A DNA stretch of 64,000 nt from positions 639,944 through 703,943 of the forward strand of contig NC_011685.1 of assembly GCF_000150955.2 (NCBI RefSeq), in the 5' to 3' direction. A program made the position numbers and the translations under genes. Below, one piece after another: positions 1 to 64,000 of the stretch. The notes under the pieces are model-generated. The model had not been told where the DNA came from. It was given only the letters and a program-made list of their open reading frames with translations, and searched no databases. This DNA comes from Phaeodactylum tricornutum CCAP 1055/1 (taxonomy: Eukaryota > Bacillariophyta > Bacillariophyceae > Surirellales > Neidiaceae). How positions within the stretch are numbered: the stretch's first letter is position 1; the number at the start of each line of letters is the position of its first letter.

Positions 1-188
1 ATTTTGAATTGGATGGTCGGCGTCCAGTCGTTGTTGTGTCGCACTCCTTCACTGGGAGCAAAAAGCCTGTCCGTTGCAGCTTTCCTCTACTCCATCTAGG
101 TAGCTCACAGCTAGATCGTCAACCTTTATTTACTCTCTAATGTACGTCACGGACGTAGGCTCGGGGTATAATATACAGACCAAACAGG

Positions 189-1709
189 TTATCGCTTTGC
201 ACTACCAATTAAAGTTGGTGCGGGCCAATTGCGTCCGGGCCCAGCAAGGTCAGTCATGTCTTGATTATATCGCGTGGGGTGCAGTATGAGTTTCCAAACT
301 AGGGAATACCGGGGTCGTAGGCCAGCGGCGCTCATTGGGGCGACTACCGTGTGGGTGACGTCCTGATCCATGAACACTATGCGACCCGGTTTGGGCTGGA
401 TATCACAAGCACTTTCCGTCGCGTAGTCCAAAAATCTTGTCGGAGCGCCCCAGGCATCGTAGTCCCACTCGTCGTTTAGATAGACAAGGCAACTGATAAA
501 TCGGGGCTTGCCTGGTGTTCGATTGGGGTAACGGCCATAGACATCGGCCCATGGCGATTGTGGTACCAAATTAGGATCGGCGTCAATGTGATATTTAAAC
601 GAGTGACCGTGAATGGGAGCGTTGGCTGTCAATGGCGAGACCGACGAACCCAAGACCGCCTCGGGCAATCGCGCTATCCTCATGTGCGGAAAGAGTGCCG
701 ACACGATACTTTCGAACTCTTCGATCGCCTCGTGGTCCTCGAAACAAAGCTCATCAATCGCCTCGTCGGTCAGGCCATAGCCTCCTAGACTGTCCGATTC
801 TTCCGCCTCGTCAGTGCTGCCCTGTCCTGCGGGTATATCCATCAATCCACCCCGCACCCATCGACTCGGATTCGGTCCGTTAGCAACGTCGTCCCACTTT
901 TCGTCGGAGTTGGTTTCATCCAAAATAAGTTCCAGCAATCGTTGACGTAAATCCCTGGTCACCAAGCCGTCGAAAACCAGTACGGAACTGGTATCCCAAA
1001 ATTCCGTTCGTTGGAGGGGATCGCGAACTGTGGCCCCGTCGACCTCAAATTGGTCGGTTGGTACGACAGTAGTAAGTGGCAAACCGAAGCCTACGTCCCC
1101 ACCCACGATGTCCGCCAGACCGTACTGATCAATGTCGTTGCTAATAAGCGTTTGCAGAAGATTTTCCATTTGCATCGAGTCGGATTGCACAACGGACGTG
1201 ACGTTCTCCGGTTGGATATACAATAAAATCGGTTGCGCATGTCCTTCGGTTGTCCTTACGGTTTCGTCCTGCAAAAGTTCATCAATAGCGGCCGTCGCCG
1301 CATCAAACAAAAGCACGACACCGTCTTCCGCTACCCAACTGTCGATGGAAAGCAGCAAAACACGACCAGCAATTCCGGCAAACTGCGACTCGGGGTCTCC
1401 GGTCAACGAGGGCAGGAACAGGATCCCGTCACTTTCCAAGTCTTGGTCGATACAGTCCCGGCATACGGCCGCCAAACGAGGACGCAACGCCTCCCATTCG
1501 TCCGGCTCGACTCCAGCGGCAGCCACACCCCGGACTGCTTGTTGCAATGTCAGTCCATGACGGAAATCGGACCGCGTTGGTGTCGTTGTTGTACGGAAGA
1601 ACCGTAGATGTGGATGATTTTGGGTTAGAATCCACCCGGAGCTCAGGCGTACGACGCCTAGCACAAGCACCGCCACCACGAAGCGTGACGCGGACATGCC
1701 AATCATCAA
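189..1709 (-). CDS. Secreted 2OG-Fe(II) oxygenase-like protein
   Basis: Single-exon reading frame of 506 residues. The N-terminus (about residues 5-25) is a hydrophobic signal peptide or anchor, so the protein enters the secretory path. The C-terminal third carries the signature of Fe(II)/2-oxoglutarate dioxygenases: an H-x-D pair at residues 374-376, a distal His at 453 and a 2-oxoglutarate-type Arg at 467, in prolyl-4-hydroxylase-like spacing. Hydroxylation of a protein or small molecule in the endomembrane system is therefore likely; the substrate cannot be read. The first 240 residues match no family I recognise. The start could be either of two close Met codons (residue 1 or 5). The gene is divergent from the enoyl-CoA hydratase gene to its right. 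Confidence 0.7.
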   Translation of the reverse strand: MMIGMSASRFVVAVLVLGVVRLSSGWILTQNHPHLRFFRTTTTPTRSDFRHGLTLQQAVRGVAAAGVEPDEWEALRPRLAAVCRDCIDQDLESDGILFLPSLTGDPESQFAGIAGRVLLLSIDSWVAEDGVVLLFDAATAAIDELLQDETVRTTEGHAQPILLYIQPENVTSVVQSDSMQMENLLQTLISNDIDQYGLADIVGGDVGFGLPLTTVVPTDQFEVDGATVRDPLQRTEFWDTSSVLVFDGLVTRDLRQRLLELILDETNSDEKWDDVANGPNPSRWVRGGLMDIPAGQGSTDEAEESDSLGGYGLTDEAIDELCFEDHEAIEEFESIVSALFPHMRIARLPEAVLGSSVSPLTANAPIHGHSFKYHIDADPNLVPQSPWADVYGRYPNRTPGKPRFISCLVYLNDEWDYDAWGAPTRFLDYATESACDIQPKPGRIVFMDQDVTHTVVAPMSAAGLRPRYSLVWKLILHPTRYNQDMTDLAGPGRNWPAPTLIGSAKR

Positions 1710-2192
1710 TCAGACTCTAGAAGCGGATGGGACGATGCGAGATCGTCCTCGACTTTCGGCCTCCAATAGATGGTTCGTCATGGTCGGTGAGCAGTGAGGC
1801 CGACAATTTGCCTGTGAGTAACAGTCAATCTCGCCGTATTCGATACGTAGGTCCATATCTACATAGCCCGACATTAGATACAGGACACGATGACAAGCAA
1901 CGTAAATTCAATTATAGGTACTCAGACATGATACATATCACACCACCATATCTACTACCAATTTGTTCTAAGTGTACGTTACGTCTTTTGTGAGTATGAG
2001 TACCTAACTGTAATTGCAGCATCCAATCATCAAACCCTACCCTACATCTGGTGTTTCTGCTTTAGAGTTAGAGTTGGACAGAAAAACGACATCTAACCAT
2101 GGTCCTGCCGAATACGAATCTGTCGGTGCGCTAGAAATCATACCGGTTCCTTTCCAAGCATTCTTCCCATATCTCTTCTCGCGACGAGAGGC
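1710..2192. other. Intergenic, divergent promoter region
   Basis: About 480 bp between two divergently transcribed genes (oxygenase on minus, enoyl-CoA hydratase on plus). Short frames occur but none looks like a protein. It should hold both promoters; no TATA box or other site could be assigned with confidence. Confidence 0.5.
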
Positions 2193-3059
2193 ATGCACTC
2201 CAAGCCATCGTCGCCGACGGTTTTCGGTCGCGGCACCGTCCGCACGTGTCTGCGGGGCAGCCGCAACTCCATTGTGCTGGTCGCCTTGGCGCGCCCTCAT
2301 GTGAAAAACGCCTTCAACAACGATGTGTACGAAGATTTAATTGAAATTCTCCATTGGACATCCCGTGATCCTTCAGTTGCCGCCGTTGTTCTCACCGGCT
2401 CTGGATCGTACTTTAGCAGCGGTGCGGATCTCAAAGGCGGTACCTTCGAGCCCGAACCGCGGGGACGCCAAACAATCCACAAACCCGCCGGACGCTTCAT
2501 GATGAGCGTGATTGCTTATCCCAAGATACTGGCCGCAGCCGTCAATGGTCCGGCGGTAGGGATTGCAACCACAACCTTGATGCATTGTGATTTGGTATAT
2601 TGTTCGCCAACGGCAACGTTCTGGGCTCCCTTTACCCGGCTGGCGCTCGTACCAGAGCTCTGCTCTTCAGCGACCTTTATGGCCACCATGGGTCTTTCCA
2701 AAGCCAACGAACTTTTATTGATGGGAAAGAAAATTGACGCCCTAACTGCAGTCCAATGGAACCTGTGCTCCCAAATCGTGCGTGGCGTGGACGTGTCGGG
2801 GGATCCCTTTCATAGGGAAAGTCTGGCCAACAAAATGTGTCGCGAACTGGACGAACGCCTCTTGTCGTTACCCTCTGGGGAGCGGACAGCGGAATACTTT
2901 GTACAAATGGTCAAGGGCTCGCGACGAACACAACTGGAAAAGATTTGTCGGGAGGAACTCCACAAACTAGACGAACGGTTCGATACCGGACAAGTGTCCG
3001 AGGCCGCGAGTGCGCTGAAAATTGGTTCACAGGCCAAGGCGAACCGAAGTAGGCTATAG
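2193..3059 (+). CDS. Peroxisomal enoyl-CoA hydratase/isomerase
   Basis: Crotonase-superfamily protein of 288 residues. The oxyanion-hole segment with the F-S-S-G-A-D-L pattern lies near residue 74, and the V-N-G-P-A-V-G-I segment follows near residue 114. The following block, with V-P-E-L after F-T-R-L-A, places a Glu where delta3,delta2-enoyl-CoA isomerases have their catalytic base. The last three residues are SRL, a consensus type-1 peroxisomal targeting signal, so a role in peroxisomal beta-oxidation of unsaturated fatty acids is likely. Isomerase versus hydratase cannot be settled by reading. The length is normal for the family. It converges with the WDR33-like gene, leaving 92 bp between stops. 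Confidence 0.85.
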   Translation: MHSKPSSPTVFGRGTVRTCLRGSRNSIVLVALARPHVKNAFNNDVYEDLIEILHWTSRDPSVAAVVLTGSGSYFSSGADLKGGTFEPEPRGRQTIHKPAGRFMMSVIAYPKILAAAVNGPAVGIATTTLMHCDLVYCSPTATFWAPFTRLALVPELCSSATFMATMGLSKANELLLMGKKIDALTAVQWNLCSQIVRGVDVSGDPFHRESLANKMCRELDERLLSLPSGERTAEYFVQMVKGSRRTQLEKICREELHKLDERFDTGQVSEAASALKIGSQAKANRSRL

Positions 3060-3151
3060 CAACACTTCTAAAATGTGCGGCTTGCAGTGTCTACAGTAAA
3101 GGAGAAGCGTTCACAGGCACTCCGACAAAAGATGCTTTAACAGTATACATT

Positions 3152-4642
3152 TTACATCATCATTTGATCCCTTCGATCCTCATTGGAAACGCGGTCCAGT
3201 AAAGCGCCCACACGTTTCTTTACAGTAGTGATCTGTCGTGCAGTCCCTTGAATCAGTAGCGTTCTCCGTACTTGATCCACGTGCATTTTTGTGCCGGTCG
3301 CGCGTTGCATACTAATAATTGTTTGACCACGTCGTCCAATGACGATACCCACATGATTGCCCAGTTCGATTTCGTCCGTCAGCACTTCCGCGCTGTCCGC
3401 AGCGTCTTCGGCCGGCAGACCGGCGGTACTGCCGAGCCGGTTGCGGGCCCAGAACTTGGTTTGCCGGTCGTTGCTACCCGTTGCCAGCATGTGGCCGGCT
3501 GGATGCCACTGCAGATCCCAAATAGCCATGTCGTGGGCGTACGGGATTTTGGCGGCGGGTTCCTCCGATCCCTTGGCACCCACGTTCCAATAAATCAGCG
3601 TACCGTCCATTCCGCCAGACGCAAACACCGTTTCCTGCAACGGGTGCCAAGCGAGACTGGTAACTTCCTTGTGGTGTCCTTTGAGCGAGACCAATTCCTT
3701 CATGGCGCGAATGTCGTATAGTTTGATTAATTGATCGCGTGATGCCGTCAACAGCCAGTTGCCGTTGTCGTTCCAGGCCACTTTGGTGACGGTATTTTTG
3801 TGTCCGTAGAGCGTACTCAGGCAGCTACCCGCCCGAGGGTCCCACAATTTGACGAGATTGTCCTTGGATCCAGAGGCAATGACCGAGGACCGTGGATGCC
3901 AAGCAACCGTTTTGACGTCCCATCCATGCCCCTCCAGAGTCCGCTCTTCGCTGTGTGAGGCCCAGTCCCATACGCGCACGGCGGCGTCGTCACCACAGCT
4001 CACAAATTTCGTGTCCGAGGGAGAAATGGAAAGGCCGTGAATGGGTTGCTTGTTGTGACTGTCGATGGACTGTACGGGAGCGATGCTAGGACTCCAGTAT
4101 TTGATGTTGCCGCTGGCGTCCGAGGTGAGCAGGTAGTTCCGGTTGTGTGACCAGGCCATGCTTCGGAAGGAAGCGTCGTGTGCGCTCATGATAAGTTCAA
4201 AGCTGAAGGTGATGCCGTCCCAGAGAGTGAACTCCCCTTCTTGATTTCCTGTCAATAGCCTTCGACCTCCCGGAGTCCAACTGAGGCACATGACTGGCGT
4301 CGAGTTTTTGGCCCTCGTCACGTGAGCCATGTACGTGAGGTAGCACTCGGAGGGAATGGGCGCCGCCACGGAGGCCAGCGGCATACCCATAAGTCGCATA
4401 TACGACGAGTGTGGCTGCAAGTACAGCGCCGAGTGTCGAGTGTGGTGACTCCGACAGGCTTTACGGTAGAGACGGTTCTGCAAATCCAAAATGGCGGGGC
4501 CGTGGTAGTCGACGCAGCGTCGGATCAAGTTGCGTTCAGCGGCTTCTTGCTCCAAATCGTCCGCCGACATGCCCCCAGCGCCGCCGCCTCCACCAGCGTT
4601 GGAGACTTTGGGACGAGCATTATTCGGGGAGTAGTGCGACAT
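3152..4642 (-). CDS. WDR33/Pfs2-like polyadenylation factor with C-terminal KH domain
   Basis: WD40 protein that closely follows the WDR33/Pfs2/FY family, the CPSF subunit that contacts the AAUAAA signal in pre-mRNA 3'-end formation. The family-specific N-terminal block (D-Y-H-G-P-A-I-L-D-L-Q-N-R) comes before about seven WD repeats, including segments such as G-E-F-T-L-W and A-S-G-G-M-D-G. After the last repeat (K-F-W-A-R-N-R) the protein continues into a clean type-I KH fold of about 65 residues with the loop G-R-R-G in V-G-I-V-I-G-R-R-G, an RNA-binding module I do not know from this family. I chose the start at 4642 (M-S-H-Y-S); an open frame runs up to 4807, but its extra 55 residues do not look conserved. 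Nuclear function is expected. Confidence 0.9.
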   Translation of the reverse strand: MSHYSPNNARPKVSNAGGGGGAGGMSADDLEQEAAERNLIRRCVDYHGPAILDLQNRLYRKACRSHHTRHSALYLQPHSSYMRLMGMPLASVAAPIPSECYLTYMAHVTRAKNSTPVMCLSWTPGGRRLLTGNQEGEFTLWDGITFSFELIMSAHDASFRSMAWSHNRNYLLTSDASGNIKYWSPSIAPVQSIDSHNKQPIHGLSISPSDTKFVSCGDDAAVRVWDWASHSEERTLEGHGWDVKTVAWHPRSSVIASGSKDNLVKLWDPRAGSCLSTLYGHKNTVTKVAWNDNGNWLLTASRDQLIKLYDIRAMKELVSLKGHHKEVTSLAWHPLQETVFASGGMDGTLIYWNVGAKGSEEPAAKIPYAHDMAIWDLQWHPAGHMLATGSNDRQTKFWARNRLGSTAGLPAEDAADSAEVLTDEIELGNHVGIVIGRRGQTIISMQRATGTKMHVDQVRRTLLIQGTARQITTVKKRVGALLDRVSNEDRRDQMMM

Positions 4643-5465
4643 GCAGGCTGGGGCTACAATAAATTTGGGTGGATTGATGAGACGCTTACAGTTAAAAAAA
4701 CACAAATCCACCGGATCGGCCAATGGACTTTTTGTTACTCTGTGAATCGCCGTCGAAATCCAAAATGGGTCGGGACAGACCCCACTCACACTCACAGTCA
4801 AACCCACGATAACTCACAGCATCTACCGGGTTTCCGTCTGCTCGTGCGTCGCCCGGAAGGGAGAACCAACTTTCGATGGATGCATCGATCAAACTTTACG
4901 GCTTATGTCCACGTAATGTAAACGCCAGCCACAAGATTTCTGTCATTGGAGATGAAAACACAGGAGATAAAAAAGTCTTTGGTTAGTGGATAAGTCTTCT
5001 TTCCTATAAAGCTCACAGTGAACAATCGAAAACATAGCTTGACAGTTGATGTTTGTCGCGAGCCAAAGACTTTCTTGTTATGGTACTCTCTACCAGAGAT
5101 AGGGTTGTGGAGAAGGCTTTCCTGTGCAATCTCTCGTTAACACACGGTATTAAAAATGTTGGTCAGGGTGGAGGGCAGCCCTAATGAAATATTTCTATCC
5201 AATAAGATTGGTCATTTTCATTCCTCTGTCATTACGATGATCGAAATGCTTATTGCATTTTAAAAAAGGTAATAAGTATCTTCAAGAACTAGTAAGTTCA
5301 GTCAATGTGTAGAGACAAACCTAAGTCGATGGAGTACCATAAATATCTTTGCATGAACAATTCGACAGTCTCACTGTCAGCACCGTCTCCATCGACAAAT
5401 TATGTTCCAGCTCACGACAATACGGGATCTGAAAATGACCTTCGGGGTCAAAGAGGGCAAAACAG
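4643..5465. other. Intergenic, divergent promoters with TCACAGTCA-type motifs
   Basis: About 820 bp between the divergent WDR33-like and glycosyltransferase-like genes. No convincing gene. It contains several copies of a short motif family: CTCACAGTCA at 4791-4800, CTCACAG at 4813-4819, CTCACAGTG at 5012-5020 and TCACTGTCA at 5371-5379. Their function is not known from the sequence. Confidence 0.45.
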
Positions 5466-7253
5466 TTGGAAGTGACAGATAGCAAAATGGCAAATGCCCT
5501 TTTCCCTCATCACTTGGACAACGCCTACCGTGGACGCCCTGAGAAACTTCCTCTCCTGCATATATCGACTTCTTCAGGTTGTAAAATGCTCCTGTCCAAA
5601 GAAGCGCGTGACCACGACAAGGACGACGGTCACAGGCGTTGGTACCATCAAATTTCTTCGCTGGTGTCCTGTCGTTTCCAGTCATTTTCTAAATTGGCAT
5701 CCTCGGACGAGCTCACTATCATGTACACTCACTGCGAAGGAGATTTTGCGGACCACAGGAGAGTGTCGAATAGAAAATTGCCGGTAGTAGTATCCATGGC
5801 TTGCGTGGTAGCATCGGCATTGCTGCTTCTTGTCCTACTACCAATGGCAAGTAACCAATCACCGGTTAACGAACCCGACGCGACTTGGCCAAAGTTACCA
5901 CAGCCGCGTCGTCTGGCAAGCAACAACAAGCCCCGGATTCTTTACATCATCACCACGCTCGCCGAATATAATTCCGGAACCCGCAGTACCGTGCGTGGAT
6001 CTGATCGACTCCAAGAAACGCTCATTCCCGTTGTTTCTGAAGGGGTCCGTTCTATGGTTGAAGGCGGCTACGATGTTGACGTCTTCTTAATCTGTCACTT
6101 TACCTTGCTTCCCGAACGCAAGGCTTTGGTTCAACGAGCTTTGCCGCCTGGCGTAGGCCTCGACGTTTGGAACGACGCGACACCGCTGGGATACGATACT
6201 GGCAAGAATCCTTTCACCAAGCTTGAAAACCGCACTTTACACTTGGCGCGCCAGCATCGTTTCGCCATCAAGGACAGACTTTTGGAGTATGATGTTTTTG
6301 TGAACTTTGAAGATGATATGGTGATTAAGTCAAGTCATGTGGATCATTTCGTCAAGGTCACCAAAGAACTGCTTCGGCTTCGGGAATTGGCTCCGGACGA
6401 TGTTCCCAAGGGAACCTCCGGGGCAGATGCGAGCAAAATGTTTTATGGAGAAATGACAAAGGGTCAATTGAAGCGGATGATCCCCGGTTTCATTCGTGTG
6501 GAAGCGTTGCTAGACGAGGACGAGTACGGAGCACAAAAGGACACCGGTCCGGTACCTATCGATATGGACTTTGGCGGACCAGCCGGAATGCAAAGTATAA
6601 ACCCTGAGTATTGCTGTCATGTTTCGAAAGAGACTGCCAACCACAAGATCCCAGAATCACCAGCCTCTGATAAGCTCATGTTGTGGGAGACCAACATATT
6701 CCCTCTTGGAGTTCGAAAGATGCCTCCCTCGAGTTGGATGGACTGGGTGGTTCTTCAACGGGGACCGGCACAAAGCAAACTGGACGCAAAGGAAACGATT
6801 GGAGACTATTGGGCCAATCGGAACAACGATTACTGGCCGAACAAGGGACGCCCTGCACCGCAAGACTTCAAATACATCAATAATCAGGGAGGCTGGATGG
6901 CAACTCGTCAACAACTTTGGGAATGGCATTCGGAAATCTGTCCTGGAGGATTCCTACCACCGTACGAATCGCCGCACTATCGTTTCGATGGACTGGATAT
7001 GCGCAATGTGGAATGGTATAGCGGAGGTATGCAGCTCTCGACCGTTCGGCACGCTTGCAACATGCAGCGGATAATTGCACTTGATCCGGACAACTTTTCG
7101 CGATCGCTGGTCTACCACTCGGCCAACAACAAACAAAGACAACTCGCGGATCAAGGGAAACAGGAGAGTTTTACAAAGGTGAATACGTTGCTGGGGCAGC
7201 TGAATACACTAAAGAAGATTGCCGAAAAAGCCATAACTAAGGAATTAGCTTAA
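5466..7253 (+). CDS. Type II membrane glycosyltransferase-like protein
   Basis: Frame of 595 residues. A basic, hydrophilic N-terminus of about 100 residues precedes one hydrophobic span (about 105-127), giving the topology of a Golgi type II enzyme with a large lumenal domain. The lumenal part starts with K-P-R-I-L-Y-I-I-T-T-L, a first beta-strand as in GT-A folds, and contains Y-D-V-F-V-N-F-E-D-D-M at about 276-285, an acidic D-D-containing segment placed like the metal-binding DxD of GT-A glycosyltransferases. I do not recognise a named family and it may be stramenopile-restricted. The start is uncertain: internal Met codons at residues 8, 41 and 86 would also keep the membrane span. Confidence 0.6.
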   Translation: MEVTDSKMANALFPHHLDNAYRGRPEKLPLLHISTSSGCKMLLSKEARDHDKDDGHRRWYHQISSLVSCRFQSFSKLASSDELTIMYTHCEGDFADHRRVSNRKLPVVVSMACVVASALLLLVLLPMASNQSPVNEPDATWPKLPQPRRLASNNKPRILYIITTLAEYNSGTRSTVRGSDRLQETLIPVVSEGVRSMVEGGYDVDVFLICHFTLLPERKALVQRALPPGVGLDVWNDATPLGYDTGKNPFTKLENRTLHLARQHRFAIKDRLLEYDVFVNFEDDMVIKSSHVDHFVKVTKELLRLRELAPDDVPKGTSGADASKMFYGEMTKGQLKRMIPGFIRVEALLDEDEYGAQKDTGPVPIDMDFGGPAGMQSINPEYCCHVSKETANHKIPESPASDKLMLWETNIFPLGVRKMPPSSWMDWVVLQRGPAQSKLDAKETIGDYWANRNNDYWPNKGRPAPQDFKYINNQGGWMATRQQLWEWHSEICPGGFLPPYESPHYRFDGLDMRNVEWYSGGMQLSTVRHACNMQRIIALDPDNFSRSLVYHSANNKQRQLADQGKQESFTKVNTLLGQLNTLKKIAEKAITKELA

Positions 7254-7651
7254 GTTTTGGCTTCCAATACCCACCAAAGGGTTTTTATCGAGAGAAATCA
7301 ACTCCTCTGCGCCTTCCTTTATATATATATATTATATCAGTAGCTGTTTATGCTGGCAACAGAATGCATTTGTGATCACAGTCAGCTAAACTGAAGGGAC
7401 GGTAGGACGAGAGTAGGATAGTGATGGTTGTCTATGGTCCTGCTGTATCGCGGCAAAAGCAGGTCATGGTCGACGAGGCTTAGACGTTCAGGTCGAGTTG
7501 AATTTATTCGTATTAATGTGAGAAAGAAGTGTACTCTTGCTAGAAGCTACCATTGAGCTCCATTTTCCAAAGATCCGTATACGTGAAACGAGACAGAAGT
7601 CCCGCATCACTACGAAAAGATGGCATCCCCTGTCGTCACCTGTTCCGCCAC
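7254..7651. other. Intergenic, convergent 3' region
   Basis: About 400 bp between convergent genes. It includes an AT-rich run (about 7320-7337) just past the end of the glycosyltransferase-like gene and one TCACAGTCA motif at 7376-7384. No gene seen. Confidence 0.45.
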
Positions 7652-8485
7652 CTATGACAGTGAAGTATCAGGCGAGGCTGACGCCGTAGCTGCATTCGAA
7701 GTATCGAACTCAATCGATTTCATCGCCTTAGGAATCAGCCGCGCTAACCAAACAAGCCACACTGGTAGCAGGACTAACCGCAACATGAGAGATGTGCCAA
7801 AGGCAATCTTGCTGAAGGTTCGCCAATCCGCCAGACGCAAGATTTCGGCTGCGAAATCCACTATACAAAATGCTGCTACGACCAACCCAAACGAGGCCCA
7901 CCTGACACTTAAAAGGCGTTTGGTACTAGACTGGGTAAAAACAGACACAAATAAGAGTGTTGCAATGCAGTAGAGAAACATCCATTCGATAGTATCGACT
8001 CACAGCATCATTCCACGCATCAGCATGTATGCGACTTCCAAAACACGCCAACCAATCTGATCTCCGCCGTCCGCCGTCCAATCGTCTAGATTGAAATCTT
8101 TCGACAGCCATTCAGCCGCATTTGTCCCACCAATGAACATTACAGTTGCTAAGAGCTCGGAAACGGATCCTCCGATTACCAAAGCAGCCATTGTGGCGTG
8201 CACCGCGGGTTGCCGGGACCCGCGGTGGGATTGCATCCAGGCGACCTGGAGAATTGGACTGATGAGAGAAAACCAAGCCATGGCGTTCAGAAGGGATGCC
8301 ACTAGCTCCAAATCGCGATGAGCACTGCGAAATTCCCATTCCGACTGGATGTATTCTGGATCCAACTGTGTAAACGTCCGGTAGTTAAAGTGGTCACGTT
8401 TCCGGAACTTCGAATATAAAACCGTGTCGACGACATTACTGGCCACGAACAGCAGGGCCGAAAGTGCGGTTGAAACGTCCAGCAT
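7652..8485 (-). CDS. Multipass membrane protein, two exons, unknown function
   Basis: Exon 1 is 8485-8004 and exon 2 is 7925-7652, joined across a 78-nt intron (8003-7926). The donor is GTGAGT, and a pyrimidine-rich tract leads into CCCAG and then CTAG; only the CTAG acceptor restores the frame. The spliced product is 251 residues. Unspliced RNA stops at a TGA that overlaps the donor. The protein has several hydrophobic spans: a short N-terminal one, two in the middle of exon 1, and two in exon 2 (around F-G-L-V-V-A-A-F and L-P-V-W-L-V-W-L-A). No family is recognised. A membrane protein with four or five helices is the safest statement. Confidence 0.6.
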
Positions 8486-9108
8486 ATCTTCTTTTTTATT
8501 AGCAAACGGGTTCGTAAATGAGCGTAAGTCGATGAAAGGAAATGGTTCACAGTCAAGTTCTGAAACGAAGAGAACCCGTTACTTCCGCAAGATATTCTAC
8601 GCAAAACGAGGTGGAATCATGGCATGCAAGATTTCTGTTCTCAGTTACCTAGCTAGACTAGCTAGAAAGAGCATGGTACCTGCTCTACTACTTTGCGGCA
8701 CTGTGCGCGTGTCTAGCACGCGCTGCGGTTTTCTCTCCAGAATCTTTGGCCAAAACCCTGGGTCAAACCCTACCTCACAGTGGGGTGAAGTGTTCTGCCG
8801 TGTGACTGACTGTCAGGTCTGGTTAGGTAGTTTGTCTCTCTCACGTTCCTGTCAATAAAAGTTCACAATGAAAAGGCCCCGAGAGCAGGAAGCTTGGCAA
8901 TCTTTATTTGAGCCTTTTTTCTTAACTTTAAAGCCGGCCAACGCGATTGAACTCACAGTCCTTTGATGAGCATAACAAATACACCTGTTCCACTGTGTTG
9001 ATTTTTCTGGATTCCGCTTGTCGCGCAGCATCCATAGCCTGTTGGTTGTCCAAATGGGAGCTTCGCATTCAACAACATTAGATCGATACTCCTTTCATTC
9101 ACGGTCAG
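8486..9108. other. Intergenic region with repeated TCACAG motifs
   Basis: About 620 bp upstream of the membrane-protein gene and downstream of the CENP-K-like gene. It carries TTCACAGTCAA at 8546-8556, CTCACAG near 8774 and CTCACAGTC at 8952-8960. Plus-strand frames here lack coding character. No RNA gene was recognised. Confidence 0.45.
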
Positions 9109-9945
9109 TCAGTATTCCACTAGCCGAACTGCTTTATCGTCATCTGTGAAAGATTCTATCAGAAACCACCGTTGCAAGAGGCAAACATGCTCGGGATCCA
9201 TTTGATCCGTAGCAAGGTATGGGTCATCCGGGAATACTGACGCTTGCTGGCAGAGTTCCCAAATCGTGCGCTCCAAAGTCCACAATCCTTGGTCCGACAC
9301 TTGTGGATTTCCGCTTGTGCTGCGTAGCTGAGAAGAATTGCGGTAGTCTCTGGCTACAAGCCCTGATACGTACGTCAAGTCTTCTCGAAGCTGATTCATG
9401 ATTTTTCCCGAGTCCTGATCAACTTCCATGGCCGTGCCAATGCTTAGGGACTCTGCACTCACTTTGTTGACGCATTGGCGGGATGCCTTGAAATAATTGA
9501 TATGCTGTTGTATTTCCTCGTGATCGGCAGCAAAAGACTTGACACGGTCAAGTTTTGTCATTTGCTGATAGATGACTTTGTCAAGAATTACGTTCACCTG
9601 TGACAAGTCTTGAAAGCTATGCACAAGCTCTTTTGAATAGTCTTGATGAGGCTTTCCTCTTTCAAATTCAATGCCATCATCTTCGTCTCCTTTGCCTATC
9701 TGCTCCAGCATCCGAGTAGACTCGCAGAGCATCTCATTCCGTGGGAGTACGTCTAACTCGCCCAGGATAACGGCATGTAAAGAAATGGATGCTGCTGACG
9801 GCTTTGGGGTAGAACCATGTGAGCCTTCGTCGGAAGCGGTTTCTTCGTATAAAGTGCTATGAAGACGTGTTAGATGTTCCCACTTTTCGGCGTTGCTAGC
9901 CCGCAGAGATTCCAAAGTTTGCTCCAGTAGCTCTTTGTCGCTCAT
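9109..9945 (-). CDS. Coiled-coil protein, CENP-K-like C-terminus
   Basis: Intron-free frame of 278 residues, acidic and mostly helical. The N-terminal half has heptad-like stretches (L-L-E-Q-T-L-E-S-L), and a longer helical region spans about 105-210. The last 55 residues follow a pattern seen in the kinetochore protein CENP-K: L-x2-L then a hydrophobic helix, P-D-D-P-Y, then P-E-x-V-x-L-L-x-R and a final R-L. CENP-K belongs to the constitutive centromere network (CENP-H/I/K/M group) that bridges centromeric nucleosomes and the outer kinetochore. The assignment rests on this short pattern and general architecture only, so treat it as a hypothesis. No transmembrane segment or targeting signal is visible. 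Confidence 0.45.
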   Translation of the reverse strand: MSDKELLEQTLESLRASNAEKWEHLTRLHSTLYEETASDEGSHGSTPKPSAASISLHAVILGELDVLPRNEMLCESTRMLEQIGKGDEDDGIEFERGKPHQDYSKELVHSFQDLSQVNVILDKVIYQQMTKLDRVKSFAADHEEIQQHINYFKASRQCVNKVSAESLSIGTAMEVDQDSGKIMNQLREDLTYVSGLVARDYRNSSQLRSTSGNPQVSDQGLWTLERTIWELCQQASVFPDDPYLATDQMDPEHVCLLQRWFLIESFTDDDKAVRLVEY

Positions 9946-10344
9946 TGCGAAAGAATAATCGGGGGCGCGTAGTTAAGTGTGAGAGAGCGACGTGAGATGC
10001 GCTGTCTCCTGTTTGAGTCCAGCGTCGAACCATGGCCGTTGTTGTTTTTGTATAGGTAGATTGTTTCGATCGTGGATCGTCGTGATCAAAAAACTACTCA
10101 TCTGTCTCACATATTCCAAGCATTTAATAGAAGGTTCTGTCTTACCGCTGAGAGTTCAAAAGTAATGCTCTGTATCATCGGTCGGTAATCTTACACAGAG
10201 TTGTCGTATGACAAAGTGGAATTCTCGAGTCTCACTGTCTCAGTCAGTCAAACCAGAATATATGTTGGATTCCAAAGCATGAAACGTATTTCGGCAAAGG
10301 ATTTCTTCGTGGTTGTGGAACGCTGTAGAAGCGCCTTACATTAA
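9946..10344. other. Intergenic, divergent promoter region
   Basis: About 400 bp between the divergent CENP-K-like and cysteine synthase-like genes. A CTCACTGTC motif lies at about 10231-10239, followed by CAGTCAGTCA. No gene seen. Confidence 0.4.
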
Positions 10345-11667
10345 TTGAAAAAATGTATAATGTTATCAAAATCAAGTCCCTGGATTGGAGTAGCCGCCTT
10401 GACTGTGGGATCGGCAACCCTTGGATGGTGCTGGATTGTTCGCCTTAGGCGAACGCAACAACGTTCGCAGATGAACGACATCGCAATTGTATCTGCCTAC
10501 GAAGCTTTAATTGGGAACACGCCGTTAGTGAAGCTCTCCACGTTATCAAGGCTAGTGGGACGATCAGTGTACGTCAAAATGGAGAGTTTGAATCCGGGTG
10601 GCACTGGAAAAGACCGGGCTGCCTTGGGTATGATCAGGGCCGCGGAAGCTTCGGGATATCTGCCGAAAGGCGGCAACGGCACAAAATCCACTGGAAATTC
10701 CGCTCCTGTGGAGAGAGAATCAAGCGATCCATTCGACAGCATTATTTCAAAAGCTATGAGACGATCCAAAACGGGTGGATTGGTGGTGGAAGGAACCTCC
10801 GGATCTACCGGAATTGCCTTGGCTAGCTTATGCCAGCGCCGAGGCCACGCCTGTGTCGTGGTCCTACCAGACGACCAAGCGTCTGAAAAGCAAAGGATTC
10901 TGGAAGCTCTTGGTGCGGAAACGTACGTTGTGTCCAACGCAGCCATTGCCAATCCCAATCACTACGTAAATGTCGCAAGACGGCTGGCTGTCCGCGCCAA
11001 CGAGTTGGGCACGGTTCGCGCAGTCTTTATCGATCAGTTTGAGAACGTGTCCAATTTTGATACGCATTATGAACAAACTGGACCCGAATTGTGGAGGCAA
11101 TGCAAAAATTTGGACGCGTTCGTCATGTCGTCCGGTACGGGAGGGACGATTGCCGGAATCGGTCGATTTTTAAAGGAAAAACACGTTTCAGTCAAAGTTG
11201 TCTTGGTCGATCCACCGGGTAGCGCATTGTACCACAAGATCCAACATGGTGTGGCCTTCGCAAACCAGCAACGTGAGCGTGAATTGAAGCGCCATAGGTA
11301 CGATACACTCGCTGAAGGAATCGGTCTTGACCGAGTGACAAACAACCTGGCCTTGGGAGTTGACTTCATCGATTCGGCCATCCGCGTCATGGATCAAGAG
11401 GCAGTTGATATGGCTCACTGGCTACTTGCAAACGAAGGGCTGTGGGTCGGGTCAAGCTCGGCTATGAACGTGGTAGGAGCCGTACGGGTAGCGTTGCAGC
11501 TACCATCAAAGTCAACTATCGTCACGATCATTTGCGACGCTGGTCAACGGCACGTGACGCGTTTTTGGAATCGAGACTTTATCCTTTCTAGGGGTCTGGA
11601 ATGGCCTGGTGATTGCGAACGTATACCGGGATGCATTCAAAACATAGAAGGTTCAGCAGCTCTCTAG
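10345..11667 (+). CDS. Membrane-anchored cysteine synthase-like PLP enzyme
   Basis: PLP-dependent beta-family (cysteine synthase/cystathionine beta-synthase fold) protein of 440 residues. One hydrophobic span (about 12-33) followed by R-L-R-R suggests an N-terminal anchor, as in the fungal 'cysteine synthase 2' subgroup reported on mitochondrial membranes. The PLP lysine is at about residue 89 in L-N-P-G-G-T-G-K-D-R; the usual S-V before K is T-G here. The substrate loop is G-T-S-G-S-T-G and the phosphate loop is S-S-G-T-G-G-T. An insertion of about 30 residues (around 110-140) separates the PLP segment from the substrate loop. The C-terminal block G-Q-R-H-V-T-R-F-W also fits that subgroup. 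Converges with eIF3j, with 62 bp between stops. Confidence 0.85.
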   Translation: MKKCIMLSKSSPWIGVAALTVGSATLGWCWIVRLRRTQQRSQMNDIAIVSAYEALIGNTPLVKLSTLSRLVGRSVYVKMESLNPGGTGKDRAALGMIRAAEASGYLPKGGNGTKSTGNSAPVERESSDPFDSIISKAMRRSKTGGLVVEGTSGSTGIALASLCQRRGHACVVVLPDDQASEKQRILEALGAETYVVSNAAIANPNHYVNVARRLAVRANELGTVRAVFIDQFENVSNFDTHYEQTGPELWRQCKNLDAFVMSSGTGGTIAGIGRFLKEKHVSVKVVLVDPPGSALYHKIQHGVAFANQQRERELKRHRYDTLAEGIGLDRVTNNLALGVDFIDSAIRVMDQEAVDMAHWLLANEGLWVGSSSAMNVVGAVRVALQLPSKSTIVTIICDAGQRHVTRFWNRDFILSRGLEWPGDCERIPGCIQNIEGSAAL

Positions 11668-11729
11668 CGTAGTAGACACGACCGGGCTAGTAGAGGCTTA
11701 GTAGTATACCGTTCAAATTCACATTTAGC

Positions 11730-12518
11730 TTAGAAAAAAGCGTCTTCGTAGTCGGCACCTATATGATCGTACTCATCGTATTCATCATTTGCGCCAAACG
11801 TCTCCACCTGTTTTTGCAGGGCTTTTGCTTCGGCGGCCTTGTCGGCTTTTTTGGACTTCTGTGCTTGGCCCTTGACCTTCGTCACACGTTTGGCAGCTTG
11901 AACTTTTTCGTTCTTGATGACGTTGCAAGTCTTGATGATTTCGGTGATTGCGTCGTCGTCTAGTACATCTTTTGACTGCTGCAGCAATTCTTTGAAGAAC
12001 GCTGCCGCCAGATGTATTTTTCCGTGCCCTTGCATGCATTCCGCCACCTTTCGGGCGTGTTTCAAGTGATCCTTGACGTCTTTCATGATAACCTTGTCAC
12101 CTGCTGCCGCTGCGGCTCCGCCCGTGGCGCCTTTTCCCGCCTTTGCATCGACTCCTCCGAAAAGATCATCCGTCAAAGCATTATCAGCCTCTTCTACTTG
12201 ACGTTGTTTCATTCGACGCAATTCATCTGGTGACAGATTGGCCATGGCTTCCGCCTCCAGCTCCATTGCTTTGCGAGCGATTTCCAATTCTTCCAGCCGC
12301 TCTTGTTCTGCTTGTTTCTTACTCGCTAAGGCCCGTCCCTTTTTTTTAAGCTCCGCATTTTCTGCTTGCTCACGAGCAGCCTTTTCCTTAAGGGCCAAAT
12401 CTTCCTCGTCGTCAAACGTGGGCAAATTCTGAGCGACTTTCTTCATACCCAACTTTTGGTCCAGTGCGTCATCGTCCACGTCCCACTCGTCGTCGCTGTC
12501 GTCCCAATTGTCTGTCAT
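11730..12518 (-). CDS. EIF3J: Translation initiation factor eIF3 subunit j
   Basis: 262 residues, strongly charged. It begins M-T-D-N-W-D-D-S-D-D-E-W, the acidic Trp-containing N-terminal motif typical of eIF3j/Hcr1. A long Glu/Lys/Ala coiled coil follows (about 40-115), then the conserved L-T-D-D-L-F-G-G segment, a helical body, a Lys-rich stretch, and an acidic aromatic tail (Y-D-E-Y-D-H-I-G-A-D-Y-E-D-A-F-F). In other eukaryotes eIF3j is a loosely bound eIF3 subunit that acts at the 40S decoding centre in start selection and ribosome recycling. The length matches the family and the frame is intact. Confidence 0.93.
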   Translation of the reverse strand: MTDNWDDSDDEWDVDDDALDQKLGMKKVAQNLPTFDDEEDLALKEKAAREQAENAELKKKGRALASKKQAEQERLEELEIARKAMELEAEAMANLSPDELRRMKQRQVEEADNALTDDLFGGVDAKAGKGATGGAAAAAGDKVIMKDVKDHLKHARKVAECMQGHGKIHLAAAFFKELLQQSKDVLDDDAITEIIKTCNVIKNEKVQAAKRVTKVKGQAQKSKKADKAAEAKALQKQVETFGANDEYDEYDHIGADYEDAFF

Positions 12519-13063
12519 TGTGAATTTGTCCTCTATGTCAGTGGATGTTCAAAGTTCCGGGATTTAAAATGCAATCTGACAGTGGACGATTGAGTCGACG
12601 GCTTGCGTCTCCGGACTGCGAGAAAAGGTGAGCTCCAAAGGCCAGATTAGTGTACTCTTCCAGCTACTAGGAGGAATCCGCGTGATTGTCTCGGGTGGCC
12701 ATCTTCCTGTCACGTTGTTTCTCGCCCTCATAAGTACTGCTGGTCGTGGTCGTCGGAGACTGACTGGCTCCGGGTGCGTGAAAGTCTGTTGACTGCAAGA
12801 CGGTTTACTATTTCTTTATCAACCTATCTGTCACTGTAGCAAGACCCTATTTCACCATCGTCTTTTAACAATAAGTCATACAAGCTTATAGGCACCGATT
12901 CTCATACGAGTAACAGCAACGATAAGCTGCTTTTTCTCTCCTGTAACTCGCAATCCCGGTGTACGGGGGCAACCCTTTTGTGTTGGGTCGAAAATCTCTG
13001 GAAACACAGGTGCGCTACAGCTCGAGAATTTATATTAGCCAATAGATTCTCTCGGCAATCTCA
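12519..13063. other. Intergenic region, no gene seen
   Basis: About 545 bp upstream of eIF3j and downstream of the tRNA deacylase gene; both are on the minus strand. No frame with coding character and no recognisable RNA gene. Motif-like TCTGACAGTGG is present near 12576. Confidence 0.4.
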
Positions 13064-13567
13064 CTATTCGGCCCCTTCTTGCCTTCCAGCATTGTCTTCC
13101 ATCGTCGGTGGTGTTGGTATACTTTCGATCACCAGAGTCACCGGTCCATCATTGACGAGCTCGACGTCCATCATCGCACCAAACCGTCCATCCAAAATCT
13201 TTTCCTCCTCGTACTGCTCCCGCAGCAAGTGCAGGAACTTTCGGTACAAGGCTTCGGCCGGTACGCTTTTCATTGAACGCTTGTAGTCCGGTTGATGCTT
13301 CTTGCTCGACAAAGTACCGTAGAGGGTGAATTGACTGACGCACAACAACTCAAAGTCTTTTTGTTTGACGGAATGTCGCCACATGCTACCCGAACCGTTG
13401 GCCCATAGTTTGCACCCGAGCAATCGCTTGCAACAGTACTCCAAGTCACCCTCGGTGTCGTCTTCGTGCAGGCCAACGAGGGCGAGTATGCCGGGCCCAA
13501 TCCGGGAAACGACGTGATCGTCGACTGTTACCGAAGCCGATTTGACACGTTGCACGACCAGCCTCAT
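13064..13567 (-). CDS. DTD1: D-aminoacyl-tRNA deacylase (DTD)
   Basis: Hydrolyses D-amino acids wrongly attached to tRNA, a chirality proofreading step. The protein starts M-R-L-V-V-Q-R-V-K-S-A-S-V-T-V, the canonical DTD N-terminus, which is why I place the start at 13567 rather than at the open-frame limit of 13609. Both active-site motifs are present: S-Q-F-T-L in the middle and N-D-G-P-V-T (the cis Gly-Pro motif) near the C-terminus. The core length of about 150 residues is normal; a short acidic tail (T-P-P-T-M-E-D-N) follows. No organelle targeting sequence is obvious from this start. Same strand as eIF3j and the PP2C gene. Confidence 0.93.
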   Translation of the reverse strand: MRLVVQRVKSASVTVDDHVVSRIGPGILALVGLHEDDTEGDLEYCCKRLLGCKLWANGSGSMWRHSVKQKDFELLCVSQFTLYGTLSSKKHQPDYKRSMKSVPAEALYRKFLHLLREQYEEEKILDGRFGAMMDVELVNDGPVTLVIESIPTPPTMEDNAGRQEGAE

Positions 13568-13818
13568 ACAGTCGACCGAAAGCGTCAAATTGCAAAGCCA
13601 CAGGAACACGCAATGATAAATTCAGCGGGATGCCAACATTCTCGCCCGCCGGATTTCAGGATTTCATATTTTTGCGTGACCGAATTCGACCCTGAAATCG
13701 TTGCATAAATAATGTCGAAACCCTAGACCTAATTCTCAATTTCCTACTAACAGTAAGTGGAGAGAGGAACTATGAAATATGCGCAAATTCGCTTCACACA
13801 GTATTGAAAGGATATTAT

Positions 13819-15048
13819 CTAGATGCGCACGACCACTGCCGTCATGTCGTCGCGATACCACTTCGCTGCTTCTGGAGCCGCCTTGTAAATTGCTTCGACC
13901 AATGCTGACAAGGGTCGACTGGGAAACACCGCGCCGTCGTCGTCAAACATCGCGCGACTCAAAAGTTTGGCGTAAAATTCAGGTTTGCGCAAATCCCACA
14001 ATCCGTCGCTGGCCGCTACCACAAAGGCGGATCCAGCCAACGCAGTGAGGTCCACAACGTCCACGATTGGATCCGGAATGACCCCGACCGATCCCCATTC
14101 CCAGTCTCCAATACTCCGGCTCATGGCTAATCCAATCGTTTCGGGTGGATGTACCGACACAGATCGCACAATAACCCGTGATCCTTCGGGAAATGCAGGA
14201 GGAATGTGAATTTGGCCTCCCATGCCTTCAATACGGGATTTCTCTTCCGGCAAGTATGCTTTATCTTTCCTAGTTCGGTATGCAATATTTACATCCTCTT
14301 CGTTGAGACGGTGCATCACCAATATTTGGCTGTCTCCGGTGTTGGCGACAAAAAGTTTGTGACCGATGCGCAGCGAGATGCTGGCCGTACAGCCGCCGCG
14401 CAGAGCATTGGGTGGGGCTTCGTGGTCGATCTCCACGAAAGCGTCGACCAATTGTGACCGAATCCATTGTTCAGACTGGCAGCAGGGTCTCGCATTCAGC
14501 TTTTCGGCCAGACGTGCCGGAATGGCCATGGTAGCGTAAGCAGCCACCCGATGGCCTTCGGTGCCGTGTCCATCCAAGAGTCCGATAAGAAAGGTCGGCA
14601 AGCCTGGGGGCGATTGATTCGTCGTAAAGTTGCGGAAGAAAAAGGCGCGATCTTGGTTGTACGCATGGGTTTTGCTCTGCCGGGTGACCATGGCAAAATC
14701 GTGCGATGCCAACGGCGGTAGAGTGGATTCTCCTCGGGGACTCTGGGGGTCATTTTTCTCGGTTTGGAGGGCGGCTACTATCGCGGCATCGTCGATTTCC
14801 AGCGGATACAAGGCGCACCCGTACGTTGGACAAGTTTTTCGAAGTAACGATTTTGACGATGTAATGCCGATGTGGTCTCCAGTGGCAAAACGACCAGCAA
14901 GCCTGCTTCGCGATATGCAGACTTGTGCGAGACCCAAGCCGCTCACAGTCAGACCGATCAGAAGAACCGAACGCTGCCTGGTCTGCCAAAACAAAGCTCT
15001 CCTAAGCCTTCGGCGAAGTCTTCCTTTGTTGGAAGTGATGCCGACCAT
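13819..15048 (-). CDS. PP2C-family protein phosphatase with N-terminal membrane anchor
   Basis: Metal-dependent Ser/Thr phosphatase of 409 residues. A highly basic N-terminus is followed by one hydrophobic span (about 27-45), implying membrane anchoring or import into an organelle. The PP2C motifs appear in order: N-Q-D-R-A, L-L-D-G-H-G at about 157-162, G-G-C-T-A-S, N-T-G-D-S, M-S-R-S-I-G-D-W, A-S-D-G-L-W-D, and a final R-D-D-M-T-A-V-V-V. Metal-binding aspartates are all present. Small departures from consensus are DGHG-T instead of DGHGG and D-D-M-T instead of the usual D-N-x-T. The gene is intact and probably active. It is divergent from the orphan gene at 15540. Confidence 0.88.
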   Translation of the reverse strand: MVGITSNKGRLRRRLRRALFWQTRQRSVLLIGLTVSGLGLAQVCISRSRLAGRFATGDHIGITSSKSLLRKTCPTYGCALYPLEIDDAAIVAALQTEKNDPQSPRGESTLPPLASHDFAMVTRQSKTHAYNQDRAFFFRNFTTNQSPPGLPTFLIGLLDGHGTEGHRVAAYATMAIPARLAEKLNARPCCQSEQWIRSQLVDAFVEIDHEAPPNALRGGCTASISLRIGHKLFVANTGDSQILVMHRLNEEDVNIAYRTRKDKAYLPEEKSRIEGMGGQIHIPPAFPEGSRVIVRSVSVHPPETIGLAMSRSIGDWEWGSVGVIPDPIVDVVDLTALAGSAFVVAASDGLWDLRKPEFYAKLLSRAMFDDDGAVFPSRPLSALVEAIYKAAPEAAKWYRDDMTAVVVRI

Positions 15049-15539
15049 GGCCTACAACATAGATCTGGGCCGCCATGACCGTCCCAAGCATCGCGAGTGT
15101 CCGTAGCAGAGAATGGCCAGCAGGCATCAAAAGCGTCTAAGGGACATCGGGGGGAAATCGAAAAGCTACCTATGCACTTTGCTGCGCCTCCTGGCGCTTT
15201 TATCCTCATCCTTTTCGAAAGGAAGATTTATTAGGCATGCCATAGGAAAATGTCAAAGTGGATAGGGCTTATTTATTTATAGGTAAGTATTTGTAGCTAA
15301 CAAAATGGGACATACCATGTAGTGGTGGAAAATTAGCTGTAAGTCCATACGTCATCGCGCACAACCTTGGCCAGCTCCCACGTTTCATGAAGCAAATTCT
15401 GTTTTCTCATTGACGTGATGTGTCTAAATTCGTTGGGAAGGAAAACCGCCTAACAGTAAGCTTTCCGAGCAAGCTTTTCTCCAACCATTACCAATTGAAC
15501 CAAATTACTAACATTCTCAATCTAGGATACAGTTGAATC
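15049..15539. other. Intergenic, divergent promoter region
   Basis: About 490 bp between the divergent PP2C and two-exon orphan genes. No supportable gene, RNA or repeat found. Confidence 0.4.
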
Positions 15540-16206
15540 ATGCCTTGGTTCACATCCGCCCTATCTCCAGAAAAGTTTCGAAACGGTACCACAATTCACA
15601 AACTTGCCAAACGCGCGTCGGTCGCTGTCGGTACTCCATCGGCCACCAGCCATTCGGCGCAGCGCTTGGCGAGTTCTTCAGCAGCTATTTCCGAACAAGA
15701 TCACCGTTTCTATCCAGTCTACGTCCATCACGTTTCCAAGACGGCTCTGCGCTATCTTCAGGATGCTCGCGCAACCTGGTTGGTCGAACAAGGTTTGGAC
15801 CGAGGTCTGCGTCTTAATGCCAACGGCACGTTCGTTCTACAATTTCCGTCGCGTCGGGGTCACGATTCGGGACGGATTTGGTACGCTAGACAATGCACAG
15901 GGGCGTGTGTTTATGTGTTCGATTTGTTGGTCGATGATAGTCCACCTAACTCCTTACTTTGCTGAACAACAAACCGTACGTAGGACAAGCTACGATGCTT
16001 CCACGAGAGAACATCGGCTTTCAGTCTACCGGAAAAAGCTCAAAGGACGATTCTTGCTCAAAGACGCGTCGTCCGACACACTGCACACTATTGCTTCGCT
16101 GGCCCAGGCCGAAGAAAGGGTGCGCCACGGCGTGGAACAATTGATTGTAGCGCTGGAAACTACTGGCCGGGAACCCCCGTCGCCGGGCGTCAGTAGTAAC
16201 TTCTAG
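15540..16206 (+). CDS. Two-exon protein of unknown function
   Basis: Exon 1 starts at 15540 and exon 2 is 15984-16206. The acceptor is the TAG at 15981-15983. Two donors keep the frame: GTACGC at 15881 (103-nt intron, product 187 residues) and GTGTGT at 15905 (79-nt intron, eight residues longer). I prefer the first because it gives a smoother junction (G-R-I-W/T-S-Y-D). The product is small, basic and soluble: Ala/Ser-rich at the start, with Y-P-V-Y-V-H-H-V-S-K-T-A-L-R-Y-L-Q and a possible beta-rich core around the junction. A helical segment with heptad character follows (about 145-170). No family is recognised. Confidence 0.55.
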
Positions 16207-16561
16207 TATTCCAATATCGAATGCACGCTTTGGACAGGAAAATTACTCACGGGAATAGAAGTCATAGCCCGTAGCGGACTGCTTCCAGTAGAGAGAAGGC
16301 GCTCACTGTCAAATGTTTTTTGTGGTACTGTATATTTCAGCGCACTAGCTAGACCATTCGACGACGGCCAGGCATTACACATTAATTCACAATTGATAGA
16401 GACTCTGAAACTTACGTTACATTCTGCTGCATCGACTGTGAAAATTGAACGTGCATTTCGTTGGCAAGCTTCACGAGTAGCAATCGAATTGCATCCCCCA
16501 GAGAGCTCGGTGTAGGAATCTCTGCCTTATAACTTAGGGCTGATTACTGCGAATAACAGCC
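16207..16561. other. Intergenic region, no gene seen
   Basis: About 355 bp between two plus-strand genes. It contains CTCACTGTCAA at 16312-16322. No coding frame stands out. Confidence 0.4.
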
Positions 16562-19500
16562 ATGTCGGCAAGCAAGGGCATGCACAAACAGCCTGTTCCT
16601 TGGAAAAATCGAAGCTTTTTAAAGGATGCAAAGCTGCGAGTGCAGGAACGATACTGGAGAGAGTCTCGATCTGGAGATGTTCCGGTCGACTGGAACAAAA
16701 ACTTCTACACTCTACGACAATTTCACATACTTCCCGACGCCGTAACTGTGCGGAAATATCTCGCCGTCATCGAAAAATTGGTGTGCGACGACATCTGCGA
16801 TATTCCAGTACAATGGCACATATTGGAATCCGTCGTTGAATACATGGATTATCGAAATCAATCGCCAGTGCTGGCAGACAGAACAAGGCGCGAAGCCGCG
16901 ACGCCCCATGAGCGCAAGACTCTCCAATCTCTGTTGCTTCAGAATAAGCCAGATGCGGATGAAAAGAACCGCAAGAGCACAACCTCTGCATTCTGCGATC
17001 TTTCCATACGAGTAACGGACGACGAATGGGACATGATGGAGTATGAAAGTATCAAGATTCCTGAACGCAGCCGTCACGCCCTCTTTCGGGCCGCAAGAAT
17101 CATTACGACCGACTCATCAAGGAAAGGTGTCATTTGCGTCATTGTTTGTGACGACGAAGATTGTAAATGTACTGATGATGGCGTATGGGTGATGAGAATG
17201 ACCGAACTTATCGATCTGTTCGTGAACGAGAAAATTTTGTCTGTCCAAGAGAGCTTGCGGATTGCTGAGCTTTGTCGAGTTTGCGAGAAAGCATATCAAC
17301 GGCGTAATACATCACCTGATACTACCTCGTTTGGTGGGACGGAGACAAATACGGAATACCTTAATGAGGAAAGCATTGCACAAGGTCTACGGGATGGAAG
17401 ACTTCAGCGGGGTCGATTGGTTGTGACAAAGGAAAATACCAAAGAAGCATATGTTGTTGTCAAAAACAAGAACTTTTTTATTGACCTGAAGGAGGGGCAT
17501 CACAAACGGGCTTTTCATCAGGACACCGTCGTCATTGAAATTTTGCCGCAGCAAGACTGGGGCCGTCCTATTGGTCGCCGGCGCCTGTCGCACCATTCGG
17601 ATGCTGATGAGGAGACTGCTGATTCATTTGCAGACCTTGCTTTTCCACAATACCCTTCGGCAAAAGTTGTTTCCATTGAAATTTTTGCAAGACGCTCATT
17701 TGTAGGTACTCTCATTGAAACTCCATTGAACAATGAATCTACTATTCTCATTGTTCCCATGGATATGCGCATTCCGAAAATTCGAGTTCGTACACGCTGC
17801 TGGAAGCGATATGTAAATATGCGACTTCTTGTCCAAATAGACGACTGGGAGGTTGGGTCGCAGTATCCCGCTGGTCATTGCAGTAAAATTATTGGGGAGG
17901 TTGGGGAAATTGAAACGGAAGTTGCTTCCTTGCTCCATGAATGTGAAATCGAGCTTGAACCTTTTGGCTCGGCAGCTCTTGCTTGCTTACCGCCCGAAGC
18001 TGATAACTGGACTATCCCTGAGGCCGAAGTGTCGAAAAGAAAAGATTTTCGAGAAATTCGGTGTGTATTTAGCGTTGATCCTCCTGGTTGCCAAGATATT
18101 GATGATGCAATGCACGCCCATCGTCTTCCGAATGGAGGTAAGCACAGAAGTGCCAATCTATGCCTGTAGAGTGGCTTCCATATTTCTATTGGCTTACCGT
18201 TTTATTTCGTAACAAGACATTGAAATCGGCGTTCACATTGCTGACGTCTGCCATTTTGTTCCTCATCGGTCTCCTCTTGATCGAGAGGCACAGGAGAGGT
18301 CGACTACTTTCTACCTTGTCGATAGACGGTTCGATATGCTTCCTTCGCTTTTAAGTTCAAACCTTTGTTCTCTTCATGGTGGAACCGATCGTTTGGCTGT
18401 CTCCGTGATCTGGACTATGAGCGAGGATCTGACGGAGGTAAAGACGTCGTGGTTCGGGCGTACAGTTATCCACAGTTGTGCTGGTGAGTATGTAAATCAC
18501 CTAGTCCACGATCAATCGCCCGAAAAGTGTCGCTCACACGGCGTTTTGATCACCATCAACGAAAAGCCATGACATACAAACAAGCCGACAACCTTCTCTC
18601 TGGGCAACCCGCGGATAACGAAGAAAACGTGTCGCCCCCACCGATGACTGCTGGCGCCCCAGTTGATTTGAACGTATCCGCTCGTCTCAAAGAGGGTCTT
18701 GAAATACTCACTGCTTTAGCTAGGAAACTTCGGAAAGATCGCGAGGATATCGGTGGGGCGGTTGATCTCTCAAATGGGGACCAAGGGTCAGAATTGCAGT
18801 TTTCCCTCAAGTCAGGCATTCCAACAGAAGTCATCGCAAAAGAAGATACAGAAGTGCATCACACTATCGCAGAGCTCATGATATTGGCAAACACTACCGT
18901 CGCTACACAAATATATTCGTTCTTTCCGGATTCTGCTTTGCTCAGAATCCATCGGTCTGTCCCGGAAGATTACTTCGACGACTTTCGAGAGTTACTTCAA
19001 AGCGCTGGGATTGCTTTCTGTGGCCCTGATAACGCCGCTTTAGCTTTGTCATTAAAGAAAGCTGAGGAAGTTGCTTCACCTTTTGTTCGATCTTTGCTTC
19101 GATCGTTGGCAACAAGGGCAATGTCAGAGGCTCAGTACGTGTGTGCTGGTGCAAAAACGAGAGCTGAGCTTTCCCACTATGGTCTAGGTCTGTCTTTGTA
19201 CACTCATTTCACATCACCTATACGGAGGTATGCAGACATTGTTGTTCACAGGCAACTTTTGGCTACCCTCAAATCATCAAAGCAGCTTGATCTAGATGAG
19301 CAAAAAAGATACTTTCGCCAAATTGCGCCCCTGCCTGTTTCGAACTTTTTGTCAGTTTTAAAGAATGGGTATGTTGACAATCAGCCGCCTCCACTTTCAG
19401 AGAAGTTGATCGAAAGTTTTCGCGCTTTTCAGTCAACAAGTGAGAGCGTATCACAAGACAATTTTGGGATGAATGATGATGCACAGTCTTATAGTGGATC

Positions 19501-20458
19501 CGAGCTGGTGACGATATGTGAAAAGCTAAATGTTGGGAGTCGACGCGCAAAGTATGCGTCTATGGAATGTCAATCCTTGTTTCTGAGCTTATTCTTGCGA
19601 AACCGAGTCGTGGTAGAAAGGGCTATCGTCGCCGGTCTTCGCACAAACGGGATTGTGTGTTACGTACCACGATTTGGATTCCGGTCACCGATTTATTTCC
19701 AGGATAGAAGCGGTTCCGTTCAGATTGATCCTGCATTTCTAGACCTTGTTTCGGATCATGGCCAGCCACCAACAGTTGGGTTTTCGAACTCCTCGACCAT
19801 ACGCCGGATTCCAAATGCTTCCGTTGTCGTGCACAATTCAAAAGATGATAGCCCAACTGTAAAGTATCTTGAGGTATCGACAACTGACTCGCTAGGTTCG
19901 CTGATTTTGCGAGAGCTTGATGAAGTCAAGGTGGAGCTTTCGTGCTGGCAGTGGGACTCCAGGGCAAGAGTACCCTCGCCGCAGCTACAGTTGTCCTACA
20001 GAGGTGAAGTACCGCATTGTAAATCTGACAAGAAGCATAAGTCGCGAACGAATTTACTGGATCGGAATATTAACCGTAAACTCGAAGAAGACAGTGAAAA
20101 AGCCAGGGCATCGATTTATTCCCTTTGCGAAACAACAATGAAAAATGTCGAACCACTTTTGCATAGGATCCCGTTTCGATATTCCACTGAGCACCCGAAA
20201 GTTCAAAAACTCACTGAATCCTTGAAAGGCCGACTAGTCTTGCGAAACTTTGTCAACCCAGACACCCGCTCTTCTTTGCAAGAGGCCCTGCAACAATCCG
20301 CAGCAACACAAGGTGCTTTGCGCAGAGTGGAGGCATCTGACTTGAACGATTGTGATAGTTTATGCCGACGAATGAATCAAATAGAAAAGACGGTGATAGT
20401 GCGACAGCAAAAATTAGCCGCGGAAAAGAGGTCTAGTCGCCGAGCAAAGGCGGTGTAA
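16562..20458 (+). CDS. DIS3L-like exosome 3'-5' exoribonuclease, three exons
   Basis: Exons 16562-18137, 18217-18483 and 18567-20458 join in frame to 1244 residues. Introns are 79 and 83 nt with GTAAGC and GTGAGT donors. The order follows Rrp44/DIS3: a PIN-like N-terminus, cold-shock RNA-binding domains (I-P-K-I-R-V-R-T-R), the RNB nuclease core and an S1-like end. The RNB acidic cluster D-P-P-G-C-Q-D-I-D-D is intact at 506-515. Blocks such as L-P-S-L-L-S-S-N-L-C-S-L-H-G-G and S-W-F-G-R-T-V-I resemble DIS3L (cytoplasmic exosome) more than DIS3. The N-terminus lacks the CR3 cysteines, and the PIN catalytic D-T-N is replaced, so endonuclease activity is unlikely. The exon 2 start is set by homology: it begins D-I-E-I-G-V-H-I-A-D-V. 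Confidence 0.88.
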
Positions 20459-20821
20459 GCCCCTCATTCCTATTAAACAAACGTTCCAGGTGGACGACCA
20501 AAAAAGCGCTTTACAATGAGGGTCATTCAGTCTCTAGTTTGAGACGGATCGTGTGCGAAATGATTGAAGTCCGTGGAGACATTGGCTTGGAATTCACAGC
20601 ATGAAAATTATCAAACGAGGAAGCGTTAAATAGACAGAAGGAACAGGAACAAGGCAATCCAAAGTAAAAGGTGTGGTAACAGTAAACAAGTTCTCTTACA
20701 TTACGAGCAGAGACGAATGCGACCTGACTCTGAAACTTGTGCATGTTATCTCTATATGTCTTCCGACACTTTGGCCAAAGACAGCATTGCCAAAAAGCAA
20801 TTGTCCCCAAGTGCGAGACTA
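20459..20821. other. Intergenic, convergent 3' region
   Basis: About 360 bp between the DIS3L-like gene (+) and subtilase A (-), marking the left edge of the subtilase array. No gene seen. Confidence 0.4.
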
Positions 20822-22551
20822 CTAGTAGCCCCACCAGCCAGATTCAGATCGACAAGAGCTGTGGAGTCCACGAGACGGTGTCCAGGATCGGCTACAGCTC
20901 ATCGTGTCACAACAGATGCTGGACCTTTCGCAGAGTTCACCTGCAGGCAAACACTGCGGAGCAACCGGGGGCTGCGTGGGAGCTGGAACAGGGGCACGAG
21001 TGGGCTCTCGGGTCCGAGGAGTGACAGGGGCTCGCGTTAGGACGCGAGTAGGTCGTCGGGTAGGAGCAGGGACGGGGGCTCGAGTCGGGGCCCGAGTGGG
21101 TCGTCGGGTGGGAGCTCGAGTCGGGGCCCGTGTAGGCCGACGGGTGGGAGCAGGGACCGGGGCGCGAGTCGGGGCACGTGTAGGCCGACGGGTGGGAGCA
21201 GGGACTGGGGCGCGAGTCGGGGCACGCGTCGGCCGTCGGGTTGGAGCAGGAACTGGGGCACGAGTGGGTGGGCGAGTAGGTGCTCTGACCGGTGCATCGG
21301 TATCGTCTTGGGGAGTGTTCCTAGCGGGTAATCGGGAAGTGCGCACAAGTCGGTTGGGGGATCCTTCCAAGTTGCCTAGTTGGCCAGTCCGCGCATCGGA
21401 GGTGATAGAATTGGTGTTTCTGCCTGACTCTAAATACAAGGCGGCAACGCCGGCTACGTGCGGTGATGCCATGGACGTACCCGACTTCGTGCTCGTGCCA
21501 CCAGTTTTGGCTGTCGACAGGATCCCGGTCCCTGGGGCAAAAATATCGACGCAGCTGCCCCAATTAGACCAGCTTGTACGCTGATTGCGATCATTAATGG
21601 CACCGACTACCAATGCACCGCTAGCTGATGCAGGAGAGGCGTTGCAGGCATCGGCGCCACTGTTTCCAGCGGCCACTACGACGACGACGCCTTGGGCTGC
21701 GGCGGAGTCAATAGCGCTGTTTAGCCTCGCGAATACGCCACCCGCGAGACTCATATTAATGACGATTCTGCGACTTCGGTTATTTTCTTTGATTTTGGTA
21801 ACGTAGTCAACGCCTGCAATCACGCCGCTGTAGGACCCGCTACCCCTTTGGTTCAGCACTTTAACGTCGTGCAGCGACACCTGCTTGGCCACACCGTAGG
21901 TTTTCGAACCAACGGTTCCGGCCACATGTGTACCGTGTCCGTTCAGATCCGACCCACATGCTACAAGAGGAAAAACGCGCACGTAAGACTTCGGATTTTT
22001 GTGGGGGAGAAAGGATTTCTCTAGATGCGGAATGCAAACTTACATTCTCCAGTGTAGGAGACGCAGCTCCTCACTCGACCTTCAAAATCGGGATGATTTG
22101 CTTGAATGCCAGTGTCAACGATGTACACATCGACACCTCGCCCCGTGTATGTGTATGTATAGCGATTGTCGTCGGATCCGTCGACGAGATCGAGACCCCA
22201 AGTCGGATTGTTTTGGATAGCCTCTATTTCAACGATACCATCTTCCGACACAGATAGCACGTCGTCCATGTTGAGTATGAAATTCAACACCATATCGGGG
22301 ACATCCTTGACAGCAAATCCTTTCATGGCGTAGTCGTAAGTCTCAATTATGTTCTTGCGAAACGTTCGTTTGAGGACTTTTTCGGCAAATCCTTGTGAAT
22401 CGGGAATGCTCGGATCCAGCTCAATCACGTACTGCCCTGGGATCACTTGGCTTTGCGGCAGACGTTGGAGCTTGCGGTGCGTGAGGACTTGGGCCGAGAG
22501 CGAAGGCATCCACCCAAAAGTCAAAAGGGTGATGGCGTTAAGATACTTCAT
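20822..22551 (-). CDS. Subtilase A: secreted proteinase K-like protease with Pro/Thr linker and cystine module
   Basis: Exons 22551-22044 and 21960-20822, intron 83 nt (GTAAGT..TGTAG); product 548 residues. Signal peptide 1-20, then an inhibitor-I9 type propeptide and an S8 catalytic domain with triad Asp146 (V-D-T-G), His178 (G-H-G-T-H) and Ser332 (G-T-S-M-A-S-P), plus oxyanion Asn269. About 120 residues of Pro/Thr/Arg repeats of the R-A-P-T-R-A-P-V-P-A-P-T type follow, the longest simple-repeat linker in the array. The end is a six-cysteine module, C-x6-C-x5-CC-x4-C-x13-C, finishing W-W-G-Y. Likely a secreted or wall-associated protease with a tethered module. The W-W-G ending is shared only with copy G at the other edge of the array. 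Confidence 0.9.
21020..21290 (-). repeat. Coding minisatellite of the Pro/Thr linker of subtilase A
   Basis: Imperfect tandem repeats, read on the minus strand as alternating R-A-P-T, R-R-P-T and A-P-V-P-A-P-T units, within the linker of subtilase A. The opposite strand gives a long meaningless frame rich in R-V-G-A and R-V-G-R. Unit number probably varies by slippage. Confidence 0.8.
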
Positions 22552-23922
22552 ACTTGTTGATGTGTTTTTCCTGGTTTGCTGTTTCGGTAGAAAAAAATTG
22601 TGAATGCCTAAGCCTCCCTATGACTTTTTGCTTCGAAAGTGTGGCGACACGTTGTGGCTGTAACATTCCCTACCAAGTCCACGGGCCTATGGGTATCCCT
22701 GCCTTGGCAGTATTCTACTTACCAAAAACGACTTGGGCCACATTTTAAATGCGCTCAATCTGAAGTCAACGACATTTTACGTAGAAGTGATACATTTTAT
22801 TTGGCGGCATTTTTCATCATTTTTGGGATCAAGAAAACCCTCGGAGTTGTATCCAGGTTTGTGTAGACATAACCGCATCACAGGTAGATCAAATTTTGAG
22901 AAGATTGGAGTGAATGTCAAATTTTACACATATGCAATAAGGGGGTTATCACATTCGACGAAAACCATGTAGCTCTATGCATTTGCTTGGACCACTTTCA
23001 ATGCTTGGTGTTGTAGATATGTGTACCAGATGAGACGTCACCTACTTGGCTCTAGACGTACTCATCTGCAATAGGCGGTCATACACTTAGGCCCAGGAAG
23101 AGCAATAGTAGGCCCAAGGAACTGGCATTAGGCGTATAAAAACTCTTGCTTTTCTATGACGGTATGGCTCGCTTGCAGGTGGAGTATCAGAGACGTTTAT
23201 GTGAGTATGTCATGGCGTTTGCAGTAAGTGTAAGTGATATTCCAATCCTTTTGCGCCTCCGTTCGTTGCGGAATGACATCTGTCGAAACAGCTCCCCTCC
23301 AACACGTTTGGATCGAAGTTCCGCCTCCGTCGGCATCCAGCTCTTTGGAGCGGAAAAGTTGAGCCGGTGGGAGTCTCCAACCGGCAAGGCAGCCGCTTCT
23401 GCCGCAGCATAGCGCCCTTTCCCACCACTCCATCGCTTAGCGCCCCTTCCGAGGTGAGTTGTCGCTAGACACGTGAACAGCCACGCCTCGATTCGAGCGG
23501 ACGTAGTATGGAGCGGACTCTAAAGCATTAAGAACTAACTGTAACAACATATAAGCGAGTTTGTGTCCCAAAAGATGCGACACGCCGAGCCAACGCGAGG
23601 GAGAACCGTCGCTCGTGGGTTCCAATTGACCGCAGATAGTTTCCAGTAGGATTTGGATATACCAAACTCATCGGAAATGTACCGTCGCAAACGCTCGACT
23701 CTACGTAAAGTTAGTAAAAGGGAGTACCAAGCATTCTCAGCTTTATGTAAGGATATCCCCTTTTTTTTAGACCTTGAAACAGATTTTCGGTGTATGTTGT
23801 GTTCTAGAGTGTATACCGGGAAAGGTATGACCGAGGAAGGTAGCTTTCCCAGTCAGTCCGAGGAACAAATGTAATTCTGGATTGAAGTACGACCGATTTG
23901 CAGCTTGAGCGAACTAACGAGC
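22552..23922. other. Intergenic region, possible decayed gene remnant
   Basis: About 1.37 kb between subtilases A and B. No intact gene. On the minus strand, frames at 23625-23437 (H-L-L-G-H-K-L-A-Y-M-L-L-Q) and 23387-23187 have protein-like composition and could be exons or a relic of one gene, but no frame-preserving splice could be fixed and no family is recognised. Confidence 0.3.
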
Positions 23923-25193
23923 TCATGGCAATTGGGAAGTACGCACGCGCCGGTTGAGGGCCCCTCTAACGTCGGTGAGCTGGCTCGTCACGGCATCGGG
24001 GACAATAAAGCCGGTTCTTCGACCCGCCTGTAAGTACAGCGCGGCGACACCGGCCACGTGCGGAGAAGCCATAGACGTACCCGACTTCGTGCTCGTACCA
24101 CCGGTTCGAGACAACGACACAATCCCGGATCCTGGTGCAAAGATATTCACGCAGCGACCCCAGTTGGACCAGCTCGAACGGCGGTTGTTGCGGTCAATGG
24201 ACCCAACCGCCAATGCTCCCGACGCAGACGCAGGAGAAAAGTTGCAGGCATTTTGGTTGCTGTTTCCGGCAGCAACCACCACCATCACGCCTGAAGCCGC
24301 CGCAGCATTGATCGCTTTGTTGAGTGAAATATTCCGACCTCCTCCAAGACTCATGTTGAGTACCATTTTGCGTCTGGGATTTCCCCTCTTGATACGGGCG
24401 ACGTAGTCAATGCCAGCAATAACTCCGCTGTAGGATCCACTTCCCCGTCGATTGAGCACTTTGACGTCGTGTAGGAAAACTTTCTTGGCAACGCCGTATG
24501 TTTTCGAACCGACAGTTCCTGCCACATGGGTACCATGTCCATTGAGATCGGATCCACAGGCTGCGAAAATTGGATGGAACTTTTGGTGAGCATCCTACCT
24601 ATATTCCGAAGACTGATCATTGCTGCTTTGTGTCAAGAAGTAGTAATCGTGACAGTCCTTGTGCGACGCAAACCCACGAACTTACCTTCTCCAGTATAGG
24701 AGACGCAACTCTTCACCCGACGTTCAAAGTCACGATGATTTGCTTGAATTCCAGTGTCGAGAATGTACACGTGCACGCCTCGTCCCGTATACGTGTAAGT
24801 GTAGCGGTTGTTATCCTGTCCGTCCGTGATGTCGAGACCCCACGTAGGATTCATCTGCACAGCATCCGCCTCCACGACAGAGTCTTCGGTCATCGAAATC
24901 ACGTCGTCCATATTGAGCATAAAGTTCAGCAACATGTCGGGGACGTCTTTGACGGCGAATCCTTTCAAGGCGTAGTCGTAGGTCTCAATGAGGTTGTTTT
25001 GGAACGCCCGTTTGAGGACTTGGGTGGCAAAGCCCCTTGAATCCGGAATACTCGGATCCAATTCGATGATGTACTGTCCCTGAATCGCGTTGCCTCCCGC
25101 TGCACGGTTGAGCTTGCGGTGTGAGGCCAAACCGGCCGAAGCCGAAGGCAGCAACACTAAAGTCAACATGAAACTAAGCTGAAGAAGTTTCAT
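23923..25193 (-). CDS. Subtilase B: catalytic-domain-only copy
   Basis: Exons 25193-24686 and 24560-23923, intron 125 nt, product 381 residues. The start is set at M-K-L-L-Q-L-S-F, which gives a proper signal peptide; the frame is open further upstream. Propeptide, D-T-G, G-H-G-T-H and G-T-S-M-A-S-P motifs are intact. Unlike every other copy it stops right after the catalytic domain (R-T-S-Q-L-P), with no Pro/Thr linker and no cystine module; no remnant of them was seen past the stop. It would be a freely soluble secreted protease of the same family, either trimmed from or ancestral to the tailed form. Confidence 0.88.
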
Positions 25194-25860
25194 GGTTGTC
25201 GGTAGGTGCGCTTTCCAAAAATATACGTTCACTAGAGAGGGCGTCCGGGGCATGATTTTATGTCCATGACCAGATCGTGAGGCATTTCGCGAGACAAACG
25301 GGGGAAACCAACGGCTCTGAGATTTGTTCCACTTTTTTATCATTGCCCCTTCCGCATGACGTGCATGCCCGCGTCGTGACCGCGTGGGTCATCTACATAT
25401 TTCAAAAAAAGGCGCGTTTTTGGGCAATTGAGATTATAGTCACGCAGCATAAGGTATTCTTCTTGGGCTTTCTCTGGTCTGGAATGCATTCACTTATACT
25501 ATTTTATCAAAAGTCTACTTGGTCGTCCTTCCATTAGCTGTGAGAGTTAATAAGTAAAATTTGTATCGAGATGATGTCCGGTGAAACATGGTATATAAAA
25601 TGTCCTTGTCCGATGACTCTTTGCATGATTAAGTGTTCTAATAAGGCAGAGCGTCATTTCGGGTATTTTGCATTTGAAATATTCAGGAAGATCCATAGTT
25701 CATAAGCACCTCGCTGTGTCATTGTATGATTATAGATGGTTGTGATTTTTCCCATATAGCGAAAATATCACCCCTGCTCATCCCAAATAGCGAATTTTCT
25801 CAAAAACGTACTAGTCATGTGGTCGGCGCAACTCACCGTCAAAGACCATACTTAATTGGA
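25194..25860. other. Intergenic region of the subtilase array
   Basis: About 670 bp, AT-rich, upstream of copy B and downstream of copy C. No gene, RNA or repeat recognised; it should contain the promoter of copy B. Confidence 0.4.
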
Positions 25861-27409
25861 TTAGCGACAAGCCAAGCGACGTCCTTGCCGAGGTGACCAG
25901 GTTTGAAAGCATCTCAACCCTCTACAACATCGCCGAAATCGATTGCAAACTTGACCTCTAGACCGACACTGAGGTGGCGGCCGAGGGACTGGAGCTTTGG
26001 TTGGAGCGCGAGTAGGTTTTTTGGTTGGAGCGCGAGAAGGTTTCCTGGTTGGAATGAGAGTAGGTTGTGGCACTGGAGCTTTGGTGGGGGAAGAAACGGG
26101 AGCCTTGGTCGGAGCCAACGAATCTGAATCTTCCAGAGGCACGGACTCAACAGTTGGGACATGGGTGGGCGCCCGAGATGGCGTTTGTTCAGAAGGTAGT
26201 GCAGATGTACTCAATAGTTTGTTGTGGGAACCTCGAGTACGGGTCACCCGGTTCTTCAAAGCATCGGAAGTTATAGTATTGGGATTTCTACCCGCTTGCA
26301 AGTACAATGCTGCAACACCGGCCACGTGTGGAGCAGCCATGGACGTACCCGACTTTGTGGTTACGCCACCGGTTCGCGACAGCGACAGGATCCCGGATCC
26401 AGCTGCAAAGATGTCGACACAACTACCCCAGTTGGACCAACTCGAACGGCGGTTGTTGCTATCAATAGAACCAACTACCAGCGCTCCCGACGCAGACGCA
26501 GGAGAGTAATTACAGGCATTGTGATTGCTATTTCCGGCAGCGACAACTACTACCACGCCGGAAGCCGCTGCAGAATCGAGTGCGTTGTTCAAGGCCGTAC
26601 TACGGCCTCCCCCCAGACTCATGTTGAGGACTGTTTTGCGACTGGGATCTGTCTTCTTGATCTGGGCCACGTAGTCGATGCCAGCAATAACTCCGCTGAA
26701 GGATCCACTCCCCCGCCGGTCAAGTACCTTGACATCGTGCAGCGACACCTTCTTGGCCACACCGTAGGTTTTTGACCCGACAGTTCCGGCCACGTGGGTA
26801 CCGTGCCCATTCAAATCAGATCCACACACTGAGCAAAGAAGAAATGATGGTGTGGGTTGTTGCATTGCGGACAACATGAAGAACAATCAGCATGCGATAA
26901 TTATATTTACCTTCTCCGGTATAGGAGACGCAACTCTCTACACGGCCTTGGAATTCAGGATGATTCGCTTGAATTCCGGTGTCAAGAATGTACGCATTCA
27001 CGCCTTGCCCTGTATACGCGTAAGTGTACAGGCTGTCATCTTCTCCGTCCGTGATGTCGAGGCCCCATGTCGGATTTATCTGCACTGCGTCAGCCTCGAC
27101 AATGGCGTCCTCTGACACCGAGAGTACATCGTCCATATTCAGCATGAAGTTCACTAGCATGTCGGGGAGATCCTTAACAGCAAATCCTTTCAACGCGTAG
27201 TCGTAGGTCTCGATAAGGTTGTTCCGGAAGGCTCGTTTGAGGATGCGGGTTGCAAAACCCTTTGCATCCGGGATGCTGGGGTCTAACTCGATGATGTACT
27301 GTCCTGGAATTGAACGGCCCGTTAATGCACGATTAAGCTTGCGATGCGAACCCAAAGCGGCCGAAACCAAAGGCATAAAAAGAAAAATCAAGAAGAGGGG
27401 AAGATTCAT
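25861..27409 (-). CDS. Subtilase C: secreted protease with linker and cystine module
   Basis: Exons 27409-26911 and 26828-25861, intron 82 nt (GTAAAT donor, CAG acceptor); product 488 residues. Signal peptide, propeptide and complete catalytic triad motifs (L-D-T-G, G-H-G-T-H, G-T-S-M-A-A-P). The linker (about 90 residues) contains a distinctive acidic segment (E-S-V-P-L-E-D-S-D) before K-A-P-V and R-K-P-S units, then the cystine module with the inner-type core F-R-R-CC. Copy F matches this gene closely over the exon 2 body and the linker, including the acidic segment, so the two are recent duplicates or have been homogenised. Confidence 0.9.
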
Positions 27410-28101
27410 GTTGTTTGTTGCTCTTCCTTCTCGAATTTTCAGATACTCTCGCTAATTTTGTTGATAGTCCAGAATATCGGGACCGGTTTTTTGTGTGCGA
27501 TGGCGGACTAGTTGGCACCTTATCGTTAATGATGGAACTTGGTTTGGAGCGAAACAGTCGGAGTGCCTCCCGCTTCGTATGCATCGTGCTTTGAAATTTG
27601 TTTTACTTAGAAATCTAGGTCCTACCGATTTGCATTTTTGCATAGTTTATTTTGTTTATCAAATGTATTGGGTGTACATATAGCGTTCACCGAATTGACA
27701 AGCCTTGAACGGAGGAACTTTACATCCGCATCTATATATACCCGAATAAGAGGGAAAACATTACAGTTAGCGTTCAAAGTATGATGAGTATTCCCGGTGA
27801 GCTCGAAAGTTTGCTCCGAATTTTTCCAATAAAATAGCTCTCGAAATTTTTTTGCTTCGACTTATGATCGTACTTAGCAAACCAATACTTCTCTATCGAA
27901 TTAAATACTTAAGTATTCCCTATCATTGTTCGCTTTCATGCTTTCTGTTATTATTGTAAATTCATGTCGCGATAATTAGTAACCGGAATGATATGGCTTT
28001 CTTAGAATATATGGCTTTCTTGGAATTTTAATTAACTTCCTGTTGCATTTGAGTATATGTAGTTAGGGATAGTACGTTGCCGCCCTCCTGGCTCGTCCGT
28101 T
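27410..28101. other. Intergenic region between subtilase C and the 28-kb retroelement
   Basis: About 690 bp, AT-rich, holding the presumed promoter of copy C. No gene recognised. Confidence 0.4.
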
Positions 28102-28250
28102 TAGAAAAACCCTACCACAAGCATATCGGGGTTCGTTATCCCTTTATCTTGGGTTTATGCTTATATGTCTTTGTTTTTCGTCTTTTTATTGTATCTACAA
28201 TCCTTTGGTCCCACAGACACGTTTTAGCCCGTTATCGTTGCAGTTTTCTA
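28102..28250 (+). repeat. 5' LTR of element 1
   Basis: 149-bp direct repeat, begins TAGAAAAACC and ends GCAGTTTTCTA. Matches 34006-34154 with about six substitutions and 59729-59877 with somewhat more. Confidence 0.9.
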
Positions 28251-28970
28251 GTTTATCAGACCCAGTGTTCTAAGCTGAGGTAGCGGGATCAAAGGTAGGG
28301 TGATTCGTTGTGATTTGAGTGTTTGAGTGATCGCCAAGTCCGATAGTGCCTGGGGAGGTAAAGCTAAAATACCTGGCTCTTCATGTTGTTGTTGAGTTGC
28401 CGAAGCCTGCAGAGGCCTGGAATATACTGCCAGTTTCTCGTAATGGTCCATGTGGTAGACATGTTGATCGGTAACTGGGTTTCGTATCCGTTTAACGGTC
28501 TCAAACGAGGCAAAATCTCCATGGTGGGACGCTTCCATGGATCTCTTCATCTACCAAAGAAGGTGCATTGCACAAGAATTTATTGTTTGCTAAAAGCTCG
28601 GATCCAAGCTTTATCCATGTGTGGATGATAAGTAGTTTGTTTGCATGGAACATTTACTTATACAGCAACAATTATCGGACTTGTACCAAACGGTAATCGT
28701 GGATCCTCCACTCTGATAGAAATCAGCCAAATATCTCGTATTATGGGTTGCGACATGAAAATGGTGTTCGTCGCGTTTTATTGAAATGGTTCTCAAACGG
28801 TATTCAGTATCGATATCACTTATATGGTATTTATGTGGTGTTCACATGTGATGTTATCAGTGATCAATAATTCTCGTGGTCACATGGTGCAGAAAGAACA
28901 CTGAATGTTGTCAAAGCAGCTTACGAAGTTTTATGAAATTTAAGACAGGTGAAGAAGACGAAAGTTCACC

Positions 28971-30175
28971 ATGGCAGCTGCTTTAGCTCAAGTTTGAAAT
29001 GCTTTACAAGCAATTGGCATTGTTGATGGCAAACAACGCGATGCTATTACGGATTTGATTACGTCTATGGATGTTTTCGAGATCGCAACGGATGATTTCA
29101 TCAAGGATATGTGTAAGAACATCCGTCGTCCCGGGGGTACGCTTCCGAATCCTAATGCAGAACAACCTGGAGCCCCGGTCATGATTCCTTGCAATGGTGT
29201 AGCTATTTCACCCACTGCGGAGGAGCGTCTTGTGTTGTTGGCATATTATGTTCGTCACCTCAAGCGCACTTCTCGGCCTTATCCGGCTCAGTTCAATGCG
29301 GCGCGTATTTTCTCGATGATCAAAATCAAGAAGCGTGAGAAGGAAGACAAAGAGTTAGCGAAAGACCTTGTTGCTCCTGGACAAATTGAAGACCTGAAGA
29401 AGATCCGTGATGCAATTGAAAATATTGCGGAATATTTGCTCCAAATTCGAGGAACAACGGGAGTTCCATTGGCTTATGTCATTCGTGAAGACGAAGAAGT
29501 TCCTGAAGGTCCGGATAACGACTATCAAGATGCGGTTGAAGAGATGATAGCGCAATGTCCTCATGAAGAAGAGTCCTATGCAGCAGATCATGCTCAAGTG
29601 TGGTCAATTATTCGCGTTTGTACTCATAGAGGTCCTACTTGGAGCTGGGTGTCGGCTTATGCTCGAGCTCGTAATGGTCGTGCGGCTTGATTTGCACTTC
29701 GCTCACATTATTTGGGACCGACTAATCAGTCGAAGATTATGACGCGTGCTGAAGGTGATCTTGAGTCAAAGTTCTACAACGGAGAGCGTCGTAACTTTAC
29801 TTTCGAACATTTTGCTGAGATTCATCAGCAAGCTCATACAGATCTGGAAGAGTTTGGAGAGCCATTGACAGAGGCTGCAAAAGTTCGGAAATTTTTGAAA
29901 CGGATTCAGGCATTGTTTCTCAATTCTGCAATTGCCACTGTTCGTGTTAACCCATCTTTGAAAAATGATTTTGAAGCCACAGTGAGTAAGAACAGAATCA
30001 AGCTCAGCTTCGGAATATTTCGTCAGGTCGATCTGGTCGCGGTCAAGGACGAGGTAGAGGATCAGGTTGTGGTAATAAAGGTCGCGGTGGACGCGGTGAT
30101 AAAGGTGTTTTCAACAAAGGTTCTACCAAGGGCATGGTGGATAAGTATTATACCTTTGATGAATACAAGAGTATG
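28971..30175 (+). pseudogene. gag of element 1 (broken)
   Basis: Capsid-like polyprotein region starting at ATG 28971. It has a TGA at 28995 after eight codons, another TGA at 29688-29690, and loses frame near 30000, where the original coding becomes Gly/Arg-rich (repeated G-R-G units) instead of a zinc knuckle. The body is helical, with K-R-E-K-E-D-K-E-L-type charged helices. The related copy at 61344 lacks the first nonsense codon. Confidence 0.75.
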
Positions 30176-33100
30176 AATGCTGAACAGAAGCGTCACTTGC
30201 ATACGTTATGTCAAGAAGCTGGTGGTAAACGCAATGCTTCTACTGTTGATTCTCAAGAAAAGGAGGATGACAAGAAATCGAAGACAAGTCGTGATGATAG
30301 GAGCTTGCTTACTTCGAAGTCGTCGGCAGGTCGAAATATGTCGCAGAGAAGTTCAAACATGTCGGTGGTATCAACACGTTCTATCTCTATACAGTCACTC
30401 AAGAGTGCATTTATATCACACGCGGAGTTAGATTCTCACGCGGATACTTGTTGCGTTGGGAAGAACGCTTATATATTTCACGAAACCTCTCATACGGTTG
30501 ATGTTTCTACATTTTTATCTACATTGGGACAAGCCCGGTCTGTACCAATTGTCTCTGCTGCTCTTGCATATGATCATCCTTACACATATGAGACTTTTAT
30601 TTTAATTATTCATCAGGCCTTGCACTTTCCTACCATGGAACATAATTTGTTAAATCCAAATCCGCTCCGGTTAAACAATGTGCAGGTCTATGATTGCCCA
30701 AGAGTTTTACTTGAAAATCCCACGGATTTGTCACATTTGATTTATTTTCCGAAGGAGAATCTTAAATTGCATCTGCAATCAGATGGTGTGATTTCGTATT
30801 TGCCAGTGCGAAAACCGTCGCCGGAGGAGTTTCGAAACTTTCACAAGTTGACTCTCATGTATGACAATCCCATTGAAGTATACCGATAGCAAAGGTATTT
30901 TAACAATCCGGTCGCGCAAACATTCAAATGATTTCATCACACGAAAGTACAGTATCAGTTGTGCTGTCTAGTATTTCGGTGTCACTTGATGAACAGCATT
31001 TTGTCGAAGCACTCGAAAAGACATGTCTTGTGAGTGTTGCTCAGTGTCAAATTACAGGTACAGAGTTACTCCGGAAGAGTTAGCCAGACGTCGGAATATC
31101 GGTTTATCTGTAGCGAAACGAACTTTATTGGCTACAACTTAGAGAGGAGTCAAGGATATTGCCAGTCGGACTCTAACACAGAGAGTCAAGCCAACTACCA
31201 GTCAGCTCAGATACCGACATCTCCGAACAAGTGTGTATATGGATACAATGTTTTCTTATGTAATGTGCGCATGACATTGGTGATGTTATGTGTGCGCGTA
31301 AACTTGTTTGAAGTGGTCAAGTGGTATCTCAAACTTCTTACTCGCCACTTTCTACAACAACTGATCTTAATTGCAGGGAGGTGCAATTAGACAAGTCCTC
31401 ATTTGACGCAACTTTGAGCTATAATAACTGTGATGATGCTGTTGCCCCTGTGTTTCCTGAAGAGTATAATGTATTTTGCGCTTATTCAGATGATTTGACA
31501 GGGGACAAGCCGACAATGCCTCAAGCAGACGAGTTAGATCACGAAGCTTTTGATGAATACCTTGATGCTCAAGTTGCGTTACCGTACAAAGACATTGCTA
31601 CCACTGGAACAGTCATTGCGCGTAAAAAGGATCGCGATGGTAACATGGTAGGGAAATCACATCCCAATCCTGTTTTGGATACGAGAGTTATGGAAGTCTA
31701 GTTCCCAGACGGTAATGTGCAGGAATTTGCTGCTAACGTTATTGCGGAACACTTATATTTGCAGGTGGATGATGAAGGACGCCGGTTTCGAATAGTAGAT
31801 GAGATCATTGATCATAAGATGGATGGATCGGCAGTCGCACCTGACGATATGTATTATACGGACAAGCATGGTGTGAAACGCATAAGACGAACCACTAAAG
31901 GCTGGGTGTTGTTATTGCAATGGAAGGACGGATCTACAACTTGGTTTCCTCTTAAAGATCTGAAGGAATTGAATCCAATTGAAGTCGCCGAATATGCCGT
32001 TGCTAACAAACTGCTTCATGAGCCAGCTTTTGCTTGGTGGGTACCGGACGTATTGCAGAAACGTGATTGTATTATTTCAGCGGTAAAGACGAGATACCTT
32101 AAAAGGACTCACAAGTTTGGTATTTGTATGCCGAAATCGGTCAAGCAAGCTCTCGAGATTGACCGAGATACTAACACTTCATTGTGGTCGGATGCGATCA
32201 AGAAGGAAATGACAAATGTTATGCCAGCATTTAAAATTCTCGATCAGGATGCTCCTAAACCAGTTGCTCATACATGGATACCATGTCACATGATATTTGA
32301 TATCAAAATGGATTTTACTCGCAAAGCCAGATTCGTCGCCGGGGGACATGTTACAGATCCGCCGAGTTTGATTACATATGCCAGTGTTGTTTCGCGCGAT
32401 AGTGTTCGCATTGCTTTACTCATCGCATCTTTGAATTCATTGGATATACTTGGTGCCAATGCGCAGAATGCTTATTTGAATGCACCAGTTCGCGAAAAGG
32501 TATATACAACATGTGGTCCAGAGTTCGGAAAGTCAATGGAAGGTCGTTATGCACTTATTGTTCGTGCGTTATATGGTTTGAAGTCAAGTGGGGCAGCATG
32601 GCGTGCTCACTTAGCTGCGACAATGGAGGAGTTGCATTTTATCTCTTGTCTTGCAGATCCAGATGTTTGGCTTAGACCAGCTCAGAAACACGATGGTACG
32701 AATTACTATGAGTATGTGCTTATTTATACCAATGATTTCGTATGTATCAGTACAGATCCGAAGATGATTCTGGATTCGATTGGTATGCATTTTAAACTCA
32801 AGCCTGAATCAATTAAGACGCCCGAGGTATATTTGGGAGCAAATCTTGGACGTTTTACGCTTCCCGATAATCCATCAAAACAGAATTGGTCGATGAGTTC
32901 CACGAATTATGTGAAACAAGCAGTGGCAAATGTTGAAAAGGATTTGGATGAAGTTGGAAACGTTTATCTACAAAGATTACGTCACCTATGTTGTCAAATT
33001 ATCGACCGGAACTCGATGTTTCCCCTGTGTTGGATGCGGAACGTGCTAACTATTTCCAGTCACAGATAGGAGTTTTGAGATGGGCAGTTCAAATTGGTCG

Positions 33101-33809
33101 CATTGATATAATGTGTGAGGTGTCTATGCTCTCATCTTTTCTCGCGATGCCGCGTGAAGGACATCTAGCTGCAGTTTTTCATATTTTCGGATATTTGAAG
33201 TCACATCACAAGTCTCGATTGGTATTTGATGATTCTTATCCGGTGATTGACAACAGCTTTAACGATGATGCGGATTGGACAGATTTTTACGGTGATGTTA
33301 AAGAGCCTATTCCACCAAATGCTTCGGAACCACGTGGTAAGGTGGTGGAGATTATAGCTTTTGTTGACGCTGACCATGCGGGAGACCGTGTTACTCGTTG
33401 TTCTCGAACAGGTGTTTTGATTTATATCCATCGTTCTCCAATTATGTGGTTCTCGAAGCGTCAGAATTCAGTTGAAACGTCTACTTTTGGTAGTGAGTTT
33501 GTTGCATTAAAGATTGCTACTGAGATGATACAAGGTCTATGATACAAGTTAAGTATGATGGGCATTCCTATTGATGGTCCGGCTAAAGTTCTTTGTGACA
33601 ATATGTCGGTTGTATACAATACTACGGCACCAGAATCAGTGTTGAAGAAGAAAAGTAACGCAATAGCGTATCATTTTGTATGAGAGAATGTTGCCATGAA
33701 AGTGATCAAGATTGCATATGAACCATCAAAATCAAATTTAGCGGATATACTTACGAAGGTTCAAACAAATCCAGTGAGACAAGCTATCATACGAAGTAAT
33801 TTATGGTGA
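30134..33809 (+). pseudogene. pol of element 1 (broken, integrase core missing)
   Basis: Protease region has E-L-D-S-H-A-D-T-C at about 30427, a copia-type variant of the D-T/S-G motif. A short integrase N-terminal relic (about 31060-31250, with T-P-E-E-L-A-R-R and an internal stop) is followed directly by pre-RT sequence, so the catalytic integrase core appears deleted. RT occupies about 32000-33069; its active-site block reads Y-T-N-D-F instead of Y-V-D-D. RNase H (V-D-A-D-H-A-G-D at about 33360) runs to 33809 with stops at 33540 and near 33681. Clearly inactive. Confidence 0.8.
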
Positions 33810-34005
33810 TTCAAGTTACAAGAAGGGTTTGCCGACTTTCCCGTTCTCAACAGGTTCAATGTTGGGACAAATTGCATTTGCATTATATTTGTCATTGCAG
33901 GCAGTGTCGAAGTTTTATTTTTATTTGGTTCCCTATTTTTCCCATTGTGGTTTTGCGGGGACACATTTCGCCAAGTTTATGTTCATCGTCTCAATGTGAG
34001 GGGAC

Positions 34006-34154
34006 TAGAAAAACACTACGACAAGCATATCGGGGTTCGTTATCCCTTTATCTTGGGTTCATGCTTATAAGTCTTTGTTTTACGTCTTTTTATCGTATCT
34101 ACAATCCTTTGGTCCCACAGACACGTTTTAGCCCGTTATCGTTGCAGTTTTCTA
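34006..34154 (+). repeat. 3' LTR of element 1
   Basis: 149-bp partner of the repeat at 28102-28250, with the same terminal inverted heptamers. Followed by CGTT, which also precedes the 5' copy. Confidence 0.9.
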
Positions 34155-35428
34155 CGTTGACTCAGATTTTCGTCCAGATTTCTAATCGGCATAACCGTAT
34201 ATCACATTCTTTAATAATTATTCGGTAACAACGATGGAGAAAGAATCTGCTAGGATTAACAGTAAAGGCAACTGCCTGCTCATCTTCATTTTCTCCATTC
34301 TGCCTCTCTAATAAGTCAGTCGAGTAAATATAAATACCGGGAAAAATAGCAGAAAGTGGAACTGGCGGTATCAGGAGATTAGGTAGCTACAATACGGATA
34401 GGTCACTGGGAAGCTGCGGAGAGGGCCTCTCTTTTACGTATTTGACTGAAAAGTTTTGAATCTATGTCAAAAAGCTCGGAGATGACCTTGCCAGCGTGAT
34501 GTAGATGCATTAAACTTCTCGTTTCGTGCTAGCGACGGAAAATTTTATGAATGGCTGGAGTTACTTGCTGTGTATATCTGGCTGACGTTTGCATTAATCG
34601 GATTGACTGTGACGGTAATTGTTTTAACTTTTGAGTTCGTTACTTTGAGAATCAATGACTGTGAAGCTGAGTCGGAACAAGTGATTGAAAAAACACAAAT
34701 CCATTTTGCAGCTGGCTGATTTGCCGTTCGAGCAAAAGTGAACCATCCGTGGCAAGGTTTTACCAAAGAAAGCTATGGAAAGAAGTTTGGTATCAGACAA
34801 AAGTCAGCAGCATGAAACAACAGGAAGGGCCACTTCGGACTTCCAGCACCGAAGCTTTGATTGAAGTATCAAAAAATGCAGCGGTCAGAAAGTCACTGTC
34901 ATTTGATGCCGCGGGCCGACTCTGTAAAGGCTAGCGCTGAAGGGTCGCTTTTGCTGAGTTGATTAGCGTAGTCTTCTACAAGGGAACACAAAGATGACGT
35001 TCTCAGCATAGAAGTTGAAATAAAGGGACGTGGCCGGCTTGTGCTGCGAGTGTTTGCAATTAACTAAAAACGATAAGGCTGGCGACTAAGGCTAGGTCTG
35101 CACAATGTTTGGTGCGGATTTTTTTGCGACAGATCGGCCAAAGATAAGGCTATTCTGGCTGACTGACAGTGAACGCAACTCTTAAAAAGCACGATCTAAC
35201 TTTTGCACGTGGTTCCATCGCAAAAAGCTAACAAAAGAAGACTGATAAATTTTTCGCTGACTACAATATGTGCAAACCACATTCCGAAAAAGCTCCTAGT
35301 AAACCGTCTATGTCAAAACAACTGCTTGCAACGTTGATCGCTTAACAGTTTACTCACGGCGACCAAGACCGATTTGAGTATCAAGCCGGCCACACAATGG
35401 AGTGAGCGATTGTCTTGGAAGCCCATCA
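34155..35428. other. Intergenic region between element 1 and subtilase D
   Basis: About 1.27 kb without a supportable gene. The last 30 bases (about 35398-35428) resemble the sequence just past the stop of copy E (44145-44176), so duplicated sequence extends a little beyond the coding end. Confidence 0.4.
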
Positions 35429-37179
35429 TCACCAGCGAGGACGACACGCTCGGTGCCGGCCACGCTGTGGTGACCACGAACGAAGACATCTGAATCCGCT
35501 ACAGCATCGCCTAAAAGCGGTGCACACCTGGCCATTAGATTGGCACTGTGGCAATACCGGAGAAGGTGTTGGTGCGTTGGAGGGAGAACGAGTGGGTGCC
35601 TTTGTAGGAGAACGAGTGGGTGCCTTGGTAGGAGAACGAGTGGGTGCCTTGGTAGGAGAACGAGTAGGTTCCTTGGTCGGAGCAAGGGTGGGTTTCTTGG
35701 TGGGAGCACGAGTGGGCGCCTTGGCCGGAGCAAGGGTAGGGTTCTTGGTTGGAGCACGAGTGGCAAAGGGTGTGCGTGTAGGTTGCTTCGTAGTCTGCGG
35801 TGTAACGGGAGCGCCAGTTGGATTAGGAGTAGGTCTGCGGGTTGGCGAGCGAGTGGGCGCCAGTAGAGACGGGGCTACCGGTGGCAATTCCGAAGTGCGC
35901 ACAAGTCGGTTGGAAGATTCCTTTACATCGCTTATTCCATTCTCCAACGCATCCGATGCGATAGAATCGGTGCTTCTTCCCGCTTGTAAGTAGAGCGCGG
36001 CAACACCTGCAACGTGTGGAGCAGCCATAGATGTACCTGACTTCGTAGTTGTGCCGTTGCTTTGAGAAAGCGACAGGATCCCGGATCCTGGTGCAAAGAT
36101 GTCAACACAACTACCCCAGTTGGACCAGCTCGAACGGCGCTTATCGCTATCAATCGAACCAACTGCTAATACTCCCGACGCAGATGCAGGAGAGTAGTTG
36201 CAGGCATCATCGTCGCTGTTTCCGGCAGCAACCACAACTACCACGCCTGAATCTGCTGCGGAAGTTATCGCGTTGTTGAACGAAGTGCTGATGCCTCCCC
36301 CAAGGCTCATATTGATCACAATTTTTCGGCTGGGATCTGACATCTTGATCTGGGTTACATAGTCAACGCCAGCAATTACTGCACTGTATGATCCACTACC
36401 TTTTGCGTTGAGAACCTTCACATCGTGGAGGGACACCGTCTTTGCTACACCGTATGTTTTCGAACCGACAGTTCCGGCCACATGGGTACCATGCCCGTTG
36501 AGATCGGATCCGCACTCTGCATATAGAAGAGACAAATACCGGTCAGTGAGTACTATATCATACCTCCAGATTTTGAGTTTGCACAATGTGATTGCAACTA
36601 GAAGTAGGCCGTAGAGCAATTTCCATAATACAATGTTGGCCTCGTTGTACACAAAAAAACCATAAACGTACCTTCAGGAGTGAAGGACACGCAACTCTCG
36701 ACACGCCCTTCGAGTTCGGAATGATTTGCTTGAATTCCCGTATCAAGAATGTACACTTCGACACCAAGTCCCGTATACGTGTAATTATATCTTCTGTCGA
36801 TTGTTCCGTCAACTATGTCAAGCCCCCACGTCGGATCAATCTGTACAGCATCGACCTCGACAACGGCATCCTCTGATACCAGGAGCACGTCATCCAAATT
36901 GAGCATGAAGTTCAACAATGTGTTTGGGAGGTCCTTGACAGCAAATCCTTTCATGGCATAGTAGTAGGTCTCTATGATACTGTCTCGGAACGCGCGTTTC
37001 AGGACGTGGGTTGCAAAACCCCTAGAATCCGAGATGCTTGGATTCAATTCTATTATGTATTGTCCCGGAATCGAACGACCTGCCAGCGCACGGTTGAGCT
37101 TGCGGTGTGGGCCCAAAGTGGCCAACACCGGTAGCAGAAACAGTGCATTTACCGTGGTGATCCAGCAAATAAGGTTCAT
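35429..37179 (-). CDS. Subtilase D: secreted protease with linker and cystine module
   Basis: Exons 37179-36672 and 36516-35429, intron 155 nt (the longest in the family); product 531 residues. Signal peptide M-N-L-I-C-W-I-T-T-V; propeptide slightly divergent (N-P-S-I-S-D, Y-Y-Y-A-M). Triad motifs intact (L-D-T-G, G-H-G-T-H, G-T-S-M-A-A-P). The linker of about 115 residues is dominated by T-K-A-P-T-R-S-P units, four of them nearly identical. The cystine module is C-x6-C-x5-CC-x4-C-x13-C with F-R-R-CC, ending C-R-P-R-W as in copy E. Flanked on both sides by copia elements. Confidence 0.9.
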
Positions 37180-37840
37180 GGCTTTTCAATGCTTCACGAA
37201 AAATGTACATCCGCTTTGTTCGTTGTTTGCGGAATAGCGGCTGGTAGATATGTGTGGTAGGTTCTACAGATCGGTACCAATGTAAAAATGCTCGTCGGAG
37301 GGGAATAGTCGGAGTGCAATCGCCCCTCCACTGCCCTCCGTTCTGACATAAATTTCTCCATTCCCATGACCTTAAATATATTGAGGTTAACTGCTTGCAG
37401 TTAACATTTTCCAATGACCGGAAAATACAATGAGTCCCGGGTTTCGGAGAAAATATTTGAAAAACGGTGTATGTGTATATTGATTTTTAAAATTAAGATG
37501 GGAAATAGATCATTAACTAAATTTGCAAAGTTCACACACGAAGCGCCGAAATTTGAGATGACTGTCGATCGGACAACTCTCAGTTTCCGACCATGAACAA
37601 CATAGCAGCTAATGTAAATACAAATAACAACGATTGTGAAATTTGTGCTTCCTTGCCAGTATATAACAATTGAAAATTCTCACAGACAGTTGAAAGCCAA
37701 GTAAGTAGGTTGTAATCCATTCTCACTTCCTCATCGTTGTTCGCCTTCCTCATGAGGGGTCGCACACCTCCTTGCTATGGATGAGAGAGCTAGTGGCAAG
37801 TGCCAACTTCGCCAAAAAACAACTCGCAAGAAGAAAGACA
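37180..37840. other. Intergenic region upstream of subtilase D
   Basis: About 660 bp, presumed promoter of copy D. Its last five bases (AGACA, 37836-37840) are the left target duplication of element 2. No gene seen. Confidence 0.45.
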
Positions 37841-38046
37841 TGTTGATCCAACTCCCGGTAAGGACAACGTCTCACCAGAAGTTCAATCACTTACTGCTAA
37901 ACGCCAAGTCACTTCCGTCCCACACACAACGAATCACAGCCCCACAGTCCCTACAAATATCCAAGAGTACAGTGTAGACTCATAATCTTCGTAGTTCATC
38001 GTTTTCCTCAACTGTGATCTCCATCGTCGTTTTGTGTTCTTCAATA
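37841..38046 (+). repeat. 5' LTR of element 2
   Basis: 206-bp repeat from TGTTGATCCA to CTTCAATA. It contains an AAATAT stretch at about 37955-37960 and, about 30 bases later, CTTCGTAGTTC at 37987-37997, which suggests the transcription start lies close to 37987. Confidence 0.93.
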
Positions 38047-38057
38047 GAACTACGAAG
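38047..38057 (+). promoter_or_regulatory. Primer binding site of element 2, self-complementary to its LTR
   Basis: The 11 bases directly after the 5' LTR (GAACTACGAAG) are the exact reverse complement of CTTCGTAGTTC at 37987-37997 inside the LTR. This is the arrangement known from the fission yeast Tf1 family, where the 5' end of the transcript folds back and primes minus-strand synthesis. I saw no tRNA 3'-end match here. Confidence 0.6.
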
Positions 38058-38121
38058 CAACCCCACCGTCTTTACGCCCCTAACCCTGCCCTCCCGCCCA
38101 TCCGCAACCTCTTCGGTCAGG

Positions 38122-39180
38122 ATGTCGACCTCGGCTCATTTCAAACTGAGCGACTTTCCTCACACAGTCCTCGACCCGATCGCCACCCTCACCGTCCCAC
38201 CGACCTACGCGACCATCAAGCGTGCCCAACGCCAGCTCATGACTAACGCCGCCGCCATTCCCACACTCAACGGAGGTGGCGCCCACGGCCATATGGCCTT
38301 GACCCTGACCGCCCTTGCCTACACCGACATCAGCGACGTCCCGTTCGTCATTCCCGTCGCCCCTCCGGCCAATCCGCCTCCCGGCGCCACGCAACCACAA
38401 ATCACCGAAAACAACCGCATTCATCAACGCGACGCCAACATCTACAACCTTTATGTCGCCGTCAACAACGCGCTTCGCCAGCAACTTCTCGACGCAGTCC
38501 CCCGCATTTATGTCAGCGCCCTCGCCCATTCCATGTTCGAGTTTAGCAACGTCACTTGCCTCGACTTGCTCTCGCACCTCTGGACCAAATACGGTACCAT
38601 CAAGCCCGCCGAGCTCCAGAAAAATTTCCAGTCCATGTACACCCCTTGGAACACGACCGAACCGATTGAATCAGTTTTTCTTCAGCTCGACGAGGCCATC
38701 GCTTTCTCTGTCGACGGTAACGACCCCATCTCGGAAGCTGCTGCTGTTCGCGCTGGCTACGAAGTCATTGCGCACTCGGGCCTGCTCCTCCCAGACTGCA
38801 AGGAATGGCGCAAATTGCCTACTGCTGCTCACACCCTTGCCCATTTCCAGCAGCACTTTTCCCTTGCCGACGAAGACCGGCGCCTCACGGCCACCACCGG
38901 TTCCCTCGGCTACGCCAACGTGCTTGCTGCTGCCCCCTCTCTCGCTCCTGCCACGACCTCCGACGCTCTCAGCCTTCCTTTCTCTGCGCTCTCTGTGTCC
39001 CAGACTTCTGTCTCTTCGCCGGACATGACCTATTGCTGGACCCGTGTTACCAGCAAAAACCGGCGCCATACGAGCGCCACGTGCAAGAACAAGGCCCCTG
39101 GCCATCGCGACGACGCGACCGCCACCAACACTCTCGGCGGATCCACCAAGGTTTGGACCGCTCCCCAGCCCCCTGAATAG
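38122..39180 (+). CDS. gag of element 2
   Basis: 352 residues from the ATG at 38122; the frame is open further upstream into the LTR region. A helical capsid-like body is followed by a C-terminal Cys/His cluster (Y-C-W-T, then H-T-S-A-T-C and G-H) that looks like the atypical zinc knuckle of diatom copia elements. It ends in a TAG at 39178-39180, and pol continues in the same frame, so pol could be made by stop-codon readthrough or the TAG could be a later mutation. Confidence 0.8.
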   Translation: MSTSAHFKLSDFPHTVLDPIATLTVPPTYATIKRAQRQLMTNAAAIPTLNGGGAHGHMALTLTALAYTDISDVPFVIPVAPPANPPPGATQPQITENNRIHQRDANIYNLYVAVNNALRQQLLDAVPRIYVSALAHSMFEFSNVTCLDLLSHLWTKYGTIKPAELQKNFQSMYTPWNTTEPIESVFLQLDEAIAFSVDGNDPISEAAAVRAGYEVIAHSGLLLPDCKEWRKLPTAAHTLAHFQQHFSLADEDRRLTATTGSLGYANVLAAAPSLAPATTSDALSLPFSALSVSQTSVSSPDMTYCWTRVTSKNRRHTSATCKNKAPGHRDDATATNTLGGSTKVWTAPQPPE

Positions 39181-39201
39181 GAAAGAGGGACGGCTACGCC
39201 G

Positions 39202-42200
39202 ATGGTTAACTCTAATAATACCGATTATTTAAATCATATTACTAGTCTTAATTCATCTGTAGTCCCCTCCCCGCCTAGTCCCCATACCTCGGCCATTGCC
39301 GACACCGGATGCACGGGCCATTACATCACCGTCAACTGCCCCCACACCCACAAACGTCCTGCAAGCCCCAGCCTTGCCGTCCGTGTCCCTAACGGCGCCG
39401 TCCTCCACTCAAGCCACATTGCCACCCTGGCCCTCCCTGGCTTTTCCCCTTCTGCTTGCCAGGCCCACATCTTCCCGGGGCTTACCTCGCACCCACTCAT
39501 TTCGATTGGACAACTTTGTGACGACGGCTGCACTGCCACTTTCTCAGCCACTCGCCTCGAGATCCACCGCGACACTACACTACTCCTCTCCGGCACTCGT
39601 GCACCCACTACCGGCCTCTGGCACCTTGATCTTACCCCTGCCAAGCCTCCTGCCACAGCCCACGCTCTTGTTCCAAACACTCCCCTTGCTGACCGCGTCG
39701 CTTTTATTCATGCCTCGCTCTTCTCCCCGGCTCTCTCCACATGGTGCCAGGCCCTCGACTCCGGCCATCTTGCAACCTTTCCCGAACTTTCCTCCCGCCA
39801 GGTCCGCAAATATCCACCTCATTCCCCCGCCATGGTCAAGGGCCACCTCGACCAACAACGCGCAAACCTTCGCTCCACCAAGCTTCCCCCTGTAGGTTCC
39901 CCCATCACGACGGAGCCCCCTGCCGCCGCTGTGCCCGACCTTGACCCTCCCGACGCCCACCCGGTCACACGCACACACCATGTCTTTGTTGCCCACCAAC
40001 GGGTCACCGGTCAGATCTACACGGACCAACCGGGCCGCTTCCTCACTCCCTCCAGTGCCGGCCACAACGATATGCTTGTTCTCTATGATTACGACAGCAA
40101 TGCTATCCACGTCGAACTCATGAAGAACAAGTCCGGCCCGAGATTCTAGCCGCCTATAAGCGCGCTCATGCTCTTTTCACCTAGCGCGGCCTTCGTCCCC
40201 AACTCTAGCGTCTTGACAACGAAGCCTCTGCAGCCCTCCAGTCCTTCATGTCCTCCGAGCACGTGGACTTTCAGCTGGCACCCTCCCCATCTACACCGTC
40301 GTAATGCAGCCGAACGGGCCATCCGCACCTTCAAGAACCACTTTATTGCTGGTCTCTGCACCACTAACCCGGATTTTCCCTTGCATCTTTGGGACCGCCT
40401 CCTCCCACAGGCCCTCATTACCCTCAATCTTCTTCGTCGCTCCCGCATCAATCCCAAGTTGTCCGCCCACGCACAACTTCACGGTGCCTTCGACTACAAC
40501 CGCACCCCGCTCGCTCCTCCTGGCACTCGCGTCTTAGTTCATGTCAAGCCCGCTGTTCGCGAAACCTGGGCCCCCCATGCTGTTGAAGGTTGGTATCTCG
40601 GCCCCGCTCTCAACCATTATCGCTGCCATCGCGTCTGGGTCACGGAAACACGTGCCGAACGTGTTGCTGACACCCTTTCCTGGTTCCCGACCCGCATTCC
40701 CATGCCCGCCGCTTCGTCCACCGACCGCGCCCTGGCCGCCGCCCGTGACCTCGTCCACGCCCTCCAGAATCCTTCCCCTGCGTCTCCGTTCGCCCCCCTC
40801 GATGCCACCCAGCACCAGGCACTCACAGATCTTGCCACCCTCTTTGCCACTGTGGCCGCCCCAGCCGACGACGTCCCTGCACCCGCTCCCGTGCCTCCGG
40901 TCCGGCCCCCTGCCCCAGCAACTCACCTTGCTCAGGTCCGTTTTGCCGTTCCGCTTGTCACGGCCGAACATGCCCCGGCACTTCCGAGGTTGCCCATTCC
41001 GGCCCCAGCACTTCCGAGGGTGCCCACCCTGGCCACCTATCACTCTCGCACCGGCAACCCCGGCCGTCGCCGCCGCACAGCACGCAAACAACCGGCAACC
41101 CCAACCCTAGTTCCGGCGCATCCCCACAACACCCGCACCCGACCCTTTCTTGTCCCGGCTTCCGCCAACGCCGTTGTTGACCCCGCAACCGGCACCTCCT
41201 TGGAATATCGCCACCTGCGCTCCGGCCCCGACGCTCCCGATTGGATTCGCGCCGCCGCCAACGAAATTGGACGGCTCACCCAAGGCAACCCGCCCCACAG
41301 TACCACCGGCAGCCACACCATGCACTTCATCGCGCATAATGCCATTCCTCCTGGTCGCAAGGCAACCTACTTGCGCATTGTCGCCAGCATTCGCCCCCAA
41401 AAGGCCGAACCCAAGCGCATCCGGTTCACCGTTGGTGGCAACCTAGTTCAGTACCCCGGAAAGGTTAGCACCCCAACTGCTGATATCACCACCGCCAAGA
41501 TCCTCTTCAATAGCGTCCTCTCCACGCCCGCCGCCAAGTTTATGTGTATTGACATCAAGGATTTCTATCTTGGCACCCCCATGGCTCGTTACGAATACAT
41601 GCGCATCCCGGTTCCTGACATTCCTCCCACCATCATGGCTCATTACCAGTTAGCTCCACTCATTCACAACAACTCTGTTACCGTCGAAATTCGCAAAGGT
41701 ATGTACGGCCTACCCCAAGCCGGCATTCTCGCCCACGACCGTCTAGTTGAACACCTTGCTGCCCACGGCTACGTTAAGACGAAGCATACCGCCGGCCTTT
41801 TTCGCCACGTCACACGCCCGATTCAGTTTACCCTAGTTGTGGACGACTTTGGAGTGAAATACACTGGCACCGAACACGCGCAACACCTTATCGACACTCT
41901 ACAAGCACTTTACACCATCACCATTGACTGGGACGGTACTCGTTATCTCGGACTTACACTTGCTTGGGATTATGAGCGTCGAACCCTCGACATGTCCATG
42001 CCCGACTACATCGACCAAGCCCTAACCCGCTTTCAACGATCGCCCCCTCCTACGTCTCAACATGCACCTCACCCTTGGACCCCTCCAACTTATGGCGTTG
42101 CAACTCAACTCACACCAGTCCCTGATACCACTGAACCTCTCAATGCATCCGACAAGACCCACCTGCAAGAAATCATCGGAACCCTACTTTACTACGCTAG

Positions 42201-43056
42201 GGCTGTCGACTCGACCATTCTCGTGGCTCTCGGCACTCCGGCCTCGGCACAGTCAACTGCAACCCAAGCGACCCTTCACGCCGCCGAACATTTACTTGAC
42301 TACTGTGCCACTAACCCACATGCTACGGTACGTTTTCAGGCTAGCGACATGTGTTTACACATTCATAGTGACGCTTCCTACCTTTCCGAGTCGAAAGCCC
42401 GTTCTCGTGCTGCAGGTCATTTTTTCCTCAGCAGTCGACCCCAAGATCCCAATGCTGCTCCCGCTCCGACTGATCCGGACCCTCCCAATAATGGTGCTAT
42501 TCATACGCATAGTTCCATCATGTCCGTTGTTCTTTCCTCGGCCACCGAAGCAGAACTCGGTGCCCTCTTTTACAACGCCAAGGACGCCACCGCTTTCCGG
42601 GTCACTCTCGACGAGCTTGGCCACAATCAGCCACCTACCCCTATTCAGACCGATAACGCTTGTGCCTCCGGCATTGCCAATGAAACCATCAAGCAACGAC
42701 GTTCTAAAGCCATTGACATGCGTTTCTACTGGGTTAAAGACCGCGTCGAGCAAAAACAGTTTATTATTTACTGGCAACCCGGCCTCACGAATTTGGCCGA
42801 CTATTTCTCCAAGCATCATTCTCCCGCACATCATCGCAAAATGCGCTCGCACTACCTTTTTGAACAGTCACCAACCAATGACATAGCAACTTCTCATTTG
42901 CAGCAAGGGTGTGTTGATCCAACTCCTGGTAAGGACAACGTCTCACCAGAAGTTCAATTGCCTACTGCTAAACGCCAAGTCACTTCCGTCCCACACACAA
43001 CAAATCACAGCCCCACAGTCCCTACAAATATCCAAGAGTACAGTGTAGACTCATAA
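39202..43056 (+). pseudogene. pol of element 2, nearly intact
   Basis: Protease with A-D-T-G-C-T-G near 39300, integrase, RT with V-V-D-D (V-D-D codons at 41839-41847) and RNase H with H-S-D-A-S-Y and intact acidic residues, ending inside the 3' LTR. The only visible damage is in the integrase: coding leaves the frame near 40137 and returns near 40270, with TAG codons at 40182 and 40206 in the true frame (each one change from CAG) and a TAG at 40147-40149 in the main frame. The third acidic integrase residue (A-E-R-A) lies after the damage. RT and RNase H look functional. Confidence 0.8.
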
Positions 43057-43117
43057 TCTTCGTAGTTCATCGTTTTCCTCAACTGTGATCTCCATCGTCG
43101 TTTTGTGTTCTTCAATA
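42912..43117 (+). repeat. 3' LTR of element 2
   Basis: 206-bp partner of 37841-38046, about 97.6 percent identical by eye. It supplies the last codons of the pol frame and is followed by the AGACA target duplication. Confidence 0.93.
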
Positions 43118-44176
43118 AGACATCCATACCATATTCCAAAATTCGAGTATAAATCAGCCTTGTATTCCTTGCCTGCAAGCCAGACCGTAGACATGTGGCT
43201 ACATCTGATGGCGGAGTCGATCTGTTAGGCTTGGACAGCATAGCCCGGCTCGGGATGTGAAAGTATTTGAACTGAAGAAGAATACTTCTAAGTCTGTTAA
43301 GATTGCTGCCCTGACTAGATGCATATTTACTGCTGGCAATATCAAATTATTGTAATCAGAGATCAGGCTTGCTTATCCATTTTCTGCTTTCGCGAGCTTC
43401 CCAGATTTGTCGTTTGATGTGTTGTGGCATTCATTGTTCTTTCTTCCAACAGAAGCATTAAATTGATGACTGTCTTTGAAACTCCCTTGCAGTCGCATGG
43501 ACTAGACAGTTTCTGCAGCATGTCGAAGGAAAAGGCTTCGAAGTAGTGGTCACCGACTTCTTTGGCTAGACCGGCAGTAGGCTGGGAAAAGAAGTCAGCG
43601 GCGTTCACTAGTCGAAGAAAAATGACTTGGGTCGAATTATAAATATGCTACTGGCCAACTTCTCTCTAATTGTTGATATAAGTGTTTTTCTGGCGGTATT
43701 TCCAAATTTTTGGTGATCAAGCAATCTCCCGGGATTTTGAGAAACGCAAGTCTGTCAGCTGCTGGGCCGCCGGAGGAATTTACTGCGCAACAGTAACCCG
43801 TTGGGGCAAAGACTGTTGATCGAGCTTTGACCGTCGCGCAACACTTCGATCACCATTTCACAGACCATCCTGTTCTTTCCGTTGGTAGTATTTCATGGGA
43901 TGATCCCTAATACTGCTGGATATTCTGCATGGTCCCGTTTCAATAAGCTACCAACACGGTACCGATAATCATAGAATCAGTTTCTATAACGACGTTTGCG
44001 CAATACTAGCGCTTATGTACTACGGAAAGACAATCACTTCTCAGAAGGGGTACCTCCAGGGAGGCGCCCATTCCGCGCGAAATCTTGCAAAAGTGTTTGG
44101 ATATGGCCTACCCGGCTTAATGTGAATGCCGGACTGGGCGGATAGTGGAGTGGGCGACCGTCTTGGAAGCCCATCC
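43118..44176. other. Intergenic region downstream of subtilase E
   Basis: About 1.06 kb after element 2 (starting with its right target duplication). A minus-strand frame at 43608-43363 (81 codons) has no recognisable domain. No supportable gene. Confidence 0.4.
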
Positions 44177-45929
44177 TCACCAGCGAGGACGACACGCTCG
44201 GTGTCGGCCACGCTGTGGTGACCACGATCGAAGACATCTCAATCCTCTACAGCATCGCCGGAAAGCAGTACACACCTGTCCACTAGACTGGCATTGTGGC
44301 AATACCGGAGAAGATGTTGGTGGAGTCACTGAAGCACCAGTTGGTGCCTTGGTCGGAGCACGAGTATTGCTTGGAGCACTGCTCGGCGCCTTGGTCGGAG
44401 CACGAGTTGGTGGAGGCACTGGAGCGTTGGTCGGAAAAGAAGCTGGAGTCTTTGTCGGAGGCGACGAATCTGGCTCAATCAAAGGTATGGCGTCGATAGT
44501 GGGAAGGTTGGGAACGGCGTCTTCCGAGGGTTCATTTGAAGGCGACGGCGTCGGGCGACCGGTAGGTTCACGAGTGGGTTGGAGGGTTGGTGCGGGAGTG
44601 GGTTGACGTGTGGGTGCACGACTGGGCGACTGGGTTGGTAGAGCTACCAGCGGCAGCTTTGCAGTGCTTATTCGGAGGTTGGGGGAGCCTTCCAGATTCG
44701 AAGAGAGCTGATCCTCCAACCCATCGGACGTAATGAAATCGGTGCTTTTACGCGCTTGCAAGTACAGTGCGGCGACACCAGCTACGTGTGGGGAGGCCAT
44801 GGACGTGCCCCACTTTGTAGACGTGCCACTGTTTGGGGACAGCGATAGAATCCCGGAACCTGGCGCAAAGATGTCGACACAGCTGCCCCAATTAGACCAA
44901 ACCGAACGTTGGTTACTGTTGTTGATGGAACCAACCACTAATGCTCTCTCTGCAGATGCAGGAGAGGAATTGCAGGCATCTTCGTTACTGTTTCCGGCAG
45001 CGACTACCACTACCACGCCTGAATCTGCTGCGGAATTGATTGCGCTGTTTAAGGCTGGACTAAACCCTCCCCCGAGACTCAAATTCATAACAATGTTGCG
45101 GCTGGGATCTGCATTATTGATCTGGGCTACGTAGTCGATGCCAGCAATAACTCCGACGTAGGATCCACTACCATTTTGGTTGAGCACCTTGACGTCGTGC
45201 AAAGATGCTTTCTTGGCTACACCGTATGTTTTCGAACCGACAGTTCCGGTCACATGGGTACCGTGCCCGTTGAGATCGGATCCGCACTCTACACAAAGGA
45301 GAGACCAACGTTTGTGAGTTGACTACCTTTTCGTCATTTTCTTTTTTGACGTAGACGGTGGTAAGAATCTAAGTGAATCATCAAATACAGCGACATTCGC
45401 CACTGACGCAAAACGCACCTTCTCCACTGTAGGAGACGCAGCTCTCGACGCGACCTTCAAGGTCCGGATGATTTGCTTGAATACCCGTGTCAAGAACGTA
45501 AACATCGACGCCTTGTCCCGTAAACGCGTAACTGTAGAGGTTGTCAGCTTGTCCATCAATGATGTCGAGGCCCCACGTAGGATCTGTTTGTACCGTTTCC
45601 GCCTTCACAACCGCATCCTCCGATACAGAGATTACGTCATCCATGTTGAGAATGAAGTGCAACAACATATCGGGGAGATCCTTGACAGCAAACCCTTTCA
45701 TGGCATAGTCGTAGGTCGCGATGATGTTATTTCGGAACGCGCGTTTGAGTATGTGGGTGGCAAACCCTCTTGAATTTGGGATGTTTGAATCCAATGCGAT
45801 GATATATTGTCCTGGGATTGCTTCACTCCCTATAGCTCGGTTGAGTTTTCGGTGAGAGCCCAAACTTGCCGAAGCTGAAGGCAGCAACAGAAAAGTCAAC
45901 ATGACGACAATCAGGTAAAAGAACTCCAT
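44177..45929 (-). CDS. Subtilase E: secreted protease with linker and cystine module
   Basis: Exons 45929-45419 and 45288-44177, intron 130 nt (GTGCGT donor); product 540 residues. I start at M-E-F-F-Y-L-I-V-V, which leaves a clean signal peptide. Propeptide and triad are intact (L-D-T-G, G-H-G-T-H, G-T-S-M-A-S-P, the last preceded by an unusual K-W). The linker is long (about 120 residues) and compositionally mixed, with an acidic Pro-rich middle (P-S-E-D-A-V-P) between two Thr/Pro blocks. The cystine module is of the inner F-R-R-CC type with the C-R-P-R-W end shared with copy D. Confidence 0.9.
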
Positions 45930-47028
45930 GGTCATCGTTGCTCTCGTTTGTCCGCTAATGAACAAATTGTATGCCACCTTTCATTACCCAAGCAATAGGG
46001 AGATGGTTTGCTTTCTGGAGGGCACAAGTCGGAGCGCAAAGGCCATACTGTGCGACGGCAATTAGGTGTAGAAAGTTGGGTGCTACAGATTTGTTGAAAT
46101 TGTTGTTCTGAATTTTGGCTCTTGTTCCGTATCCTAAGTACTCCAACCTTCAGTGGAATCGACAATCTTTGTTGGGAGCCGAAGCGACTCCCTTCGGATG
46201 GGAACACTCATCTCGTAGATTTAAGAGGAAGCTACCGGGATCGAGACAAAAATTTGAACAAATTGAGAGCCCCGAAATTTTGGCTTTACGTCACTATTTC
46301 ACTGCGTTGGGATACATGCTAACTACTGCAGTGGACTTACCTACATTGAGTGGTCAAATCGTTTGTAAACATAGTCTATATAGAACGCTCAATGCCTCGA
46401 GGAAGCAGAACTTACCGTTGGCTTTACTTGTAGTGATTGACAGCGAGGCTATCTGAAATATAGATACTTATATGTTATTGCTATACGATTTGATCGGTAA
46501 CCAGTGGAAATACCATTTGTAAATTTTAAACGAATTCAAAGTGCACGCACTGCTTGACTTAGTGTGGGCTGTGATATTTTCAATTATGTTTTTAAGCAAG
46601 AGCCCAACTTATTGTACAATCGATGCCGGAAAAATTGCACTGTATCTGTAGCATCAATGGTGGAAAACTAGTGGGGCTATTACAGTCAAGAATTTTGTGT
46701 TATTGGCAGGAAAGTCTGTTCAGCAATCCTCATGTCCTCATACCGCTTGATTTGGCCAGACTCCTTATTAATGCATCATTCCGCTACAGCTGGTGAAATC
46801 AAAAAACCAAACAATAACTACCAGAGTATTTAATATAGTCGTTAGCAGCATTTCTTGCACAGTTTGCGCAGTGGACCACTTGAATTCTAAGCAATAGTAA
46901 GTGTAAATACTTGCTAATTTTTTGGAACACTCATGTCTCTATCTGGAAAGTTCATCCAAGTGAGATTAGAATAGAGGTAATCCGAGCAACTCAACATGAA
47001 TTTCAGCCAGAGAATGGCCTCGTCAGCT
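45930..47028. other. Intergenic region between subtilases E and F
   Basis: About 1.1 kb, AT-rich, no gene recognised. It should include the promoter of copy E near its left end. Confidence 0.4.
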
Positions 47029-48657
47029 TTAGCGAGAACGACACGTTTGGCGTAGTCCTCGGCCGCGAAGCCAGCGTCTAACGCATCTCAATCCTCTACA
47101 GCATCGACGAAAACGGTTGCAGCCTTGGCCTCTAGACCGACACTGAGGTGGCGGCCGAGGGACTGGAGCTTTGGTTGGAGCGCGAGTAGGTTTCCTGGTT
47201 GGAGCGCGAGTAGGTTTCCTGGTTGGAGCGCGAGTAGGTTTCCTGGTTGGAATGAGAGTAGGTGGTGGCACTGGAGCTTTGGCGGGGGAAGAAACGGGAG
47301 CTTTGGTCGGAGCCAACGAATCTGAATCTTCCAGAGGCACGGACTCAACAGTTGGGACCTGGGTGGGCGCCCGAGATGGCCTTTGTTCAGAAGGTAGTGC
47401 AGATGTACTCACTAGTTTGTTGTCGGAACCTCGAGTACGGGTCACCCGGTTCTTCAAAGCATCGGAAGTGATAGTATTGGGATTTCTACCCACTTGCAAG
47501 TACAATGCTGCGACACCGGCCACGTGTGGAGCAGCCATGGACGTACCCGACTTTGTGGTTACGCCACCGGTTCGAGACAACGACAGGATCCCGGATCCAG
47601 CTGCAAAGATGTCGACACAACTACCCCAATTGGACCAACTCGAACGACGGTTGTTGCGTTCAATAGAACCAACTACCAGCGCTCCCGACGCAGACGCGGG
47701 AGAGTAATTACAGGCATTACGATTGCTATTTCCGGCAGCGACAACAACTACCACTCCTGAAGTCGCTGCAGAATTGACTGCGTTGTTCAAGGCCGTACTG
47801 CGGCCTCCCCCCAGACTCATGTTGAGGACTGTTTTGCGACTGGGATCGGTCTTCTTGATCTGGGCCACGTAGTCGATGCCAGCAATAACTCCGCTGAAGG
47901 ATCCACTCCCCCGCCGGTCAAGTACCTTGACATCGTGCAGAGACACCTTCTTGGCCACACCGTAGGTTTTTGACCCGACAGTTCCGGCCACATGGGTACC
48001 ATGCCCATTCAAATCTGACCCACAGGCTGCGAAAGGAAGAGACAAGTATTCATGAGGTTACTATATTTTCTCTCATCTATAAACGTATTTTTGGAAAATC
48101 ACGACGATATAGCTACCTCATGAACAAAAGAAACACACCATCTTACCTTCATTAGTATATGATACGCAGCTATCGACACGACCTTCAAGGTCGGGATGAT
48201 TTGCTTGTATTCCAGTGTCAAGAACGTAAACATCTACTCCTTGTCCTGTGTATGTGTAAGTGAAGCGGTTATCGTCTTTACCGTCTGTGATGTCGAGGCC
48301 CCATGGAGGATTTGTCTGTACTGTATCCGCCTCGACAACCGCGTCCTCTGATACTGAGAGAACATCATCCATATTCAGAATGACGTTCAACAACATCTCG
48401 GGGAGATCCTTGACAGCAAATCCCTTCAAGGCGTAGTCGTAGGTCTCGAGGACGTTGTTTCGGAATGCGCGTTTTAGGACGCGGGCAGCGAAGCTATTCG
48501 AATCTGGGATACTTGGATCCAGCTCGATGATGTACTGCCCCCGTATGGCTTGACTGCCCACAGCACGTTTTAGTTTGCGGTGCGAGCCTAAACTAGCCGA
48601 GGCTAAAGCTGGCCAAAACAGTAAAGTCAACATGACGAGCTGAAAAAGAAAGTTCAT
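47029..48657 (-). CDS. Subtilase F: secreted protease with linker and cystine module
   Basis: Exons 48657-48147 and 48026-47029, intron 120 nt; product 502 residues starting M-N-F-L-F-Q-L. Signal peptide, propeptide and catalytic motifs are complete. Exon 2 is nearly the same as that of copy C, including the linker acidic segment, but it has three R-K-P-T-R-A-P-T units where C has fewer, and a more Arg-rich end to the cystine module (R-R-W-L-R-G-R-G). Exon 1 is less similar to C, so homogenisation may have been limited to exon 2. Confidence 0.9.
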
Positions 48658-49939
48658 GATTTTCACGGCGCGTTTCGCTCGAAGGCTGTAGTGAGCAATT
48701 TTGTGTGCCTGGTCTTGGTAAACCATTGCTCGGGAGACTGGTTTGTCTTCCAGGGCTTCTTCACAGCGACAGATGACTCACGCAAATTGAAAGGCACAAC
48801 AGATTTGATGAAATTTTTGGACTAGTTTGGGAAGTCGGCCTTTTTTCCATGCATACACAGTCTTTCGTGGAATTGACAAACACTGTTCTGAACCGAAATG
48901 ATGGGAACGCTCCACTAGCTAGTTCGAATAAATTACAGCTAGTTGTTTCTGCTTAAATTTTTTGGAAAAATGTCACAGGCAGGGTCAACGAGTCGAGAGT
49001 CCTCAGATTATTTCTTTCTTTTGTATAGCGAGCAAACAGCATTGGAGTGGGTGCTGCTCTCCACAAAGCATCCATATAGTCCTAATGTAAATAGAAATTT
49101 TGAGGAAATATGCTAAAGGTGTCAGATAACCACCTTCCAATGGTTAAGTTCCACAGCCAATCTCTCCTTGCAGTCATTGGCCCTAGATTATAACTGGAAT
49201 TCCTCACCATAGCTTAATCAACCAACCTTATAATTTTAGGATCTACAAAAACCAAAAGGTCTGTTTCTATAGAATAGTTGGTCCCGATACAATCTATCGC
49301 TTGACACGACCAACTCACTCCCTTGAGGAGTTCTTCCACTTCCTTTACGCAAAAATTCCGCCTAAGTCTTTTACGGCAGGCGCGGACGCTTTCGCGACAA
49401 AGGGGATGGATGGCAAAAGGTGAAAAACTCCCAAAAGGGGACAGAACGTGTTCGCTTTAAGTAGCTTCAATTGGCGCCAGTATATTATTCAATATTCAAA
49501 CTATTAGCAATAAATGCTAAAAAAGTTGCCACGGATGCCAACCAATGCCAAAAGTATATAGTACAGGAACCAAGAGGTGGCACTCCTTTCTAAACTGCAG
49601 TCATTTGTGGACAAGGGTTGTGAAAAGGGGGACGTATGCAGAGACCTTGGTTTGCATCCATCGCAAGTCCAACAATGGGAGAAAAATGGGGAGGCACTTG
49701 AGAAACCAAACCCACAATCTTTTCCCCTTTGTCAAGTCCAAAATTCATTCCTTGACCCATTTGAAGATTTTTCCATTACAATGAGAAGTTTTGAAGGACA
49801 ATTTGACTATATAGAGATTCTACTCACTGTCAGAGTAAAGAGAAAGTTAAAAAAGTGCTTCTTGCAATCAACAAGGCACAACACGAAGTTTTGAGCCAGT
49901 ATGCCATATGGCAAACAAAATGAAAGGATTATTTGATAC
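48658..49939. other. Intergenic region with a small HTH-like frame
   Basis: About 1.28 kb between copies F and G. Apart from the frame at 49577 (listed separately) no gene is seen. Confidence 0.4.
49577..49894 (+). other. Possible helix-turn-helix remnant
   Basis: Frame of 105 codons whose first 45 residues read as an HTH of the homeodomain-like or transposase type: K-G-D-V-C-R-D-L-G-L-H-P-S-Q-V-Q-Q-W-E-K-N. The rest is featureless. It lies on the strand opposite to the subtilases. It could be a relic of a DNA transposon, the start of an unannotated gene, or chance. Confidence 0.25.
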
Positions 49940-51398
49940 TTAGAAACCCCACCAGCTTGATGATGATCGACAAGACTTGAAGACTCCTGTACTTGGAGTC
50001 CAGGATCGACTGCAGGTCTGCCCGTCGCAACAGTCAGCTGAGCTGCTGCATAAGCCTCCAGCACCAATACACAAATTTGGATTTTCTTGTGGAACCGTAA
50101 TCACCACCGGCGCGGTAGTGGGTTTTCGTGTTGGAGCTCGTGTGGGTCTCAGCGTTGGGGCAGGAGTCGGGGCCTGGGTAATTGACTTCGAAAGTTGAGA
50201 GGTGGTTGCCAACTTATTGGGAGAGCCTGATAAGTTGGAGAGTTTACCAGCAACAGCGTCAGTCTGGATATTTGATGCTGACCTTCCAGCTTCGAGATAC
50301 AATGCAGCCACACCGGCAACGTGTGGGGATGCCATTGAAGTCCCAGCCTTTGTGGAAGTTCCTCCTGTAGTCGACAGTGACACGATACCAACACCAGGGG
50401 CAAATATATCAACGCAACTGCCCCAGTTTGAGAAGACGGTACGACCATTTGAGCCGTTCATTGCGCCGACCGCAAGCGCACCTGCAGCGGAAGATGGTGA
50501 AAAGTTGCAAGCATCTGCATTCGCGTTTCCAGCTGCTACCACGACGACGATTCCCAGATTGGCAGCAGAATTGATGGCGTTGTCCAGAGCAGAATTTGTT
50601 CCACCTGAAAGGCTCATATTGATGACCATCTTCTTGCTAGTGTTCTCTCTTTTAATCTTGGATATATGATCGATGGCAGCAATCACCCCACTGTACGTTC
50701 CTCTACCCATCGCGTTGAGTACTTTGACGTCGTGAAGTGTGACTTCTTTCGCAACTCCGTAGGTTTTAGAACCGACAGTACCAGCCACATGAGTGCCATG
50801 GCCACTGCCATCCGATCCGCAAGCTTTTCCAAAAATAAGGGATATGGTTAGGTACACACTTCTGACTGGAAACTGCCAAAACAGATACTTGCAGCTTACC
50901 CTCATTGGCGAAGGAAATACAGGAAGCGACACGGCCCTCAAAATCGCTGTGAGCGGCGATCCCAGTATCAAGGATGTAAGCGTCGACGCCTTTTCCAGTA
51001 AAACTGTAGGTATATTTGTCATCGTCAGAGCCATCTATGACATCTAGACCCCAAGTTGGACCGGCTTGCACCTGGTCCATTTCGACAAAGCCATCTTCAG
51101 ATACGGACAGAACATCATCAAGGTTGAGTAGAAAGTCCAGGACCTCGTCTGGAAGATCCTTCACGGCAAAACCTTTCAGGGCAAAATCGTAGTTCTCAAT
51201 AACATTGGATCGTAAGGAGCGCTGCAATACTCTTGCCGTAAATCCTCTCGAATCTCCAACGCTGGAGTCGAGTTCGATCACATACTGACCAGGAATTGCT
51301 TCACCTTGTTGGACCTTGTTCAGCTTGCGATGAGACTCAACTCTGGCCGAAGCCGACAGGAGCAAAATCGTCAAGAAGGCAAGAGACGTGAGATTCAT
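49940..51398 (-). CDS. Subtilase G: secreted protease with short linker and cystine module
   Basis: Exons 51398-50900 and 50823-49940, intron 76 nt (the shortest in the family); product 460 residues. Start at M-N-L-T-S-L-A-F gives the signal peptide. It is the most divergent copy: D-G-S-G-H-G-T-H around the catalytic His, and K-A-G-T-S-M-A-S-P at the Ser. All triad motifs are intact. The linker is only about 40 residues. The cystine module keeps the exact spacing C-x6-C-x5-CC-x4-C-x13-C but lacks F-R-R and ends W-W-G-F, like copy A at the opposite edge of the array. The two edge copies therefore share a tail type distinct from the inner ones. Confidence 0.9.
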
Positions 51399-52490
51399 CG
51401 CTAATTTTGTCCGGACTCCCGTAAAATACTTTATGAACTTTGTCGAAGAAGTGGAAGTTAAAATAATGGTTGCACAGATTTCAGCGAAGAAATATGTGAG
51501 CTTAATTTCAATTCTTATGGAACCCGCTGTGCTGTCGACATAGGACCTCCTTGGGCCCGACTGAAAAATTTGGAAGAGGCCACGTTGTACGCGCAATTTG
51601 GGACTAGTGTACTGAACCGTTTTTTTGGCCGTGAAGGATCAGCGCAAAATCAACGGAGTGGCATCTAAATGTGCAAGTTTGTAGTCACCAAAATTGGCGA
51701 AGAACAAGGACTTCTATAAGTAATTCTGTATCAAACATATATCAAATTTTTAACTATACCGGTGTGACCACGACTATTACAACAAGAATTCCCTAAATTT
51801 TCATGACCGGAACTCAAAGACCCCGGGAACCGAAAAAAGTCTCATATAAATACTACTTAAAAGAGATTTGAAAAGGGGATGATTCAAAGGCCTAATACCT
51901 AGCTTCAGTCACTGATATATTTTCTCTTTCCTGAGTTTATTCCATGTATTTCGAACAATTGTAAGATTGAAAAATCAGACATATGGTTGTCCGTAAGAAG
52001 GCCGAGAAGGAGCAAAGACCCAGAATTTCCCGTATATACCTAGCAATTTGACCAGCGTATCCCTTATCTTGATGTAATCTGGCTGCTAAGCAAATGGCCG
52101 TGAAACAAGGCGAGCAATTCCGAGGATCAGAGTGTGTACTGTTTTTCCGAATACAGCTTGCGTTAGTTCTAATTGTGCGGACTTTTCCGTGTCTTAGACT
52201 AACTAGCTCGATTGAGGGCTAGCTCTCTCTAGCTACTGTAGAAAGAGAAATGTATTTGTTTTACTGTTAAATCGTGGCTGCCGGTTGGACAGACGCCAAT
52301 CATCCCCAACGAGGTTCTGCTCGTCCAAACATATCAATATGTCGACGACTCCAATTGAGGGGGCCTTCCACTCCGTCGAAGCATCGAATATAGGTATTCG
52401 GTTTGCAGCTTTCGGAAGCTGTACGTTGTTGCGCCCCTGTCTTTCTCTAGTAGTCTCCTACGTAAACACATTCGCGTTGATAGCTATTGG
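51399..52490. other. Intergenic, right edge of the subtilase array
   Basis: About 1.09 kb between divergent genes (subtilase G and the SET-domain gene). CTAG-rich stretch at about 52195-52240. A frame at 52285-52530 has no recognisable domain. No supportable gene. Confidence 0.4.
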
Positions 52491-53993
52491 TTGCGAAGGC
52501 TTCGTCGTTTTCACCAGTCTGCTAACATGAATCGAGAAACACACAAGAGACCACGTGGAGTAGGCTGCCTGGAGTGGTACTCCAATCTCACGGAATGGAT
52601 TGAGAGATCGGGCGGCACGGCGCCGGCAACGATCGGATTGACACCCGAGCGAGAGCTCCAGGTCCTGCAAGACCCGATAGCTGCCGGTACGGTAGTCTTT
52701 ACGGTTCCGTGGGAATGCCTCGTTACCGCAGGGCGTATGCGAGAACTGCGGGACGCCACGGTATGGCTCAGCGCAGCGATTCAGAGTCACGATAGAAATT
52801 TGCGGTCGACCAAGGATGACACCGCGTCAGCTTTGTACAATTCTGTTCAAGACTGTGCCGTTGCCATGTATTTGGCCTCCCGACCCGCTGAGTATCGTGA
52901 ATATTTGGCCAGTCTCCCGTCTGATTCCAATTTTTTGCCACGTCAATGGTCCGAGTCGGAATTGAAGGCCCTTCGAGGCTCGCCGCTTCTGATACGGGTC
53001 CGCAAGGCACGCGAAGGGATTCAGAAAGATTACAACCTGATCCGTGAGGCATGGAAGGAAATACACTCGTCCCATTCCCCTTCTACAACCGCGAACTTTC
53101 CCAAGTTGGAGGAGTTTAGTAGCGCCATGGCAGTTGTTTCGAGTCGGGCGTTTTCAGGAATGGCCGGTTTCGAGACCAAAGGTGGAGCCGTCAACGATAC
53201 GACCATGATTCCATTGCTCGATTTGTGCAATCACCATCGCGGAAGGTGTGTCACCAAAAACGTATCTTACCGATTTAAGGACGGCACCGTCATGGTGAAA
53301 GCGGTAACCGACATCGCCATCGGCGACACTCTCAAAATCACCTACGGGGCTCAAGGAAACGCACAACTTTTTTTAAATTACGGCTTCTGTGTGGCAGACA
53401 ATTGGGAACCGGATGGTTCCTCCAATGATGCCTTAGAGTTTTTTCGCGATGCTAATGATCTTGAACCGGTCGCGTTTCTCCGAACGGGCCCCAAGTCATA
53501 CACGTACGGGCCTTTTGTCAAGGCCTTGGAAAGCTTTCGCGATGACAACGCAGAAAGGAAAACTGAACATGACTTTGTCGATCTGGAGGCTTTCTTGGAC
53601 GAGTGCGACGATGAAGGTGTGGATGAGGAATTTGACTGTTGCTTCGTGGAAAATGACGGTGTATGTGTAGAGGGCGAAGATACAAAGAGCAGCGACATAA
53701 AACTACTCGAAGATTTCCGAACACGTCTTCTGGCGATGCAGGACGATTATGTATTAAATGAGAGTTCACAGACGCCTTTTGCGACTACTTTGATTCAGTC
53801 TGAATTGCGGATCATCGATTTTTTTCTCCGAGCAGTTGTCGCCATTGAAAAGAGGCTTGACGTTCAGGACATTCAGCCTCTACAATCGACAATAGCTCTG
53901 AAATTCATCGATGAATCGCGCGCTCGAAAGCAAGTCGACGAGCTAGCTAAAGTGTTTATGCAGATACGTCACTCAGGAGGGTTGCCTTCTTAG
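52491..53993 (+). CDS. SET-domain protein methyltransferase (Rubisco LSMT/SETD-like)
   Basis: 500 residues with the architecture of the RLSMT/SETD3-SETD6 class: an N-terminal part of a split SET domain (W-I-E-R-S-G-G to I-A-A-G-T-V-V-F-T-V-P), a helical insert, then the C-SET motifs D-L-C-N-H-H at about 244-249 and I-T-Y-G-A-Q-G-N-A-Q-L-F-L-N-Y-G-F at about 283-299. These bind S-adenosylmethionine and the substrate lysine. An acidic region (about 365-405) lies in the C-terminal substrate-binding part. The substrate is not readable; non-histone Lys (or His) methylation is usual for the class. A second Met at residue 13 is an alternative start. Stop-to-stop distance to the next, convergent gene is only 27 bp. 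Confidence 0.85.
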   Translation: MRRLRRFHQSANMNRETHKRPRGVGCLEWYSNLTEWIERSGGTAPATIGLTPERELQVLQDPIAAGTVVFTVPWECLVTAGRMRELRDATVWLSAAIQSHDRNLRSTKDDTASALYNSVQDCAVAMYLASRPAEYREYLASLPSDSNFLPRQWSESELKALRGSPLLIRVRKAREGIQKDYNLIREAWKEIHSSHSPSTTANFPKLEEFSSAMAVVSSRAFSGMAGFETKGGAVNDTTMIPLLDLCNHHRGRCVTKNVSYRFKDGTVMVKAVTDIAIGDTLKITYGAQGNAQLFLNYGFCVADNWEPDGSSNDALEFFRDANDLEPVAFLRTGPKSYTYGPFVKALESFRDDNAERKTEHDFVDLEAFLDECDDEGVDEEFDCCFVENDGVCVEGEDTKSSDIKLLEDFRTRLLAMQDDYVLNESSQTPFATTLIQSELRIIDFFLRAVVAIEKRLDVQDIQPLQSTIALKFIDESRARKQVDELAKVFMQIRHSGGLPS

Positions 53994-54020
53994 AAATAAC
54001 ATATTACGTCATGCGATACC

Positions 54021-57000
54021 TTACGCTATTGCATCAGCGGAAGCTGCAGCCAACAGAAACGACGTTGCCAGCTTAGTGTTTACGTTTTCCTTTTCTAACC
54101 CAGTTCGACAAAGCAACATTGCCTTCTCTAGCACCCTTTGAGTCTCACAGTCGATGCCAACATTTACCCATTTTCTGTGAAGCCGATTCAATAAATTGAA
54201 TACAATGACGAAAGTCTTGTGTTGCCGACAGAATAAGCCTAGATTGAAGGGAAGGTCATCGAGAAAAACCGCGAAAAGCCGGTCGAGATCCGCCGGTGGT
54301 AGAGCATTGTATGAATGCACATCAGTGCTGGACAAGAAACCTAGCGTCATTTCACCATCGGAAGCTTTTCCCCCGGACCAACTAGACATGGATACAGCGA
54401 GCCAGTCTAGACCAAGAACGATACTATCTGGCGTCATCTGCAATAAATTTTCAAATAGCGCTGCCAGCGGGTCAGGTCTAGCCACCGCTTTAGCTTTGGA
54501 TGATGCACTGGCAAACGAGCACATGATTCGACGCAGTCCTGCTTTCGCTACCGCATCTCGAGAATAAGGCAGCAATGCAGCAATCCACACCGACATCTTG
54601 GCAAGCTCGAGCCGTTGCCTATCATCCTCAAAAAAATTATTTCTTACCAGTTCCAGAATAGCAATCGACCGCAGTACCTGAAAGCTGGATAACGCTCGAT
54701 CCGCAGTATCATAATCGAAAAAACCGATGTTGTCGAACGTCAGCAGAGGAATTTTGATCAAGCATGACGAGTATCCATCGATAACACGCGCATTGGAGAG
54801 AGCGGAAACCTCCAAGACAGATTCGATGTCCATCTCGCCAAGCTGGGCAAGCATCTTAGTCAACACAAAGCGCCGCATGCAATTCAAGGCTTTGGGTGAG
54901 AGGGCTGTGCTGCAAAGCATTCCTTTCATTCCGGTAAAAAATGATCCAAGTATAGAAGGCATCATTTCATCGACAGAAACGCAACGCTGCCAAATCTCGT
55001 TAATTGCCTTTTCAAAGGAAGATGATGGCAATTTCATTGCAAATAACGGAAGAGCCTCAACGAACCTCTGGAAGCTCGGAACTCCCCCAAACTGATTTTT
55101 CTTTTCCTTCTCTGGTGCCAGACATAGGCGAAGGGCAAGTGTGACGAAATCGCGACCGTCGAATGTGACCTTTCTTCGCCCTTGTATCTGTGAAAGCAGC
55201 AGGTCAATCAACGAGGTCTTGATAGCACAACTTTCTTCTTGCAAGAGCGGCTCAATAAATGATTTCGCAAACTGCTCTGGAAGGGAAAGGCTTTGTAGCA
55301 CAGCCACAGAAGCGCAAAAGCTGTTGACTGAATTCATAGGATCGATGCTGGCATTTTCCAGCACATCCATAATGCCATCCAAAGCTGTGCCTGATTTTGG
55401 ACAAGGCAACTTCGAAAAATTGATCGCCAGGCCTTGTTTTGAGGATCTCGTCGGTGGCATCTGAGCCTGCGTCTCTTCGCTCTTTTGCGAAAGCGCTGTC
55501 GCAGCGGACAATTCATCAGCATTCATCAAGCACGAGAGAATGCTCATCATGACAAGCGCCATACGTGAGGACTTGGAGTCACTTTCTGACTGAGCTGCCT
55601 GGGAGACAAGATCCACGATGCTCTCTAAGTCACTTTGCGACACATTTTCTCGAAGCTTAGGAGAAAGGACAAAAGGAGAAGTTCCGAGAAATGGAAGTAG
55701 ACAGACTTTTGACACAACGGCGATCAATGACAGGACACAAGCATTGTCGTCAAAAAGCTCGATATTGCCAGCAAGTAGCTGTCTAACAACGTGTAGGGTC
55801 GGTCTATTGGATTTCCCATTTACGGCGTAAAATATGTCGCCTAAGCCGTCACTCGCAATGTCGGCCGCGTCGCTGCTCATACGGCTATCGAACGCAGCAG
55901 TCTTTTGGGTAGAAAGCGGTTTTAGCTTGTCCAGTTCAAGCAAATCTGTTGCTTGGCAGCTTTGAGCAATAGCTGGAAGGACAATCCCTTTTCCACCTCC
56001 CCTTTCCAAAGTTTCTATTGCATGCAGAACAACTATAAAAATCTTTCCATCAATAAGTTTCAAAGCCGGTAGACAATGTGCCAAACTAAAAAACAAGTAT
56101 CTTGCCACCACATGCTTCGTCATGAGTACTGATATTGAATTTCGGTCTACATCGAGGATTGTATCAAGCAGATCAGTGGTATAAGACCCACTCTTTATGC
56201 AGGCAACTATATCACGGAAAAATGCATGGGCGTCATCGAAGCATGCCAGCAAGTCTTCCATCAAAAAGCCGACTGTCCTGCAAATCCGAGAACGAACACC
56301 GTCGAGTTGAATCGGGGTCGTAAAGGTCGATAGCGCCTGAGAAATCAGTGCTAGGCCGTAGTATGCACCGAAGTCTTGCTGTCCACCATAGCCTCGTATG
56401 GAATGCTCAAGTACCAGTATCACTTGGTCAAGTGATTCGGACGATCCTCTTCGAATGCAATTCACTCCGATGAGGCTGACCGCTAGTTTTGATATGCTGT
56501 CCTTATGGAATCGTTTCTCTTTGAATGCTTTCAAAACTAAATCATAGATTTCTTCAGCATACGGTATGCTCTTTGATGATTGCTCGTGCATATCAGCTAG
56601 AATATAAACCGACAGCGCAGCTAGCGAGAGGTACATAGCATCGGGAGATACAAACGCTTCATACCAGCTACCAATTTCTTCAAGTATGTCGCCAATCTCC
56701 GGTCTCCGAAATGAAACGAGCGTAGCTGCAACATGAAGATAACCTTGAAGAGCTAAGCTTAAAAAGAGAGGATCAGATCCCTCAATGCATGCGTCAGCGT
56801 TATCCCTCAAGATTGACAGCTGCGAGCCGTCAGCGCATATCAGTCTGGATATAGCTACGGCAGCCCCCGAAGTGTTTCCACTGAGAAGAGTATCCATTGA
56901 CTCCGACGTTGGTAAGATAGCAAAAAGGGTTTTTGAATGTCGTTTGGTCACTTTGGAACTACGACGACCTTCCTTAAGCCACAGCGCCGAACCCAGTGTA

Positions 57001-59528
57001 TTATCTTCGAAATTAACAATTTTTCTCGCAAGGCATACAGCTGGATTCGGTCCTTGACACTGCTTCTCAAGTGAAGTATCCGCAACTCCTCCGATGACAA
57101 TATCAACCAGTAATTTGTATCGGAAACCTGACTGAAGGATTGACGACCTACCTTTCGGGTCCTCTTTTGATTCTAGGAAGGATTTCATTCCCGAGTCGTC
57201 TAATCCAAGGAAGTACAGTGGATATGCAGATAGCCCTTTTAAAACGCCTAGTCGGATTCTACATCTTTGCTGGTTCTCTGTGGAGCTTCGGTTTACATCA
57301 AATGGTCTGCGCTGCGCTTGACCGTCTTCCAGCGATTTTCCGATGTGAAGAAGCAGATCGATGGCAAGCGAAACCTGCAAAGAAACCTCTGCTGCGGTCG
57401 CCGATTCGTTTCCATCGATACTGCCTTTGTCGCTTGGACTAGAGGAAGAACCGTCTCCAAGCAAGAGAACCAACGCCTCTAATACAATCAACGGAAGCTG
57501 CAAAACTGCTTCGTAGTCATGAACAGAGCACAGGCGCTTGTTGATAACTTTAATGACAACATCAAAGTCTAGCTCGTCCGAAATGACCAAATAGTGAAGG
57601 CTCAAAAGGGCATAATGGACCTGCAAACAACGTATTGGTGATGTCATATCTTCTGTTAAAAACTGTTGAATCCATCCAATGACGTCAGAAACGTCACGAA
57701 GTAAATCATCTTTCGCTAAGTCACAGATACTAGCCGATACCGCCAATCGAAGCTCAATAGGTTCGTTGACAAGGCAGGCGCCGAAAGTGTCAATTATGCG
57801 CCGATATAAGCGATTGTTTGACCGGCATAATCTTGGGAACAGGCGCACCGCTGCGATCCTGAGGCTCAGGGCCGAATCTTTTTTCATCAGTTCAATTCCT
57901 ACCAGGTTCCATACATGGTGTGCGCAATGCGGATCACTCACCAGAGCACTACAAAGGAACTCTAAGTTGCGTGTGGCTTGCTTGAAGTCTCTTTTCAGGC
58001 ATGATTCATTGATGTGGGAAACAATGACGGGGACAAGCTGAATACCCAAATGTGGATACGATGCAACCAGCTCGGTCAAATAGGTTAAAGCCATTCCGCA
58101 TCTGTCTTCGTCAGCCAACATTGCAGCACCAAAAAGCAATACAGCTAGCTGCTGAGCGGGTGACAGACTTTTCGCCGAGAAATCACACCTCAAAACAATA
58201 TTACTGAAGAAAGCGCCGCTGGGATCATTTAGAAGGCGCAAAAGATGAAACTTTGGGTCCTCTTCATGCGAGATACCAGCAAGTGAACCATACGAATGAT
58301 GAAGATGCTGCGCAAGGCTTTGTCTGCCATCTTCGTCAAAATGGCTTGATGTCAGGACCTGAAGAATCGACCTACTATACTGGTCTTCGTATCGGAGGCT
58401 TGCCAACATTCGGATCAATGCTTGGCTCTCGGTGCCGGACGTCAGCAGGGTCAAAACACACAATCGAAAGGTCATCACCATGTCGGCCACCAAACCAGCC
58501 TCCTCCAGGAGCGGATGCAAAGCACCGACAATTGGCGAGAAATGCGGTGCATACTGGGGAACTTGGTTAGCTAGCCGGAGTAGCACGTTGCTTACCAGAT
58601 CGTACAACCATTTTCGCAGTCTTACGTGCACCGACGGTTTCTCTGTCTGGCACCATACCTCCTGAGCTACCGCAAGCAGTTCCAATATCCACGATTGGGC
58701 TAAATTCAATTGGGCAATCTGCTCCTCCCTCGAGGATAGATTCGCAACGCCGAGAATGAGCAGATTCAATGATGTCATCATCCAGACAATCATGCAGGCG
58801 GTGATTTCGGATGACGTATCTAGGGTTGCCCATGCCAATCGCCCTAGTCGTTGCGTGAACAAGACTTTCTCGGTCATGGGTGACTGAAAATCCAAGCAAA
58901 TCTCAGCCAATAGGGAAGACATGATGACGAATCGCTGAGGTTCAGCCATTACGTGCCCAACAGTTTCATCGATAAGACAGGAGCGAGACGAAACTAGTCG
59001 AAGTCGGCGGTAAGAATCGAGAATGGCGGAATCCGGGAAGTCTTCCGATCGATATACCAGCGCGGTGGCATATGACTTTAAACATTCAGACAATGCTGTA
59101 TAGCCTCTTTCCTGTTCTCGAACGACTTCTTCAATGTGCAGCGTCCAAGAGGATAGGAATGAGAAAGACATGGCTTCTCTCCCAGGGTCCGTGTCAGGTT
59201 CTACTTGTAGAATGCGCTCAGTCAAGTACTGAAAAAAGGCTGTTGGGATCGAACAATGCAAGTTTTTCTGACAAAGCGCTCGCCAGACGGTTTCCGACGA
59301 CAAAGCAATCTGCCCGGAAGTGGTGTAAAATTCCGCCAGATGCTTTCCAAACGCGTCGGCTGCGGCATCGTGGGGCCTACGAACGCTTTCGCTAATAAAT
59401 TGTCGCACGATCTGCTGAAGCAGCTTGCCCGACTCGGCATCCTGATTTCTTCCCTTCATTTTTTGTAGCTTCTCATAGTCAGGCCATCGACGGCAATTGG
59501 CGCATGTCGCACGAAGGCGATCGGGCAA
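54021..59528 (-). CDS. Large helical-repeat protein, FOCAD/RST1-like
   Basis: A single open frame of 1835 residues without introns. It is almost entirely alpha-helical, with ARM/HEAT-like repeats (for example S-L-R-I-A-A-V-R-L-F-P-R-L-C) and no transmembrane span or catalytic motif. The length is close to that of animal focadhesin and plant RST1, and the middle section (Y-Y-G-L-A-L-I-S-Q-A-L) and C-terminal part fit that family by general pattern. FOCAD/RST1 proteins are known cofactors of the SKI complex, which feeds RNA to the cytoplasmic exosome. The family call is tentative. The start could instead be Met 24 (M-K-G-R-N-Q-D). A cytoplasmic scaffold role is inferred. Confidence 0.55.
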   Translation of the reverse strand: MPDRLRATCANCRRWPDYEKLQKMKGRNQDAESGKLLQQIVRQFISESVRRPHDAAADAFGKHLAEFYTTSGQIALSSETVWRALCQKNLHCSIPTAFFQYLTERILQVEPDTDPGREAMSFSFLSSWTLHIEEVVREQERGYTALSECLKSYATALVYRSEDFPDSAILDSYRRLRLVSSRSCLIDETVGHVMAEPQRFVIMSSLLAEICLDFQSPMTEKVLFTQRLGRLAWATLDTSSEITACMIVWMMTSLNLLILGVANLSSREEQIAQLNLAQSWILELLAVAQEVWCQTEKPSVHVRLRKWLYDLVSNVLLRLANQVPQYAPHFSPIVGALHPLLEEAGLVADMVMTFRLCVLTLLTSGTESQALIRMLASLRYEDQYSRSILQVLTSSHFDEDGRQSLAQHLHHSYGSLAGISHEEDPKFHLLRLLNDPSGAFFSNIVLRCDFSAKSLSPAQQLAVLLFGAAMLADEDRCGMALTYLTELVASYPHLGIQLVPVIVSHINESCLKRDFKQATRNLEFLCSALVSDPHCAHHVWNLVGIELMKKDSALSLRIAAVRLFPRLCRSNNRLYRRIIDTFGACLVNEPIELRLAVSASICDLAKDDLLRDVSDVIGWIQQFLTEDMTSPIRCLQVHYALLSLHYLVISDELDFDVVIKVINKRLCSVHDYEAVLQLPLIVLEALVLLLGDGSSSSPSDKGSIDGNESATAAEVSLQVSLAIDLLLHIGKSLEDGQAQRRPFDVNRSSTENQQRCRIRLGVLKGLSAYPLYFLGLDDSGMKSFLESKEDPKGRSSILQSGFRYKLLVDIVIGGVADTSLEKQCQGPNPAVCLARKIVNFEDNTLGSALWLKEGRRSSKVTKRHSKTLFAILPTSESMDTLLSGNTSGAAVAISRLICADGSQLSILRDNADACIEGSDPLFLSLALQGYLHVAATLVSFRRPEIGDILEEIGSWYEAFVSPDAMYLSLAALSVYILADMHEQSSKSIPYAEEIYDLVLKAFKEKRFHKDSISKLAVSLIGVNCIRRGSSESLDQVILVLEHSIRGYGGQQDFGAYYGLALISQALSTFTTPIQLDGVRSRICRTVGFLMEDLLACFDDAHAFFRDIVACIKSGSYTTDLLDTILDVDRNSISVLMTKHVVARYLFFSLAHCLPALKLIDGKIFIVVLHAIETLERGGGKGIVLPAIAQSCQATDLLELDKLKPLSTQKTAAFDSRMSSDAADIASDGLGDIFYAVNGKSNRPTLHVVRQLLAGNIELFDDNACVLSLIAVVSKVCLLPFLGTSPFVLSPKLRENVSQSDLESIVDLVSQAAQSESDSKSSRMALVMMSILSCLMNADELSAATALSQKSEETQAQMPPTRSSKQGLAINFSKLPCPKSGTALDGIMDVLENASIDPMNSVNSFCASVAVLQSLSLPEQFAKSFIEPLLQEESCAIKTSLIDLLLSQIQGRRKVTFDGRDFVTLALRLCLAPEKEKKNQFGGVPSFQRFVEALPLFAMKLPSSSFEKAINEIWQRCVSVDEMMPSILGSFFTGMKGMLCSTALSPKALNCMRRFVLTKMLAQLGEMDIESVLEVSALSNARVIDGYSSCLIKIPLLTFDNIGFFDYDTADRALSSFQVLRSIAILELVRNNFFEDDRQRLELAKMSVWIAALLPYSRDAVAKAGLRRIMCSFASASSKAKAVARPDPLAALFENLLQMTPDSIVLGLDWLAVSMSSWSGGKASDGEMTLGFLSSTDVHSYNALPPADLDRLFAVFLDDLPFNLGLFCRQHKTFVIVFNLLNRLHRKWVNVGIDCETQRVLEKAMLLCRTGLEKENVNTKLATSFLLAAASADAIA

Positions 59529-59728
59529 GCAAGTATGGTATGCGATGGGCGATGGCCAGGCTGCCTTTAATTCGGTTTTCCCGCAAGCAACCGAAAAGAG
59601 CTTGTTTGCGGTGAATTTGAGATCTTGAAATTAATGCGGTTTGTTGCGGTACCCCTAGAAAAAAACCTAAGATACACTGCTCAAGTCCATGAATACTATG
59701 CTTTTACGTAAGTTTACTCCTGAATGAG

Positions 59729-59877
59729 TAGAAAAACCCTACGACAAGCATATGGGGGTTCAATATTCCTATATCTTGGGTTTATGCTTGTAAGTCTTCG
59801 TTTTACGTCTTTTTATTGTATCTACAATCCTTTGGTCCCACAGACACGTTTTAGCCCGTTATCGTTGCAGTTTTCTA
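59729..59877 (+). repeat. LTR of element 1 family
   Basis: 149-bp LTR with the same TAGAAAA / TTTTCTA ends as the two LTRs of element 1. Confidence 0.9.
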
Positions 59878-60190
59878 GTTTATCAGACCCAGTGTTCTAA
59901 GCTGAGGTAGCGGGATCAAAGGTAGGGTGATTTGTTGTGATTTGAGTGTTTGAAGTGATTGCCAAGTCTGATAGTGCATGGGGAGGTAAAGCTAAAAATA
60001 CCTGGCTCTTCATGTTGTTGTTGAGTCGCCGAAGCCTGCAGAGGCCTGGAATATAGTGCCAGTTTCTTGTAAAGGTCCATGTGGTAGACATGTTGATTGG
60101 TAACTGGGTTTCGTATTTGTCTAACGGTCTGAAATGAGGCAAAATCTCCATGGTGGGACGCCTCCATGGATCTCTTCATCTACCAAAGAA

Positions 60191-60928
60191 TGTCACAATA
60201 TACACCACTGTACACCGTGGGACAAAACGCTGTTAGAAACAGAGTCTGGTAAGACTTATGGGCGTTATTACAAACAACCTGCAATACACCTAAGCGGGCT
60301 TAGGGACTGTAAAACTCTACTTGTTGGCGACGCTCCCCTTGGGTTAGGCAGCGGATACAAGGACCTATGCAACAAAGGCAGTACGGATCAAAGAACTAAA
60401 AAACAATGATAGAAGATTAGATTCTACAAACTAGTGCCTTTTGTCAGATCATATCCAAACTTGACTGCAGTCCTGGCAACTTCACCAACTTAACCTGAAT
60501 CTTCCATGCTCACCATAGTATCCATATAATGCAAAATCCGTTCCTACTTACTTATCAAGGAATTGTAAGTATCTCTTGTAACACACATGGTATGAAAATT
60601 GGGTCTTGTCAATTTGCATCCGTTTCCCTTGTGTTTCCGTCCAATTGACTCTTTCCGTTGAATCCAATTGATTCCTTGGAGTTTTGGTGCAACTGAAGTC
60701 TCATTACTAACCAAGAGCCTTCTCAAAGTAAGTAGGGAATACTGCAAATCTGTGCCCATGTATCTTCTCACTATGCCACAATTACATAGGTATGCATATA
60801 ATAAGGCCAATTCCACTGACATGTACACAACTTGCAGTAAACATGTATACACTTGATTTCTGCTTGTGACACACTTGTTTTGAGATAAATGTCTCAAAGA
60901 CAACACAAGACGGGTACATACCGTGAGA
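60191..60928 (+). repeat. LTR-like element R, copy 1 (possible solo LTR)
   Basis: 738-bp insert into the truncated element 1 relative, flanked by AAGAA on both sides (60186-60190 and 60929-60933), a 5-bp target duplication. It starts TGTCACAATATACACC and ends near TACCGTGAGA. Its first 230 bases match copies 2 and 3. No long coding frame, so it behaves like a solo LTR. Confidence 0.7.
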
Positions 60929-61498
60929 AAGAAGGTGCATTGCACAAGAATTTATTGTTTGCTAAAAGCTCGGATCCAAGCTTTATCCATGTGTGGATGA
61001 TAAGTAGTTTGTTTGCATGGAACATTTACTTATACAGCAACAATTATCGGACTTGTACCAAATGGTAATCGTGGATCCTCCACTCTGATAGAAATCAGCC
61101 AAATATCTCATATTGTGGGTTGCAACATGAAAATGGTGTTTGTCGCGTTTTATTGAAATAGTTCTCAAATGGTATTCATTATCAATATCACTTATACGGT
61201 ATTTATGTGGTGTTCACATGTGATGTTATCAGTGATCAATAATTCTCGTGTTCACATGGCGCAGAAAGAACACTGAATGTTGTCAAACCAGCTTACGAAG
61301 TTTTATGAAATTTAAGACAGGTGAAGAAGGAGAAAGTTGACCATGGCGGCTGCTTTAGCTCAAGTTCGAAATGTTTTACAAGCAATCAGCATTGTTGATG
61401 TTGAACAATGTGATGCTATCACGGATTCGATTACGTCTATGGATGTTTTCGAGATCGCAACGGATGATTTCATCAAGGACATGTGTAAGAACATCCGT

Positions 61499-63025
61499 TG
61501 TTACAATATACACCAATGTACACCGTATGGACAGAAGCGCTGCTAGGAAGAGAGCCTGGTAAACAAGAGAGGGCATTATTACGAACGACCGGCGATACAC
61601 CTAAGGGACTTAGGGACTGTAAAACTATACTCATTGGTAATGCTCCCCTCGGGTTAGGCAGCGGATACGAGGACCTATGCGTAAACTAGCAATGCGGATC
61701 AAAGATCTTACAAAACAAAGATTGAAGAATTAGTGCTATAAACTAATTCTTGTTGCTCCTCCGATTTGCCAAGATACAACAAAACCTGAGGAACAAACTC
61801 AAACGTACACAAATATCTTTCTTCCGTCATAGTATTCCTATACCATGACCCGCGCTCACATATACTTATAGTGACACCGAGAATACCTTTCATAACATGC
61901 ATGCCGCGGGAAATGGAGCGCATCCATTTACATCCGTTAGTCAGGCAATAAGTATTGTCAGTCCCACTCCGTTGTAACGGATTCTTCTATACTCACGCAA
62001 TGTATTGTTGATACAATGAGGGAGTAAGATGAATAAAAGGGGAAAGCCTCGTAAGGCCCCGATTGTATTGTAATTAATCGGTAACTCAATCGGTTTGACC
62101 TTGACTGAATTTAGAATTGTGAGTAGAGACAAATATGGATGTAATCATTTCGAGTGCAAACAAATCCCTTGGAGCTCCCTTAGGAGTCTCAGTAGAATCA
62201 GTACTACTCTCCACGGATAGTCACATTACTGGGATAGTAATGTTCTGGTCAATTGTATTCAAGGAGACCGTAGCCTCTGTACTGTCTTCTATGCGTTGAT
62301 CCCGCAGAATCCAGATGACTGCAAATGAATGCAAATGAATGCATATGAATGCATATGAATGCATATGAATGCAAATGAATGCAGATGAATGCAGATGAAC
62401 GTGAGACCCTTTGATCGTGTGCAGACTTATCTGCTTCGATTCAATCCCAGTTTGTAGATGTGGAGAAGGTATTTTCTTTACCTCTCAAGGGACGACCATA
62501 ATAGAGAAAATCGCTTATGTAAAGATGATTTCTTGGTCGGCAAGACATGTCGTCTTGCGTGTCACAACTGCTGCATCCTTAGATGCACACACGTGTCACT
62601 TCGCACTGCCTTCGCAAATGACATTTCGGTAATGACCCGAAAAACATTGCCTCTATCCGCAGCGTCGTATAGACGACGACTGGGACAGTAATAAGGCTGG
62701 CAAACATGGCCAATATTCAGAGCTAGGCACTATGCTAGTTGAATGTTCCAACAACAATAGCTATGACAATTGCTCACCTTAGTGGCAAATTGCAGTATTG
62801 CGTGGCTATACTTTATCAGTTGCCACTGTCAGAACGCGACATGTTCAGTCGCGTTCTCTCCAACGCACAATACATCATTGTATCTAGGGATTTCGTGCAA
62901 TAAGACCGAGTTAACTTCCATATGACTCACTTCTCCGTTATGAACACTCCAACCGCCGTTCACCGTGTTGACGTCTAGAGGACGGACATCACTAGGAGAC
63001 ATGTTGCATGGTACTATACGGTGAC
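61499..63025 (+). repeat. LTR-like element R, copy 2, expanded
   Basis: Begins TGTTACAATATACACC, matches copy 3 over about its first 470 bases, then has about 850 bases not present in copy 3 (including a 10-bp tandem repeat), then matches copy 3 again from about 62819 to its end near GGTGAC. It directly abuts copy 3. Confidence 0.6.
62321..62400 (+). repeat. Tandem 10-bp repeat, eight units
   Basis: Eight consecutive units of GCAAATGAAT or single-base variants (GCATATGAAT, GCAGATGAAT), preceded by a degenerate unit. It lies in the part of repeat copy 2 that copy 3 lacks. Confidence 0.9.
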
Positions 63026-63709
63026 TGTTATGATATACACCAATGTACACCGTATGGACAGAAGCGCTGCTAGGAACAGAGCCTGGTAAACAGAGGAGGG
63101 CGTTATTACGAACGACCGGCAATACACCTAAGGGACTTAGGGACTGTAAAACTCTACTCGTTGACAACGCTCCCCACGGGTTAGACAGCGGATACGAGGA
63201 CCTGTGCGATGAAGGCAGTACGGATCAAAGAACTTATAAAACAATGATTGAAGAATTAGTGCTATAAACTAGTTCTTTGTTGTTTCTCTGATTTGCCAAG
63301 ATACAACAAAACCTGAGGAACAAACTCAAACAAAACCAAATATCTTTCCTTTGCCATAGTATCCTTATACCATGGCGCACGCTCACATATACTTATAGTG
63401 GAACCTGAAATACCTTTCAGAACACACATGCCACGGAAAATGGGGTGCATCCATTTACATCCGTTAGTCAGGTGATAAGTATTGGCTGTCCCACTCCGTT
63501 GCCACTGTCAGAACACGACTGACTCCGTCGCGTTCTCTCCAACGCCTGATACATCGTTGTACTTGCGAATTCCATACAATAAGACCGAATTAACTTCCAT
63601 GCGACTCACTTCATCCTTGTAAACACTCCAACTGCCATCCACCGTGTTGACACCTAACGGACGGACATTCTTGGTGGACATGTCGCATGGTACTAAACCG
63701 TGACAGTGA
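63026..63709 (+). repeat. LTR-like element R, copy 3
   Basis: About 684 bp from TGTTATGATATACACC to ACCGTGACAGTGACA, the likely full-length unit of this repeat family. The exact right end is ambiguous because GTGACA is repeated. The left end touches copy 2 with no spacer. Confidence 0.6.
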
Positions 63710-64000
63710 CAGTTTGGCAATCACTTAGGTGATCTAATCGTCTCAACAAAAACTATGTCAATGGTTTGATAGCAAGTACATTGGCTACAGGGTCCCTAAG
63801 TTCATATATTCTGTTTCCAACACAAAAGCTTTCATTTTGGAATCTATATTTTAGTCTCACATTCACAATCTTAAAAACCTACCAATTAAAACAATCGGAG
63901 CCCCTACGAGGCTTTCCCCCCAACTTCTACTCTTTCGTCGTATTCTACAAATATGTTCATAAGCAGGTAGAATTCTCTCACTGCCATGTGCATGCATTGC
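63710..64000. other. Right edge of window, nothing recognised
   Basis: About 290 bp after repeat copy 3. No gene or repeat assigned; it could be interior of a larger element that continues outside the window. Confidence 0.4.

What the first reader, a model, noticed from the sequence alone, without database searches (positions are those of the whole stretch)
20822..51398. Seven-gene tandem array of secreted subtilases with one fixed intron
Seven genes (A-G), all on the minus strand over 30 kb, share signal peptide, propeptide, S8 catalytic domain and a single phase-1 intron immediately before the C-G-S-D block of the catalytic His motif. Intron length varies from 76 to 155 nt while position does not. 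All seven triads are intact by eye, so this is an active local expansion rather than a pseudogene graveyard. Proteinase K-like subtilases in arrays are known in fungi and oomycetes; such an array in this type of alga would be notable.
Basis: partly seen in the sequence, partly recalled or inferred. Interest (0 to 1): 0.75.

Follow-up and report, generated by a model that had tools for sequence, protein, structure and literature searches.

The report
Diatom protease gene cluster, probably known
A diatom, very probably Phaeodactylum tricornutum, carries seven old, intact copies of a gene for a probably secreted protein-cutting enzyme side by side; the cluster has probably been reported before, and the less expected details are that six copies end in a small six-cysteine, probably knotted tail and that two copies have exchanged the exon coding for most of the enzyme.

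Summary
In detail: seven minus-strand proteinase-K-like subtilase genes, each with one phase-1 GT-AG intron of 76-155 nt just before C-G-S-D..HGTH, motifs intact, no further copy found in the window. A published Surcouf LTR primer of Phaeodactylum tricornutum matches the window 20 of 20, and a 2018 paper reports eight P. [quoted passage not shown] It is not a recent expansion: outside tracts shared by two pairs, synonymous divergence is 0.56 to saturated and flanks are unalike. The recent event is gene conversion: exon 2 of C and F is 95.7% identical (dS 0.12), exon 1 as diverged as other pairs. Two LTR elements account for most of the two long gaps. Six of seven proteins end in a Pro/Thr-rich linker and a six-cysteine domain modelled as a cystine-knot-like fold; copy B lacks both. 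Likely function, inferred: secreted zymogens with a surface-binding tail. A recent Deinococcus-Thermus origin is not supported by my small tree.

The parts
20822..22551 (-). Subtilase A, 548 aa; exon 1 22551-22044, intron 83 nt, exon 2 21960-20822; 124-aa linker and six-Cys C-terminal domain
   Evidence: PF00082 and PT repeat
23923..25193 (-). Subtilase B, 381 aa; exon 1 25193-24686, intron 125 nt, exon 2 24560-23923; stops at the end of the catalytic domain, no linker or C-terminal domain (ATGs further upstream exist)
25861..27409 (-). Subtilase C, 488 aa; exon 1 27409-26911, intron 82 nt, exon 2 26828-25861
35429..37179 (-). Subtilase D, 531 aa; exon 1 37179-36672, intron 155 nt, exon 2 36516-35429
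44177..45929 (-). Subtilase E, 540 aa; exon 1 45929-45419, intron 130 nt, exon 2 45288-44177 (an ATG two codons upstream at 45935 is an alternative start)
47029..48657 (-). Subtilase F, 502 aa; exon 1 48657-48147, intron 120 nt, exon 2 48026-47029
49940..51398 (-). Subtilase G, 460 aa, the most divergent copy; exon 1 51398-50900, intron 76 nt, exon 2 50823-49940
25948..26828 (-). Converted tract in copy C (ends approximate, 60-base windows), 90-98% identical to copy F
47120..48026 (-). Matching tract in copy F (lower end approximate)
35398..35617 (-). 3' end of D, 86% identical to E 44146-44365: a second shared tract
44146..44365 (-). Matching 3' tract of E
49943..50080 (-). Six-cysteine C-terminal domain of G with 3 residues before it, modelled (pLDDT 81.4); equivalents end A, C, D, E and F
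28102..34166 (+). Decayed Copia-type LTR element between C and D: repeats 28102-28260 and 34006-34166, 94.4% identical; RVT_2 in ORF 31702-33069
37841..43117 (+). LTR element, Copia-like, between D and E: LTRs 37841-38046 and 42912-43117, 97.6% identical, 5-bp target duplication AGACA
62636..62655 (+). Exact match to the published P. tricornutum Surcouf LTR primer Scf-Rev, used to name the organism

Best explanation
This is an old tandem cluster of proteinase-K-type (S8A) subtilases of the diatom Phaeodactylum tricornutum or a very close relative, most likely the chromosome 17 subtilase cluster reported in 2018. One intron-bearing ancestor was duplicated in place; the copies diverged under purifying selection, two LTR retrotransposons spread the array apart, and gene conversion made exon 2 of copies C and F alike again. 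Each protein is probably a secreted pre-pro-enzyme: the signal peptide sends it out, the propeptide helps folding and inhibits until removed, and the Asp-His-Ser domain cuts proteins outside the cell. In six copies a Pro/Thr-rich linker carries a small six-cysteine domain, strongly basic in C-F and neutral in A and G, that probably holds the enzyme at a surface (cell wall, mucilage or bacterial cell); copy B lacks it. Shown: gene structure, family, low dN/dS, an exon-2 tract of recent identity. Modelled: the knot fold. Inferred: secretion, activation, surface binding and ecological role.
For: Gene models and motifs. Best solved relatives: proteinase K (E 3.8e-71) and aqualysin 1 (9.1e-70) for F; aqualysin 1 (8.6e-70) for C. 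Organism: Surcouf primer 20 of 20 bases; 0 of 100 shuffles had a match with up to 3 mismatches. Published cluster. NG86 dN/dS 0.09-0.22 in the 15 exon-2 catalytic pairs with measurable dS. Of those 15 pairs, 14 have dS 0.86-2.40 and C-F has 0.12; the 6 pairs with G are saturated. Conversion: the C-F score was reached in 0 of 2000 shuffles, 21 pairs tested; C-F flanks align at 30-56%; the exon-2 tree joins C+F at 100/100, the best exon-1 tree does not. Hydrophobic N-termini in 7 of 7 (10-residue Kyte-Doolittle maximum 1.59-3.21). Tail: six cysteines in one spacing in 6 of 6, pLDDT 81.4, Pfam Toxin_12 matched by 6 of 6 at E up to 10, for G above the cut-off (22.5 against 21 bits).
Against: No genome was held, so neither chromosome 17 nor the eighth copy was verified; the species rests on one 20-base primer, and of the ten primers compared nine did not match (best 3-7 mismatches), including three other Surcouf primers. 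No expression or splicing data. Signal peptides were judged by hydrophobicity only. Foldseek gave no hit at E 0.001 or better for the tail (best 0.12); pTM is 0.51; the best single stretch in the PDB profile search has E 0.0036, and cysteine spacing alone can give such matches. Exon 1 does not firmly exclude C+F as sisters (p-AU 0.105), so conversion rests on the tenfold difference in dS and the sharp edges. P. tricornutum is reported to be harmed by medium of an algicidal bacterium (PMC3587623, passages), which speaks against an effective defence role there. No binding partner is known.
Confidence: 0.75

Rival explanations
1. One reading: a recent, still growing expansion of subtilases in this lineage.
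For: Seven intact copies in 30 kb and one nearly identical exon pair.
Against: dS 0.82 or more in all 21 signal-plus-propeptide pairs, 0.56 or more in the short exon-1 catalytic part, 0.86 or more in 20 of 21 exon-2 catalytic pairs (saturated pairs counted); flanks unalike in the 6 pairs aligned.
Confidence: 0.08
2. Recent horizontal gain from the Deinococcus-Thermus group followed by duplication, as suggested in PMC5859163.
For: That paper's account (section 7); aqualysin 1 is among the best solved relatives and shares the N-A-C-N ... G-S-C-V-D cysteines (alignment).
Against: A clade of the array with aqualysin 1 and 8c4z alone is rejected (p-AU 0.003), with these plus 1s2n and 2b6n p-AU 0.021; with proteinase K it is not rejected (0.46). 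The array is a long branch of unresolved place, has an intron, and its copies are old. Limits: few Thermus-type and no other algal or oomycete sequences; groups named after the first tree was seen.
Confidence: 0.12
3. The C-terminal domain is a tethered inhibitor or a released peptide rather than an anchor.
For: Cystine-knot folds include protease inhibitors and toxins (general knowledge); 6 of 6 tails match Toxin_12 at E up to 10, best 0.00019.
Against: Basic charge in the tails of C-F (+9 to +14) and net positive linkers in 6 of 6 fit binding to anionic surfaces; B lacks the domain yet keeps its catalytic motifs.
Confidence: 0.2

Closest known systems
[quoted passage not shown] section 7 and three passages seen)
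   Same: Same species by the Surcouf primer match; clustered subtilases, 8 reported against 7 here
   Different: What I saw of the paper does not mention the intron, the linker and six-Cys domain, gene conversion or LTR insertions; it proposes a recent Deinococcus-Thermus origin, which my small tree does not support
Proteinase K / aqualysin-type S8A subtilases
   Same: Catalytic motifs and propeptide position; up to 243 bits to solved members
   Different: An extra cysteine pair eight residues apart before HGTH, on either side of the intron; linker and six-Cys tail; the cysteines of aqualysin's D-C-N-G-H-G-T-H and L-D-C-N-G-S are absent (alignments)
Inhibitor cystine knot (knottin) domains
   Same: C-x6-C-x5-CC-x4-C-x13-C spacing, beta hairpin in the model
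   Different: At the end of a protease, not a free peptide; no disulfides shown
Fungal cellulases with a linker and a small Cys-rich cellulose-binding module (recalled, no call)
   Same: Catalytic domain, Pro/Thr/Ser linker, small disulfide-rich module
   Different: Protease, not glycosidase; binding not shown

Membership tests
S8A proteinase-K-type subtilase | S8 domain with Asp-His-Ser and oxyanion Asn motifs | tested here: met
   PF00082 E 4.1e-43 to 3e-31 for 4 of 4 spliced proteins given; motifs in 7 of 7
S8A proteinase-K-type subtilase | I9-type propeptide | tested here: inconclusive
   PF05922 below cut-off in 3 of 5 submissions, not listed in 2; region conserved in 7 of 7
S8A proteinase-K-type subtilase | Secretion | tested here: inconclusive
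   Hydrophobic N-terminus in 7 of 7; no signal-peptide program, no proteome
S8A proteinase-K-type subtilase | Proteolytic activity | not testable with these tools
   Needs expressed protein
P. tricornutum chromosome 17 subtilase cluster | Species is P. tricornutum | tested here: met
   Exact 20-base match to the Surcouf LTR primer, none in 100 shuffles; one primer of ten, so a very close relative is not excluded
P. tricornutum chromosome 17 subtilase cluster | Window lies on chromosome 17 | not testable with these tools
   No genome held
Inhibitor cystine knot domain | Six cysteines in knottin-like spacing | tested here: met
   6 of 6 tails
Inhibitor cystine knot domain | Knot fold | tested here: inconclusive
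   Model pLDDT 81.4, pTM 0.51; Foldseek top hit 2h1z TM 0.59/0.67 but E 0.12
Copia LTR retrotransposon (37841-43117) | LTR pair with short target duplication | tested here: met
   LTRs 97.6%, AGACA on both sides
Copia LTR retrotransposon (37841-43117) | Copia reverse transcriptase | tested here: inconclusive
   RVT_2 18.0 bits against a cut-off of 31.6

The most novel reading that the evidence does not exclude
Diatoms evolved a family of knottin-tailed secreted proteases in which the catalytic exon is kept common between some copies by gene conversion while pro-region, tail and surface charge diversify copy by copy (catalytic net charge -11 to +19, tail 0 to +14), giving a set of enzymes aimed at different surfaces, for instance in defence against bacteria.
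Probability: 0.2. Interest if true: 0.55.

Novelty: already known. Interest (0 to 1): 0.3.

Why it matters
If the species is right, the cluster sits in a laboratory diatom, so copies can be deleted and their secretion followed. It offers a clean case of gene conversion limited to one exon between paralogues about 21 kb apart, and candidates for the extracellular proteases of diatoms: Chaetoceros didymus releases unidentified proteases when exposed to medium of an algicidal bacterium, and the same paper cites a protease-like hit among proteins induced in P. tricornutum by E. coli (PMC3587623, passages). None of those proteases is tied to these genes, and the same paper reports P. tricornutum as susceptible to that bacterium.

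Tried and rejected
Whole-genome search for further copies: no genome held. Protein scans of genome contigs (93 relatives, best 80 kept) and viral contigs (12) gave bacterial or viral records by their titles, no diatom; used only as outgroups. A search of papers for five peptide strings of the window found 0. Nine other searches gave one report of the cluster in the listings I saw, PMC5859163; several lists were cut (20 of 53; 15 of 4,547; 15 of 492), the library holds open papers only, and supplements were not read, so absence elsewhere is not shown. PMC13149256 (passages) concerns kexin-type families; PMC12533330 and PMC11992049 (passages) mention diatom subtilases in passing. The idea that the long gaps hide decayed subtilase copies was rejected: tblastn printed none, and both gaps hold LTR elements. 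The PtC34 primer match at 38161-38180 has 3 mismatches and 2 of 100 shuffles have one as good: not used. Other conversion candidates (C-D 23 of 2000, A-D 34 of 2000) do not survive correction for 21 pairs. A plastid address was set aside by eye: the residue after the likely cleavage site is not the Phe that I recall for diatom plastid signals.
Full report
What is there. Seven minus-strand genes, A to G, run from 51398 (ATG of G) to 20822 (stop of A). Each has two exons and a single GT-AG intron of 83, 125, 82, 155, 130, 120 and 76 nt (A to G), in phase 1, inside the codon just before C-G-S-D. The proteins are 548, 381, 488, 531, 540, 502 and 460 aa long without internal stops. The catalytic Asp, His and Ser motifs and the oxyanion Asn motif are present in 7 of 7. 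A tblastn search with all seven proteins at E 1e-3 printed no match outside the seven genes. Spacing between neighbours is about 2.2-2.8 kb, except 9.7 kb (C-D) and 8.8 kb (D-E).

What fills the gaps. Both long gaps hold LTR elements: 28102-34166 (repeats 94.4% identical, decayed, RVT_2 above its cut-off) and 37841-43117 (LTRs 97.6% identical, target duplication AGACA on both sides, RVT_2 below its cut-off). With lengths of 6.1 and 5.3 kb they account for most of the extra spacing. They lie between genes and leave the subtilases intact.

Which organism. No genome is held for the window. A paper on P. tricornutum retrotransposons prints primers (PMC2806351, passages). Of ten that I compared, one, the LTR primer Scf-Rev of the element Surcouf, matches at 62636-62655 in 20 of 20 bases; the other nine have 3 to 7 mismatches at best, including three other Surcouf primers, so at most part of such an element is here. 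For Scf-Rev with up to three mismatches, 0 of 100 shuffles had a match. I take the organism to be P. tricornutum or a very close relative.

Known already. The 2018 re-annotation of P. [quoted passage not shown] Seven here plus one elsewhere fits, though I could not place the window on a chromosome and the wording leaves open which genes are meant. In the listings of nine other searches I saw no other account; several lists were cut.

Age and selection. Of the 15 pairs without G, exon-2 catalytic dS is 0.86-2.40 in 14 and 0.12 in C-F; the 6 pairs with G are saturated. In the signal-plus-propeptide part dS is 0.82 or more in 21 of 21 pairs; in the short catalytic part of exon 1 (54 codons) the lowest are B-E 0.56 and B-C 0.65; in the tail the lowest is D-E 0.42. 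dN/dS is 0.09-0.22 in the 15 measurable exon-2 pairs; it is higher, up to 0.65, in some pairs of the short tail. Flanks align at the level of unrelated DNA in most windows of the six pairs examined. The array is old and kept by purifying selection, not a fresh expansion.

Conversion. C and F are 90-98% identical in every 60-base window of exon 2 from its start to about 25948 (two of these windows hold alignment gaps), while exon 1 (65-86%), intron (48-50%) and flanks (30-56%) are as diverged as in other pairs. A shuffling test over 21 pairs gave one clear case, C-F, 0 of 2000. The exon-2 tree joins C and F with 100/100; the exon-1 tree is unresolved and its best form does not join them, without rejecting it (p-AU 0.105). 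D and E share a second tract of 220 nt at the 3' end, 86% identical. The introns are probably too unlike to pair, which would stop a conversion tract at the exon edge (inference).

The tail. Six of seven proteins carry a linker of 39-124 residues with 40-48% Pro+Thr and a 35-43-residue domain with six cysteines spaced C-x6-C-x5-CC-x4-C-x13-C. The domain of G, with the other five as alignment, was modelled with pLDDT 81.4, pTM 0.51 and a beta hairpin. The best of 27 Foldseek hits in the PDB is a spider toxin (2h1z, TM 0.59/0.67, E 0.12); none reaches 0.001; Dickkopf chains and a tachystatin named as a cystine knot are also listed. The profile matches a tau-theraphotoxin chain at 8.4e-05 for the whole chain, 0.0036 for its best stretch. 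All six members match Pfam Toxin_12 at E up to 10, and G passes its cut-off. I read this as a knottin-type fold shared by shape and cysteine spacing, not as evidence of a toxin. The tails of C-F carry +9 to +14, those of A and G 0 and +1; the catalytic domains range from -11 (E) to +19 (B, the copy without a tail).

Origin. The array is one clade (100/99 and 100/100) on a long branch of unresolved place among proteinase-K-type enzymes. Joining it to aqualysin 1 and 8c4z alone is rejected (p-AU 0.003); joining it to proteinase K is not (0.46). With 16 of 92 fetched loci, five PDB chains and no other algal or oomycete sequence, this speaks against, but does not rule out, the published Deinococcus-Thermus origin.

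Mechanism. Most likely these are secreted zymogens that cut proteins outside the cell, the tail holding them at a surface. Family, integrity and low dN/dS are shown; the knot is modelled; secretion, activation, binding and purpose are inferred. Another diatom, Chaetoceros didymus, releases proteases on exposure to bacterial products (PMC3587623, passages): a precedent for a role, not evidence that these genes play it; the same paper reports P. tricornutum as susceptible.

Verdict.

Noticed in passing
window 62636-62655: Exact match to the published Surcouf LTR primer, in a repeat-rich stretch at the right end of the window.
   Followed up: yes
window 37978-43056: The LTR element between D and E is about 59-60% GC over 38-42 kb against about 41-54% in the rest of the window, and its frame is open except for two in-frame stops at 39178-39180 and 40147-40149.
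   Followed up: partly
window 61325-61546 and 28998-29690: Both stretches read as a similar peptide (ITSMDVFEIATDDFIKDMCKNIR in both), so the right end of the window holds a relative of the element between C and D.
   Followed up: no
window 62297-62409: A tandem repeat with a 10-base unit, eight overlapping registers listed.
   Followed up: no
L081 and L082 (2890 onward): Two viral contigs encode a proteinase-K-type subtilase fused to a long downstream protein in one open frame, possibly a phage structural protein (guess).
   Followed up: no
catalytic domains of A-G: A cysteine pair eight residues apart lies on either side of the intron in 7 of 7 copies; the five solved chains aligned lack it, so it may be an extra disulfide near the catalytic His.
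   Followed up: partly
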